From Rhynchonema sp. JSB1_4 (Eukaryota; Nematoda; Chromadorea; Monhysterida; Xyalidae), in the NCBI GenBank assembly GCA_030248065.1, contig JASAMV010002510.1, positions 62,001-126,000 of the forward strand: DNA of 64,000 bases. The letters are read 5' to 3'. The first letter of the stretch is position 1. Every line of letters starts with the position of its first letter. The notes beneath the pieces were generated by a model. The model was not told the DNA's origin, did no database searches, and saw only the letters and a program-made list of their open reading frames with translations. Of this stretch, positions 1 to 64,000 are shown in pieces. The position numbers were made by a program, and so were the translations under genes.

Positions 1-3000
1 TTGACTGATGCTATACGAAGTTGGATTAGCGCAGAGATTACATAGGCACTAATCTGGGAACAACTTTTACGCTGGTAGAAAATGTGGTAGCAGTGAATTA
101 CGAAATACTCTCAACACCAAAAGTCACGTGGTCGGTCAGATCAGACCGCTAAGTTTTATCTTGTGGTGACTTTCGATCAAAAATAAAAAAACAGCAACAA
201 TGTCCATGGTAGGGTTGCGCAAAAATTTTAAGCAAAACGGTTTTTAAAAAATTTTTCGGGGCAACAAAATACTCTAAAAAGTCCAAAAATGGCCTTTTGA
301 GGGTTATTTTGTGCCATTTTTCTCAAGGGTCGAAAAGTTTTCTTCATTTTTTTAAAAAATTTGAAAAGTTTTTTGAAAGTTGTCTGAAAAATTTTTCTTC
401 CAACCCTGGTATACAATGCATGTATACATACCTGTCCCTGGACTGCGGTTCAAGCTCAGTAAGCAATTCCGTCTCCGCGTTTGGTCGTGCGAATGGCATC
501 ATGTGCACACAATGGTTCAGAGAATACGGTTGGATGAATCACCGGTAATTGTGCAATTGACGCTCCAATTGTACGTTGAATCAAACGTGTCGCATATCAC
601 AGAGTTTTTTCATAGAAATTTCAAATCCAATAACGTATATAATTTCCATCTTTGAATTTCATCGGTTCTGATTATCTTTGAAACATCACGAGTTGGTGTC
701 ACCGGGTTAGGGATATTGTGGGTATGTGGATATCTCGCTGTTGCGAGGATGCCGCACCCTGTAATCAGTTGTGTCTGAAAAGAAACTTTGATGCCTGAAG
801 GCAGAGGTGCCTTTGTGACATACTGCAAGTATCGTTGTTCAAGATGAGGGATGACTGACTGTCTGGGCAAAGCTGACCAGCAAAACAAAGGAGCATAATG
901 AGTGGTCAAACGAAACAAAGCATGTAAAGAAATACATACCAGCTGTAGTGCGTGAAACGTCGAAAATTCATGTGTGGAATCAGTAAGTATGTATATGTTA
1001 GTGCTATGTATCCATGCAATGTACCTAGCGTTTCACCGATGTAGCTATACGAATCCAATTAACTAAAATTAAGCGCAGGACGGAGAATGATGAATAAGGG
1101 AATCCGCAGCAATCAAGGTCAGCAGGGGAAACTGACTCATGATTAACACAACACACGCGTGGTTCTTCGGTGTAAAAATCTGACGTGCCATTATCTGCCC
1201 GAATGTAAATCTAGCAAATTGAGCCGTGGGGATAATACTACTACGGGGGCACCAGACGGAAAGGTGCGCTATGATTTATCATGCGCTGTGATCGGGTTTG
1301 CAAGGCAGAAGTGTCACACAATTAAAAAACAACTATCATCCTTTATTATCTGATACTGCGAGTGCGCCATTCATTGCGGAAGTAAAGCTTGCAGATGTTT
1401 TTAATTAGCGGCAGTATTGATCCAATTACATGCGTGTATTCAGTAAGGGATAAAAAAACATAACGTGTTTACGTGTCTTGTCCTCATTTGTCTGACGTGC
1501 TGCATTAAAGGTTCCTCGTTTAAGTATTTGTATGCTCAAGCAGCACCCAAAAGTAAAGTCAAGAAAAATTAGTTCCAAAGGAGCTGTCTGGCGGTGTTCT
1601 TCATGGGAATAGCAGTAACAACATCAGAATTTGTGATCGAGGGTAGGTGATCGAAACGAGGATCAGTTGCTGGCAAAGATACTGGAATCAAAATTGAATG
1701 AAGAAAGAGAATACAGATGCAAACCAGACACGCTGGCCGCACCAGGCCTCCGATTTGGAATAAAAGCGACGTCTAAATTTCAAAAGAAGAACATGAGACA
1801 GACGTCCTGCTCAGTTTGCAGAATGAAGGGACACAATCGAAACGTGCTGAACGGTGTGGAAATTCAGAATAGCAAATCTGTTCATGATAACGATTCTGAC
1901 GTGATCAGACACAGAACTCGCAGTGCGCACATTGTTCCCGTTCCACGAACAATGCGTCGCATAGGGGCCAGAATTGGGTCACGTGAGACTGTATACATAG
2001 GTGCGTGCGTGTGACGAGCCACCAAACTCCAGGTATTTATGCTGTATCAACCAAATGGGCACATCGGTACAAGACCGTTGTCTCTATGATGAATGCTTGG
2101 TAAAGTCTATGTAATTGTATGTGCCAGGGAAAGTTCCTCTGGGGACTGGTTCTAGCTTTGTTCAAGACAGGGGCTGAATCATAAATGATAATGAAGATTC
2201 AATGATTGTTTGCACTAGTATGTATGAAATATCGCAAAAAACGCCGACGTCTTTCAGTGAAATCCTGACGGGATCTTTATACTGATTTCCATAAAGCTGT
2301 GAAACAACCGAGGGATATACGCTTCACAACACCAGGTGCAACAGAGATTTGATCTTGTGGTGCGATGTGATACGCATAAAGTAAATGGATGAAACCCATT
2401 TTGGTAATCAGATTGTTATTACGTTCTGAATAAATTGTGCCCAACATTGAAAAAACAACTAAGATGACAACAGATTTGAGTATTGTACATATCTGTGTGC
2501 TGCTAACGCTGCCGCCTCGCACTATTGAGCAAGTAACGCACAATTAAAAACAATTTGACAAAGCCTGTTATCGCAAGTTTCGGGATGAATAAGCGGCTTA
2601 ATTGGAAGTTTTGATTACTCTTGCTCTTGCACCCGCCTACAACTGAGATTCGTGTCTGATTTATATTAAAGCGTGCCATCTTAGCGCTTGACCGGTGACT
2701 CATTTCAATATCCAGCGGTAAGGCTTCAAGATATAAATAGAAAAAACAAACGGTCTGTGAAAGTATTGGAACAGATATTTTACATGCCATCACCGTCAAG
2801 CGACGGCATACATGCAGCACACCAAAAATAGAAAAGTCGCAGCTGTAAAAAACAGCCGCGATCAGAACAACACTGGGCACGCCATCCGCTTATCGGGCGG
2901 GACAGGGACTCCACAGCAACAAGGCCGAACACAATCCATAGATTGGCTCATATAATTTGTTGGGCGACGCCCAATAACAACCCATAAGTCTATACGTAAG

Positions 3001-6000
3001 TGTTCGTTTTTAAAGCCAAATAATCTAAATATCGGCATAAATCCAGCTCGTTACTATGAATGCATGCGCATGAAAGCCACATGGATACCCTGGATACTAT
3101 ACTGTTGGTATACCTACAGCTATGTATGTATATACATGAACAGAAACGCTGCATTAAACTCGCTTAATGTATATGGCTTATTTTAATGTTGTAGACGTAT
3201 AAGTCGTCGGTTTTGCCCCCAAACGCACGCCGGCGGCCCGCCGGTTCTGTTGTCGGCGTCACAGCCTAAACACTAACCGGCATGCTAGCCAGGGAGTACG
3301 GGCATAACAACGGGAGCCAAAACAGTGGGGAACAAAACAGCCGGTGACAATTGTAGCCAGAAGTTTCCAGTCTGCTGCGTTTGGGGTCATTATCGCCGAC
3401 GTGCGTCAACGACATTAGAATGAGCTTGACGCGCCTGAAAAAATGACTGTGCGCCTGTTGATCGAACATGCTTGATATCTCCTACTCCTGTCGTGGTGTA
3501 GGCATTCCGAAACTGTGCGTAATTTTATTACTACTGTACAGCCACGTAACTTTTTCAGTTCAAAAATTCCGGAAAATTCCAGAACCAGTTTCATATTCAA
3601 CACCTGAACTTGAATATTAACAATCATGTATTCAAAATCGCTTCATTCCAGCAGGTACTCAGCTTGTATACATACGTGCAATAAGGGGTCAAATAAATTC
3701 TAAAAACAGCACATGAACAGTTCCGTTAAAGTGGTAGCAACAAAAATTAATGCACCTGACACTTTTCAGAAATAACCTATCACTTTAAAATTTAAAAACC
3801 GGCGAATCAAGGGAGCACAGGTAAAAACCGCAGTGATGATTTTCCAACAACCTATGCATAATGCTCAATGATTGCGGCAGTATACCTATTGAACTACAGG
3901 GTGTTCACAGTTTAGTCGCTCTTTCCGGTGTGGCGCACGCGAAAAATGTGTGTGTCCGCCGGCAGTGCATAACTGGCCAGACACACACGCTGCTGGCAAG
4001 CACACAATAACGACAGGCGATTCAAGCAGCAGGAAACGTGAGACCCGACACCAGAAAGTGACGACAAATGACGATAGTGAGGTATATGTATACATGTGAA
4101 AAAGTGTTCAACCTGCTGAAAAGTTATCGATCAACAAACGCAGTAATGTTGGAACGTTTTCACAAACCAGTGGCGCAGCAGGACATCGTCGGTGCAAATC
4201 ATTGAAGCGTCGTGAAACACAAAACAGCTGGTTTGCTAGAATCAACAAGAAGACCAATTGACATTGACAGCACACGCATGAACATTCGGCTATTCTTTAA
4301 TTTTGAATCTACGTGCAGTATATCAATTAGTAACGAGCGTGTTGTAGCAAACGATCGAATAAATCACAGTGCATGTCGCACGTTTTATGCTGCTATGACA
4401 ATGGTGCTAAGCGCTTACGCCAAACAGGTATCTCTTTACGGTTAACAGAGACGCTTAACTGGCAGCGGAACGCAGCGCGCGTTAAATACCGGGGATGCTT
4501 TTTGCGCAGCCCAGCGGAGTGAAGAGAGAACCGGTCCGTGTCATTGCTCTATGGACTGACAGTGAAAGGCCGAGTGTAAAAACTTTTTTTGAAAAACGAC
4601 TGCCTGCCTATGCGCTGCTGTCTCCGCTATCACTTTATTCCATATATGTATAAGGCTGCATTTGAAGTGAGATGCTTTAGTTGTGCGTAACGCATAACTT
4701 GTTACATACTCTATGTAGGTACAGGTATAACGACGCAATACTCTGGTAGTGGGTGTGAATAAAGGTGTCCACCGTAACATTGGGTCTCTGATAATTTGTA
4801 CGCAGACGCACGAGGCAACGTACGTGATAATTTGAGCAGCACGTTCAAAAAAATTGTTGGGTGCGAGAGGTTCAATGGAACATTGATTGCCTCATAACAG
4901 TTTGAAGATCCAAAGCGTCAGTTTAGAAACGAACTCTGAGTGTGCACAGCTGCGGTCGCTAATGTTGTTTGCGAGCGAACTCGTGTTCGCGACTTGACTG
5001 TGCCTGTGGTTTGCTTCTGGAAAGCTCTTGGTAACCAAACCGGTCACGCAGCCAGCCCAGACAGCCGTGCAAGGGCAATTTGGCGAAGAATTATGAACAA
5101 AATATAAACTGTCTAAAGTTCTGCGTTACCTGCTGACAAGAAAAATGACCACTGGGCAGTGCTCTTGAATAAGATGATGGTCAGAAAACGTGCACGTCCA
5201 ATCAAGGCATCTGCATATGCGCATAGGGCTGTTCACGGAGAATTCACGTGCGCAGGAACGAGTGCACGTATACACACATATACCTACATGGCAGACACAA
5301 CAACAGCGCGGAAGCGTTTGAAAAAACACGCAATGAAAGTTGAAAAGCTGTGACGTAAAGCGCAAAGAATTTACTACTATACGCGCGCATGCAGGCGCTT
5401 GCGTAGTGCAAGAGTGACCACTGCCCACGCACGTTGTTATGAACATAACGCTCATGCAGCATAACGTTGAAGCTTGCAAAAAAATGTAAAACTTTGTATC
5501 AACTTGTTACGATTTTACAAGGCACCGCGTTCTTACAATGTCGCGGGTGAAATTATACTTTAATCGCATCGTATAGTAATAATTGCCGAAGCATGAGAGC
5601 TAAAGTGCTTCAAATTGCGCACGGCTATCGTATACATTTTCAGTGCAACATAGGTGCTTCTGGCTACTTTTCCAGTTTCAAAAGAAACGTGTATAAAGGG
5701 CGTGTGTGAGTATGTAGTGACCACTTACGGCAGGATAAAAGTGTGGAGAGCTGAGGTTTACAGCTGGTCACTCTCAAGTATAAGACCCCACACTAACGTG
5801 AGTTCCGGTGCTGCAATTGTTGGGCTGGGGTTATTACTGCTGTGTTGGCAGCTAAAAAGTATAGATGTGCGTATTGTACAGTGTGCTTTCAGTAAAAGTT
5901 TGGTAAGGTCGTATCCGTGCAGGTAACCTGGATGCATTAGTTCAGTTGTACTAAGCGCAGGCAGCAGCCTCTAACCGCAGCCCTATTACCTGATAGTCTA

Positions 6001-9000
6001 GTTACGATGAGATGGGCAGGTACATAATGTAGGTATACCATATGTACCTCCCCATGGTACTTCTGGCAAAGTATTGCGTGTGCTAAACTTTAACAAGTAC
6101 TGTACCTAACGTATTTCTATAGTCAGTCGCGGTCACAGAAGAGTAAGCTGTACAGAAATGCCGGGACGACGGGACGGGACGCGTCTACAATGAATTTTCT
6201 ATTACAAAGTATGAACTATATCTGCACATACATAGCATGTCTTTCGCGCTCTCTCTCTCCTCTCTGTGTGTGCGCAAGGCTGAAAAGTTGGACGGGCGCT
6301 TGCGCGGGCACAGCACACGCACGCATATGCAAAAAGTAGTACTTACGTCTGGGCACTCACATTTGCAATGGAAGCATCCGAGCTTGGGTGCAGACGGTAC
6401 ATGTCCCTCAACTGGAACCCAACGGTCATACCGACGGTATCCATCAAACATTGGACAAAGTTGTTGAGAATGTATGTAGCCATGAACCATCCAGGCCAGA
6501 CGGTATTCAAGGCCAGCCGGGAACCTTGCTATGTGTACGGTAGGTATACGCAAAGCTGCTACAAGGAACATGTGGCAGCTTCATACACGCACAGCTACAG
6601 TACAGTGCCATGTGGACACGTGCATTTGGCTCTGGAAGCGTGGTTCATCCACAGCCTACATGCACAACGACAAGCAGTCCTTTCAAATTCAAGTTCATTT
6701 CGGTCCCAGGTTGAACCGAGTTGACGAATACTTTTTGTTCGGCTTGACTGCTGCCTGTCTGCGCTCGCTGAGGTAAAACTTTATTCACCTTCAAAAATTC
6801 ATCTATGCCTCAACAAGCAGCCATAACCAGCGCAGTTCCTCAAGCCAACACTCACTGTTCCAGTGACCTGACCTGTCTTCAGGAGGCAAGCAACAACGGC
6901 AGCCAAGCCACAATGCATACCTTACATGCACCTAATGCAGTAGTATCCCCTAACGGCGGCACACACAATTGATAAGGCACACACACAAGCCAGACCTGTG
7001 CATCAGTGAGTGTTCTCACATATTACATAATACTGCATACCTACGTGACAACTACAAGCGCCCATACAGCCTTGGCCGCAGCAGCGCCATATTCTGTACA
7101 GTATGTGGCCAGCCTGTGACACAGAGCGCAACAGGGCATGGGTTTGGATTTGGTGCATTGTCGGGTGGTGGGGTCGCAGAGTGCGACGTAAAATGGACGC
7201 AGGGATGACAGATTTCTGACAAATTTCGCGACGAGTCGAAAATCTGTGACTTGTCCACTGAAAAACTTCACTTACCGATTAAGCGGCTGACACTTCTCGA
7301 CAGATGGATATTAATCTGATGTACAGCAACGGGACGAACCAAGCCAACCGGGCAGGCAAGGCAACCCAGTACCCGGGGCGGGCGGGAGACTTCACTCGTT
7401 CGCTTTTTCTTAGCGTCAAAGCCGCGACGCTATGCCAGTACATGTATAATGTAAAGTATGTACGTACGTATGGTTGCGGTTTTTCAGCGCATACCCATGC
7501 ACAAATGGAGTGCATCGATGTACGCTTGTGGCTGGTGTTAGCCCAGGGTATGCGTGCTCAGCAAATGTAGATGTTGGGGCCCATAGCAAATGCATACACA
7601 TTGTGATCACAGGATGACACCGGAGTTTGGGCATTGGGCAATCTACAATCAGTGCCTGTACAGAAACTTGCAGGGCCCAATAACTTGTGCTTCGGTGCAT
7701 GACATGAGCTATTGTACAGCTGCGTTGCTGTACCAGTGAGCGTCAAATGTCGATAAAAGTCTTATGCGTGTGCCTTGCGGTGCTGGGTATAGACCATGGG
7801 ATTGAAATGGGACAAAAATTGAGCTAGTAGGTCGTAAAAAAGGATGGCGTATTGACGACCTTTAGACTTTTGACATCCAAAAGTGGAAAGGTACTAAGGA
7901 AGGGAGCTAAACGTACCGAAATTCTAGCAATGACCCTTGGAAGATCGGTCAGTTCACATTTGTGGCCCGTCCTGCACTAAAAATTATATTATGTTGCACC
8001 TGTGTGTTTCATGAGCGTGTGCGTGTCTATTACGAAACACGGTTGGATAAAATATTCCGAAGTGAGCTGAAGTGCATATGCGAATCACACGGCTGTCGGA
8101 TTTGCATGACCGTCGCAATAATTGACAGTCTTTGACTCACACATCCCTGCGGCAACCTGAACCTCCTTGGGCTGTGCTGCAGACCGAATGCAAACAGCTG
8201 CATGGTGTCAACTTGATGATGTTTCGCTCACGAAACAAACTTGCGCATGATGCTTCGGATCTTGCAAATAACACCGTTATAAATATCGCAGCCACAAATT
8301 GTGCTCAATGAATGAGACTGGATTTGCCATTTATTTTGACCGATGGAACGTGAGTGAGATACACATGAAACGCATCTGGCACCCTGCCTTGTTGTAAACA
8401 CAAGAACGAAAAGTCGAACGATACTGCAAAACCATAAATATACTTGAAATTTGATCCTTTAGCATTGCCAAAGAATTGTAAAAATGAAAGGTGCCAGTGA
8501 TGAGCAAACAATTTCAAAGGCGAGCTGCACCGAGCATACCCTGAACCACAGCGTTGTGCGCAAGGAGATTTTTTGCTGGCCGTTCAAACCAAATCACGCA
8601 AAAGCTTGGTCATAAAGATGACGTCATGCAATTGATTGGTTGACAATACTCACACGTGCTGATGTGGTTAAAGTTGACGACCGGTGCCGTTCCCACCCAA
8701 TCCATAATGCACAACCTACGCAGTTATACACCTCACAGGTATGGACGCGTATTTTAATGCAAGCCCTCTTTGGCATATATTGCTAAGTGCTCAGGTTGCT
8801 GAGTTTTGAAAAAAGTGTACCTGGCACCTGGTACTGCCTTGGACCAAAGGCGACACCACACCCAGCCATAGAGCGACTGTATGTACCTCAGTACATTAGG
8901 TATACTACGGGGTATGTGTGAATGTGCGTCTGGTAACCAAATGTTGCAAAACGCAGAACTATACCAAACGTAACCATTGCACAACTGGCTTTGGAGTTTT

Positions 9001-10258
9001 TGAAAATTCAAAAGGACGCCGTGTTCTGTCGAAGACGAACAAGGCCCACATTGTGGAACAATGCCTAAGAAAAGGCAAAAATCTGATTCCACTGGTCATT
9101 GACAACGAGCATGAGCTTGCATGGCCCTGTGTGAGCTGCACAGCTGGGTTGCAAAACAAAACAATTGATTTGGAATTGATGGCATCGGAATGATTGTTCT
9201 CCAAGCTTGTGGCCATTAATGAACGCGCATGGCGATATTACATATACGAAGGCGTACACAGAAAACCAGGAACGCAAACCCGGATAAAAAGTAATAGTTC
9301 CGTGTATCCAGCATGTATAAGTTGTGTGTAACAATGCCTGAAGGCACGACAACAAGTTGGATGCTTTTGTGAAGATAGCCATCAGGCTGACAACGAGTAG
9401 GTAATTTTATCCGAAATACATGACGTAAAAAAACAACGGGAAGTCGCAGAACAAAGAGCTGTGAACATAACAAGGAAACAAGCTTAGTATACATAGTTTG
9501 ACAGTTTCTTTCCAGAGCTATTCAAATGAATGAACAGGTCTATAATTGCATATCCTCTTTCCAGAATGCTATCACGCAGTTCTCTACATGGCACGACGTG
9601 TTTTGTCGCGTGTCAGCCACGTGAGAAAATGCAGCTCGATCCTCGATGTCCTGTTTGCTTGCTTGCCATCTGGGCCAGCGGAATGCCCACAGGCTTTGCA
9701 GGTATATGTATACCTATGGTTGCCAGGTCAACCAACTGACATGGTGCCAGGTCTGGCTTCGGGATCGGGCTCGGTGGGGGTTGGCCAGGCTGGTTGGTGT
9801 TCATGATGTGAAATGATATCATGCATGCATCCAGGTCATCCATTCATTATCGCGAAACTTAACCAGAGTAAAAATACATACCTAGTTCCAATAATGTGAA
9901 TTACATGTGACAACTGTTGAGTCGACTTTAATGTTCAAAAAATACCCATATGCTCTGGCATGGAAAACTCACGTGGTCAGACCAAACCCAAGGCTAATGC
10001 TGGCGGAGGGCTTTCATGATTATGCAATGGGCAGGCTCGCACGCTCATCGGAGTAAATCATGGACCCGACAGACGAAGTGTCGTGCATGATTTCTCGCTT
10101 GATAATATTTGTATATACCGATGCTCTTGTTCTCGCTTGATGCAATTGGATTACAACTCTGTGCGCGGCAATTAAAAGAGTTTACCAATAAATTAAATCG
10201 AAAATTGCATCCCAACCACAGGTAACAACAAAGTTTGTGCTTGAACCATGTCAAGCGT
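1..10258. other. Gene-poor intergenic region
   Basis: No open frame here shows a recognisable domain, and no run of short open stretches joined by plausible splice sites stands out as it does in the rest of the window. The longest frames are under about 130 codons and overlap each other on both strands around 6.2-6.7 kb, which is typical of chance. One terminal-inverted-repeat element lies at the left (211-407). The motif TAGGTATAC and its reverse recur. A strongly diverged or mainly non-coding gene cannot be excluded. Confidence 0.55.
211..407. mobile_element. Small AT-rich MITE with AGGGTTG/CAACCCT ends
   Basis: The block begins AGGGTTGCGCAAAAATTTT and ends AAATTTTTCTTCCAACCCT, so the ends are imperfect inverted repeats. 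The interior is runs of A and T with an AAAAAATTT-rich fold-back character. No clean target duplication is visible (flanks tccatggt and ggtataca). The ends resemble those of the intron element at 33963-34443, which has an 8-bp duplication. It carries no coding capacity. Confidence 0.5.
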
Positions 10259-11964
10259 TCACTTGATTGTTCGCTTGTTATCGTTCTGATAAATGAACCG
10301 ATTCGGATACGGTTTCACTTCTACGGTACGATCAACCAGCGCAAGGCCGAAGTCTTGCTTGCAATTTCCTCGAATCACAAACCAATCATAGAGATTAGTC
10401 TGTATTCTTGAAACATTTTGCCGCTCATTGTCAACGTCGTGCAACGTTTTGCACAATGTGCATAAGTTGAGGTTGGATTCCGGGTTGGGCAGGATCAACT
10501 GATGGTTCCGATGCCAGTCAAAGTACTTCAAGTATGCAGTATGATTTGAGATCAGGTATCGAAGATAGCTGGCCAGCTCGTGAGGCGAAGCGAATCTAAA
10601 TGATTTGCACATACATATCTTGGTACAAGGATTTGAAAGCTGGTTGGTGCTTTGTACTCAGCGACCATGCACTTGATTCCCTGATGATTCCTCCATGCGG
10701 ATTACTTGACCTAAAATTGTGCGAATGAGCACCAACCTATCCACGGCAATGTAGCTTCCTTCAGGTACGATGCCGCTGTACGTGTCGCCATGCAACACGA
10801 TGGGAACAACTTTGGCTGCGAATGCACGGTAGCTGGAGCAAGCAGCAAAGTAAAGAAATTCGCTCTTCGTTGACATGTTGCGCCAAGATTGCATTTAAGG
10901 TTGGCTAACATCTTCTCAGTCACATAATCGCTGCAAACGGCGTTCTCCAATGCCAAATAGAACCAATAGTTGTGCTTGAGCATGTCGTCACATTCCTGTG
11001 AATTTTCCACTGGACACTTGAGTTTGCCACACTTGCCATACGTGTCGACCTGGAACTGTCTAATGTTTCGTTGAGTTTTGCCATCGAGTTTGCTACAACA
11101 ATGGTGTCACCTGAATGAACTTCTGCAACTCGGCAACGTAGGCTTCGCGCTTGCTTGGCGTCTTGCAATTGGTCACAAACCAGGCTACTGCTTTAGTACG
11201 TTCAGCCATTAGCATCGACAATTCCATTGCCAAATCTGCCTGTCTCTCCGACACAGTAGAATCGTTTCGCAGCAATATCGGTTGGTAGACGTTGGAGTCC
11301 AGTCGATAAGTAGCAGTCAAGTTGAAGTAGGCGTTGAATACGGTCTCCATGTTGGACAGATGGTAAGAGTTGCTCGGTGGTTCGAAGCTCAGATAGACAT
11401 AGAGTTGATTTGGAGGACTGAAAGAATACAGAAACAGAAATGCATTAAAAAAGCTGAAAGTTTAGCAAACCGTTCATTTTTGTCCGGTAGATCCTGGAGT
11501 CTCATGTTTCTCCAGTGGAACAGCAGGGCATCAGCTTGTGTCACATAGCTTCTGTCATCAGTGACCATACAATTGTCGCTGCCACCGAGCGCCGTGCATT
11601 TGGATTTGGTCTGTGTCGTATTTCACCCAATTAGCGTAGTCTGAGACAACAAAGATCTACAATAAATTGCGCCCACAGCCATCCATCGATCTGACATGGG
11701 CTTCATGTAGAAACTGGTCCAGTCCAGAATGATCTTTGGCGGTTTGTTATGCTTGTTTGAGGCATGTCTTCTTGCTGCCTGTGCAGGAATTGTAGCTGAT
11801 GGATGACTTCTTTGAGTGATGTGACGTTTTTGTGTTTGTTTTACGCGATTAGGGATACTTCTTAGATTCAGATCTTGATTCTGTGTGTTTTTTAGTCTGT
11901 CGCACATAAACAGTATGAAAATCAATTGAATTATGATAACCGCCTTGATCATATAATTGGCCAT
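10259..11964 (-). CDS. Alpha-1,3-fucosyltransferase (GT10), Golgi type II membrane protein
   Basis: This enzyme would transfer fucose from GDP-fucose to N-acetylglucosamine in glycans in the Golgi. The proposed start (11964) gives a short cytosolic tail, a hydrophobic signal anchor (KAVIIIQLIFILFM) and a stem. Conserved GT10 blocks follow in order: DWTSFY, TQADALLFHWRNM, RPPNQLYVYLSFEPPSN, AVAWFVTNCKTPSKRE, VDTYGKCG, the donor-binding YVTEKIYRAFAAKVVPIV, GSYIAVDRF, and a terminal FDWHRN...CTLCKTLHD region. Inferred exons are 11677-11964, 11471-11610, 11111-11417, 10910-11049, 10737-10832 and 10259-10595; the joins restore frame at all five introns. The 11611-11676 intron is the least certain: it was chosen because it removes an in-frame stop while keeping frame. 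An upstream ATG at 12204 in the same frame is possible. No broken motif was seen. Confidence 0.87.
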
Positions 11965-12297
11965 CTTGACAGTGCTTCGAACTTTTGCAGCGCTCGTGTT
12001 ATGTTGCACCACACACTGACCACAACAACACAATTTTTGCTTGTTTTGTTTGTCCGTGGGTACTGATCGTGGCCAACTGATGTCATGAGCTGGACTGCAC
12101 ATTACCCAAATCGCTTTGTTTTTCAGAACAGGTGTTGCTGCTTCGTTCCACCATCGTGATCCAAGAGATTGTTCCCAAGGACTGTTTCCAAAGTTATGGC
12201 GCACATTTTTTCTTTTGGTCTTTGTTAATCAAATAAAGGAACAAGACCAGTTGCAAAAAAGCATCAAAAATGCTGGAGGGCTGATTGCGGGGGTCAG
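11965..12297. other. Intergenic gap between fucosyltransferase and protease cluster
   Basis: About 330 bp lies between the proposed fucosyltransferase start and the stop of the first protease copy. Its minus-strand frame is open and continuous with the fucosyltransferase up to 12204, so part could be N-terminal coding or 5' UTR. Nothing else is recognisable. Confidence 0.4.
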
Positions 12298-15200
12298 TTA
12301 TAAAAGATGAAGTATCACGAATAAAGCTACCATCGAAGATTCAAATGGCGAGTTCAATAGATATAGGGAAACACAGCTGTTTTTTAGTTTTTCTGTATCA
12401 TCGTTACCCCCGATCACTTCACCACATTTAATTCTGTCTTCTTCGAGCTTGGTCAACGCAATCTTGAGTTCTCGCGCACGTTGGCTGATTTTCTGAAAAC
12501 GAAAATCTCAGAAATTAAAAAACCTATTGAATTTGAAATAATCACAAAACGTAACAAACCAATCCTTTCAATTTATGCACCGGGCAATGGTCGTCATACA
12601 TGGAGTATCCGTGGAGTCGGCCCACATAATCATGGTCGTATTTGGCTAGTTCATATTCGTAGGTCTGAGAATAACTTCGATTAGCAAATAATTCTAGACT
12701 TGCATTGTTATGGTGATTGAAACTAACTCCATATTTCTTGATAAAGAGTTTATGTGCAAGCAGACCTTCATCACCGACGTCGTTATGTTCTGAAACAGTT
12801 TCTCATTCTATCAAGCTACAACGGACAGAGGCCAAGAATGTGGTTGAACACACGTGAGCCCTTTGGCTTCAGTTTCACGTGGCAGTAGAATCGCAGCGAC
12901 TTATCAGCCTTGGCGCAATGGTCTAAAGGGTTGATGGAATGACTAATTGATTCCAAAACGTTGTTGAAGCTGCAGTAGGGGAAGGATGGGGCGTGTCTGA
13001 AATTGAATTCCGTGATGAATCTTCATCAAACAGTTTTTAAGCAGTATTCAATCAGGACAGATCCAACCTAAATCGATACTTGTTTTTGCTGTATACATGA
13101 TATTGGTAGCAGCTGTCCATCAAGAACTCACATCCAAGCCCTTGGCCCCACGAATAATGGTCGAGATCGGCTTGGATAAAGGTTCGGTTCAGTTTGTACC
13201 AGCTGTAAAGCAATTAATCAGAAAAGAACTATTATTAGTCGATCAACTAATGTTCGATCAATCAGTTCCGACTGCGATGTGTCAATTCACTCTGTCAACC
13301 AACAAACCAACTTTGGACTTTTCGTGTAGAACCTTGCTCTGAGATCTTCGAACACGCCGGCCAGAATCGGCGAGAAATAAGGGTTCCGTGCTTTTAGGGC
13401 CCAGCGTGATTAGGCCAGCGGATTAGCCACGCTAATTACCCGCGCATTAGCCCGCGATTAGCCACGTGCATTAGCCACGCATTAGCCACGTGATTAGGCC
13501 CGCGATTAGGGCCCATGTTCATTAGGCCATGTATCAGCCAGCGCTCATACCCAGCGTGATTAGCCAGCGATTAGCCCACGGATTACCCGCATACCCACCG
13601 GATTAGCCAGCGATTAGCCACCGGATTACCACGCATTACCACGTGATTAGCCAGATGATAGCCCCCGCATTACCCGGTCCTTAGTCCTTTCCGAGCAAAG
13701 AGGTGACATCACTTCGCGCGCTTCAGACGACTACAGATACGGGTTCGAAGTGTTATTTTAAATGTCACTCTCAATAAATTGAGCAGAAATAAGCGGTGCT
13801 GATTGTGTACATGCTGTTACTTTTCTGTTTTTACATGCCATAACTCGTCACATTCCGTACGTTGTTGATTAGACTTTCGCTTACTTTCCTGTCACGTTTG
13901 GTTTATGTATCCAGTTTACATTCGAGTTCCCACGCCCTCGCCGTTTCAGCTTGCGCTCGCACATTTTTGCTTTTGTTGATAATTGTTTTTCCGCAGTCTC
14001 ACTTCTGTCTCTTTCTATTCTCAGTTTGTGCTCTATCTATTCTCGAACTTGAAGTATAGATCTGATACCAAAGCGCTTTGAATTTGTTTGTGCGTTTGTG
14101 TATGTTGCTATATCGTCCTGTCATCAATATTACACTGATAATAAATGTCTAACGTGGTTTATGTTTGATTTTCCAAGATCATAAGGCTGGCAACGGTAGC
14201 TCACACCGTGCTTAGAGAACTTTTCAGAATATCAGTTTCTCGTATATAATTCAGTGCCCATCGTATTTTGCTTGTTATTACAGTGCGATGATAATTCACA
14301 AAATCATCGGTTGTCACGTTCAGTCGGTTGCTGTTTCGGTTGAAGATCAGTGGGTACCAACACACAGCAGTTTCAATACGAGCTCGGTTCGACATGAGCA
14401 ACTTATTCGTTGCAATGTGATTTGGAGAACGGCATTCATGCGGATAAATATGTACCTGCAGTAGCTATACTATTATATGTATGTACTTTTTAGCCACCGC
14501 CCTTCTTCTTGCAGCTTCAGGCACACTGCGGCTGTTGGTTTGTGAGAGGACTGACATTTCTGCACGACATCACAACCTCCTGGCACCAACCGCTCAATTC
14601 GTAACGAACCTACTGTACATGATTTGTCGAATTGATCTGCTGTTTTGATAGCGGGAAAGAACCACCATGTTGCAAAGTGTGCATAAATAAGGCTGTCAGT
14701 CATCATAAATGTGCAGGACATAAACGCGGCCCACACTGTCGAACCCGTTATCTGTCAGTCGCTCTGAAGCGTCCCGTACCGTAAGTGATGTTTCACACTA
14801 CTTTGCACGTGTAAAGGACTAATGGACGGTGGGCCCTAATGCACGGTGGGTCCTAATTCACGCTGGACCCTAATGCACGGTGGGCCCTAATGCACGGTGG
14901 GCCCTAATGCACGGTGGGCCCTAATGCACGCTGGGCCCTAATGCACGCGGGCCCTAATGCACGTGGGCCCTAATGCACGTGGGCCCTAATGCCCGTGGGC
15001 CCTAATGCACGCTGGGCCCTAAGCACGCTGGGCCCAATGAGCGCTGGGCCCTGATGCAACATGGGCCCTAATAAAATGGCCCTATGCACGCGCCCTAATG
15101 ACGGGGCCCAATGCACGTGGGCCCTAATGCACGCGGGCCCTAATGCACGCGGGCCCTAATGTAGCGTGGGCCCTAATGCACGCTGGGCCCTAATGCACGC

Positions 15201-16792
15201 TGGGCCCTAAAAGCACGGAACCGAAATAAGTGACGGTGGTGACTGATGCAGTCATGACGTCATACTGCAACATTGAATGGCGGCAGTGGGTGTAGTCCCC
15301 ACGTGATCTTCATTCGAGACAAACCAGGAACATGCGTGATTCGAGATGTGTCTTAGCCGAGCCAGCACCCCCGTTGTTCTCCAACTCGATCCCTTTCAAA
15401 TCCGGACATTCGTCGTCTGTGAACCAGAAATGTTTCTTCATTGCTTCCTGCAATGGCGTCGGAATGCCATTGGCTGTTATGTCTATGTTTGTTCAATAGC
15501 ATATGCCCCATCCAATACCCATGCGTTCGGAAAAAGGTTCTTATCGAGAAAATATCGTTCGTAGTTTTCCACCCATCCATCTTTGAAGCCATTCACGCGC
15601 CAGTGATCGCGCGTGGTCACAGTCTGCGTTCCATAAACGCTGTTGGCGAAGCCCTAAAACAAGGCTGTATTTCGAATGTTGCAGAATTTGAATTCGGATT
15701 CAAATTCTGAGACTGAAGCTTGGGTAAATGGGAGAAAAAGGCAGTGAACCGATGACCGACCATACTGTGCAACAATTCATGTTGTATTGTGAACCAGGCT
15801 TTGTCCACACCAATGGCTCGCACCATACTGGCACAAATGAATATCATCGATACCATTGGTCTGCGAAATATCAATTGAACAATCTAATTATAATGTCTTG
15901 CACGTTGATCAAAGTCATCACCTTCTGATATCATCAGGAGTGTATTGGCACGTCAAGGCGAATGCGAGCACCGTGGCTGAACCAGTGCACGAAGTTTTAC
16001 AAATCGATCTGCATCCACCTGCGATGTCAAATGAAATTGAACGCGGATGAGACGGCGACTGTTGCTCAAGTTGTCCAACCGTAAATCCTGATTAAAAGGT
16101 CGGTGTTGTTAAAATGTTCATATCCTTGTTCGTCGACGGTACGTTGTGTGGACCACACTTGGTCTGACATCATCGGTACTTTCTCAGTGTATTTTTCACA
16201 ATTCTCATGTAAATCAGCAAATCGGCTGGAAACGAACAGCAATGCTTTTAGGAAGCTTCAAAATTGTATGATGGTTTCAAAAAGTCCGCACGAACATTCC
16301 GTTAGGCGCGCGTTGCACTTTGAATAGCTGGCCAAAGTCACGAATTGTGTAGTCGACGATTTTCTGCAACACTGGGAAAACGATTATTTTTCTGCAGACC
16401 TCTCTAGATCTTTCAGATTTGCATACTTTTATGAATTTCGTTTCGTGTGGCTCGAAATTCGTTCTATCATATTCGAAATCTTTGGAGAACTCATACGCAA
16501 TTCGAATCGGTTCGTACGGAGCATCATCTTCCGGCTGTATGAATCTCGCCTTATCGTCAGCTTCGTAGGGAAGAGGTTGGTAGTTCAATGGTTGGAGCAC
16601 GGGCACTGCATCCTGAACAGATGGTTTGTGGTCATGCTGGTATTTCAGAGACTTCAAGGCATTCAAACCCACCATCAACGCAGCGCCACAGAAGTTGTCG
16701 GTCTCAAATAGTTCTTCTTCCGGCGAAATTTCATTTGGGCAAATCAGCAAGAGCAAAAATGCGATGAACTGATGAAGGTCTATGTGAGTCAT
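12298..16792 (-). pseudogene. M8 leishmanolysin-like protease copy A, interrupted by a mobile element
   Basis: This is the most downstream of three tandem M8 (gp63/invadolysin-like) metalloprotease copies. The start at 16792 encodes a signal peptide followed by a FCGAALM exon end. Later exons carry KIVDYTIRDFGQLFKVQRAP, the zinc-binding HELLH (near 15770), then NHWRVNGFKDG-like sequence, the third-ligand region KTHLESRMF and the Met-turn MTASVTTVTYF. Downstream are a WYKLNRTF block and a Cys-rich C-terminus ending in a hydrophobic tail (MVALFVILHLL), as expected for a GPI signal. Within the Met-turn exon, immediately after VTTVTYF, the frame is split by the element at 13382-15222 with an 8-bp duplication. 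Copy B reads straight through the same site. Unless the insertion is removed from the RNA, the product would lose everything after the Met-turn. Confidence 0.8.
13382..15222. mobile_element. 1.84-kb inverted-repeat element with 17-bp satellite arms, 8-bp TSD
   Basis: The element is flanked by gaaataag at 13374-13381 and 15223-15230. Its ends are exact inverted repeats for at least 27 bp, starting GGTTCCGTGCTTTTAGGGCC. Each arm continues as tandem repeats: the right arm (about 14817-15222) is a regular 17-bp unit TAATGCACGCTGGGCCC, and the left arm (13382-13683) is a degenerate GATTAGCCACGC-like series. The centre (about 13690-14810) has no recognisable transposase. The 8-bp duplication fits hAT, Merlin or P-like superfamilies, but the ends do not decide which. 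The uninterrupted site is present in paralogue B near 18095-18115. Confidence 0.9.
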
Positions 16793-17065
16793 GCTGAATC
16801 CTAGGATTTAGAGGCTTAGGAATGGAAAATAAGGAATGGAAAAAGAACAAGGATCACAGATCAATTTAACCCCTGTGGCAAGTATGTCACCTAAAAAAAA
16901 GAACAACGTGGCTCATTTTTTGGTAAGAAGCTTCGAAACAAGCCGGTATTGTTTTATTCGAGGAAAAGCAACACGAGTGCTCAATAGAGCGTGTCAATTG
17001 GAGCAGTTAGAGCAAAAATGAATAATTACATGATTGTGAGGTGCGTGAGTGAACAACTGAGTGCT

Positions 17066-19649
17066 TCAGAGATCCGTCAGTAGCATCATGGATAGAATTA
17101 GCATCAAAGATTCAGCGAGATGCAGATAACATGAGATCAACAGAGAAGGATAGGCGCTATTCAGGAGCTGAGGATTGTCATTGCCGCCTATAACTTCACC
17201 ACATTTAATTCTGTCATCTTCCAGGTTGGCCAACCCTAGCTTGAGTTCGCGTGCGCGTTGGTGGGCTTTCTGGATAAAAATAGATTAAGTTTTTAGTGCT
17301 CGAAGATAGAAGAAATCAAACACTCCAAATAGCGCACCAATCCTTTCAATTTATACACTGGGCAATGGTCGTCAAACTTTGAGTATCCGTGAAGTCGGCC
17401 TGCATAATCATGCTTGTATTTGGCTAATTCGTATTCGTACGTCTGAAAATAGCAAATACATTTTTGTTATTCTTCGATACACTTTGCTGAAGAAAGTGCA
17501 GCTATTACCCCGTATTTCTTGATGAATAAGTTGTGCGAAATTAACTCTTCGTTGGCGTGATCGTTATGTTCTGGAACAGCATCTTGATTCCGATAATTCA
17601 AGGTGTTGAGAAAGCAAGCGAATCTTAAACATACGTGAGCCCTCTGGCTTCAGTTTCACGTGGCAGTGAAATCGCAGCGATTTATCGGCCTTGGCACAAT
17701 GGTCCAAAGGGTTGATGGAATGGCCTATTGACTCCAAAACGTTGTTTAAGCTGCAGTAGGGGAAGGCTGGGGCATGTCTGAAATAACTGAACGCAGTAAT
17801 TAATGGCTGACACAGTGCTTGAAACATCACACACGATGATGACACCAACCTAGATCGATATTTCTTTCGGCTGAAGACGTAGTACTCATAGCAGCTGTCC
17901 ATCAAGAACTCACAACCGAGTCCTTGGCCCCACGAATAATGGTCGAGATCGGCTTGGATAAAGGTTCGGTTCAGTTTGTACCAGCTGTAAAGCAATTGAT
18001 CAATCAATAAAAGACATAAGGACATGAGACAAACCAACTTTGGACTTTTCGTGATGAAGCTGGCTCTCAGATCTTCGAACACGCCGGCCAGAATCGGCGA
18101 GAAATAAGTGACGGTGGTGACTGATGCAGTCATGACGTCATACTGTAACAATGAATGGTGATCTTCCACCGATTGATGACTTTCTTCACACTGCGCCAAC
18201 CAGAAACAATCGCGATTCGAGATGGGTCCCTTTCGATCCGTCACGTCCATTGTTCTCCAACTCGATTCCTCTCAAATTCGGACAGTTCTCATCGGTGAAC
18301 CAGAAATGCTTCTTCATTGCTGCCTGAAACGAAAGCTAGGCGCTTCAATCCGATTCTAGTTTCAGACTTTTTTCATAGGCTCGCCAACCCAAGCATTTGG
18401 AAATTTTTCTTTGTCGAGAAAGTATCGTTCATACGAGTCGACCACACCGTCCTTGAAGCCATTGATGCGCCATTTGTGGTGCGTGGTGATAGTGTGCGCT
18501 TTGTAGACGTTGTTTGCAAAGCCCTCAAATTGTTATAAGTGGTTGACATCCACAGATATAAATAACAAACATCAACCAACGACCCACCAGACTGTGCAGC
18601 AGCTCATGCTGAATGGTGTACCAGGCTTTGTCAATGCTGACCGCACGCAACGCACTCGCACACACGAATATCATCGATACCATCGGTCTGTGAAACATCA
18701 TTTATTGCGCTGGAATATGCACAATGTCATTCTGTTTGAACATTACCGAGAGATGTGATCAGGCGTGTAGCGACAGGTGAGGGCGAATGCGAGCATAGAG
18801 TTTGAATCATCGCACGAGGGTCTGCATAACGATCTGCATCCACCTAACAAAACAATCTTGTTCTCGGTATTTGGAAAGATTTTCCCTTATTTAATTACAT
18901 TCATTGTCTTAAAATGTTTACCATATATCCTGAGCAAAAAGTCGGCATTGCTAAAATGTTCACAGCCATGATTGTCAATGGTGCGTTGTTTCAACCACAC
19001 TTGGTCTGGCATCATCGGCACTTTATTGGTGTATTTCTCACAATTCTCGCCCATTCCTTGAAACGCGCTGCAATTTAGGAAGCTTTGATCAGAGAGCGTC
19101 ACTGAACTTACGAATAGTAAATTCACCAACATTCCATCGGGGGCACGCTGAACTTTGAATAGAGTGCCGTAGTCACGAACAGTGTAGTCGACTATTTTCT
19201 GATGAACATAGAAACATTTTTGAACTATTTGTCTGATGAACTAATCGAATTGATTCAACTCACTTTAATGAATCTCATTTCATCCATCGAAAACTCTGTT
19301 GTATCGTGTGCAAAGTCTTTCGAGAATTGATATGCTATTCGAATCGGTTCGTATGGGGCATCATCTTTGGATGATTTCGTCTCACACTCATCTGGATAAT
19401 GTAGGGGTTGGTAGCTCAACGCTTGGTGTGCAGGTAATGGGTCCTGAAAAATGTTGTTTCTAGTTTGCTAATTGGTTGTTAAAATAAGTGTTTGTATGAA
19501 ACGTCGGCTGTTGTAATGATCTAGCCCACCATTAATGCAGCGCCGCAGAAGTCGTCCGTTTCAAATGAATCTTCTTCCGATGAAATTTCATTTGGGTAAA
19601 TCAGCATGAGGAAAAATGCGATGAACTGGTAATCGGGCATTCGAGCCAT
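17066..19649 (-). CDS. M8 leishmanolysin-like zinc metalloprotease, copy B
   Basis: This is the middle copy of the tandem cluster and is apparently intact. The start at 19649 gives a signal peptide (FIAFFLMLIYPN) and an exon ending FCGAALM. Further exons encode KIVDYTVRDYGTLFKVQRAP, a mid-domain, KAWYTIQHELLHSL with the HExxH zinc site, then GFANNVYK...WRINGFKDGVV, the third-ligand segment GTHLESRLFL, and the Met-turn MTASVTTVTYFSPILAGVFE. The C-terminal domain contains WYKLNRTFIQADLDHYSWGQ, many Cys residues and YKHDYAGR-like sequence. It ends with a hydrophobic stretch (LMLILSMMLLTDL) that resembles a GPI-attachment signal. Introns are short with TTTCAG/TTACAG acceptors. It is very similar to copy A, pointing to recent duplication. 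Exact exon ends were not all resolved. Confidence 0.83.
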
Positions 19650-19863
19650 GAGGAATGATGATTAAGTCAAGCAAATGTGGAACAAATACTTTTTCAATTG
19701 TATAACTGCAGCAGAATAAATTTCTGTTTGAAAAGAACGACAGAGAAAATCAGCGTTGGTTTACTCATGAAATCTTGGAATGCAACCAGTTTTGGGGGAA
19801 CAGTCGAAAGAAATCACTCAATCACGATAAATTAGAGAATAACTGAATCACTTGTGGGTTGCA

Positions 19864-22722
19864 TTAAGCTAAACGCATTATCTTTTTGAATATCATTGCT
19901 GTAAATGGTGAGCCCTTTTGTATTTCTTTAACAAATTTTCATTGATTTCTACCGCATTTCAGGCGATAATGTTCCAAATTGTCCATCATCTTTTTCATTT
20001 CAAGAGATCGTATCGTCCTGGGCTGAAAGATCCGACATCAAAGAGCTAATTGTGGGCAATTATTCTCTGTAATCTCTTAAACGAACCAAATTTTTCAGCG
20101 TGAACATGGGACAATAATCGTAATACTCTGATCTTGAGTGGAGTCTGCCCGCAAACGCGTCGCCTCGGTCTTCTAGCTCCTTTTCGAAAATCTGGTCAAA
20201 TCTTATGTTTGATATACTTTAGAACAAGCATTTGATAAAACTTAATTCATTTTACCCCATATCTTTTCATATATTCATCGTGAGTGATTGGTTCACCGGT
20301 GGTGTCCAGGTCACTGTGCGGGGCTGCAACATAACTGTCGTCGATTGTGTTCGACGGACACAAACATTATTTAACATTCGATTGAATCAGAGACCAATTG
20401 ATTTGTAGTACATCTTGCAACCAAATCTGAGCTGCTTGTCTGCACCCGGACAATTGTCAACGGGGTTGATTGAACGACTGATTGATGTCACCAAATTGTC
20501 AAGGTTGCAATATGGGTACGAGGGCGCGTATCTGAAAGTATATTACTTTCTTACTCTCTAAAATACTTTAGTGAAGTTTCAGTGGTGAAAGAAAATCTCC
20601 AGGAAGGAGCAACATACTTTACACCCTTGAGAGCTTCATTACTCGCATTGATGTATTCGTAGCAACTGTTGTTCAGAAATTCGCAGCCCATGAAGGCACC
20701 AAATGGATAGTAGTTGACATCGTTTTGAATATAGTCGTAGTCGACTTGGTACCAGCTATTTTACATTAATTTATTGATCGTTTAATTCATAGATCGATTG
20801 ATTGACTGTGCGTGATTTAATTTTTGTTGATTGTTCCATTGGGTGATTTATACCTTTATTTATTGATTGATTTGCTTATTGATTTATTTATTTAGTGATT
20901 GCTCGATCTACTGTTTGATTGATTTGTTTGATCAACAGATTAAGGCTGAAAAATAGGAACAGCCACCTACTTGATTTTATTTCTGCATCCCTCGCATTTC
21001 AGATCTTCGAGTATGCCTAGCAGAATTGGAGAGAAGTAGCTGAGATCGCTGACTGATGGTGTCATCACGTCAAACTGAAATGAAATCGTGTCCTCCAGCG
21101 TTGATTCTCTATTTGTGAAAAATCACGACAAAAACCAGTTTGGCAACCGCACCTGGAACAGTCTCATTTCCAAATGAACGCTTCTGGAACCCCCTTTTCC
21201 ATTGTTTTCCAACTCGATGCCCGGCAGATCGGGACAACTTTCTTCGTTGAAATTGAACAGTTTTTGAAGTGCCGCCTGATAATTGTTTTTTTAAAACCTA
21301 ATGTTTAATTTAGAGCAACAAGTTTTTCCTAATAAACGCTAACCCATCCTTTCGGATAATGCTCCTTCCTCAACCATTCGCGCTTGTAGTCGCGTGTCAC
21401 GCCATCCACCTTACCGTTCACTCGCCAGTCCACTGATTTGGAAACTTTGTAGCCAAACGACGAAAATCCCTGGCAATCGATTGAAAATTCGAAAGATGGA
21501 ACTTTAAAAATTAAAAAAAACAACTGTGAGTTACCAATGCATGCATTATTTCGTGCTGGACGGTGTACCATACTTTATCGATACCTAGACTGCCAACGGC
21601 ATTCGCACAGATGTAGATGTAGCCTGCCTGCGGCCTAAAAGTTGTGGTTGTTGCCCTTTGTTAATTCACTGATTTTTTTAATTTCAGGCATCACTTACCG
21701 CCATGTGTCAGAATCGAAAGCGCAGGTACTGGCGTAAGCCAAAATCAGACCACGGTTGCCATGGCAGGATTTCGCGCACTCATAGTCGCAACCTCCTGCA
21801 AGCAATTCCGCTTTACAAAAAACAGGATTATTCTTGATTAGTGGTTGGTCAAATCAAAACCGCCAATGCGATCACCAAATATCTTCAGCATGTAGTCGGC
21901 ATGAGACACTAATTCGAAATCGTTATCAACAATTTTGTGCTCGAGCCATGTCTGATTTGGCATTGGTGGGGATGGACCAGTGTGGTCGGGTGAACAGGAG
22001 GTGCCTGCTGAACGGTGGTTGGGGAAAATCGGGTACTTTCTGAAACATTGGCTGCGTAAATGTCGGATAAGGCAGCGGTTCGTATCGCACTTTCGGTTAT
22101 CGGGTGTGGAACTATGGGCTGAACACTAAGCAGAGCACCCACATTCCCTTCGGCTGACGTTGCACCCGGAGAAAGTTCTGGAAGTCGTAAATCGTGTAGT
22201 CGATCACTTTCTGAAACATCAGTCCAGCACCTCAATTCATTCGTCCTTTAACTTTATTTACTTTCGAATTTTATTCACCGTGCGGTCGACTGACTTTGAT
22301 AAATCTTAATTCATTCGGTTTGAAATCTCCCCCGACTTGGAAATCCGTCGAGTATTCGTATGCAATTCGGATCGAGTCGTAGTTGGCGTTTTTGTCGGGT
22401 TTCGGTAATTGCTCTTCCTCTTTGTAACTTAGGGAGGCACGATGTGATTTAGAATCGTCCTGAAACCTCGCAAAAAGGAAAGTAAGAGAAGTGTCCCCGA
22501 CTGTTGGCGCGGATGATAGTGCCACTGTTGTGTTGAGGATCATGCGATTTTTGTTCCACATCTTTCTTAGTCTTCAAAACAAGAAAAATAATTAACTTTT
22601 GTTCAGCAAACCATTAGTCCGGCTGCGCAGAATCCGCTCACTTCATTTTCTTCATCTTGGGCTGGAATTCTTGGCGTGAAAATTATCATCAGCAAAAATA
22701 CCGTAATCGGTGAGGTTGTCAT
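19864..22722 (-). CDS. M8 leishmanolysin-like zinc metalloprotease, copy C
   Basis: This is the 5'-most and most diverged copy. The start at 22722 encodes a clear signal peptide (ITVFLLMIIFTPRIPAQ) and the shared first-exon end (FCAAGLM). The catalytic helix reads VWYTVQHEIMHALV followed by GFSSFGYKVS. The third ligand lies in SVHLEMRLF, and the Met-turn in DVMTPSVSDLSYFSPILLG, followed by the family-typical LKCEGCRNKIK, whose cysteines are missing from copies A and B. The last exons give a helical EMKKMMDNLEHYRLKC and end without an evident hydrophobic tail, so this copy may be secreted rather than GPI-anchored. That ending depends on my choice of the final splice acceptor near 19885. Confidence 0.82.
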
Positions 22723-23261
22723 GGTGAGAAAAGCTGTTGAATTCAAGAGTATTGATATGGAATAAATTTACTGTAATAATTTGTTGAATATTCAAACCAA
22801 TCATAGTATTGCACGACGTGGAACTGATTACTTTGCTTCTGCCCTTTTACCGTAATCTAGTTCTCTACAGTAATGATCATTTTACACGCTCATTACGTGG
22901 ATTCGTAATTTTCTGACTCATTGATCTGAACCTGGATCCATTTTCTGTGCGCCTGAAACAAATAAACAAAATTGCGAGCTGATACTTTGAACTCCCGGTC
23001 TGCCGTTACGGAATAGAAACTCCCACTGGAAGCAATGTCTTTTTTCTTGTGAATGAAACTGAAGCAGGAACTGAACACTTGCCCATTCAGAAAGGTTCGT
23101 ATTTTGAGTGCCGTCACAAAGCGGCGGCGTTAAAAACAACTGCCCACCCAATAACTGCTGGACACAAAGTTTGTTTTCGCTTTTTGGAACAATACGTATG
23201 GCTCATTTGTTTGGTTGCACTCCTGGCTGGTGCTGTGAGGTAAACGATACGTAGACACGAC
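22723..23261. other. Upstream region of the protease cluster
   Basis: This is the likely promoter and 5' side of protease copy C. A minus-strand open stretch at 22893-23117 could encode about 74 residues, but it has no domain signal or supporting splice context and I do not call it a gene. Confidence 0.35.
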
Positions 23262-23517
23262 CAGGGCCCAGTCCACAAAAATTGAATTACATTGTACCTT
23301 AACCTAGACGTTAACGTTAACCTAAACCTAGACCTTTACACGAACGTTAATCTTAACCTTGACACTAACACTAACGTTAACGCAAAGGTAAGCATAAAAG
23401 AGTAGATCCTTTGCGTTTTTGGTCGTCATTTTCTCATGTATGTTTGCGTTTATGTTATCGTTAGCATTAAGGTTAACGTTGGTGTTAAGGCTAAGGGCTT
23501 CTGTGGATTGGGCCCTA
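23262..23517. mobile_element. MITE with CAGGGCCC ends and TTAACG subrepeats
   Basis: The ends are inverted: CAGGGCCCAGTCCACA on the left and TGTGGATTGGGCCCTA on the right. Between them are many short TTAACG/TTAACC-type repeats arranged as imperfect inverted arms around a central spacer. CAGGG ends suggest a hAT-type non-autonomous element, but no 8-bp duplication was found (gacacgac versus gattcttt). Confidence 0.6.
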
Positions 23518-23751
23518 GATTCTTTGCCATTACCCCAGACTGTATTTCTCGTTATCCCATATTCCGTCATTTACATACGCACAGTACCAGCTGCAATTCT
23601 AGGCGATCCTGAGCCTGCGCAGGCTCAGCCTGCAGGCGCCGCCGCCCAGCCTGCACCCGCCTCCGCCGAGCCTGTAGGCGCCTGCAGGTTCAGCAAGTAC
23701 GCCGCTGGTTTTGGTGCTTTTGTGTGTAAACAATATTTGTGTTTCGTCTTC

Positions 23752-23970
23752 TCACTTGGACACAGCGCTTGCAGACATTGGAACGTGAAGGGCGCGAAGA
23801 CGATGGGCGATTTGAATGTTGTTGTAACCCATGTGGTGCATTTGTTGGATTGTTTCTCGCACAAGCTGCCATACTTTGCGACCACCGCGCTCAGGATTGA
23901 ACATTTGTAGTTGACGAACATGTAGTTTCACTTTTCGTACAGAAATTGCTGGTTTGTTTCGATTCGGCAT
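23752..23970 (-). CDS. Small helix-turn-helix protein inside a DNA element
   Basis: A 72-codon frame starts with MPNRNKPAISVRKVKLHVRQ and contains WQLVRETIQQMHHMGYNNIQ followed by IAHRLRALHVPMSASAVSK. This pattern (a long helix, then GYNNIQIAHRL and a recognition helix with S.SAVSK) is that of the N-terminal HTH of Tc1/mariner-like or related transposases. No catalytic DDE/D domain follows; the frame stops immediately after the HTH. It could be a decayed transposase 5' end or a stand-alone DNA-binding protein. Assignment rests on pattern only. Confidence 0.4.
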   Translation of the reverse strand: MPNRNKPAISVRKVKLHVRQLQMFNPERGGRKVWQLVRETIQQMHHMGYNNIQIAHRLRALHVPMSASAVSK

Positions 23971-24151
23971 TGTTAACTTTTTTGACAATGCAATCAAGAC
24001 GAGAAAACGAAATACACAGACGTTGTTTGCACACAAAAGCACCAAAACCCAGCGGCGTACTTGCTGAGCCTACAGGCGCCTGCAGGCTCGGCGGAGGCGG
24101 GTGCAGGCTGGGCGGCAGCGCCTGCAGGTGCCGCTGGTTTCTTTTCTTAGG

Positions 24152-24560
24152 GCGGCCTTACGTAAAACTAGGAAATAGGAAATCTTTTACGTGTTAAAAC
24201 TGTTTGTTAGGAAATTTGAGACGAAACTAGGAAATAGGAAGTAGGAAATATTTCCTATTTCCTATTTCCTAGTTGTTTTTTCGAAACTAGGAAATAGGAA
24301 ATATTTGGCACAATCAGCAGAACCAAACATCAACGCAGCTGAACAAAATGTTTTGATAGAGTTGCGTGTATGTGCACAATGCATGCTTGGCTAATAAATA
24401 TTCCGCCAGTTGTGTTAAAAGTAGGTTTGTCTATGGTGTCAGGGCACGGTGACAAAATTTCCTATTTCCTAGTTTCAAAATGACAACTAGGAAGTAGGAA
24501 ATATTTCCTATTTCCTAATTCCTACTTTTTGAAACTAGGAAATAGGAAATATAAGGCCGC
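24152..24560. mobile_element. Nested element built from AGGAAATAGGAAAT repeats
   Basis: The ends are inverted: GCGGCCTTACGTAAAACTAGG on the left and a TATAAGGCCGC end on the right. Subterminal regions are direct and inverted copies of ACTAGGAAATAGGAAATATTT, which can fold into long hairpins. The unique centre (about 24305-24460) has no ORF of note. It lies inside the GC-rich inverted-repeat element. Confidence 0.55.
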
Positions 24561-24644
24561 ACTTAACTGTACAGGCCAGCCTGCAGGCGCCTGCAGGCTG
24601 GGTCCGCGCAGGCTCAGGATCGCCTAGCACTGCAGCTGGTACAG

Positions 24645-25524
24645 TACATAGTGTGCCCCGTGTTTTGTAAACTTTATCGGTATTGCTGAGTTTAATCTTT
24701 TCCATCGTATTTTTATCTCAAAATTAATTTTTTATCCAAGGCCTCGTGTGCGTCGTGGTTCTACTCTGCAAGCAGCCGTGTACTCGAAACTTTGACGCTG
24801 GTCGCTTTTTTTAGGTCAAAACAGAGCACGAAGGTAATCGTGTCGTGGGCCAGTAGTAGGTATACTTTTTATGACACTCAGACAAAAATAGAAGCAGCGT
24901 TGATGTTACCAATATATTGTGTTAGAGCGCGTGCCAGCTTCGAGCGTCCTGCTGCGAGTTTAGGGCGTGCCCAGATCCACGTCCTTGTGGTGTATTCTTT
25001 GAGTGTTTGTGCTCCCACTGGTTCCAACGCATACACACATTCTCCTTCAGAAAGATGAAGCGAAAACCAAAGTGTTATATTCTGGGAAGGTATATAGCTG
25101 CAGGCAGCTCGCTGCCGATTAAGGCCGTATTTTCAGATGCTTTGCTGCATATGGCAAGCTGTCTCTGTGGGTCACACCACAGTAGTTTAACAAATACAAT
25201 CGCGTGCAGTGTGCCTGTGTGGTGCGCTTTCGCTGTAAGCTCACAACAACGACAACAACACACACAAGAGCAGCAACTTTTTATAGCTTTGCTTCAAGAG
25301 AACACACATTGGACTCACAAACGAGTTATGCGCGCGTGCCAGCTAGAGTATTGGTCCTGCTCTAAGGCAAGTTTAAATTATTGGGCCCCCCAAAAATCTG
25401 CTGTCATTTTAGTATTGGTTTGGTATGCTCAGACAACACGTCAGTACCTAAATACTCAAAATCATTGGTTCAAACCGAGAACCGCTGGTACAAAGTTGAG
25501 GTTTATCGTGTATATACATACATA
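24645..25524. other. Non-coding spacer
   Basis: About 880 bp lies between two elements. A plus-strand open stretch at 25007-25690 runs across the boundary of the 5-kb element and shows no domain, so it is probably fortuitous. Nothing else is recognised. Confidence 0.35.
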
Positions 25525-28500
25525 CAGATCTCCGAGTAAGTTTGGCCGGACCAGCCCCGGGCGCGGCTCTCACGGTATCCCCCCGGTCCGCCCCCCCCCG
25601 AGCACGCGGGGCCCCCCGGGCCCCGCACTCCCCCCTGGCCGGCGCAGGCTGTTTTTAATAATATTTGGTTTTTTAAGTGAAGCTTCCTGAATGGGTGAAT
25701 AAGCAGAGTTGATTTATATGTTGTTTACCGTGATAAAAACGTGTTTAGCCCAGAGCTGGAATTTTTGGATTTGTAACAATCTTCAGCAACCACGTCTTTG
25801 TTTTTTATTTCTTAAGCATGTCAGTCACCCTCAAGATTCTATATTTTAGTCTCGTCTTATTTCCTACCGCAGAACAAATAGGCCAATCGCTCTATTCAGT
25901 ACAGAAACATAGGTATGACGATACATTTGTCCCCACAGTATTTGCGCTACAGTAATTTAAACACAATATTGACGACAAGGTGAACATCATCTTTGACCAT
26001 CAAAATTAATCACATACATGTCAGTCCCTCTTTCTTCTGGTCGATTCAGCGATGTCCTTCTCTTCTCCTTTCCGCCTTTGTCTTTTTCGGTTCCATTTCT
26101 TCATCCTCATACTTTCCAGCTGGTTTTTGGACGTGTAACAAGTCATTTTGGCAGCATAATTCTCGTTAGTCCATCAAAGCTAATACAGGTTATTATCAGG
26201 ATAGCTTTTCTTCTTCATTTGCGCGCAAGTATAATGTTATGATGCATTAAGGTATCGATATTGAACAAACTACATGATCTAAAGATACTATCATAAACCT
26301 TGATACGAATAAATTCAATGAAACATGACTAATTCACTTTTACTAACAGATAGCAGATGGCAAGCCTCTATCTTGTGTTAGGTACTTTTTATGCAAACAA
26401 CACAATTTATGTTCTCAAACCATACAAAACCAGAATGAAAATGTATGTTTTGGTTCTTATCATAGCACAGATGAAGCCAAACATATGAACAGTGTCGTGA
26501 ATCACACGCTTTAACTGATAGCACACAAGCAGATCAATATGTTTCATGAAATGTTATAAAGAAATCAATCATTGAATCATTGTTGGCGTCTGCCACCTCC
26601 CGCCGAAACAATCGGTCAGGTAGTGCGTTCCACGTCCATTATCACGTTCGCTTGAAGGATTCGGATAGTGTTCGTTTTCCAGTAAATCCTCACGCGAGTT
26701 ATCTCCGCCAGGACTCGACTTTTCATCTTCCGCCTTAGCCGCTTTAGCCCGGTCCACAGTCGCCATCTGATCGATACCTCGTCGTTCTCCCACCGATCGA
26801 TTCACAGCGCGACTATAGCGACACCGCCATAGAAGAATCGGCCACGCAGCCTCCGTCCGACTTCACTTTCGACACCACATCCCGCCCAGAAGAACCTCCA
26901 GATCAGCGCCAGACACGATCAGCAACGCCTTCTTGTACAGGCCGTTTTCGCCAATTTGTGACCGTTGTGGCAAAGAACCAAAACTCCTCTGACCTCGTAC
27001 GTACACATCAGAATGCCAGCCGTAACCAACCATCTTAACCGTTAACGCCGCCACGTATACCGCCCTTTGTTGTCGAACCGCCGCCTTGTTGATCAGCGGA
27101 CCCTGACCGTCTAGCACATTCGTCATCCATCATCGTCACGCCGATTTCGCTTTTTCCTCCGTTCCTCGGCGCCCTCTCATTCGGATCCATCACGTTCATT
27201 GCGTCGTTTTTCGCCTTGCTTCGAGCGACCATCGCCTTCTTGATGAGCGCTCCTTGGAAGACATCCCAGGTGCACCGACCGTTTAGTTTCCCCGTCCCCC
27301 CGCCCCGACTTTTTTCGCAACCCATCCATGTCCTTCCGCTTCCAGATGTTTCGCGTTTCTTCGCTAGCCTCGTAGCCTGCGTAGACTTCAGCCTCAATTA
27401 TCCCATTTGTCTTCTTCCTTCAAACAGTTCCGCTCATGTAGTGGGTGCGTGCCAAATGGATCGATAGACCCAGGCTCTCGTCCCGTCTCCGGTTCACAGC
27501 ATCTTCAGCTAGCATCCAACATGTCTGTGCAGTGTTCAGAACGTCCATGCCTTGATTCTTTCCGATTTGATCAGATCAACCTTGGGAATGGAATCACGAA
27601 ACAGTTTGGAGTTGCTTGTCCACTCCCTGATATTCATTTTCAGGCCGTTCTCGAATTTGCCTTTCACCACGGTACAATTCGATCCTCCTCCTTGATTACG
27701 CCTGACCATTTACGTCATTTTGTTCCCAGATTTCGGTTCGTGGCTTTGTCTGTTACAGTCACGATGTTCGTCCTAACTCGCTGCGCATCGCCACGGAACA
27801 CGTTCATTGTCAATGACATTGTTCGCAGATCAGGCAATTTGGAAACGTCTTTACACAGACCCAGCAGTCTTGTCTTCAATTCGGACTGCTAATTCAGCGC
27901 TTCTTCACATCTCCACAGCGAACGGTAACCGAAGTTCAGCACAGCCGAGCATATCGGGGAGCAAAATTGCCCCGGTGCAAGCAGCAGTTCAAGCTGGTGT
28001 TGAATGGTGGACACGTCGACTTGCGTTACACCACACGATACTTGGTAGTGACTTTTCCACGCACCACATCACCACGCTAGGTAGTGTTCAGGTGCCGCAG
28101 GTACTCTGAGCATCACCGATCATTCCCTCTCCAGGTAATCTTCGAAGATGCCAGATACAATTTTGAGCATGGCTGGTCGTTCCAAACGTTTCTTCTGGTT
28201 CAATATCGCCATCGCCTTTCGAATTCCCAGATTCTTGTGTTTCCAGGCCATCCAACTTCTCCCGACCTTCCTCGTTTCGAACGTTTCATTACAGCATGAT
28301 CGCATCGCTTTCTACTGCATCTCAAAGTGCCAATATCTTCCATGCCCAATATTGTTCAATGTCCAATTGCCGTTGTGTAATCGGTGGATTCGCATCGATC
28401 ACGTTCTTTCATCGCGCACATGAATGACGTGGCAACGATTCCTACTGTTCTCACCACATTCACGACACAGGCCCGGAGAAATACCGACATGGCGGATCCC

Positions 28501-30526
28501 AACCTGATGCAATTCCAATTTGCCTCGTGCATCATAGCAACACATCCCACCGTCCACATCTGGGTCACCCCACCTGATATGATCGCTCCAGTTGGTTCAT
28601 GCTTTTCAGGATTTTCATGTCCGCCCAGCTTTGGCTGTTCTAGCGTAGACATGTCATCACGCACATACCCGCACGTCACTAATTCACCGTTCAGTCCACG
28701 AAGCCCAGTTTTCACATTCCGAATTTGTCCCAATTCACACCCTCACTCGATCATTCCTCCTAAAATGGTTTTCAGTTTGTGTTTTTCGGCCGTTTTTCTG
28801 TTCACGAACGTAACTTGGCAGCAAGGATCGAACATCAAGCAGCCTTTCTGTTCACTAGAATCGTCGTCCGGGTTCAAAATGCCTGCACGAGCCGTCATTA
28901 ACAAACCTCGAATTGTGGAATTCACAACAGTGCTTGACACATTGACTGGGGGTGCAGCACTGACCACATTTGAATTCACACGACCGCCGCCGCCGGAATT
29001 GGCATTCCTTTGCGCATTTGCATTACTTTGACTGTTTTGCGCATTGCCGCTTTGCGCTTTGCTGCCGCCGCGCTGACCGCTGTGGCTTCCTCCCGGGCGC
29101 GACCGATTGGAGCCACTATATGGAGCGCCTCTTTGGGCACCCCGATAACCGCCGCTGCCGCCGCCGCTGCCGCCGCCTCTGGCGGGAGGCTTTGTGCACA
29201 AACTAATGTGATGCCGATAACCGCAACGTGCACAAGGATACGCATGACAATCGCGTGCCGTATGCGACCCGAAACACATGAAACACAGCCGTTTTTCAGT
29301 CAGAACCGCCCTACGCTCGTCAGGACCCGAAACGTTGCGACATTCAACCGAATTATGCGCAAACCCACAGAACACACAACGCATCGCACTTAACGGTGTC
29401 ACCCTGCCTCTGTAACCCGCATTGAACCGATTTCCCCCTCGTGCATAGGAACCGCGTGAATTTCCAGAACCGTAACCGTGATCGTGTGGTCGAAACAGAC
29501 ACAAGACAGATCAATAATGTTTGCATGAAATGTTATAAAGAAAATCAATCATTGAATCATTGTTGGCGTCTGCCACAAGAAACATGAATCACAAAAAACT
29601 AAAACGGCCAAAACTGACGATAAAATGTAGACTTATGATACAAAAATCTGCTCAAAAAAGCAAATTCGAAGCTATAGATAATCTTCGACAGGCTAGCTGC
29701 AATTAGCAAATGGCACATAATCACCAGACATAAAGTACTGTACCAAAAAGGACCAGTGCGAAACAAGCGAGACACGACGCAAAACTAGGAACATCGCTGA
29801 AAATGCGAACCCAGTGAATCGTGAATATGCAGGGTACTGATCAACTGCTTATGTTGACTTAATTTTGATGGTCAAAGATGATGTTTCACCATTTGTTTCG
29901 TCACATACTTTTGCTGTTTAAATTACTGTTCAGCGCAAACTACTGTTTTTGGGGACAAATGTATCGTCATACCTATGTTTCTGTACTTTGGAATCTAGCA
30001 GCCGATCACTGTTTTTGCCGTGGAGTTTCACAACTATTACTTGTTCTGCGGTTAGCTGGAAATTAATGCCGTATCCGTATTCGACTAAAATGCATCAGCA
30101 ATTCTTGTTTCAGGGTGATTTTGCTTTTGACATTGCATTTACAAGCAAATACACATAAACAAATGACGCACTTTTGGTCTTTTTGTGCTGCCATAATGAC
30201 TTTGTTACAAATCCAAAAATTCCAGCTCTGGGCTAAACACACGTTTTTATCACGGTAAACAACATATAAATTCAACTCTGCATTTATTTCACCCATTCAG
30301 CAGTAAAGCTTCACTTAAAAAACCAAATATTCATTAAAAACAGCCTGCGCCGGCCAGCGCGGGGGAGTGCGGGCCCCGCGTGTGCTGCGGGTGGGTGCGG
30401 GGGACCCGCGGACGCTGCGGGGGGCATATGCCCGTGTGTTATAGAAAGGTCACCCGCACCACTCGCGTGCCCCGCGGGGCACTCGGTTTTCGCGGGCCCC
30501 TACCCCCAAACTTACTCGGAGATCTG
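25525..30526. mobile_element. 5-kb long-inverted-repeat DNA element carrying a BEL/Pao fragment
   Basis: The first 20 bp, CAGATCTCCGAGTAAGTTTG, are perfectly inverted at the other end, and the element is flanked on both sides by TA. After a divergent GC-rich stretch, the arms match again over several hundred bp (about 25640-26009 against 29853-30350). The left arm reads aagtgaagctt...ggtaaacaac and the right arm is its inverse. The interior holds a minus-strand remnant of a BEL/Pao retrotransposon bounded by 65-bp direct repeats (about 26528-26592 and 29508-29574). TA flanks suggest Tc1/mariner-type insertion, but no DDE transposase is visible, so the element looks non-autonomous. Confidence 0.75.
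26569..29504 (-). pseudogene. Decayed BEL/Pao retrotransposon gag-pol
   Basis: The 5' part (28743-29504) is open for 253 codons. It shows paired zinc knuckles of the BEL/Pao kind: CVFCGFAHNSVEC, a linker, then LCFMCFGSHTARDC and CARCGYRHHISLC. A Gly/Asn/Ser-rich spacer and an aspartic-protease-like start (MFDPCCQVTFVN, with Asp but lacking the usual DSG) follow. Downstream, only short disconnected frames remain, down to a terminal NGRGTHYLTDCFGGRWQTPT segment like the end of BEL polyproteins. There is not enough space for a full reverse transcriptase and integrase, and multiple stops are present. Confidence 0.75.
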
Positions 30527-30745
30527 TACAGCGCGGCGCGGCTATATTTTTGCGGAAACGTCAAAAAAGCAAACAGTTAATTTGGTTTGCGTGCGTTCGA
30601 CTGGCAGTTCCCCACATGTGTATCTGGGAGACCGTTTGTCAATCTTAGTGTATCCAGAGCTCAAGTTGACACAAATAATTTGCTACTTTTTGTTCATTTT
30701 TATGTTTATGAACTTTAGAATCCTCCAAAAAACAAACTTATCCCG

Positions 30746-33700
30746 ATGACCTTACTGAGTCAAGCTGTTGGCAGCACGTACGTGCCCCTCATCAAGGAGA
30801 CATCGATTGGTCAATTGTTAGACAAAGCAGCCGAAAAGTACGACAACCGAGTCGCACTCAGCTCATCGCACGAGGAACGCACAGTGTCGTTTGTGCAGCT
30901 GAAGAATGAAGTCGGTGGACGTCGTGAATTGTTTTTTATTTGGCAAAATGAAGCGCTTCGTTGGATTTGAATATATTGAACCACATATACATACGTAGGT
31001 ATATCACATCTGGTCTAGGCAGATGAGGCCGTTGAGGCCGTAGCAACCTTGAAGGAAGACACCTTCGACAACGTACGACAGCAGAGGGTTTGCCGTGATC
31101 TGATCGCATCGTTGGGCTCGTAGTCTGGTGTCAAACTTGAATTCGTCACTGTGTGTGGTTCTTGCCACTTTATTCATCTGATGCACAGTCAGCGTCCGAT
31201 AGTACCCTTGCTTCAAGAAATCATATCAAACCGAACACGTAATATTTTGTTAAGATGCCGATGCAGATGATTATAGTGTTGGTGGAAACACTCAGCCGAA
31301 ACATTTGCTTGTAGGCCACCAAACTGGCTGCGGGTCTCACAGCGATCGGTCTACATCCCGGGGACACGATTCTGTTCTGGGGCGCCAATCATGTCGATCT
31401 GATTATCGGTGTGTTGGCATGTGCTAAGGCCGGATTCGTGTTCAGCTGTATGAATCCTGGCCTGTCGATGCAAGCCGTCTTGATGCAGCTTACTACTGTT
31501 GGTGGTTATATTTGAAATCTTGACTTTCACTTGCACTGCACCTTTTATGTTTCTTTCGGTACTGAAGTGTTCCAATCGTTGTGGGCAGTTGTAGCCCTCC
31601 ATCAGGCCTAAACTTGTATGGGCGCAGATATGAGCATGAGGTTAAACCATCGTCGTTGGCCACAGCCCAGGCTCAATGACGTACATCCTAATTGATGAAA
31701 TGCCGATGAAACGGACGCAAAGTCCTCATTCATTAATAATATTCCAGTTCAACTGCAATTATCGTTGTTTGATCGCATTTCCCTCCCTCGGCAATGGTGC
31801 TGCTTACCAAATGCTGCACGCCATCTATCCGAAGATTCGCGAGGCCAAGGGCAAAGGCAAACTGACCATCCCCGAAGTGCCAACTTTGACTCATGTTGTC
31901 ATGACGGAAGACGAGACGAAGTATCCGTCAGTTATATTAACTGGGTAGTATTTTAATTTTTTATTTTATGTAAATTCACATTTTTGCAGTGGGTGCTACA
32001 CGCTAGCCGAAATCTATGCGCTCGGCACACCGAAACTGACCAAACAGGTGCTTGAACTTCAGAACAAGGTGAAACACGAGGATACCGCTGCTATTATGTT
32101 CACCATGGCAAGTTGTTTTACTGGTCTTAAGTTTGTACTTACTTTTATTTTATTGCCTTTTAAATATTGCAAAACTTCCAGGGCACCACCGGCGACCCCA
32201 AAGGCGTAATGTTGACCCACTTCCAGTTGATCAACGCCTGCTTGATCTCGGGCATTCAGCTGTCGTTGGATCATAAGAATCAGGTGAACAATCTTGTAAA
32301 AAATAAAAACATGAACGGGGGTCATTTTTCAGCGTATAACTTGCATTAATTTCGACCATAAATCGCCTTTCTGATCTCCGGGACCAACTTTTACCCTGGT
32401 GGATGTTTCACAGTACTTACTTTTCGAAGTATAACATAGATGGTGGCCGTAATTAAATTTCTGACATGTACTGAATCCAAGAAAGTCATGTGGCCAGTCA
32501 GACCGAATACGATGCTATCGCCAAGTTCGATACCACTCCATTTATTCCCTCACAGGTGTTCTGTTGTCCGGCCCCAACCTTCCGTGGTCCGGTGTTGTGT
32601 CTGGCCGCACTGTGTCCGCTTGTGTTCGGTGCCACCACAGTCTTCCCGTCCCCAATGCCCACACCAGCTGTTATACTTGAATCGGTGCAGGAGAAAAAGT
32701 GCGTATTTTTCATTGTATTTTTAAAATATTGTGACATTTGCAAAAGCCACAGGAACGAAATGAGTAAAATTCAGATGCACGGTTCTGCTCAGCAACCCAA
32801 TCGCTTTCCACTTGATGCTGCGTCTGCCCGAAGCCCGCCATTTCGATATCACCTCGCTTCACAAAGGTTTTGGGCATTTGTTGTCAAGTCTTTTTGCCAA
32901 GTTGAGAAAATTAAAGAAAAAAGTTTAATTCCATTCAGTGTGCCTGGTTGGCGAGCAGATTCCACCGGAACTGGTCGGTAACTTGAAGCGCCGATCACCC
33001 TCGACCCATATTGTGGTACGACTGTGTTGCTTTTTTGTGAAAATGTCATTTTCGAAATTATAGTGCATCCACAAATTGAAAACGAACATCTTTCTTGCAG
33101 ACTGGCATGTTCCACACAGAGTCCGGCTGTATGCCTATTGTTTGGCCGTTGGTTGCACCCGAACAAAGACTCGGCTCGGCACAGGGCACTGTTGCACCAC
33201 ATTATGAGGTAACGGAGGGCGGGGGTTGTTCAGGGGTCACTTGGAGCTCTAGAACTGCTGTGAAATATAAAACTTTGTGTTCGGATCGTATCTGATTGGT
33301 CCTGCTTTCGTTTGAGTTAAGGTTTAGTAAAGTCACGCGACCAAAGGCAAACCGATTTGATACCGTCTCAAGTTTGATGTAAGTCAATGCGACCTTTCCA
33401 GATCAAACTGGTCACACACGCGAACGAAACTGTGAATCGTGGCGAAATTGGTGAATTGCTGGTGCGGCCCATTGGTGGCACTGAGCTCGTCGGTTACGCT
33501 GGCAAGGCTGAGTTGAAGGACAATTTCTACTATGATGGATGGATGTACACAAGGTTGCTATTTTTTGCTTCACACTTTTCGGAATTCAATTTACAGTTTC
33601 AAAAAGTTGATTGATTCCAGTGACGCGGCGACGATGGATCAGGACGGTTACGTAACGATTCTCGGTCAGAGATTGGACTTGATCCAGGACAAAAGCGGCA

Positions 33701-34850
33701 AGTTGATCTGCCCGTGGCCGATCGAAAAGGAGTTGAGAGCACACGACCAAGTGTTGGGTGTGAATGTCGTGGCCGTGCCAAGTGGAGAATACTCGCAGGT
33801 TGGTGTATCTCAAAACCGCTGACCGCTGTATCCTCGAAAATTTGACCAGTGTATGCTTGAGAGATTGTCCTCTAATGCGCTCAAGGTTTTGAGCTGTGTA
33901 TTCCCGAGAATTTGACCAGCGTATTCTCGAGAGTTTGACCAATGGCTTTAGAACGTTTGACCAGGGTTGGGGAAAAAAACGACGGCGTTTTTTCTTAAAA
34001 AAACGACGTTTTTTTAAAAAAAACGCCTGGGTCGTTTTTCGTTTTTTTTAAATCCTGAATTTCCTTGATTTTCCCTGATTTTTCAGGGAAAGTGCCCTGA
34101 TTACTAAGGAAAATCAATTTTTTGTCCCATTTTTTTCAAAAAATTTTCGGCCAATTTTTACTTTGTCGAGATACGTCGATATACGGAGTTTGACTTTCAG
34201 TGATGACCCCGGCCAAAGTTGGTCCCACGATGCGGGTCTGATATGGGATCTTAGCAACTCGCTAGAAAAGGGTTGAAACCTGTTTATTTTGCCTCAGAAC
34301 ACATAGAATGACTTCATTTAACCACGTTTTCTTCCCAACATGAGCGTTTTCCAATTTTTTTGGGGTATATTTTGGTCATCTGGGCGTTTAAAAAAACGTT
34401 TTAAAAAAAACGATTTTTTGAAAAAAAAGTTTTTTGCCCAACCGTTTGACCACTGCACTATCGAAAGTTTGACCGTTGTATTTATCGAACGTTAGACCAA
34501 TGTCGTCTCAAACATTTGACTTGGGTAAGTGATCAATGACGTCGATTGTTTCAGTTGGCTGCGTGCGTGATTATGAAGGACAAAGGGTCGAGACAGATTG
34601 ACGAAGTGAAACTCAGGAAGGAACTACTGGCCATCTGCAAAGAGACAAAGGTGGCTGTTCTGTTGAATGTTTTTTGACAGTTGATTATTTTCCAAAGTCA
34701 TATAATTGCTGTTGGCAGGTGCGTGAACCAGACTACATCATCGTGATGAAAGACATGCCAAAAACCCCGGGTCGAAAAGTGCAGAAGTACAAACTTCGTG
34801 AAGTGATCATTGAATTGGTTAAGGAACAGTATCCGAAAGTTAAATTCTAA
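30746..34850 (+). CDS. ACSF2-like medium-chain acyl-CoA synthetase (AMP-binding family)
   Basis: The family activates fatty acids through acyl-adenylates and joins them to CoA; ACSF2 proteins are mitochondrial. About a dozen exons give, in order: SIGQLLDKAAEKYDNRVAL, KLAAGLTAIGLHPGDTILFW, AKAGFVFSCMNPGLSMQAVL, AAYQMLHAIYPKIREA, the phosphate loop FTM|GTTGDPKGVMLTHF, CCPAPTFRGPVLCLAALCP, IAFHLMLRLPEARHFD, ETVNRGEIGELLVRP, DGYVTILGQRLDLI and KTPGRKVQKYKLREVI. The stop is at 34850. Spacing matches ACSF2, but several catalytic motifs are altered: Met in the phosphate loop, no TGD where YTRSDAA stands, GQRLD for GRxxD, and FHTE for YGTTE. The 74-bp intron 32108-32181 appears to be GC-AG. The exon between about 32290 and 32560 was not resolved. 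It may be an active divergent enzyme or a pseudo-enzyme. Confidence 0.82.
33786..34540. repeat. Intronic minisatellite with GTTTGACC units
   Basis: An intron of the synthetase contains diverged tandem units of roughly 20-30 bp around GAGTTTGACCAGTGTATTCTC. They run before and after the MITE at 33963-34443. At least six to eight copies of TTTGACC can be counted in the same orientation. Confidence 0.7.
33963..34443. mobile_element. Intronic MITE with AGGGTTGGG ends and gtttgacc flanks
   Basis: It starts AGGGTTGGGGAAAAAAACG and ends GTTTTTTGCCCAACC, with gtttgacc on both sides (33955-33962 and 34444-34451). The interior is long A/T runs with AAAACG/CGTTTT palindromes. Because gtttgacc is also a unit of the surrounding minisatellite, the apparent 8-bp duplication is not fully independent evidence. 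Confidence 0.7.
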
Positions 34851-35203
34851 TTCGATTTCACGTATTTCTTTTATGTTTTCCAGTTTCTTTTAAGAATTAC
34901 TCTCTTTATGTGCTGATAAACACAGTGTTGATTTCTCTTGGCGCTGGACAATTTTTGCCCGAAAACTTGGATCCTGTTTTAAACTGGAGGGTCGAACTGG
35001 CTCATCAGGTCAATGCAGGATTTTTAGAAATATATTTTTTTTATTTTAATGTCGTAAAGGCAAATTCAGGTAACAGGTAACTTCTATGTGAGGAAATTTA
35101 AAAATCTTTTAGGATATCGGAACTAGTACATAGCTGGGAAAACAGGGGCGAGCTAAACGAAACGTGGGATGATCACCACTGAAGTCACTCAAATTTCATT
35201 TCA
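34851..35203. other. Intergenic spacer between convergent genes
   Basis: This separates the plus-strand synthetase stop from the minus-strand lectin copy stop, so both 3' UTRs probably lie here. No element or ORF of note is seen. Confidence 0.45.
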
Positions 35204-36045
35204 TTAGACAGCTTTCATCTTCGGCAACTCAGGCGGTGGTGGTCTTTCGTCCGATAAGGTTAAACTAGACGAGAAACCGATGGATCTCTATTCGTGGCTT
35301 GCGGTGAATTTGATAGTTGACGTTTACAATGATTTGATCGTTCTTCACCGTGCAGCACAAGTAACAAACGGCACAAAGCACGCAGAGTGAGATGAGCACA
35401 AACACACCAGCGACCGCAACAGGCAACAGCCACGAAGGTGGACCATCGTCATCCGGCTGCTTCTTATCAGATAGAGTTGGAGATTCGGACTCATCATTTG
35501 GTGCAGATTCTTTGGCTAATAACAAATCACAGAGGATGCGTAATTTTGAAACTGCTCATTCATTTTTAGTGTTTGTAAAAATTGCTGACTTACGGTAATG
35601 GTGGCGGTGGGGGCATCTTTCTGTATCTTCATCACGATGAAACGTGCCATTGCGGCATGAGTGTTTTTGAACAGCACCGGATTTTTCCCGCAAACAAATC
35701 ACGCTGCCTTCATGGATGGCATTTGACTTGCTCTTCAGTTCGAGATCCTGATGGATCTACACTCGCAACCGTCAGATTATTTTCGTCAATTTCCAACAAT
35801 TCAATGCAACTTTTTGGCTCATATTTGCATATGAAAAGGTATTTTCGGTTTGACTTTGACATAACGCTGTTATTTTCATAAGTGTTCGGTTTCAGCTCGA
35901 CAGTCATGCAATTCATCGCCACACATTTCAGGCCCTTCGTCAAATATACGACGATGATGTGATCTCAGTTTATGCACTTTATTTTTCGCAACGCATTATC
36001 AGGCCAGATAATCATAGAAGCAATATTTACATGTGGCCAAATCAC
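35204..36045 (-). CDS. C-type-lectin/CCP transmembrane protein copy 1 (5'-truncated or alternative 3' exons)
   Basis: Reading from about 35943, the exon carries the end of a C-type-lectin-like domain (YLFICKYEPKSC). A CCP/sushi-like segment in another frame (EGSVICL...HSCRNGTF...C) implies an intron. Then come an acidic stalk (KKQPDDDGPPSWL) and one membrane span (PVAVAGVFVLISLCVLCAV). The tail ends SLTLSDERPPPPELPKMKAV at 35204. The stalk, span and PPPPELPK tail are nearly identical to copy 2 upstream. No signal peptide or N-terminal lectin half is found between the copies, so this is either a truncated duplicate or a set of alternative 3' exons of the upstream gene. The upper boundary is approximate. 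Confidence 0.55.
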
Positions 36046-36127
36046 CTGTTCAAGAGAAACCAGTGGCGAATGCAGAATTCATGGTGAATCAAAAGCATAA
36101 TGTGACGATCAAGTCACTCCAATTCGG

Positions 36128-37682
36128 TTACCCATGAGGCTTCGGTAGCTCAGGTGGCGGTGGTCTTTTGTCGGATGAAGTGGAATCAAAAGAGAAAACG
36201 GATGGATCTTTGTTCGTGCCTTCAGGTGATCTTGCCGGTTGATTTTCTTTGGATGATCGGCGACTGAAACTAAGTCCAAGCTACCGTTAAAACCGTCGCC
36301 TAGTAAACGACGGTCAATCCGGAAGAACTGGCGAACTAAACAATTTATCCGAGAATTCCGTGAGCGAGTCTTTGAATTTCTGATGCAGCCATAACTTCTC
36401 TCTTCTCATGTTTCTTTCACTTGAGGCATTCCGACGTAAGGCGTTATGCGGTGTCTTGGATATTTCGTGGCGTTGCATAGAGCTCTGTGAATCCGTGTTG
36501 TTCATGCTGTATTACTAATACCTGATGTTTTGCTGTCCCTGCAGGGATCTTTCATAATGTTTATCAATATTCTGCCCTGACACCAGAATCAAAGCGTTGC
36601 AACGCTTGAAACCTTCCCGAAGTACCCACCTCAACATCAACGGATGATTGTTCCCCTTGGTGCCCGCTTTCGTTCATCACCCTGCGACACAAGTAACAAA
36701 CGGTACAAAGCACGCAGAGTGAGATGAGCACAAACACGCCAGCGACCGCAACAGGCACCAGCCACGAAGGTGGACCATCGTCATCCGGCTGCTTCCTGAC
36801 CGGTTGTGTTTTGGCTGAAAACAATTGCCAAATTTTTTAATCCATAGTGTAGGACGTCAACTTGGAGAGCTTCAACCGACGTGAACGTTTTTCACATTCT
36901 TGTGCAGTGAGGCCCAGTTGCAACTTCCCATTAATGCACGTGTATTTCAACACGTTAGTTCCGCCGTGGGAATTGTCGTCGTAGCAAAGTATGGTGCCTT
37001 CGTAGTAGATGGACGTTGACAGGATCTCGGCGTCCGAGTGGATTACTTTGGTGGGGCTGATATCGTCATTCGGCAATGCTTGAGCGCAGGCTGTATAAAT
37101 ACATAGGGAAATGGTGCGTGTTTCCAAAAGGCACGTTGTTTCTATTAAAACGCTACGGCAAACTTTTCGGTTCGTATTCGCAGATGTGTCCAAATCGGGA
37201 TGGCACAGTCAGATGGCAAGGAGACGATTTGAGACTCCGAGCTGTACATGTGATCATTTCACATTCTTTATTGTATGCCGCATATCCGAAGCCCCGATTG
37301 CAAAGCTCAGGATCCTAAAAATAGTAAAATAAGGCGCTATTGTCACTATCTTTCTTCTGTATTGCTGTTCGCATCTAACCGCAATCTTTATAGCGTCCAG
37401 TAATGTTTGACCACCATTGATCAAGTCGGCCAATTTTCCGTTTTGAAATCCTTCAGGTGCAGAATTCCCACAGCCGCTTTTCGCATCGTTGTAACGTTTC
37501 GGTTCGTGTTCTTTGTGAATGACGTAGCATTTCGGTGGTTGCACATCGAAAGTCATAGTAGCAGATGTCTTATCGTTTGTCAGCACTTCACATTGGCTCC
37601 GCAGGCTCACCGCCGTGACCGGCGGGCATGAGCGGAAACAGAATACCAGCAAGCAACTGACCAGGTAAAGGAATGCAAGCAT
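36128..37682 (-). CDS. C-type-lectin-like/CCP single-pass membrane protein copy 2
   Basis: The start at 37682 gives a signal peptide (MLAFLYLVSCLLVFCF). A probable C-type-lectin fold follows: KCYVIHKEHEPKRYNDAKSG, GKLADLINGGQTLLDAI, then DPELCNRGFGYAAYNKEC and the domain-closing FGHICEYEPK. A CCP-like module (EGTILCYDD...LKYTCINGKL...EC), the stalk KQPDDDGPPSWL, a membrane span (VAVAGVFVLISLCVLCTV) and a cytosolic tail ending DKRPPPPELPKPHG complete it. The intron donor before CAQALPNDD was placed so that EPK(T)C matches EPKSC in copy 1. A cell-surface binding or immune-type role is inferred from the domains only. The fold assignment is by pattern and could be a divergent Cys-rich domain. Confidence 0.6.
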
Positions 37683-38151
37683 GATGATTAATTATATGTG
37701 GTGTGTGGCTGTTGGAAATACACTATGAAATCTGATTTTCTAAAACAAGGGTTAATCGCATGGTATTGATGATGGTCAGTTGGTCTGGATGCAGTTTCTG
37801 GACAACCCCTCGATCGAAATTTGCAAAAGCGAGACCGCGCTGAATTTGAACCATCGTTTTCATTCTGCGTTGCATTGCGAATATCTTTGGATTGTGTCAA
37901 TTTTTCATTTGTGCCCCAGAACGTCCAAGGACCAAAAAATATCGCGAAGTCAGCAGAAGGGATTGAATACAAACCGGAGAACACAGCCACAAGGGTATAC
38001 GGCCACAAGCAGTAATACAACAGGGCTGCTCTGCGTGGAGTGGAGGAGTAGATATTCTCTTTCAAATCATAGTAAAGTCTTGATTGAAATTTGAAAGGTT
38101 CAGACGATTTTTGTTGGCGTTTGGCATTGCGCGTGGAGATTGGAGTTCGTC
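37683..38151. other. Upstream region of lectin gene
   Basis: This is the probable promoter side of the minus-strand lectin copy 2. A minus-strand frame at 37688-38182 (164 codons) shows no domain and a shuffled look, so I do not call it. Confidence 0.35.
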
Positions 38152-39693
38152 CAGAGGTCGCAAACCGGCCGGCCCGGCCCAATGGGCATTTTGAGGGTAA
38201 AAATGGGGGGGGGGGTGGGTACCGGGGGGGGGGGGGTTGGGGGGGTAGAGGCAGTGTAGTGGCAGGCCCATGTGTGGGAGTGGGAGGTAAGTAAAAGTAT
38301 GATGCGGGCAGGGTAGTACTTGGGGGGGGGGGGGGGGGCCCCCCGCGGCCCCCCCAAATTCATCTATCTATCGTCAACACTTTTTGATTTCATCTATCTA
38401 TCGTCAACACTTATGGGCTAATCTATCTATCGTCAACAAATTTTGGGAACAATCTATCTATCGTCAACACATTTCGAACCCAAAATTGACATTTTTGACT
38501 CAAAATGGCTCAAAATCGGTATTTTTCACCCCAAATAGGCAAAAAATCGCGCGCTACGCGCGGATTTAGTACATCTAAGCACATTTTCATTAATATTTAC
38601 ACATTATTATCTACTTAGTACACTATACTACACCTTGATTTTTGGCGACCCCCCCCCCCACCATCTATCTATCGTCAACAAGTTTGGGTCGACCCCCCCC
38701 CCAGATTTCGGACTTGGGTCATCTATCTATCGTCAACACATTTCGGGTCCCAATCTATCTATCGTCAACACCCTGACCAAGTACTACACTGGATGCGGGG
38801 TTGGGACCGGAAGCCTGAGAGGTATGATTTTGGTCACCCAAAAAGGCGAAAAAACACCGTTTTTGTGATACAATTTTGGCCAAAAATTTAGGTAAAAATA
38901 GTACTTCTTCCAAATTTTCGCCGAAAATCGCCTAAAAATAGGTAGGGTGGGTTTGCGCGCGGAGCGCGCGATTTTTGGGAAAATAAGGTCGAAAAACACC
39001 GATTTTTGCCTTAAAAAGGCATAAAATTGCTTGTGAGAGGTATGATTTGGAGTTGTGAGAGGTAAGTACTCAACCCCCCCCCCAGTGTTGTGGCAGGTCC
39101 ATCTCCATGTGTGGGAGGTAAGTATGATGCGGGGTTGGGACCGGAAGCGTGAGAGGTATGATTTTGGTCACCCAAAAAAGCGAAAAAACACCGTTTTTGT
39201 GATACAATTTTGGCCAAAAAATGAGGTAAAAATACTACTTTTTCCAAATTTTCGCCGAAAATCGCCAAAAAAAGAGTGTGGTGTGGTGGGCTATCTATCG
39301 TCAACTAGTTTGGGTCGACCCCCCCAGATTTCGGACTTGGGTCATCTATCTATCTCAACACATTTCGGGTCCCAATCTATCTATCGTCAACACCCTGACC
39401 AAGTACTACACTGCCCAGGGGGGGGACCCCCACCCCCCCTGCTACACCATTGGGGCTCCCAGAGATTAGGATCGGGCCGGGCCGGAGATTTGGAGGTCCC
39501 CGTCTGATCGTCTCGTGACGGTTCACTCGATGTTTCTGTTTCATTTCAGAGATCGCAATCGGGCCGCGATTTTGGGCTTTTGGCTGAAGCCGGGTCGTAG
39601 TGGCCGGCGGCCCGGCCCGATCCTCCAAATCTCCGGCCGGGCCCGAGCCAGAATCCCAAAATCGCAGCCGGCCCGGCCCGGTTGCGACCCCTG
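38152..39693. repeat. Accretion of nested hAT-like elements
   Basis: The outer limits look like one old element: CAGAGGTCGCAAACCGGCCGG at 38152 and ...GGCCCGGTTGCGACCCCTG ending at 39693, without an exact target duplication. Inside are a CAGTGTAGTGGCAGG-type element starting at 38252 (split by the insertion at 38309-38791), a second related left end at about 39083 (CAGTGTTGTGGCAGG), and the right half of an ATCTATCTATCGTCAACA element ending near 39411. Long G and C homopolymers may hide assembly errors. Confidence 0.6.
38309..38791 (+). mobile_element. ATCTATCTATCGTCAACA-subfamily MITE, TSD gatgcggg
   Basis: The ends are CAGGGTAGTACTTGG and CCAAGTACTACACTG, flanked by gatgcggg at 38301-38308 and 38792-38799. 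Four direct copies of ATCTATCTATCGTCAACA lie left of the core and three lie right of it. The core contains CGCGCGCTACGCGCGG within A/T-rich text. It is inserted in another element: the related copy at 39083 onward has the uninterrupted sequence tatgatgcggggttggg. Confidence 0.93.
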
Positions 39694-39961
39694 CCGTTGC
39701 CGTGATCCTGTTGAGGAGGCTATAAATTACCGTATTGCGTATACCTATCCTAAAATACAAAAAATAGAACTCCCTAAAAGGGGTCAGTAAGAAAATAGAG
39801 CCACCAACTTAAAGCTGCTGGTTAACAACCCTTCGACCGCGCTTGATCTTGGGGGTAGTATATATAAACAAAGTTTGGACATCGTGTTACTCGACCCTAA
39901 TCTGGTGAGCCGATTGGTTGCTTCCTGATGTTTCACGGCCACGTTGAAGTTTGCCCCTCGT

Positions 39962-40359
39962 CAGTGTAGTTCCTGGTCCGGAGGGGGAACAGACGTACCC
40001 TCCACTATTTTCGGAGGGGGAACAGACGTACCTACCTGGGGGGGAAGGGGGGGGGAAGTCCCAATTTTGGGGGGGGGACGGAAAAAGTCATTTTTTGAGG
40101 TCGAAAAATTGGACTATTTTTGCCTTCTTTTGCGAAAAATCCCCTATAAAAAGGGTATTTTGGCGTTTTTTTGGAGGTTTCACCTAAAGTTTACCTATTT
40201 TTGGCCTAAAAATGCCTATTTTAGGCCCAAATTTGCCCATTTTAGGAAAAAATTGGGGGAGCAGACGTACCCGGAGGGGGAACAGTGGGGCAGGCGTACC
40301 TCGGAGGGGGAACAGACGTACCCGAGGGGGGTCCCCCCTCCCCCCCAGGAACTACACTG
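39962..40359 (+). mobile_element. GGGGGAACAGACGTACC-subfamily MITE, TSD cccctcgt
   Basis: The ends are CAGTGTAGTTCCTGG and CCAGGAACTACACTG, a perfect 15-bp inverted repeat, flanked by cccctcgt at 39954-39961 and 40360-40367. Direct copies of GAGGGGGAACAGACGTACC lie in both halves. The core is A/T-rich, and I saw no GCGCGC palindrome in this one. Confidence 0.93.
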
Positions 40360-40366
40360 CCCCTCG

Positions 40367-41268
40367 TATACAGTCATAAAGAACCGTTTTTTATTTTTCG
40401 TGGAAAAAAACGGTTTTTTTTCCGAAAAAAACCGTTTTTTTTCCAAATACTTTTCCAGTACTTAAGAACGTAATTTCGAAAAATATAACAATTTCAGTGC
40501 AAAATTTGTTCGAAGTGACGAGAGTGCCCTTGAAGAGTGTTGAAGTCAGTCGAAAACAATTGGTTTACACCAGTGTAGTGGCAGGCAAATGGTTGCAAGG
40601 TACCCTTGGGGGGGGGATGGACCCAGATGGTTGCAAGGTACCCCCCTACCCAGCCTCCGGGAGGTTGCAAGGTACCCCTGAGGTCCGAAAAAAGGGTGTT
40701 TTTTGCATGCATTATACTGCAAATTTGGCCGAAAAAATGGTACTTTTTTGCATTTTGGCCGAAAATTTGCCTCAAATACCTATTATATGGAGGTTTGCGC
40801 GCGGAGCGCGCGATTTTTGGGGTTTTGAGGTCGAAAAACACCCATTTTTACCTATAAAAAACCATAAATTGATGGTTGCAAGGTACCCTCCGGGGTGGTT
40901 GCAAGGTACCTACCCTTCCCCCCCCATCCCCCCCAAGGGGTGGTTGCAAGGTACCTACTCCCTAGGGGGGGGGGGAATCCCCCCGCCATCCCCCCCCAGC
41001 CACTACACTGGTTTACACGCTTTTTGGCCCATTTTGGGCCGGTTAAATTTTGTGCTCGAGCCAATTTTTCACTGAAATCGAAAAACTCATCGGTTTTGCG
41101 TTACAATTTTTTGGAAAAATTGGAATAAAGTACCGATATTTTTCCGATCAAAAACCGAAAAGGTACCCACGGAAAAATAAATGGAAAAGTATTCGGGTCT
41201 CGGAAAAAAAACGTTTTTTTTTCGGTTTTTTCCGAAAAAAAACCGGTTTTTTTCCGCCTGCCAGTATA
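40367..41268. mobile_element. TATAC-ended element rich in AAAAACGGTTTTT, TSD gcccctcg
   Basis: Its ends read TATACAG...CCAGTATA. The 8-bp flank gcccctcg lies at 39953-39960 on the left (now separated from the body by a later insertion) and at 41269-41276 on the right. The intact arm of the surrounding palindrome shows the empty site. The interior is repeated AAAACCGTTTTTTTTCC palindromes. Another element (40571-41010) is nested inside. Related copies occur at 60057-60433 and in HDAC1 intron 1. Confidence 0.75.
40571..41010 (+). mobile_element. GGTTGCAAGGTACC-subfamily MITE, TSD gtttacac
   Basis: The ends are CAGTGTAGTGGCAGG and the inverse ...AGCCACTACACTG, flanked by gtttacac at 40563-40570 and 41011-41018. 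Direct copies of GGTTGCAAGGTACC lie in both halves (about three each). The core contains TTTGCGCGCGGAGCGCGCGA and GGTCGAAAAACACC. Confidence 0.93.
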
Positions 41269-42344
41269 GCCCCTCGTGAAAAAAACCGAAAAAATTTGAA
41301 ACGCTGCTGTGACACGAATAGGCTGTTTCAAAGTTTGACACTAGAGTGACAGCAACCTCCAACAGTGTGCCGAAAACCGCAATGCACAATAGCTGTTCAA
41401 ACGTCCGCATTGTTGAATAAAAAAATAAAAGGTTTCAAAAGCCTGGCCATTTTTTGTTAGGATTTTCTACTCGTATAATTTTAAGCATCTGTGGTGAATG
41501 AAATAAGTTGTCAATTACAAATAAAAATCCTCTAATTATCAAGTTTTTTGTTTGTGCTCCCCAGTTTTCAAAACCCTACACAGCTCACACAATGTTTACC
41601 ACAACATGCGCAACTCAGCCATTCCACAGCGCACACACACAACAAAGCTTGCCAGCTGAAACATTGCTGTGTGGTCGCTGTGCCGGCTGTGTGTTGTCGT
41701 TGTGTGTGCGCTGTGGAATGGCTGCCTTGCGCATGTTGTGGTTAACATTGTGTGAGCTGTGTAGGGTTTTGAAAACTGGGGAGCACAAACAAAAAACTTG
41801 ATAATTAGAGGATTTTTATTTGTAATTGACAACTTATTTCATTCACCACAGATGCTTAAAATTATACGAGTAGAAAATCCTAACAAAAAATGGCCAGGCT
41901 TTTGAAACCTTTATTTTTTTATTCGACAATGCGGACGTTTGAACAGCTATTGTGCATTGCGGTTTTCGGCACACTGTTGGAGGTTGCTGTCACTCTGGTG
42001 TCAAACTTTGAAACAGCCTATTCGTGTCACAGCAGCGTTTCAAATTTTTTCGGTTTTTTTCACGAGGGGCAAACTTCAACGTGGCCGTGAAACATCAGGA
42101 AGCAACCAATCGGCTCACCAGATTAGGGTCGAGTAACACGATGTCCAAACTTTGTTTATATATACTACCCCCAAGATCAAGCGCGGTCGAAGGGTTGTTA
42201 ACCAGCAGCTTTAAGTCGACTTCGTTCAGTGTACCGCAAAACAACAAAACAAGGAACAACCGGAACAAAACAAACAAAAAGTGCATTTTTAGGTGCGGTT
42301 TTCAATTCAGCTGAACTTGAACCCTTGTACGTTCTAACTGGAAG

Positions 42345-45300
42345 ATGCCGGTCGGACCACACAGCAAAAAGAAGGTCGTGTATTATTACGATGGTAAGTG
42401 GCTTTGGGCCAGAGGTGGGAATCTAGCTCATGGCTCGACGAGGTTCTGGGGTCTGCCCGGCCCGACTTTGAAAAAAAAATTTCTGATGATATTTTGAAGA
42501 CAATTTTTTGGTGCAAAAATTACAGTTTTTTGTTTAAAAATACCTGAAAATCATAGAAGTCGTTCCTAAGCTGCTGAATCGCAAGAAATTTTGGCTAATA
42601 TACCGTAAAAAGTCACGATCTTTCATTGAAATTCGATGATGTCGGGCCTTTTCGGGCCGACCATCCCAGCCCGGCCCGATTTCCACCTCTGCTTCGAGAT
42701 GATAATGATCATGGGTCAGCGTCGGTCGTATACTCGTATGGACTGACGCCCACGCCCACCCAGTATGTTTGCAATTTTTCCGGAAAGATGTATTTACTGA
42801 AAAAAAAACCGTTTTTTTCATATTTTTTCGAGCCAAATTTGGGCACCGATCAAAATAGCGTGTATTTGGCACATTATGCGCCAAAAAATGGTGTATGAAA
42901 AGTAATCCTGTTGAGAAAGTGCGAATAAAAGCCATAAAAGTGCTGGAAAACACTTGAAAAATTATGTTTCTGCAATAAAAATAGGGTTTTCCCTTAATTT
43001 TGACACTAGCTCAGAAAAGTTCAAAATCCGCCGTGCAATCTTTCCGGAAAAAAGATATTTCACTGAAAAAAACCGTTTTCCAACTGCAATCGCAATTGCA
43101 ACTATACCACTCACACACAGTGGTGTAGCTTTTATAGTGACTGGTGGGCCTGTATCTGTAATTTATATTTGAAAAAACCGGTTTTTTCCAAAAAAGCGCT
43201 TTTTCCAATCAAATTTCCAGTACTTAAGGAATTCTGAAGGCAAAAACAACCTTTTTCGGCCGTTGTTGACTAACTAAAAGTGACTAAATTTTATATTTTC
43301 GAAAAAAACGTTTTTTTCTGGAAAAACGGTTTTTTCACATAAATTACCTATACTTAAACCTGGCCCGCCACTATTGATATTTGAAATTTTTGGTTTGTTT
43401 TTTTGCTCTAATTTAGTTGCCGACATCGAGACGAATAAGGTTTATATTCATGACTTTTTGATTTAGTGCAGATTTTATATCGAAATCAATCGATAAACAC
43501 CGGTTCTCGGGAACAAAATTAAAAAAAATAGATAGACCCCCACTTATTGGCAATCACGTCAGCCAGGAACAAAATTTTGAATTACCGCCAAATGTTATAG
43601 GCTTACAGTATGCTATTAGGGACTTTACGCTCCCGACTTTACGCTCCCACTACACAGTGCCGCCTGTGCGCGCGCTTGCAACACGTGTGTTACGCACTAA
43701 CAAACAGAGCGGCACTGTACAAAACGCATGGGCAAAATCACGTGACTACCGTATGCTTGTGATAAGAAGCAGTCGGCCATCTTGAATATTTGTTCTTGTC
43801 TTCCTGAAATGCACTAAACGGGGGTCTATCTATTTTTTGGAATTTTGTTCCCGAGAACCGGTGTTTATGGATTAATTGCGGTATTAAATCGGCACTTAAT
43901 GGAAAAGTCACGAATGTAAACCTTGTTGGTCTCGATGTCGGCAACAGTAATAAATCATAAAAACAGACCAAAATTTTCAAATATCAATAGTGGCGGGCCA
44001 GGTTTAAGGAATTCCAGAGTAAAAAACACCCATTTTTAGCTTTTCTTGCTTCGCCTATGTTTGTTATCATCTAAAAGCTAAAAAGTCGGCCGGTCAATCC
44101 GATCTTCCTTCAAGCACGCCCGTTCGTCCCGGCCGCCCGATCATCAGCTTTGACTGTGTGTGCATCCACAAAGTTGTTTCTCCCTATTGCAGGTGACATA
44201 GGCAACTTCTACTATGGCCAGGGTCATCCAATGAAGCCACATCGAATGCGCATGACCCACAATTTGTTGTTAAATTATGGACTGTATCGTAAAATGGAAG
44301 TCTACGTGAGTGAATCCGTTTGATCTTGATTACCTCTAATAGTTTTCTGTTTCATATCGATATATGAATATTTTGTATGATTGCAGCGATCTCAAGCAGC
44401 TCAATACGAGGAGCTGACAAAGTACCACAGTGACGAATACATCATGTTCTTGCGCAATGTGCGACCTGACAATATGACTGAATACAACAGACAAATGCAG
44501 AAATGTATAATTCTTTATTTTTGTTAATTTCTCAAAATTGATTATTTGATTTATCCATGTTGTTTCAGTCAACGTTGGCGAAGATTGTCCTGTATTTGAC
44601 GGCCTCTACGATTTCTGTCAAGTCTACACTGGCGCATCGCTTGGTTGGTCAATTGCTTGGTTTGCTGTTGTATTCAAATTTTATTCTGTCGCAGCGTGTC
44701 GCGCCAGGAGGATTAACGTTGACAAAAATAGCGTCCTATATGAATAAAATTTTGCAGCGGCTGCGGTCAAATTGAACAAAGGCCAGACCGACATTGCGAT
44801 CAATTGGTCCGGCGGACTTCATCACGCAAAGAAATCCGAGGCATCCGGGTTCTGCTATGTCAATGATATTGTGCTCGCAATTCTCGAACTGTTGAAGTTG
44901 GTCTTTCTTAGTTTGGCTTATTGTTAATTTGAGCTGGACACGCGTCCTACGTACGTGAATTTTAGGTGCCAGTTAGCTGCGTTCCAAATTTCGTTTTATG
45001 GATAAAGTGTGAAGCTGCAAACTTACCATGTCTCCGAATTTGTGGGTGCAAATAAAAATTTGAAGGCGCTAATGGCAGTGAAAACCAAAGTTTAACAAAG
45101 CTCAGATCTGTTCGTATAATTTCGGCAATCAAACAATCGCTTTACACCTGTCGTCCACGCAGATACCACCAACGTGTGCTCTACATCGACATCGACGTGC
45201 ATCATGGTGATGGAGTGGAGGAGGCGTTCTACACCACCGACAGGGTCATGTCTGTGTCATTGCACAAGTATGGCGAGTACTTCCCCGGCACTGGCGATCT

Positions 45301-47334
45301 CAGGGTGTGTTTGAGCTTGCGGTTGAGAATTATGTTGGTTTCTAACTTGCTTGGCGATTGATCGGACCGGTTTCTTGTCCTCGTTTGGGATGTTTTGAAC
45401 TTTACTGATGTCGCTCATTTGGACCAGCCTTGCTGTTGATCTCAGACTGCTAATCGAGAACTTTCGCGTTTTTTTCAAAATAACATGAGTAAATGTCAGT
45501 AAATCTCGAAGTATCCTAAACACACGAAGAGTGACGCGACCAAGACCGATAGGACCGATCACAAAGTTTGACACCGGAAACAGTGTTTTGTTGTTTCCAT
45601 GAACCATCTTGTCACATTGAACTCTAGTCTGACATTCATACCTTGCAGGACATCGGCGCCGGCCGAGGCAAGAACTACGCTGTTAATTTCCCACTGCGTG
45701 ACGGCATTGATGATGAATCATATGAACAGATATTTGTGCCGGTGTGTGCTTGGTTTTCGTTCATTTCATCATCAATATTTCATTCCTTCATCCCTAAAAT
45801 ACAACTGTTCCACCCGCTTGCTGCAGGTCATAACCAAAGTGATGGAGCATTTCCAACCGCAAGCCGTCGTGCTGCAGTGCGGTGCTGACTCGTTGACTGG
45901 TGATCGGTTGGGATGCTTCAATCTCACGCTGAAAGGTTGCTTATGTGGCGTTCATGTTTGCTTTTGTTGATGAAAATACATTTATCAAACATAATTGATA
46001 TCAGGTCACGCCAAATGTGTGGAGTTTGTGAAGAAATTCAACCTGCCTCTGCTGCTGTTGGGTGGCGGCGGGTATACGATAAGGAACGTGGCACGATGTT
46101 GGACGTATGAGACCGCCGTGGCACTCGATGTCGATATTGCCAATGGTTGGCTGGCCTGGGTCGTGGGGTCATGTTATGATTGATTGATGCGTTTCTTGAC
46201 TGTTTCATCGGGTGTCATGAAAAGTTAACAGATTTGACTATTTTACTTATCGTGTCAGATTGATGAGGGAGACATATCGGAGCTCTGCCCGTTTATCAGT
46301 GATTTTGATCCAAGTGGGAAATGTTTTCTCGATTTTGTGAAAGAACGCTTTGCATTCAATTTTCGCTCAGATGTCCAGATATCTGTTTTGTGGATGATTG
46401 TATACATTAACGAAACTTCACACGTTTGCAGAATTGCCGTACAACGACTACTTCGAGTACTACGGTCCGGACTTCAAACTGCATCTGCAGCCGTCGAATA
46501 TGACCAATCAGAATACCGCCGATTATCTGGAGAAAATCAAGTGCGATAATATTTGTCGATTTTATTTTATTTGAACTGGTAATTTGTTAATTTTTCCAGA
46601 ACGAAGCTCCTCGAGAATCTCCGCATGCTGCCGCCGGTGCCCGGTGTGCAGATGCAACGTGAGTTCAACGTTTTGCTTTTGTGTGAAAATAGTAATTTTA
46701 ATTTGTAAAGTCCAAATATTTGATATTTTTAAACATTTGAAAATTTTTGTCGTTCAGCCATTCCGCCCGATGCAACTGCTGAACTGAACACAGACATTGA
46801 CCACGAGCATATAGACGCCGACAAAAGAATGTCAAGTAAGTTGGCCCGTTGTTTTCCTTTTTTTCTCACTAATTTTGCTTCGAAATCCAAATATAAATGT
46901 TCCTTGTGCTCGAAAACTTCAATTTTTCAGTTCGAGCCAGCGACAAAATGGTCGAGGCCGACAATGAAATATATGACGGAGAGAAAGAAGGTAATGTGTG
47001 ATAACTACGTGGTTTTTCTATGATTGCATTTGTCACACTTTCTCTTCCATTGCATTCATTCATTCATTCACAGGTGGCGATGTGCGCAATGAATCTGCAG
47101 CGCCGCCGCAAAAGCGACCGGCAGACAGCGATTCCAGTGCTGAAACAAAGAAACCCAAAGTGGAGGATGACCAGACAAATGGGTTAGTGTGTTTCGAAGG
47201 AGAACGGGGTAAAAAGTATAAATTCAGAGCATTTTTCTGGTATTATTTTACGAACTGATTTTAGCGTCGCCGGGGATGTTGAAATGAAAGATGAAGCGAG
47301 CGCTGCTGAAGAGACTACCGAAAAGGCTGAATAA
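42345..47334 (+). CDS. HDAC1: Class I histone deacetylase, HDAC1/2 type
   Basis: This is a nuclear zinc-dependent lysine deacetylase, catalytic subunit of Sin3/NuRD-type corepressor complexes. Exons: 42345-42393, 44193-44305, 44387-44504, 44569-44644, 44758-44896, 45163-45304, 45649-45741, 45827-45935, 46005-46145, 46432-46540, 46600-46658, 46759-46835, 46931-46990, 47074-47182 and 47265-47334; all joins keep frame. Visible motifs are [20 protein letters not shown], the active-site [20 protein letters not shown], zinc-binding [54 protein letters not shown] and [39 protein letters not shown] follows. The C-terminal tail is acidic, with a KRPADSD...ETKKPK basic patch like a nuclear signal. Intron 1 (1.8 kb) is inflated by mobile elements. 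A palindromic element ends only about 135 bp upstream of the ATG. Confidence 0.98.
42410..42691. mobile_element. hAT-like MITE in HDAC1 intron 1
   Basis: Ends CAGAGGTGGGAATC and GATTTCCACCTCTG are inverted. The interior has inverted GCCCGGCCCG blocks similar to the outer element at 38152-39693. The 8-bp flanks differ (ctttgggc versus cttcgaga), so it is probably old. Confidence 0.65.
43358..44003. mobile_element. Fold-back element in HDAC1 intron 1 flanked by TTAA
   Basis: The ends ACCTGGCCCGCCACTATTG and the inverse are flanked by TTAA at 43354-43357 and 44004-44007. Inverted arms of nearly 200 bp surround a non-palindromic centre of about 270 bp. It interrupts an AAAACGG-type element whose uninterrupted sequence acttaaggaattc appears 140 bp upstream. 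Confidence 0.85.
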
Positions 47335-48458
47335 TGGTCGATAATAATCACATCATAATGTAATAATTGCGTTGGAAGCTGGATTGTGGATGGAATCGTT
47401 CACTGATTTTGTGCTACCCGACAAGAAGTTGTGGTTGGACTTTTCCGTCCAGTGTACTGACGGTCTTTTTGCAATCTTGAATCTTACTAGGTACAAGCGT
47501 TGTTCACCATTGTTTCTCATGTGCAGTTGTGATCTGTTCTGTTATTTTGATTTGTGTGCATCGATTTTGCAGAAGTTTGTTATACTTCTGTATTTTTGTG
47601 CTGGTATTTAATGTTACACTTGTAATGTAACCCATTATTCAATAAGTTCGTATTGTGTGTCTGTCGTAATCGTGTCGTTGGAACGTGTTCCATTTTCGCG
47701 GGTACTGCGCTCCGCTGCTGTTATTATTATCGCTGTTGATGCTCGTTTTTTTGTTTATTTTCTGTGCACCATTGAATTATCGAAGTAATCACGCATACTC
47801 AAGAGTTCCCTTGCTTGGCGCGATTAGTTCGGCGATTCAGTGTGATAATGCATTTTCACAACACAAACATTGTACTTTTTCTGGAAGAATGTATCCCACT
47901 TTATGTATTCCACTTTACCAACGTAGTTCTCTGCTTTAATCGAAGTGTTTTTGCTCTCTTGCAGAAAATAAATTCTGTTCGTTCTGACGAAAGCAGTGCA
48001 TATTCGTTTACGATTCACCGCCTTCCGTTTGCAAAGATAGTGTTGCCAGTAACCAAAGCCAGTAAAACGCTGTTATCACTTTGTTTGATTGGTTATAGTA
48101 AGTTTATTCGCTGCCGTACAATATAATACGCAACACAGTTCATGTTCAGATCTAAACCCGAAAATCAACTTTTGAAACATTCGGGCCACACACACACAAG
48201 CTTGCCAGCCAGCCAGGATATTCTGGGCACAATGTTTCAGAACTTCGCGTGGTTGGCGTTCAGGTTAGAACTTGACGTTAGCTATGCGCCGTATTATATT
48301 CCACGGCAGCGAACTCAGAAATTTATTTCAGTTGCACAAACAGATATTGATACTTTCCAGGTCGTTTGGTGGTGTTTTGTTTGTGCTTACGTTTTGGCCT
48401 TGGTGTGCGTTGATCAGTATTGAAAGTGAGCACCTGGCTGAACATCTCTCAGCAAAAT
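47335..48458. other. HDAC1 3' region and intergenic spacer
   Basis: No confident gene. T-rich plus-strand open stretches occur, but they lack domains and coding character. The region should hold the HDAC1 3' UTR and the promoter of the downstream enolase-superfamily gene. Confidence 0.4.
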
Positions 48459-51024
48459 ATGGAGAATCAGATCACCAAATTCGAGGTGTTTGATGTTCGA
48501 TTTCCGACGTCACAAACGAGGGAGGCGCCCAGCGATGCTGTGGTTAGCATGGGCCTTTATTTGGCGGGCACGCGATATGTTTTGCGGGCAGCATAAAATT
48601 GCTTTTTTTCTCTTTCAGCACAAATGCATCAACTTTTCGTGCGCCTACGTCATCGTCCACGTGACCGACGCACAACTGACTGGGCATGGATTCGCGTTCA
48701 CATTGGGTCGTGGCACGGAAATTAGTTCTGTTGCTTGTATTTGTTGATCGCTTTTGTTACAGATATTGTGTGCCGCAATTATCAATATCTGAGTCTTGCA
48801 AATGGTCTAGGACGAGATGTATCGTGTTATCATGCCATCGGGAGTATTCATACACGATCCACTGCCATACAGCCATAAAAAGAGTGTTTTCAGTCGTTAG
48901 CGCAATCAAAGCCTACGAACCATTTGTGGTTGGCGAAACGCTAGGTGAGATATACGGCAACTTTGGGCGATTCTGGAAAATGCTGCGAAATGAGGAGCAG
49001 TTGAGATGGGTACGTTGATGACGGGGGTGCATTTATCAATGCGTCTGCGAGTTCCAAAACTGCACTCAGATTGGACCCGATAAAGGCGCGATTCACATGG
49101 CACTTGCAGCCATCACCAACGCTTTGTGGGATTTGTGGTCCAAGATTGAGCGAAAACCGTTATGGAAATTGCTCGTTGATATGGTTGGCACCGCTGAGTT
49201 GAGTATATTGGACTTTTCCGGAAATTAAATCGAATTTTCAGACTCCAGAAGAAGTGGTCAAGTGCCTGGATTTCACGCACATGTCAGTTTGTCATCATAT
49301 TTGTTGGACCTGCAGCTTGTTTATTCAAGTATTTATTATGTGTCGACGGCAATCCCCAGGTCCGACGCACTAACAGAATCCGAGGCGTTGACCATTCTGC
49401 AACAAAATGAGCCGAACAAAGCCAAGCACGAGACGGACGTGCTGACTGACAATGTGCCAGCGTACATCACATCGGTGGGATGGATTGGATATGACGATGA
49501 AATGATACGAACGGTTGGCTATGTGTAGACCACCTTGGTGACTTCAGTGACGCAAGCAAATAAAGGACAACAAAACAACCGCCAAGACTGCATCACTGGT
49601 CGGTCACACTCAAGCACGTATTACACTGCCTGGCCATCTGTTGAGAAAACATAACAGTATTCAAATTATATTTTTCAGCTTTGTCACAAAGCCATGGCTG
49701 ACGGATGGACAAGGTACGACATGTTGTAGTTTTGCACAAGGATTGGCCATAATTTCCCTCACAACCACTTTTTCGAAAGGTTCAAAATGAAAGTTGGTAC
49801 GTCGCTCGCTGACGACAAACGCCGAGCAGCGATCATACGCGAAACGATCGGATACGAAAACAAACTGGTACAAAATAATATGTTCCCTGATCAACTGAAA
49901 GGGAGTGCTCCGAAATCTCACAGATGACCGACTGCAACCAAGTTTGGGATGTTCAAGTGGCGATCGATTGGATGAACGAGCTGGCCGAATTCAAACCACT
50001 TTGGATCGAGGAGCCCACACACCCCGATGACGTAGAGGGACATTTGAAGATTGCAAAGGTGCGAACATTACACTTGTGATCGGATTGCACTGTGGTCATG
50101 TGAACGTTTTTGCGTCAAAGGTTTGCTTGCTCAAGTCAAAAATGTCGACCAGCGTAAAAGCGTGAACCCCAATACGTAATCGATGGATCGCCAATTTTAC
50201 AGCCGTGGGAGTGGAGGGTTCCGCGCAAAATTCTGTATTCAAACAAAAATTTATCTAACAATTTCGCAAATACAGGCGCTCAGTTCTCTCGGTATCCGTG
50301 TGGCGAGTGGTGAGCACTGTTCGAATGCAGTCCTGTTCAAACAGTATCTGTCACGTGGCGCTATTCAATTCGCTCAGATTGATGCAACGCGATTGGGTGG
50401 AGTGAATGAGCAGATCATGGTGATGCTGTTGGCGAAAAAGTTTGGAGGTCCGTATTTTAGAAACTTGTGTGGTTGTGAAGATTGACACGTTTCTGAATGC
50501 ATATAATTCCGGCTATCCGAATCCGATACTGGACACCTACAATTGACACCAAGATCAAAACAGAATTTTTCAATGAACAATATTTTGCCTTTAATGTTTC
50601 AGTGCCGGTATGTCCGCACGCAGGTGGCACAGGCCTGTGTGAGCTTGTGCAACATTTGGCCATCTTCAATTACATTGCCATTGCGCCTACTTGGAAAGAC
50701 ACGTTACAAAATTTAAAACTGTTCTAACTTTTCCAACAAAGTTTTTTTCGTCAATTTTCTTCCAAATTTCCAGCATGGTCGAGTTTGCTGATCATCTACA
50801 CGAACATTTCGTGCATCCCGTTCGGATGCAACGCGGGTCTTACGTTCCACCAGCGGTTGGATTCTGGTCATCCGACATTATTTTGTGAAACTCAGTTGAG
50901 AATAGTGCAAATATTGCATTCAAATTCAACTCAGGCTCAAGGATATAGCACCGAGATGAAACGACAGTCAATTGAAACGTATGCGTTTCCGAATGGCTCG
51001 TGTTGGAAACGAAACCAGCATTGA
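48459..51024 (+). CDS. ENOSF1: ENOSF1-like enolase-superfamily enzyme (fuconate dehydratase type)
   Basis: Family members dehydrate L-fuconate by Mg-dependent enolate chemistry. The proposed start (48459) gives MENQITKFEVFDVRFPTSQT. Exons then encode VTDAQLTGHGFAFTLGRGTE, EEQLRWIGPDKGAIHMALAA, NALWDLWSKIERKPLWKLLV, SVGWIGYDDEM, DGWTRFKMKVG (catalytic K-x-K) and a DCNQVWDVQVAIDWMNELAE stretch with the first metal-binding Asp. FKPLWIEEPTHPDD (second ligand), ASGEHCSNAVLFKQYL (third ligand), IDATRLGGVNEQ, the CPHAGGTGLCELVQHLAIFN block with the catalytic His, and YSTEMK near the end complete it. Thirteen or so short introns are inferred from frame-preserving GT/AG joins, and alignment with the human family is nearly gap-free. 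The start codon is the least certain part. Confidence 0.92.
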
Positions 51025-51134
51025 TGGTGTCAGCCGATGGCACCATCACGTGACAATGAACTTTATCTGTTGAATGTCTCGTGAACTCAATTTCCATGAC
51101 ATTTCACAACTTTTAGTACACCACCCCTTCTTAA

Positions 51135-52879
51135 AGGGGCTCCGCCATATATACGCGACCGAAACCAATCTCAATGAAACTTGGCACCGTAAGTGGGCTT
51201 GGTCCTAAACACTCACGGCCAAGAAAATTTTTCCCCGTATCAGCTCCCTGTCTGAGCCAGGAAGGCTAAAAGGTAAAAAAATTTGACCCTACCTCAGCAC
51301 ATTGAAATTAAAATATCGATCTGTTTCGCATATTCTTTGTGTGCAGTTTGTTCACAAATTTTTCATAAACGCCTTGGGTCTAATTTAGAACCATATTCAC
51401 TTTTTTGGCACTACCACAGCTCGCGCTATTTTGCCAAAACCACGGAAAGTTTCGAAAAAAAATTTTCCGTTGTATTTTCCGGTCACATAGAAAGCACACA
51501 GAGTTTTTATATAAAGTAGGCAAGAAAGCCCGTATATCATGCTATTCAGGCGATCAATGACTAATTTTCCACCGCTGATAAGTTTCGACAAAAGCTCGCT
51601 CAACTGTGGTGAACCTCAACTTTTTTGCCATTTTCTGTGGATCCCAAGCACACTTCTATCTCATATTTTCCTATTTTAGTAACAATGTACCGAGGTGATA
51701 TATGACACGCTAGATAGTAAAAATATAATTGTTGTTAATTATGTGCAAATCTAGGTTGGTCCAGCTGCATCCTTGGAGGTACGAGCAATAAATGAATTTT
51801 ACACAAAATTCATAATTTTAACAAATTTTCACTTCCGTCATATTTGTAGCCTATCTACAGTTGGGTAGGAATTGTGGCTTTTACTGTCCGATGAAGCCCA
51901 AACGTTATTGTTGTTTATCGATCAAAATTCAAAATTATAGCTCTAACGTATCTTGAGAAAAATCGTGTTAATTGAGGTCCATGCGTTGGACTTGGAACTA
52001 CAACCGGGCTTACAGCAGGACCAGCGTCTGCGGTGCCTTCACTTAACATGATTTTTCTCAGGATACGTTAGAACTAGAATTTTGAATTTTGATCGATAAA
52101 CAACAACAACGTTGGGGCTTCATCGGACAGCAAAGGCCACAAATCCGTCGCAAATGTAGGTAGGCTAAAAATATGACGGAAGCGAAAATTTGCTAAAATT
52201 ATGAATTTTGTGTAAAACTCATTTATTGCTCGTACCTCCAAGGATGCAGCTGGACCAACCTAGATTTGCACATAATTAACAACAATTATATTTTTACTAT
52301 CTAGCGTGCCATATATCACCTCGGTACATTGTTACTAAAATAGGAAAATATGAGATAGAAGTGTGCTTGGGATCCACAGAAAATGGCAAAAAAGTTGAGG
52401 TTCACCACAGTTGAGCGAGCTTTTGTCGAAACTTATCAGCGGTGGAAAATTAGTCATTGATCGCCTGAATAGCATGATATACGGGCTTTCTTGCCTACTT
52501 TATATAAAAGCTCTGTGTGCTTTCTATGTGACCGGAAAATACAACGAAAAATTTTTTTTCGAAAATTTCCGTGGTTTTGGCAAAATAGCGCGAGCTGTGG
52601 TAGTGCCAAAAAAGTGAATATGGTTTTAAATTAGACCCAAGGCGTTTATGAAAAATTTGTGAACAAACTGCACACAAAGAATATGTGAAACAGATCGATA
52701 TTTTAATTTCAAGGTGCTGAGATAGGGTCAAAATTTTTTACCTTTTAGCCCTCCTGGCTCAGACAGGGAGCTGATATGGGAAAAAATTTTCTTGGCCGTG
52801 AGTGTTTTGGACCAAGCCCACTTACGGTGCCAAGTCTCATTGAGATTGGTTTCGGTCGCGTATATATGGCGGAGACCCT
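51135..52879. mobile_element. 1.75-kb near-perfect palindromic element flanked by TTAA
   Basis: It is flanked by TTAA at 51131-51134 and 52880-52883. Ends AGGGGCTCCGCCATATATAC and the inverse differ at one position. Two inverted arms of about 835 bp surround a loop of about 75 bp (51970-52045). Each arm contains the same 68-codon frame (MSELLSKLISGGKLVID...) mirrored at 51397-51603 and 52411-52617, with a handful of changes. No transposase is recognised. It starts 110 bp after the ENOSF1-like stop. Confidence 0.85.
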
Positions 52880-53075
52880 TTAAAGATAGACTTCAGTTTA
52901 ATGAATCACCTGTTGACTGGAATTTCAATCGATAATACAAATTTGCTAATTTTTGCATGGTGAGGTTGCGGTTCCATTTCATCATGAGCCCAAACGTTTT
53001 GCAGAAACAAAGTTCAGAGTGATCTCCAAAGTCTAAGAAACATTCAGAAACTCAATATTTTTCAATTTCCAAATA

Positions 53076-53305
53076 CAGTGAACCCTCGTTATAGCGAATT
53101 TCAATATTACGTGCGCAAGGTGGAGTAACCAAATAAATGTTCTGGACCAATACTGCATAAAGGACGCCTTGCTAGGTTACAGGCAGTGCATAATTTTGAA
53201 GAAAAGTGTTTAGTACAGCACTGCCATCAAAACAACCAGAACCGTGCAGATGGTAACGAACGGAATCAAGTCTCCCAACTGATTCGTTATAACGAGGGTT
53301 GACTG
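53076..53305. mobile_element. pogo/Tigger-like MITE with TA duplication
   Basis: The inverted ends are CAGTGAACCCTCGTTATAGC and the inverse of CAGTCAACCCTCGTTATAAC, flanked by TA at 53074-53075 and 53306-53307. CAGT(C/G)AACCCTCGTTATAACGAAT ends are characteristic of pogo/Tigger-type non-autonomous elements in animals. Confidence 0.88.
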
Positions 53306-53334
53306 TATAATCATTTTATTCTCATTTTCTCATG

Positions 53335-54229
53335 CTAATTCTTTTTGATCTTGCTGTCAATCCAGTGCATCGACGGTCCCACCACCTTTTCGTACATTTT
53401 CTGGGCGCCCAACGTTTTCGGATGGAACAGGTAGATCATGAATGCGAACCTGAATTGATTTATTGATTTTGGTTGACTCATTGATTGACTAATCAATTAA
53501 TTGATGTTTGAGATACTTGATCAGCCAGTAGAACGGCAGCTGGGCGGTGATTGGTTCGCTGAAGAAGTCGACAAGACTGCAGAACGCGAACACACACCAG
53601 TACGTCAGCCATTGCTTGTCGTCGTGCTTGTTGGCAGCGCCGATCACCTTGGAACATCAGGATAGGGCTCATGAAAAAGTCACAAAATGAAACATCACAG
53701 AAGTACGCTCAACCTTGTAACTCATGTACGCCGGATACGCAAACGCGGTCACGTTGCAGACCACCTCGGCAGCCCAACCGAGCACCAGGTAGGCACAGAG
53801 CGCTGCCAAACCGGTGGCCGCCTGTAATCGGCGCAGTTTTCTCTCTCAAGATTCATTTTGACAAGATTATTCTGCGGCACACAAACCAGATGCTGTCGTT
53901 TCACATTCGTCTTCTCTTCGATGCTGGCGAGCACACGTTGTACCGGCGAGTCGGTATCATAGACCACATGCACGTAATCACCTGTAAATTTTCTAAATAT
54001 AAGTCCTTTTCCGAAGCCGTCTTCTAAAAGTACCTGGTTCTGGCTCTGCTTCCACGCCCAAATGTTCTTCTGCCAGTTCGTCCCAGAATGCGGACGACCA
54101 ACAGTGCTCCAGCTGAGCCTCCGGTGCCCGGCTTCTGTAGCTGACCACCGAACTTGTGTCTGTCCAAAAAGTTTCACACTTGACAAAAGTTTTGTGCTCA
54201 ACATTATCTTGACGGCTCTCCAAGCTCAC
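53335..54229 (-). CDS. REEP/DP1/Yop1 family ER membrane-shaping protein
   Basis: Family members insert hairpins in the ER membrane and stabilise tubules. The exons read VQRVLASIEEKTNVKRQHL, then ATGLAALCAYLVLGWAAEVV, TAFAYPAYMSYK, DDKQWLTYWCVFAFCSLVDF, FSEPITAQLPFYWLIKYLK and FAFMIYLFHPKTLGAQKMYE...IDSKIKKN. The stop is at 53335. This matches the REEP5/6 layout, with YPAY, the DD.QWL.YW motif and a GA..MY C-terminus. Introns at about 53450-53512 and 53650-53715 separate the last exons. The N-terminus is unusual: an acidic upstream exon (ELAEEHLGVEAEPEPG) joins in frame to GDYVHVVYDTD. A different frame beginning MLSTKLLSS would need no intron there. The start is therefore uncertain. Confidence 0.85.
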
Positions 54230-54920
54230 TCTGCGCGGGCAAATCTATCTAATCTGTGCGCGAGTTGGACAGGCACAGTTCCGCAGTCAGCCACAACATC
54301 TTATGTCCGCATCATCAATGACCCTCGCTGGGGCGAACTGAGAGAGCGTCACCCACAAAAAAAAACAATTGAAAATAAATTTGATGCTGCAAAATAGTTG
54401 AGCGAGATATCAATACCTTCTGAACTCAGCCCCCACTGCGCCGCAACGCCTGCCATTTCGTTGTTTAGGTGTGATCTGCTGATATATTTATGTCAATTTC
54501 GGTTCTTCAGATTGGAAATGATGTAAGCGATGATGGTCTGTGTTTGGAATGGAAAGTCAACTTTCGCAAGTCACTGTCAGTGGAAATGAAGAATGAAACA
54601 GATTTTTGCGTGATTTCATTTTCGTTTGATCTCCACATTGCATACACGAGACTGAAAATGCCAGAAGTTCAATACCAGGACACTTTGGTCGGAGTAAGAC
54701 CCAGCCGTCCCGGTTTCACTGTGCTGGTTTTCCCGGTCCTCCGCGGGCGCGGGAAAACAGAATTTGAATTACCATTGGTGGTTCTCGATATTTCCAATTC
54801 TTTCATATTCATATCGACTAATTTTTTTGTGGTGCGGTGACGAGACGACCCTGAAACACGCAGGCGTACAGTGCCCAGCAGTGCTGGCGTGCTGCTGTTG
54901 ACCGACACATGCTGGACCGG
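54230..54920. other. Spacer with overlapping unassigned ORFs
   Basis: A plus-strand frame of 116 codons (54490-54840) overlaps a minus-strand frame of 79 codons (54669-54908). Neither has a recognisable domain. The minus one could be a 5' exon of the REEP gene, but I see no supporting evidence. Confidence 0.3.
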
Positions 54921-55634
54921 CAGTGTAGTGGCTGGGGGGGGGGGGCGATGGGGGATTCCCCCAGTGCCAGTGGTGTACCTTAAAAACCTACCGTAAAACC
55001 CACCTAAAATACAAGGGGGCTGTATTTTTTCACTGACCCCTTTTAGGGGGGGGCTGTATTTTTGGGGGGCTGTATTTTTTCGCTGCCCAAAAACTCAAAA
55101 AAATGTTCCAAAAATACCCCTAAAATGGAGTTCTGTCAGGGTGTTACTGGTCATTATTGAGTGTTTTTAGGTGCAGATCTTCCATAAAAGGCTTTACGTC
55201 ATCATATACTCAACCACAAACGTTGTACACAAGGTGTCTTATACAGGAGCTTCACTTTACGACCCCCAAGCGGGGGATTTCCAAGTTGGGGGGGGCTGTA
55301 TTTTTGGGGGGCTCTATTTTTTCACTGACCCCGGTTAGGGGGGGGGGGGGGGGGGGGCTGTATTTTTTTTGGGGGGGGTGCTTTTTGGGGGGGCTCTATT
55401 TTAGGGAATACGGTAAATACAGCCCCCCCCGGAATAGAGCCCCCCGTACGTAATGCAGCCCCCCAAAAAGGGTCAGTGAATTAATACAGCCTCCCCCCCA
55501 AAGTAACATCCCCTATACAGTTGTGTATTAAGGCTTGATAGTGGTGCACTGCACAGCACAGGTACCTTTATGCACGTTTGTTGTTCGTTCAGAGCACATA
55601 CCGTAAAAACCAAAATACCGTAAAAACCTAAATA

Positions 55635-56531
55635 CCGTAAAAACCTAAATACAGCCCCCCCCGGAATAGAGCCCCCCCGTAATACAGCCCCCCAAAAAGG
55701 GGTCAGTGAATTAATAGAGCCCCCCGGAATAGAGCCCCCCCCCCGAAAGTAACATCCCCTACACAGTAGTGTATTGACGCTTGATAGTGGTGCACAGGTG
55801 CATTCAGTGTGGTGGCAGGCCAATCGACCCAAGATACCCTAGGGGGAGGGGAAGGTTTCGGACTTACTCGAGATACCCCCCAGAGGCTACCCAAGATACC
55901 CCTATGGTCCGTCAAAAGGCGAAAAAAGGCCGTTTTTTGCATGCAATTTTATTGCAAAATTGGTCTAAAAATGGGTATTTTTTGACATTTTTGCCGAAAA
56001 TTCGCCTAAAATGACCATTTTTGGGTGTTTGCGCGCAGAGCGCGCGATTTTTGGGGGTCCCGAGGTCGAAAAACACCTATTTTTGCCTTTGAAAACCATA
56101 AATCTACTTACTCGAGATACCCTTTGGGGTCGGCTCGAGATAGATACCCTTCCCCCCCCCCATCCCCCCCTAAGGGTTGACTCGAGATAGATACCCCTTA
56201 GGGGGGGGGGAATCCCCCCCATCCCCCCCAGCCACTACAGTGGGTGCATTTATGCACGTTTATTGTTCGTTCAGATTACATAACACGCCTCCTATTGACG
56301 AATAGACACGAATAAATGCGATTACAAGCGAAAAAACATCCTTTCAAACCCCTTTTTAGGGGTTTTTGGGGGTATTTCTAGGAACAATTTTTTCAGGTTC
56401 GGGTCAGTGAATTAATAGAGGCCCCCCCCGGAATAGAGCCCCCCTCCGTAATAGAGCCCCCCCGTAATAGAGCCCCCCAAAATGGGGTCAGTGAGTTAAT
56501 AGAGCCCCCCCTTCTATTTAGGTTTTTACGG
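55635..56531. mobile_element. TA-flanked CCGTAAAAACC element (interrupted)
   Basis: The ends CCGTAAAAACCTAAATA and the inverse are flanked by TA (55633-55634 and 56532-56533). Subterminal GAATAGAGCCCCCC-type repeats run in the same direction at both sides. The unique middle is interrupted by the element at 55805-56242. Extra copies of the left end (near 55600 and 55615) show repeated insertion or slippage. Confidence 0.7.
55805..56242 (+). mobile_element. CTCGAGATACCC-subfamily MITE, TSD ggtgcatt
   Basis: Ends CAGTGTGGTGGCAGG and ...AGCCACTACAGTG are flanked by ggtgcatt at 55797-55804 and 56243-56250. Copies of (A)CTCGAGATACCC or its variant ACCCAAGATACCC lie in both halves. The core has TTTGCGCGCAGAGCGCGCGA and GGTCGAAAAACACC, shared with the 40571 element. 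The empty site is visible in the sister unit near 58860 and 59178. Confidence 0.92.
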
Positions 56532-57213
56532 TACCATGTTGTCGGAAATAGAACCCCCCCCATTAATTGACCCCCCCCATTAATTGAACCCCCCCTAAAT
56601 GGCTCGAAATCAAAAATAGAACCCCCCCATTAATTGACCCCCCCATTAATAGAACCCCACCCCAGCCTTCACCGCACCACAGATTAGTGGTATGGTAGGG
56701 CTGTGTTGTTGTGTCAAACGTTGTTTAAGCTTGCGTACACAACAGAATACAGCTTTTTAAGCATAATTGCTGCTGTTGAAGTTAGAAAATACCTAAAACA
56801 AGCCATGTTTATGGGCATTATTAACAATGATTTTTTTCGTCGGGGGGCCAAATGAAAAATATAACCCCCCCAATAATTGACCCCCCCCCCCATAAATTGA
56901 ACCCCCCCAAAATGACCCCAGTGAAAAAATAGACCCCCGGGTTCTATTTCCGACAATACGGTAGAGCCCCCCGGAATAGAGCCCCCCTCGGAATATCGAT
57001 CGAAAATAACGCCGGATTTGGAACGCTCTCGCTGAGAAACGAAAATAATTTTTTGAAAATGGGGTCAGTGGATTAATAGAGCCCCCCCCCTTGTATTTTA
57101 GGTTTACGGTAACCCAATTCTAGTCAAAAATTTTTCGATTTTTTTAACCTATTTTTTTGGTTGAAAATTCATTGTTTTCCATGAAAAAGTCGTCAGATAG
57201 ACAATACTGATTA

Positions 57214-57293
57214 CCGTAAAAACCTAAATAGAAGGGGGGCTCCTCTTAAAAAGAAGAATTAATAGAGCCCCCCTTGTATTTAGGTTTTTACGG
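57214..57293. mobile_element. 80-bp miniature CCGTAAAAACC fold-back
   Basis: This is the smallest copy of the TA-flanked family: CCGTAAAAACCTAAATA at one end, its inverse at the other, and TA on both sides (57212-57213 and 57294-57295). Confidence 0.75.
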
Positions 57294-57347
57294 TACAGGC
57301 CCCCCCCGCCCCCGTAATACAGCCCCCCCAAAAAGGGGTCAGTGAAT

Positions 57348-57824
57348 CAGTGTAGTACTTGGTCAGGGTGTTGACGATAGATAGATTGGAACCCGAAATG
57401 TGTTGACGATAGATAGATGACCCAAGTCCGAAATCTGGGGGGGTCGGGTCGACCCAAACTTGTTGACGATAGATAGATGGTGGGGGGGTCGCCAAAAATC
57501 AAGGCATAGTATAGTGTACTGTGTAGGTAATAATGTGTAAATATTAATGAAAATGTACTTAGATGTACTAAATCCGCGCGTAGCGCGCGATTTTTTGCCT
57601 ATTTGGGACAAAAAATACCGATTTTGAGCCATTTTGAGCCAAAAATACCCATTTTGGGGTCGAAATGTGTTGACGATAGATAGATTGTTCCCAGAATTTG
57701 TTGACGATAGATAGATTTGCCCATAAGTGTTGACGATAGATAGATGAAATCAAAAAGTGTTGACGATAGACAGATGAATTTGGGGGGACCCCCCCCCACC
57801 CCCCCCTCCCCACGTACTACCCTG
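57348..57824 (-). mobile_element. ATCTATCTATCGTCAACA-subfamily MITE, inverted copy, TSD cagtgaat
   Basis: This is the same subfamily as 38309-38791 in the opposite orientation. Ends CAGTGTAGTACTTGG and CCACGTACTACCCTG are flanked by cagtgaat at 57340-57347 and 57825-57832. The GCGCGC core and the seven direct repeats are present. Confidence 0.92.
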
Positions 57825-57844
57825 CAGTGAATTAGTAGAGCCCC

Positions 57845-58786
57845 CAGGGTAGTACTTGGGGGAGGGGGTGGGGTCCCCCCCAAATTCATCTATCTATCGT
57901 CAACACTTTTTGATTTCATCTATCTATCGTCAACACTTATGGGCTAATCTATCTATCGTGAACAAATTTTTGGAAGAATCTATCTATCGTCAACACATTT
58001 CGAACCCAAAATTGACATTTTTGACTCAAAATGGCTCAAAATCGGTATTTTTCACCCCAAATAGGCAAAAAATCGCGCGCTACGCGCGGATTTAGTACAT
58101 CTAAGTACATTTTCATTAATATTTACGCATTATTATCTACTTAGTTAGTACACTATACCAGTGTTGGAGGTACTCTGGAGGGGGGATACCTACTGTACCG
58201 CGCTCGGAGAGGGGGGGATACCTACAGTACCAGAGCCGATGGCCTGGGGGGGGTTATGTACCTAGGGGGGGGGGTTGGGGGGGGGTTAGGTTTTGGGGTG
58301 AAATTTTTTTATGTGTTTATTATGTGTGGAATCGTGTGAAAACGTAGTATTTGCGCGCGTAGCGCGCGAATTTCGGGTAATTTGAGGTAAAAACCACTGA
58401 TTTTGCACTAATTTTGGCCATTTTGGTCAAAAAGTGGCACTTTTGGGGCAAAATCGGGGGGGATACCTACGGTACAGGGGTGAAAATCGGGGGGGATACC
58501 TACTGTACCATGCCAAACATCGGGGGGGAGGGGGGATACCTACTGTACCAGGCGAGGGGGGATACCTACTGTACTGGGGGGGGGGCTACCCCCCCAAACC
58601 CCCCCCCCCCACCAACACTGCACTATACTATACCTTGATTTTTGGCGACCCCCCACCATCTATCTATCGTCAACAAGTTTTGGTCGACCTCCCCCCCAGA
58701 TTTCGGACTTGGGTCATCTATCTATCGTCAACACATTTCGGGTCCCAATCTATCTATCGTCAACACCCTGACCAAGTACTACACTG
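57845..58786 (+). mobile_element. ATCTATCTATCGTCAACA-subfamily MITE split by another element
   Basis: The left end CAGGGTAGTACTTGG starts at 57845 and the right end CCAAGTACTACACTG stops at 58786. Its target duplication is obscured by C homopolymers (agagcccc versus cccccccc). It is interrupted at 58159-58620 by a different subfamily. Without that insertion it is about 470 bp and nearly identical to 38309-38791. Confidence 0.88.
58159..58620 (+). mobile_element. GGGGATACCTACTGTACC-subfamily MITE, TSD cactatac
   Basis: Ends CAGTGTTGG and CCAACACTG are flanked by cactatac at 58151-58158 and 58621-58628. Direct copies of GGGGGATACCTACTGTACC flank a core with TTGCGCGCGTAGCGCGCGAA. The empty site cactatacta is intact in the copy at 38309-38791. 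Confidence 0.93.
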
Positions 58787-59034
58787 CCCCCCCCCGAAAT
58801 AGAGCCCCCCTAAGTAACATCCCCTATACAGCAGTGTATTAACGCTTGATAGTGGTGCACAAGTACATTTACGCACGTTTATTGTTAGTTCAGAGCACAT
58901 AATACGCCTCTTATTGACGAATAGACACGAATAAATGCGATTACAAGCGAAAAAACATCCTTTCAAACCCCTTTTTGGGGTTTTTAGGGGTATTTCTGGG
59001 AACAATTTTTCAGGTTTGGGTCAGTGAATTAATA

Positions 59035-59429
59035 CCGTAAAAACCTAAATACAGCCTCCCGGATTAGAGCCCCCCCCGTCGTAATACAGCCCCCCAAAAA
59101 GGGGTCAGTGAATTAATAGAGCCCCCCCCCCCCAAAGTAACATCCTCTATACAGTAGTGTATTAAGGCTTGATAGTTGTGTACAGGTGCATTTATGCACG
59201 TTTGTTGTTCGTTCAGAGCACATAATACGCCTCTTCGAATAGACACGAATAAATGCGATTACAAGAGAAAAAACATCCTTTCAAAACCATTTTTAGGGGT
59301 TTTTGAGGGTATTTCTGGGAACAATTTTTTAGGTTCGGGTCAGTGAATTAATAGAGGCCCCCCGGAATAGAGCCCCCAAAATGGGGTCAGTGAATTAATA
59401 GAGCCCCCCTTCTATTTAAGTTTTTACGG
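59035..59429. mobile_element. TA-flanked CCGTAAAAACC element, full copy
   Basis: CCGTAAAAACCTAAATACAG and an inverse with one mismatch bound 395 bp, with TA on both sides (59033-59034 and 59430-59431). It sits inside another copy of the same family, in the sequence gaattaatagagcccc. Subterminal GAATAGAGCCCCCC repeats are present on both sides. Confidence 0.78.
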
Positions 59430-59821
59430 TAGAAGCCCCCCCCGGAATAGAGCCCCCCCGTAATAGAGCCCCTCTCAAAATTCTTCTCTCAGCAAAACTG
59501 ATGTTTTGAACCGTAAGTGTCGGTGTCGGGTCCCAAAAAACCCGACACCCGACATCTGGGTGTACCCGACACCTACGCTTTTTGGCACCCGACTACACTT
59601 TTTTGGCACCCGACAGCGACACCCGACATCTCTCTAAGCCTACCCGGAGGGGGAGGTAGGGGGTAGGGGACCCCTCGCCCCAGGAACTACACTGATTGCA
59701 ACCTCGTTGTGTTGTCGAGCTGACTTGCATGTGTTTTGTGTTTTTTTTGTTTCAGCAGCGCTCTGTTTTTGAAGTTTCCATCCTCTCTATTTTGGCATTG
59801 TTCGACCAACGGGTCAGCGTC

Positions 59822-61461
59822 ATGACCGTTGTGACATCCATGCGCAATTCGGTGCCGGCACCACCGCGAATCGCTGTTGTTGATTGGGCGCTCAGACAAC
59901 CCGATGAAAGTCGAACGAATGAATCGAGAATTCTGGTTGGTTTAATATTATCTGTAGTTGCAGGTGAAAAAACCCTCTTTGCCTGAAAAAAGCCAAAAAA
60001 GTCGTTTTTTTCCATAGGCCAATTTTTCCTGCTTGATATGGAAATTAATCACATGTGTACTGGCCGGCGTAAAGTACCGTTGTTTATTTTTCGTTGAAAG
60101 AAAACGTTTTTTTTCAAATACTTTTCCAGTACTTGAGGTGTTCCGGTCAAAAACATAAAGTGTTTGGGCACAAGATATAAGCACATGACACAAAAGTATG
60201 TTCTCATAGAAATTTTTGGTCCGAACATCCGAATCACTGATCCGAATCAAAAAACTTATCGGTCTTGTGTTACAATTTTTTGGGAAAAGTAAAATAAAAA
60301 ACCGATAAAAAACCACCTTGAAAAAATGGAAAGTATTCGGGCCTCGGAAAAAACGTTTTTTCGGTTTTTTTCATGAAAAAAACGTTTTTTTTCGGTTTTT
60401 TAATAAAAAAAACGGTTTTTTTATCCGCTAGTATCACATGACCAACCAGTACTCTCCATGTGATTCAGATGGCAGCAGCACATCACACCGAGCTCATTCG
60501 TCGATCACGAATCACTCAGTTTTCATTGATTTGGCTCGCGTCCCTGTTGTCGTTGGCCATGATCATCGTTATTGTGTATTTGGCAAGGTGCGTGCTCAAA
60601 ACAATATTCATTTGAAATTGCGTGATTTCTTGTCTTCTCTTTTATCCATGGTTTTTAATGCATTGCAAAGGTTTTCCATTGGCCAGTAGAATTTCAGTGC
60701 GCCAGTAGTTAGTCGGTACATAACATGAGTTGGAAAACAGTTTCAGGAAACAGTTTCCAAAGGAAACAAACAGCGAAAAATTGCGCCTCGCGCTGTTGTG
60801 TCCACATGCTGTCTTATTGTGTGGAGCGGAGGAAGCTACAGTCAATGTTTGTTGTGTTGTGTTAGTACATAGCGCAGTGTGTTGTGCGCAACCAGTTTTG
60901 AATCCAAAGTGCCCTCGCAAATACAGTCTGTAAGCTGTGATGGTCAAGGAACTGGTCGGGTACTTCCCTTCCCTTCACTCTCCACAGGATAGTTTTGTGT
61001 GGAGGATCGAATGTGGCGCGACGCACGCCGCACGAATAAAACCTCTGCACAAAAAGACTTCCGAGTGCCCGATTTTTTTCTGGACATATGTTGATGCAAA
61101 ACCTTCGAAATGACTGTCAATTTTAAACGGGTAATACCTTCGTTAGGGTAATCTCAAAATACGCAGTAGGCACTAAAACTGCCAGAAAAAGACGAAATGG
61201 AAATAAACCAGTGAACTGTGAAAATGAGTCAGTAGATTTTAGCAAATGGGCCATTTCTTACCGCCCATTTTCTTGCAAAAAAACTGCTCTTATCTCGTTT
61301 CAAAATCTTTTATAGAACCCTGTGGATGTCGACATCGCCAGTGCACCGCAACAACACAACCAGTGCGCAACAGCGGCAGTCGACATTCGATATGATGGTG
61401 CTAGCTGACTCTCAAACCAAAGATTCAAAGTCTCTCAATGAAAGATGCGCGGATGTCGGTC
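59822..61461 (+). CDS. Possible type II single-pass membrane protein (partial model)
   Basis: I do not recognise this protein. A first exon from the ATG at 59822 (MTVVTSMRNSVPAPPRIAVV...) runs to a GT donor near 59937. An exon at 60469-60587 encodes a short basic segment (ELIRRSRITQ), then a strongly hydrophobic span (FSLIWLASLLSLAMIIVIVY). A third open stretch from 61316 (TLWMSTSPVHRNNTTSAQQR...) with an N-glycosylation-like NNT can be joined in frame. The order suggests a signal-anchor topology with a lumenal or extracellular C-terminus. Intron 1 contains the MITE at 60057-60433. Downstream continuation is unclear. Confidence 0.35.
60057..60433. mobile_element. AAAACGG-rich MITE, TSD tcacatg(t/a)
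   Basis: It is a relative of the TATAC-ended element at 40367-41268: GTACTGGCCGGCGTAAAG at the left and CGCTAGTA at the right, with tcacatgt/tcacatga flanks differing at the last base. The interior repeats AAAAAACGTTTTTTTTCGG palindromes. Confidence 0.6.
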
Positions 61462-61504
61462 ACCTATGAACTGATTACATTTGCGTTTTGAGGACTAAAT
61501 TTCT

Positions 61505-62395
61505 AAACCAGGTACCTTTCGCAGAGTTCCGTTGTGAACGCGTCCGGCATGTGCAGCCTGTTCACTGGCCTGTTGCCAACATCAGACCAGGAAAGCAACG
61601 ACGTTGAGGTCCCTGAAGATCGGGCAAACGTGTCCGTCGGTAATGTTACGAATGAGCAAAACTCCACCGACAGTTCAGAGTCGCAGAAAGTTTTGGAGAA
61701 AAGCAATATTGAGGAGAACGCCAGCAGCGCGGTAAAATCGTGTGTTTCTTTTCTTCAGTTTGTCTTCAAATTGTACATTCATCCTTATTCCATCCATAGG
61801 GTGCACTGGTGGCTCCCGAACCGAATGCCGAGCCAGTGGCATCGTCGCGTGCCGACCGTCTGGCTCCTTTGCCGCTCAAATCTGACATCAACAAACTCAA
61901 ACAATTGGATTCAGGGGAAACTGTGGTGAAAAGTGCGGCGAGCAAGGAAGGGAAGTTGATCAAAGACGAGAATGGTCAGTTGAATTGCATTTCCAATTTA
62001 TGTTGAACTCTATTTCACAAATTTAATTTCGTACTTTTCAATCTCAGCATCCCTCCCATCGTGCCAGGTGCTAAAACAATGTAGTGAAAACCGGCCACGT
62101 GAGCGTATTCGATGTTCGTGCTACGATCTGATGGGCCAGGGCAGTTGTTTGTGTCCCGATCCACCTCCGTCACGTTAGAAAACCGCTAATTGATTTTCTG
62201 CTTTTATTTGTTTGCACGGATTTTTTTGGCCTGTTGACATGAAAAGATAACGATTTCAGTTGCGAGCGACAAGCCGAACCTAGAAGCCGATGATATTAAC
62301 ATTGACAAACTGTTGTGTTGGCTGTACTGTCCGTCTGGTGATGTTTCACTGGGCGGGTTCATTGCCATCAAAGACTTTTGTGCGTATTTGACCGG
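61505..62395 (+). CDS. Unassigned exons, acidic low-complexity protein
   Basis: Open stretches bounded by plausible splice sites read NASGMCSLFTGLLPTSDQES...VEVPEDRANVSVGNVT, then GALVAPEPNAEPVASSRADR...LPLKSDINKLKQLDSG, and VASDKPNLEADDINIDKLLC...LGGFIAIKDFCAYLTG. Introns at about 61735-61799 and 62270 have TTTCAG/CATAG-type acceptors. The composition (acidic, Ser/Asn/Glu-rich, then a more hydrophobic end) is protein-like, but no domain is recognised. It may continue the membrane-protein model upstream or be a separate gene. Confidence 0.35.
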
Positions 62396-63068
62396 TAATG
62401 TTTGTGATTTGGTGCTTTGAAATCACTGCATGTTTTCAGAAACCTGTTTCACTATGAGCTTTTAGTTTCGACATGGGTAAAAGCTTACTGCACATGCTCC
62501 TCAAGTAAAGCCCCAAATATTCATGACTTTATTATTTTAGCTGCGGTACAATTCATCCGAGTCAGTTTACTATTTTTGTGTTGCTCAAATATGAAATATC
62601 TTCGAAGATTGGTGTGGTTTTTGACGGGTTTGGCCATTTATACAATTTCCTTGACGCATTCTTGTGCAAGCACCTTTCACTTGCAAATTGGTTAATGTTA
62701 CTGTCAGATTCAGCTTATTTTATTTTGTACCAAATCATGTGGCTTTTTGTCTCCTTGTGGTTGGCTCAGGTAGAAATTGTACATTTTTTTGGATTTTATT
62801 TCAGGACCATTATTTGACTTCAATGCACACTGTTTCCTGTTCTTTCATTATTCCTTGTTTCTCTTCTATTGCTTTGGTCAGTTTTTTCTGTTGATGTATT
62901 ATCATTCCACCATTCGTTTCCTAACTTTATTGTTTCGCATTTCTTTTTATTCTGATCCGTGTTCCGTGGAGGTGGCATCGAGAGACAATTTAGCAATAAA
63001 TATGCTCTGAATGGAACAGTGTGAGAATCGCCAAGGTGCAATACATTCAACTGTGATTGCATTCATCA
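62396..63068. other. T-rich spacer
   Basis: Several overlapping hydrophobic plus-strand frames result from T-rich composition and are not convincing coding. It probably contains 3' UTR sequence of the flanking convergent genes. Confidence 0.35.
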
Positions 63069-63790
63069 TCAATCCTTCCACACGAGCACATACTGTCCGT
63101 TTGATACGGTGTAGCAGATCTCGTCCTGGTACCAGTTGACGTAGCCGAATTCGCATTCGCTCACGATCGCCTGCCATTTCCCACCGAAACTACAAACCGT
63201 TGGGCACATTTGGGAAAGTCAAAGTTACGTATGATATTCAGCATACAACCAGCCAACCAACCTTTCCCCGGCCTTCTCTTGAAGCAATGTAGCTGCTTGT
63301 TGGGGATTTCCAATGGAATTGTAGATCACCTGTTGAACAACAGGTGGTGCAACATCAGAGACCAATCGTTTACCAAATGGACCACGATTATATCATACCT
63401 CTTCAATCAGATTCCGTATGTCCACATTAGCGCAGTAGCCAATGTCCTCAACGTAGTCCTGAGTCGGCGATCCACCCCTGACCGATGGGCCCCCCTCACC
63501 CCCCATCCTACGTCCACTGTCACCCGCTTGTAATGAGGGTGTAACCATGTTGACCGGTTCGGGGGACACCCATTCGAAATCTGAACAAAAAAAACTGTCA
63601 GGTGTATGGATACTGCAAGTGACCCGTATCAAACTTGATTGATTTGATTCGAAACGTGCAAGTATGTAATGTTATAATTTCAACCAGCGTGAAAGTCATG
63701 TATAGTCCGTCCACCAGCTCATGGCACTTTGTGTTGCTGCTGGCTGGTTTGTTCCCTTCCTCCACGTTCTAATGAAAGAGAAATTGAGTG
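63069..63790 (-). CDS. Dynein-light-chain-fold protein, 3' part
   Basis: Three joined exons give ANVDIRNLIEE + VIYNSIGNPQQAATLLQEKA + SFGGKWQAIVSECEFGYVNW..CYTVSNGQYVLVWKD, with the stop at 63069. The helix-helix-strand order, the GKWQAIV...FGYV strand and the ending Y.VSNGQYVLVWK match the LC8-type dynein light chain layout (WHCIVG..FG..V, ..Y..GQ...L.FK), but it is clearly divergent. Upstream, a Gly/Pro-rich exon (DFEWVSPEPVNMVTPSLQAG...) and an exon with TKCHELVDGLYMTFTLV extend it; the join between these two is unresolved. The 5' end lies in the inverted duplication at the window edge. Confidence 0.45.
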
Positions 63791-64000
63791 TGACCGATTT
63801 TGAAAAAAATTAAAAAAATAATAAAACGGGTCGAAAAAGATTGAATTCGATCAAATTTAAAATTAAATTAAAATCGATAAAACACGTCGATTTCATAAAA
63901 ACAGCAATTTAGTAGCAAAAAATAATTTTTTTCGGAAACTCAATTTCTCTTTCATTAGAACGTGGAGGAAGGGAACAAGTCGGCCAGCAGCATCACAAAG
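63721..64000. repeat. Inverted duplication at the window edge
   Basis: The sequence at 63721-63795 (CACTTTGTGTTGCTGCTGGC...CTAATGAAAGAGAAATTGAG) recurs inverted at 63937-64000 with few differences, separated by about 140 bp of A/T-rich sequence. The duplicated piece includes an intron acceptor and the start of a coding exon. It may be a real inverted gene duplication or an assembly hairpin; the window ends before the right copy does. Confidence 0.65.

Follow-up and report, generated by a model that had tools for sequence, protein, structure and literature searches.

The genome of the nematode Rhynchonema sp. JSB1_4 contains thousands of copies of short MITEs in which a subterminal motif has been rewritten in concert and in place at nearly all of its sites. 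The cleanest case is that of families C, C1 and C2, which share one chassis while the motif is discordant with it.

The window, which is the whole stretch of 64,000 nucleotides that was analysed, contains seven elements of similar size (398-483 bp) with shared ends, where a sequence-only reading had counted at least six. Their 8-bp target duplications, which that reading had found exact in five of six elements, are exact in six of the seven by both direct reading and script, and the GCGCGC palindrome that it had assigned to most elements is indeed present in six, the exception being 39962-40359. The motif family GTGAGAGGTA in the element starting at 38252 and the chimeric remnant at 39083-39413 had been overlooked. 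The features are as follows.

38252..39082, forward strand: family F element with motif GTGAGAGGTA/GTGGGAGGTA, interrupted by 38309-38791 and without a right end; core GGTCGAAAAACACC at 38987-39000; assigned by the family F consensus and the ends.
38309..38791, reverse strand: family A element of 483 bp inserted in the family F element; exact 8-bp duplication GATGCGGG; 7 copies of motif TGTTGACGATAGATAGAT (on the forward strand ATCTATCTATCGTCAACA); palindrome at 38548-38562.
39083..39413, no strand assigned: chimeric remnant, left part of F and right part of A; no duplication seen.
39962..40359, forward strand: family C element of 398 bp; exact duplication CCCCTCGT; no palindrome; 5 sites with a GAACAGACGTACC-like motif, including the composite GGGGGAACAGTGGGGCAGGCGTACC.
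40571..41010, forward strand: family B element of 440 bp; exact duplication GTTTACAC; 6 copies of motif GGTTGCAAGGTACC, 3 left and 3 right; palindrome at 40798-40812; GGTCGAAAAACACC at 40829-40842.
55805..56242, forward strand: family E element of 438 bp; exact duplication GGTGCATT; 6 motif sites, on the left CCCAAGATACC, CTCGAGATACC and CCCAAGATACC, on the right CTCGAGATACC and two CTCGAGATAGATACC; palindrome at 56032-56046.
57348..57824, forward strand: family A element of 477 bp; exact duplication CAGTGAAT; 7 motif copies; palindrome at 57575-57589.
57845..58786, reverse strand: family A element, 472 bp when the nested D element 58159-58620 and one duplication are removed; 7 motif copies; no target duplication.
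58159..58620, forward strand: family D element of 462 bp nested in the preceding A element; exact duplication CACTATAC; GATACCTACTGTACC-like motif, 2 left and 4 right (6 copies); palindrome at 58354-58368.

Open frames of at least 120 amino acids cross several of these elements in the ORF listing of the window, and Rfam at its gathering threshold gave no matches over 38200-58850. A homologue search with HDAC1 listed mainly animals, none of them exceeding 80% identity, while the row with the highest score was an oomycete protein at 63%. The elements are short, carry inverted ends and are present in high copy number, as is characteristic of MITEs; MITEs also lack coding capacity, and these elements may be non-coding. 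The 47 complete palindrome elements (3 of 50 were dropped by a score filter) measure 343-483 bp and the C/C1/C2 elements 356-418 bp; all are under about 600 bp and have terminal inverted repeats. Genome-wide, exact motif sites number 9,407 for A (about 7 per element), 6,105 for B and 2,959 for C2, and the palindrome occurs 5,712 times, while the reversed-pattern controls gave zero in every genome pattern count. With ends located by sequence alone, an 8-bp duplication with at most one mismatch bounds 108 of 129 elements (exact in 90), compared with 114 of 25,591 (0.45%) in the control; the C family (58 rows) enters here twice, once per orientation, since its tips are almost identical. Loci lacking a bounding duplication, which were left out, amount to 3 of 14 for C2 and 10 of 20 for C/C1. 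The consensus tips of the hAT superfamily are CAGNG, and the left tips read CAGTG in all eight end groups; right tips are more variable, with CACTG in E, CATAG in F and CAATG in many G. Target duplications of 8 bp, too, are typical of hAT elements, and hAT-type is the best reading here.

Each motif consists of a variable half of 6-8 nt and a mostly kept half, GTACC or GATACC in seven of nine motifs, and each element carries five to seven motif sites in one orientation and at similar positions. Both GAACAGACGTACC and GAGATAGYGTACC are found among the MITE motifs. The claim that the motif changes completely between elements therefore holds as regards its concerted change at nearly all sites but not for its 3' half, which is common to most motifs. 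The proposed check of whether left and right motifs match gave agreement in 68 of 70 cores, with D and G treated as a single class, and both mismatches (L109 and L155) are nested insertions. These cores were what remained of 104 palindromes after setting aside 11 at locus edges, 7 without a motif and 16 with a motif on one side only; 60 of the first 100 palindrome places were taken, and the skipped ones include seven with known A motifs and the last twenty, so that A is under-represented. In three matched cores (L085, L087 and L138), one side additionally holds a motif belonging to a different family.

The two sides of an element, although matched, are not uniform. Fixed variants persist at some sites of the CTCGAGATACCC family (E), whose three site-specific forms CCCAAGATACC, CTCGAGATACC and CTCGAGATAGATACC qualify the earlier statement that one motif occupies both sides. 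Similarly, 673 places in the genome pattern count match the C1 first-site pattern, mostly reading ACAGGCG-GTACC, and when 11 of them were inspected, the ten with a further complete site all had CAGACGTACC at it. Such persistence of site-specific variants indicates that homogenisation is incomplete.

In B/E/F, identity of the variable 8-mer is 0.90 between sites within an element, but 0.46 when corresponding sites of different families are compared, whereas the upstream spacers show the opposite, 0.29 within elements and 0.64 between families. In C/C2, the motif identities are 0.87 and 0.17 and the upstream-spacer identities 0.18 and 0.78, respectively. Since the spacers stay homologous up to near the motif edge, the motif was changed in place. 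The sequence-only reading had proposed the coordinated replacement of a repeat cassette; the kept chassis and the coordinated motif change stand, but exchange of blocks does not. If entire subterminal cassettes had been recombined between chassis, the words shared across families would be readily accommodated: AGATAG occurs in the A, E and C2 motifs and TACCTACT in both D and G, and four such shared-word pairs were reached in 3 of 2000 shuffles of hand-chosen units. The spacers beside the sites nevertheless remain the chassis's own, and the 70 cores include no left/right hybrid apart from the two nested insertions, although the three cores with a foreign motif on one side should be kept in mind. 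The spacer test rejects block exchange for B/E/F and C/C2, and we regard it as highly improbable overall.

Comparison of the C-type families separates motif from chassis most clearly. Outside motif and tips, the three lie at roughly equal distances from one another: consensus identity is 0.82 for C-C1, 0.83 for C-C2 and 0.87 for C1-C2 (means over copies 0.865, 0.830 and 0.854), while identity in the motif columns, half-site included, is 0.97, 0.15 and 0.18 (copies 0.94, 0.18 and 0.22). For C-C2, 5 of 34 motif columns are identical, compared with 263 of 318 elsewhere (p = 1.4e-15), and for C1-C2 p = 4e-17. The outcome named beforehand as fatal to a modular interpretation, namely that motif and chassis diverged in parallel by ordinary point mutation from a repeat-bearing ancestor, is thus rejected in C/C1/C2. 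It is also contradicted by B-E (p = 3.5e-8) and E-F (p = 5.7e-4), left spacers counted, that is, in four of the five different-motif pairs tested, and by an identity within elements far above that between families at the same site. The exception is B-F, in which the motif is not more diverged than the rest (40/70 against 180/282, p = 0.34, or 0.20 without left spacers). Parallel divergence would also fit the 3' half and register common to most motifs and the left spacers of B/E/F, whose divergence, taken by itself, is close to that of the motif (p = 0.20, 0.55 and 0.84). As a general account, we consider it very unlikely.

A third possibility is neutral homogenisation, in which conversion or template switching spreads a new motif between sites with no binding partner involved. 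Among the first 100 of 2,030 places, counted by hand, the composite half-site of the C chassis follows the full site, with 58 C-type, 41 C2-type, 1 unrelated and none mixed. A truncated half-site that switches along with the full sites is what such a process would produce, and the C-site frame GGGGGA...GTACC could anchor the tracts. On the other hand, tracts would have to end near the motif edge at each site, site-specific variants are kept in many copies (the C1 first site; E), and families A and B, and weakly E, show internal conservation of the motif. Differences in family A amount to 2 of 560 motif positions and 34 of 1080 in spacer and core; in family B, the corresponding values are 14/1280 and 107/2761, and in E the conservation is weak (p = 0.025). 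With families defined by their ends, conservation was not seen in F (n = 3, p = 0.24) or in G (37/889 against 59/1281, p = 0.67). Rigidly shifted windows were as low as the motif in 2 of 77 placements for A, 4 of 63 for B, 6 of 81 for E, 25 of 94 for F and 18 of 32 for G. When families were chosen by motif and gap columns dropped, conservation was stronger, including in G (0/606 against 16/1146, p = 0.002); we relied instead on the end-defined families. We judge neutral homogenisation to be improbable.

The explanation we favour, and hold to be probable, is that the elements are hAT-type MITEs that are non-autonomous, and that their subterminal repeats are putative binding sites of the transposase, altered in place so as to track changes of transposase. 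It draws on the 8-bp duplications, the concerted in-place change, the discordance of motif and chassis in the C group, the agreement of half-site and full site, and the low variation of the motif within families A and B. The five to seven direct repeats would be recognised by a trans-acting hAT transposase, most likely through an N-terminal BED-type domain, and the kept chassis would be made up of the palindromic core together with the CAGTG... tips. Related lineages would have come under transposases of differing specificity, and the 6-8 variable bases would have been rewritten at nearly all sites to fit the new one. Selection would do the sorting through mobility, as copies with fitting sites get copied, and the changes may have arisen when one site served as donor for another, through conversion of short tracts or template switching; in the C chassis the GGGGGA...GTACC frame common to the sites may have anchored such tracts. 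What we infer from these patterns is that a transposase binds the motif, that selection is the driver and that conversion took part. The switched half-site, which lacks the GTACC half, counts against the transposase reading, since selection on complete sites alone needs no such change. More tentatively, MITE lineages may repeatedly swap the transposase they parasitise by joint short-tract rewriting of all dispersed half-motifs on an otherwise kept chassis, with different chassis converging on words such as AGATAG in A, E and C2; if true, this would be a widely applicable way for non-autonomous transposons to change partners.

A search for hAT transposases with the same ends had been suggested. 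It gave 330 dimer-domain candidates, of which 150 were scored and 50 examined, and none of these 50 could be assigned to the MITE ends: 48 have the ends of two other families, X or Y, and two (L016 and L177) have neither. Family X (CAGTGTTCGAACGGGA; CAGTG tips) and family Y (TAGGGATCGGCGTCGG) both have a hAT dimer domain, and an 8-bp duplication is present in 21 of 27 end pairs of X, three of the non-duplicated pairs being second pairings in loci that have a duplicated one, and in 7 of 7 of Y. Both share the MITE layout of a short motif in direct orientation repeated at both ends. MITE ends or motifs lie close to a dimer domain at L014, L018, L027, L036, L163, L164 and L179, which we attribute to nesting or to adjacent elements, on the strength of alignments in the case of L014, L018 and L036; these three are rejected as transposase-bearing members, their dimer domain belonging to a nested Y element. 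BED fingers gave 33 matches, 27 of them at 31.3-31.7 bits, and the only frame read (L159) is Y-type.

VANDAL elements are Mutator-like and not hAT. In Arabidopsis they are reported to carry arrays of motifs in a single orientation, with differences from one related element to the next, for which coevolution with the element-encoded protein VANC has been proposed (PMC5735166). The motifs described here could likewise bind another element-encoded or host protein, for example a VANC-like anti-silencing factor, and the switch would then follow that protein. We think this doubtful: the target change reported there is tandem-repeat turnover, linked to anti-silencing (PMC5735166), whereas the B/E/F and C/C2 sites are dispersed, altered in place and separated by their own spacers at homologous positions, and X and Y, which have hAT domains, show the same direct subterminal layout in the same genome. 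Visual inspection suggests a partly tandem arrangement on the right side of D, G and H.

In favour of the transposase reading, known hAT systems offer partial parallels, as far as the accessible parts of the reports go. BED domains of Hermes bind its subterminal repeats (PMC10368747), and Herves has CG/AATTCAT at both ends (PMC3143072). Both resemble our elements in a short motif repeated at both ends, transposase-bound there and putatively so here; they are single elements for which no family of concerted variants is described (PMC3143072, PMC10368747), and the Hermes repeats are mostly antisense on the left and sense on the right (PMC10368747), unlike the single orientation found here. Non-autonomous hAT elements whose subterminal repeats bind the transposase, such as maize Ds1 with the Ac motif AAACGG, likewise are short with common tips and short subterminal repeats, but a single motif is either present in or absent from the Ds classes (PMC3260210), whereas in our elements the same chassis occurs with different motifs, exchanged at almost every site. 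The CMITE families of Acropora corals also have a conserved internal region; they are piggyBac-like with diverging TIRs and differ in terminal sequence (PMC2872659), whereas here the tips are largely kept and the subterminal motifs switch. The same layout was not found in the literature searched, whose reach mostly stopped short of subscription papers and Repbase.

To our knowledge, how a multi-site recognition code changes without functional loss is an open problem for transposons. Hundreds of copies show the C chassis in two motif states, with bodies that agree at 82-87% and with a switched half-site. Together with the site-specific mixed forms (C1, E), they allow comparisons and binding assays to test in which order and by what mechanism the change took place. 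In these elements one can read how parasitic DNA may come to switch the protein it needs for moving.

The MITE families and subfamilies considered here (A to H, C1 and C2) have CAGTG-type tips, and each carries a short direct repeat, the motif, at five to seven sites per element on a chassis of kept tips, spacers and core. At the places given in the sequence-only reading, seven complete elements were recovered, six of them flanked by exact 8-bp duplications. Other features nearby, in window coordinates, are as follows.

38252-39082: fragments of another family
39083-39413: a chimera
39807-42216: nested large inverted repeats, whose outer arms (39807-39961/42062-42216, 155 nt, 100%) enclose the window's C and B elements; further arms at 41269-41454/41885-42070 (93%) and 41420-41639/41701-41920 (98%)
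42345-47334 (by eye): a many-intron gene for an HDAC1-type histone deacetylase, its matches mostly animal proteins from many phyla at up to about 80% identity, the best-scoring row being an oomycete protein
51131-52883: two 845-nt arms that are 96% complementary around a loop of 63 nt, forming a foldback
54950-57340 and 58790-59140: G-run or C-run repeats (AATAGAGCCCCCC ... GGGGTCAGTGAATTAATAGAG type) at high density, interspersed with several MITEs

When ends were paired by sequence alone in all the collected sequence, 108/129 pairs were flanked by 8-bp duplications differing at no more than one base (90 exact; the independent number is nearer 100, as the 58 C rows were entered in both orientations), compared with 114/25,591 in a swapped-pair control. 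In seven families (A, B, D, E, F, G and H), which share a central GCGCGC-spacer-GCGCGC palindrome, the orientation of the motif relative to the core is identical and its offsets are similar, those of A, D, G and H being roughly like those of B, E and F.

Motifs and their offsets from the core
A: TTGACGATAGATAGAT, with only GATA of the common ending
B: TTGCAAG-GTACC; -207, -169, -135, 75, 98, 143
C: ACAGAC-GTACC
C2: GATAGY-GTACC
D and G: CCTACT-GTACC
E: CTCGAGATACC; -201, -165, -142, 79, 102, 148
F: ending GGTAAG/GGTATG; -183, -145, 77, 99, 148
H: GGGTAGG-GTACC

The ending GTACC or GATACC follows a variable half in 7/9 motifs, and AGATAG is common to the motifs of A, E and C2 (shared-word test, 3/2000 shuffles, with units chosen by hand); such common words hint that specificities may be reused across chassis.

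Exact sites on both strands of the 203.9-Mb assembly number 9,407 for motif A, 6,105 for motif B, 2,959 for motif C2, 1,491 for the core GAGGTCGAAAAACACC and 5,712 for the palindrome CGCGCNNAGCGCGCGAWTTT; reversed-pattern controls gave 0 on both strands of the whole assembly. We sampled the first 60 core places and 60 among the first 100 palindrome places, leaving out those already in the set, seven places with A motifs and the final twenty. From these, other collected loci and the window, 47 of 50 bounded palindrome elements were kept as complete and were assigned by their ends to A (5), B (16), E (10), F (3), G (9) and D (3), with one unassigned. Two loci, L014 and L018, have a complete family H element (CAGTGCTGTGGCTACT, motif GGGCGGGTAGGGTACC), and four others have the H left end. 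L122, L123, L126, L131, L137 and L157 hold a similar GCGCGC palindrome in different surroundings (mostly CTGACGCGC..AGCGCGCGATTTTT) and lack subterminal motif repeats; they possibly represent an unrelated family.

Both sides could be given a motif class, taken as the commonest per side with D and G as one, in 70 of 104 distinct palindromes; the others lay at locus edges (11), had a motif on one side only (16) or had none (7). The left and right classes agree in 68/70, and the two apparent hybrids, L109 and L155, can be seen from their sequence to be nested insertions. In L085, L087 and L138 the sides match, yet one also carries another family's motif. With families set by ends only, differences from consensus in motif versus spacer plus core show conservation of the motif within A (2/560 vs 34/1080, p=6e-5) and B (14/1280 vs 107/2761, p=3e-7) and weakly within E (7/655 vs 43/1681, p=0.025), with no significant conservation in F (0/120 vs 12/583, p=0.24) or G (37/889 vs 59/1281, p=0.67); shifted windows were as low as the motif in 2/77 (A), 4/63 (B), 6/81 (E), 25/94 (F) and 18/32 (G) placements.

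Subfamilies C (n=6), C1 (n=5) and C2 (n=11) share one chassis without the palindrome, and their tips (CAGTGTAGTTCCTGG) are identical. Outside motif and tips, consensus identity is 0.82 for C-C1, 0.83 for C-C2 and 0.87 for C1-C2 (means over copies 0.865, 0.830 and 0.854), while the variable motif columns are identical at 33/34, 5/34 and 6/34, respectively. Since the chassis are near-equally alike, motif and chassis did not diverge in parallel here, and the outcome that the sequence-only reading had set against itself, parallel divergence of core and cassettes, is contradicted in C-C2 and C1-C2. Between C and C2, motif identity is 0.87 within an element and 0.17 between subfamilies at the equivalent site, whereas the upstream spacers show 0.18 and 0.78 and the downstream ones 0.36 and 0.75. 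Were the sites to change at the rate of the rest of the chassis, 0.173 per base, at least five changes in each of five hexamers would have a probability of about 3e-16, a bound for independent drift only that ignores small indels. The motif has also switched at a composite site, where one of its copies is truncated: by hand count, the first 100 of 2,030 places comprise 58 with both halves C-type, 41 with both C2-type (a few carrying one or two substitutions), a single unrelated place and zero mixed.

Among the B, E and F consensuses, identity of the variable 8-mer is 0.90 when sites within an element are compared (n=40) and 0.46 when the equivalent site is compared across families (n=16), in contrast to 0.29 and 0.64 for the 12 nt upstream and 0.28 and 0.60 for the 12 nt downstream, these comparisons being non-independent. 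B and E agree at 15/16 in each tip, 25/25 in the palindrome, 91/116 and 45/54 in the core, 66/73 and 27/45 in the right and left inter-motif stretches, and 40/84 in the motif. With tips and palindrome excluded, motif and rest differ for B-E (p=3.5e-8) and E-F (p=5.7e-4), with no significant difference for B-F (p=0.34). When the motif is compared with just the left spacers, none of the three pairs shows a difference (p=0.20, 0.55, 0.84). The B-F result and these spacers, about as diverged as the motif, are what ordinary parallel divergence would produce; set against the C/C2 columns on so similar a chassis, we regard that explanation as very improbable. For B, E and F the case for coordinated change rests on sameness within the element, not on faster divergence everywhere.

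Motif uniformity within elements is incomplete. By hand count, ACAGGCG-GTACC occupies the first left site of the C chassis in 90 of the first 100 places with the seven-base form (673 in all); another complete site is present in 10 of 11 such loci fetched, CAGACGTACC in 10/10. The six-base form (437 places) gave, also by hand, ACAGAC 94 times and GATAGT twice in the first 100. The E motif has three site-specific variants. Places matching the first site on the B/E/F chassis number 2,627; the first 100 were 46 B, 38 F and 16 E, with no fourth class among them, and on the A chassis all of the first 100 of 1,062 were A within one substitution, 92 exactly (both by hand).

A PF05699 profile gave 150 scored matches among 330 candidates. 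Of 50 places inspected, 48 have the ends of X (GATCCCGATCC) or Y (CGGTGTCGGTA) and two have neither, and the hAT transposase with MITE ends sought after the sequence-only reading was not found among them. X and Y (L009-L038, L162-L181) are abundant, mostly 0.8-1.5 kb, with subterminal direct repeats on either side of a hAT dimer domain; a BED finger lies within one Y-type locus read, L159. MITE ends or motifs near the domain in L014, L018, L027, L036, L163, L164 and L179 were read as nested or neighbouring elements. Because X and Y have 8-bp duplications (21/27 and 7/7 end pairs) and repeat a short motif directly at each end, hAT elements and MITEs have a common layout in this genome.

Short subterminal repeats are bound by hAT transposases, according to PMC10368747, PMC3143072 and PMC3260210, and we therefore read the motifs as putative transposase-binding sites; the main rival as their partners would be VANC-type accessory proteins. 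If the motifs do bind transposases, their switch may be an adaptation to transposases of other specificity, and copying between sites within an element may have helped, since the truncated half-site switched too. No described family with the same layout was found within the literature searched, to which this statement is confined. The layout noted in the sequence-only reading is confirmed and sharpened, and the match between sides, the C/C1/C2 case and the B/E/F site identity support coordinated motif change on a kept chassis. Read as hAT-type MITEs, the elements are ordinary; what is unusual, as judged from their sequences, is that dispersed motifs, putatively recognition sites, were rewritten in place and in concert while the chassis was kept.
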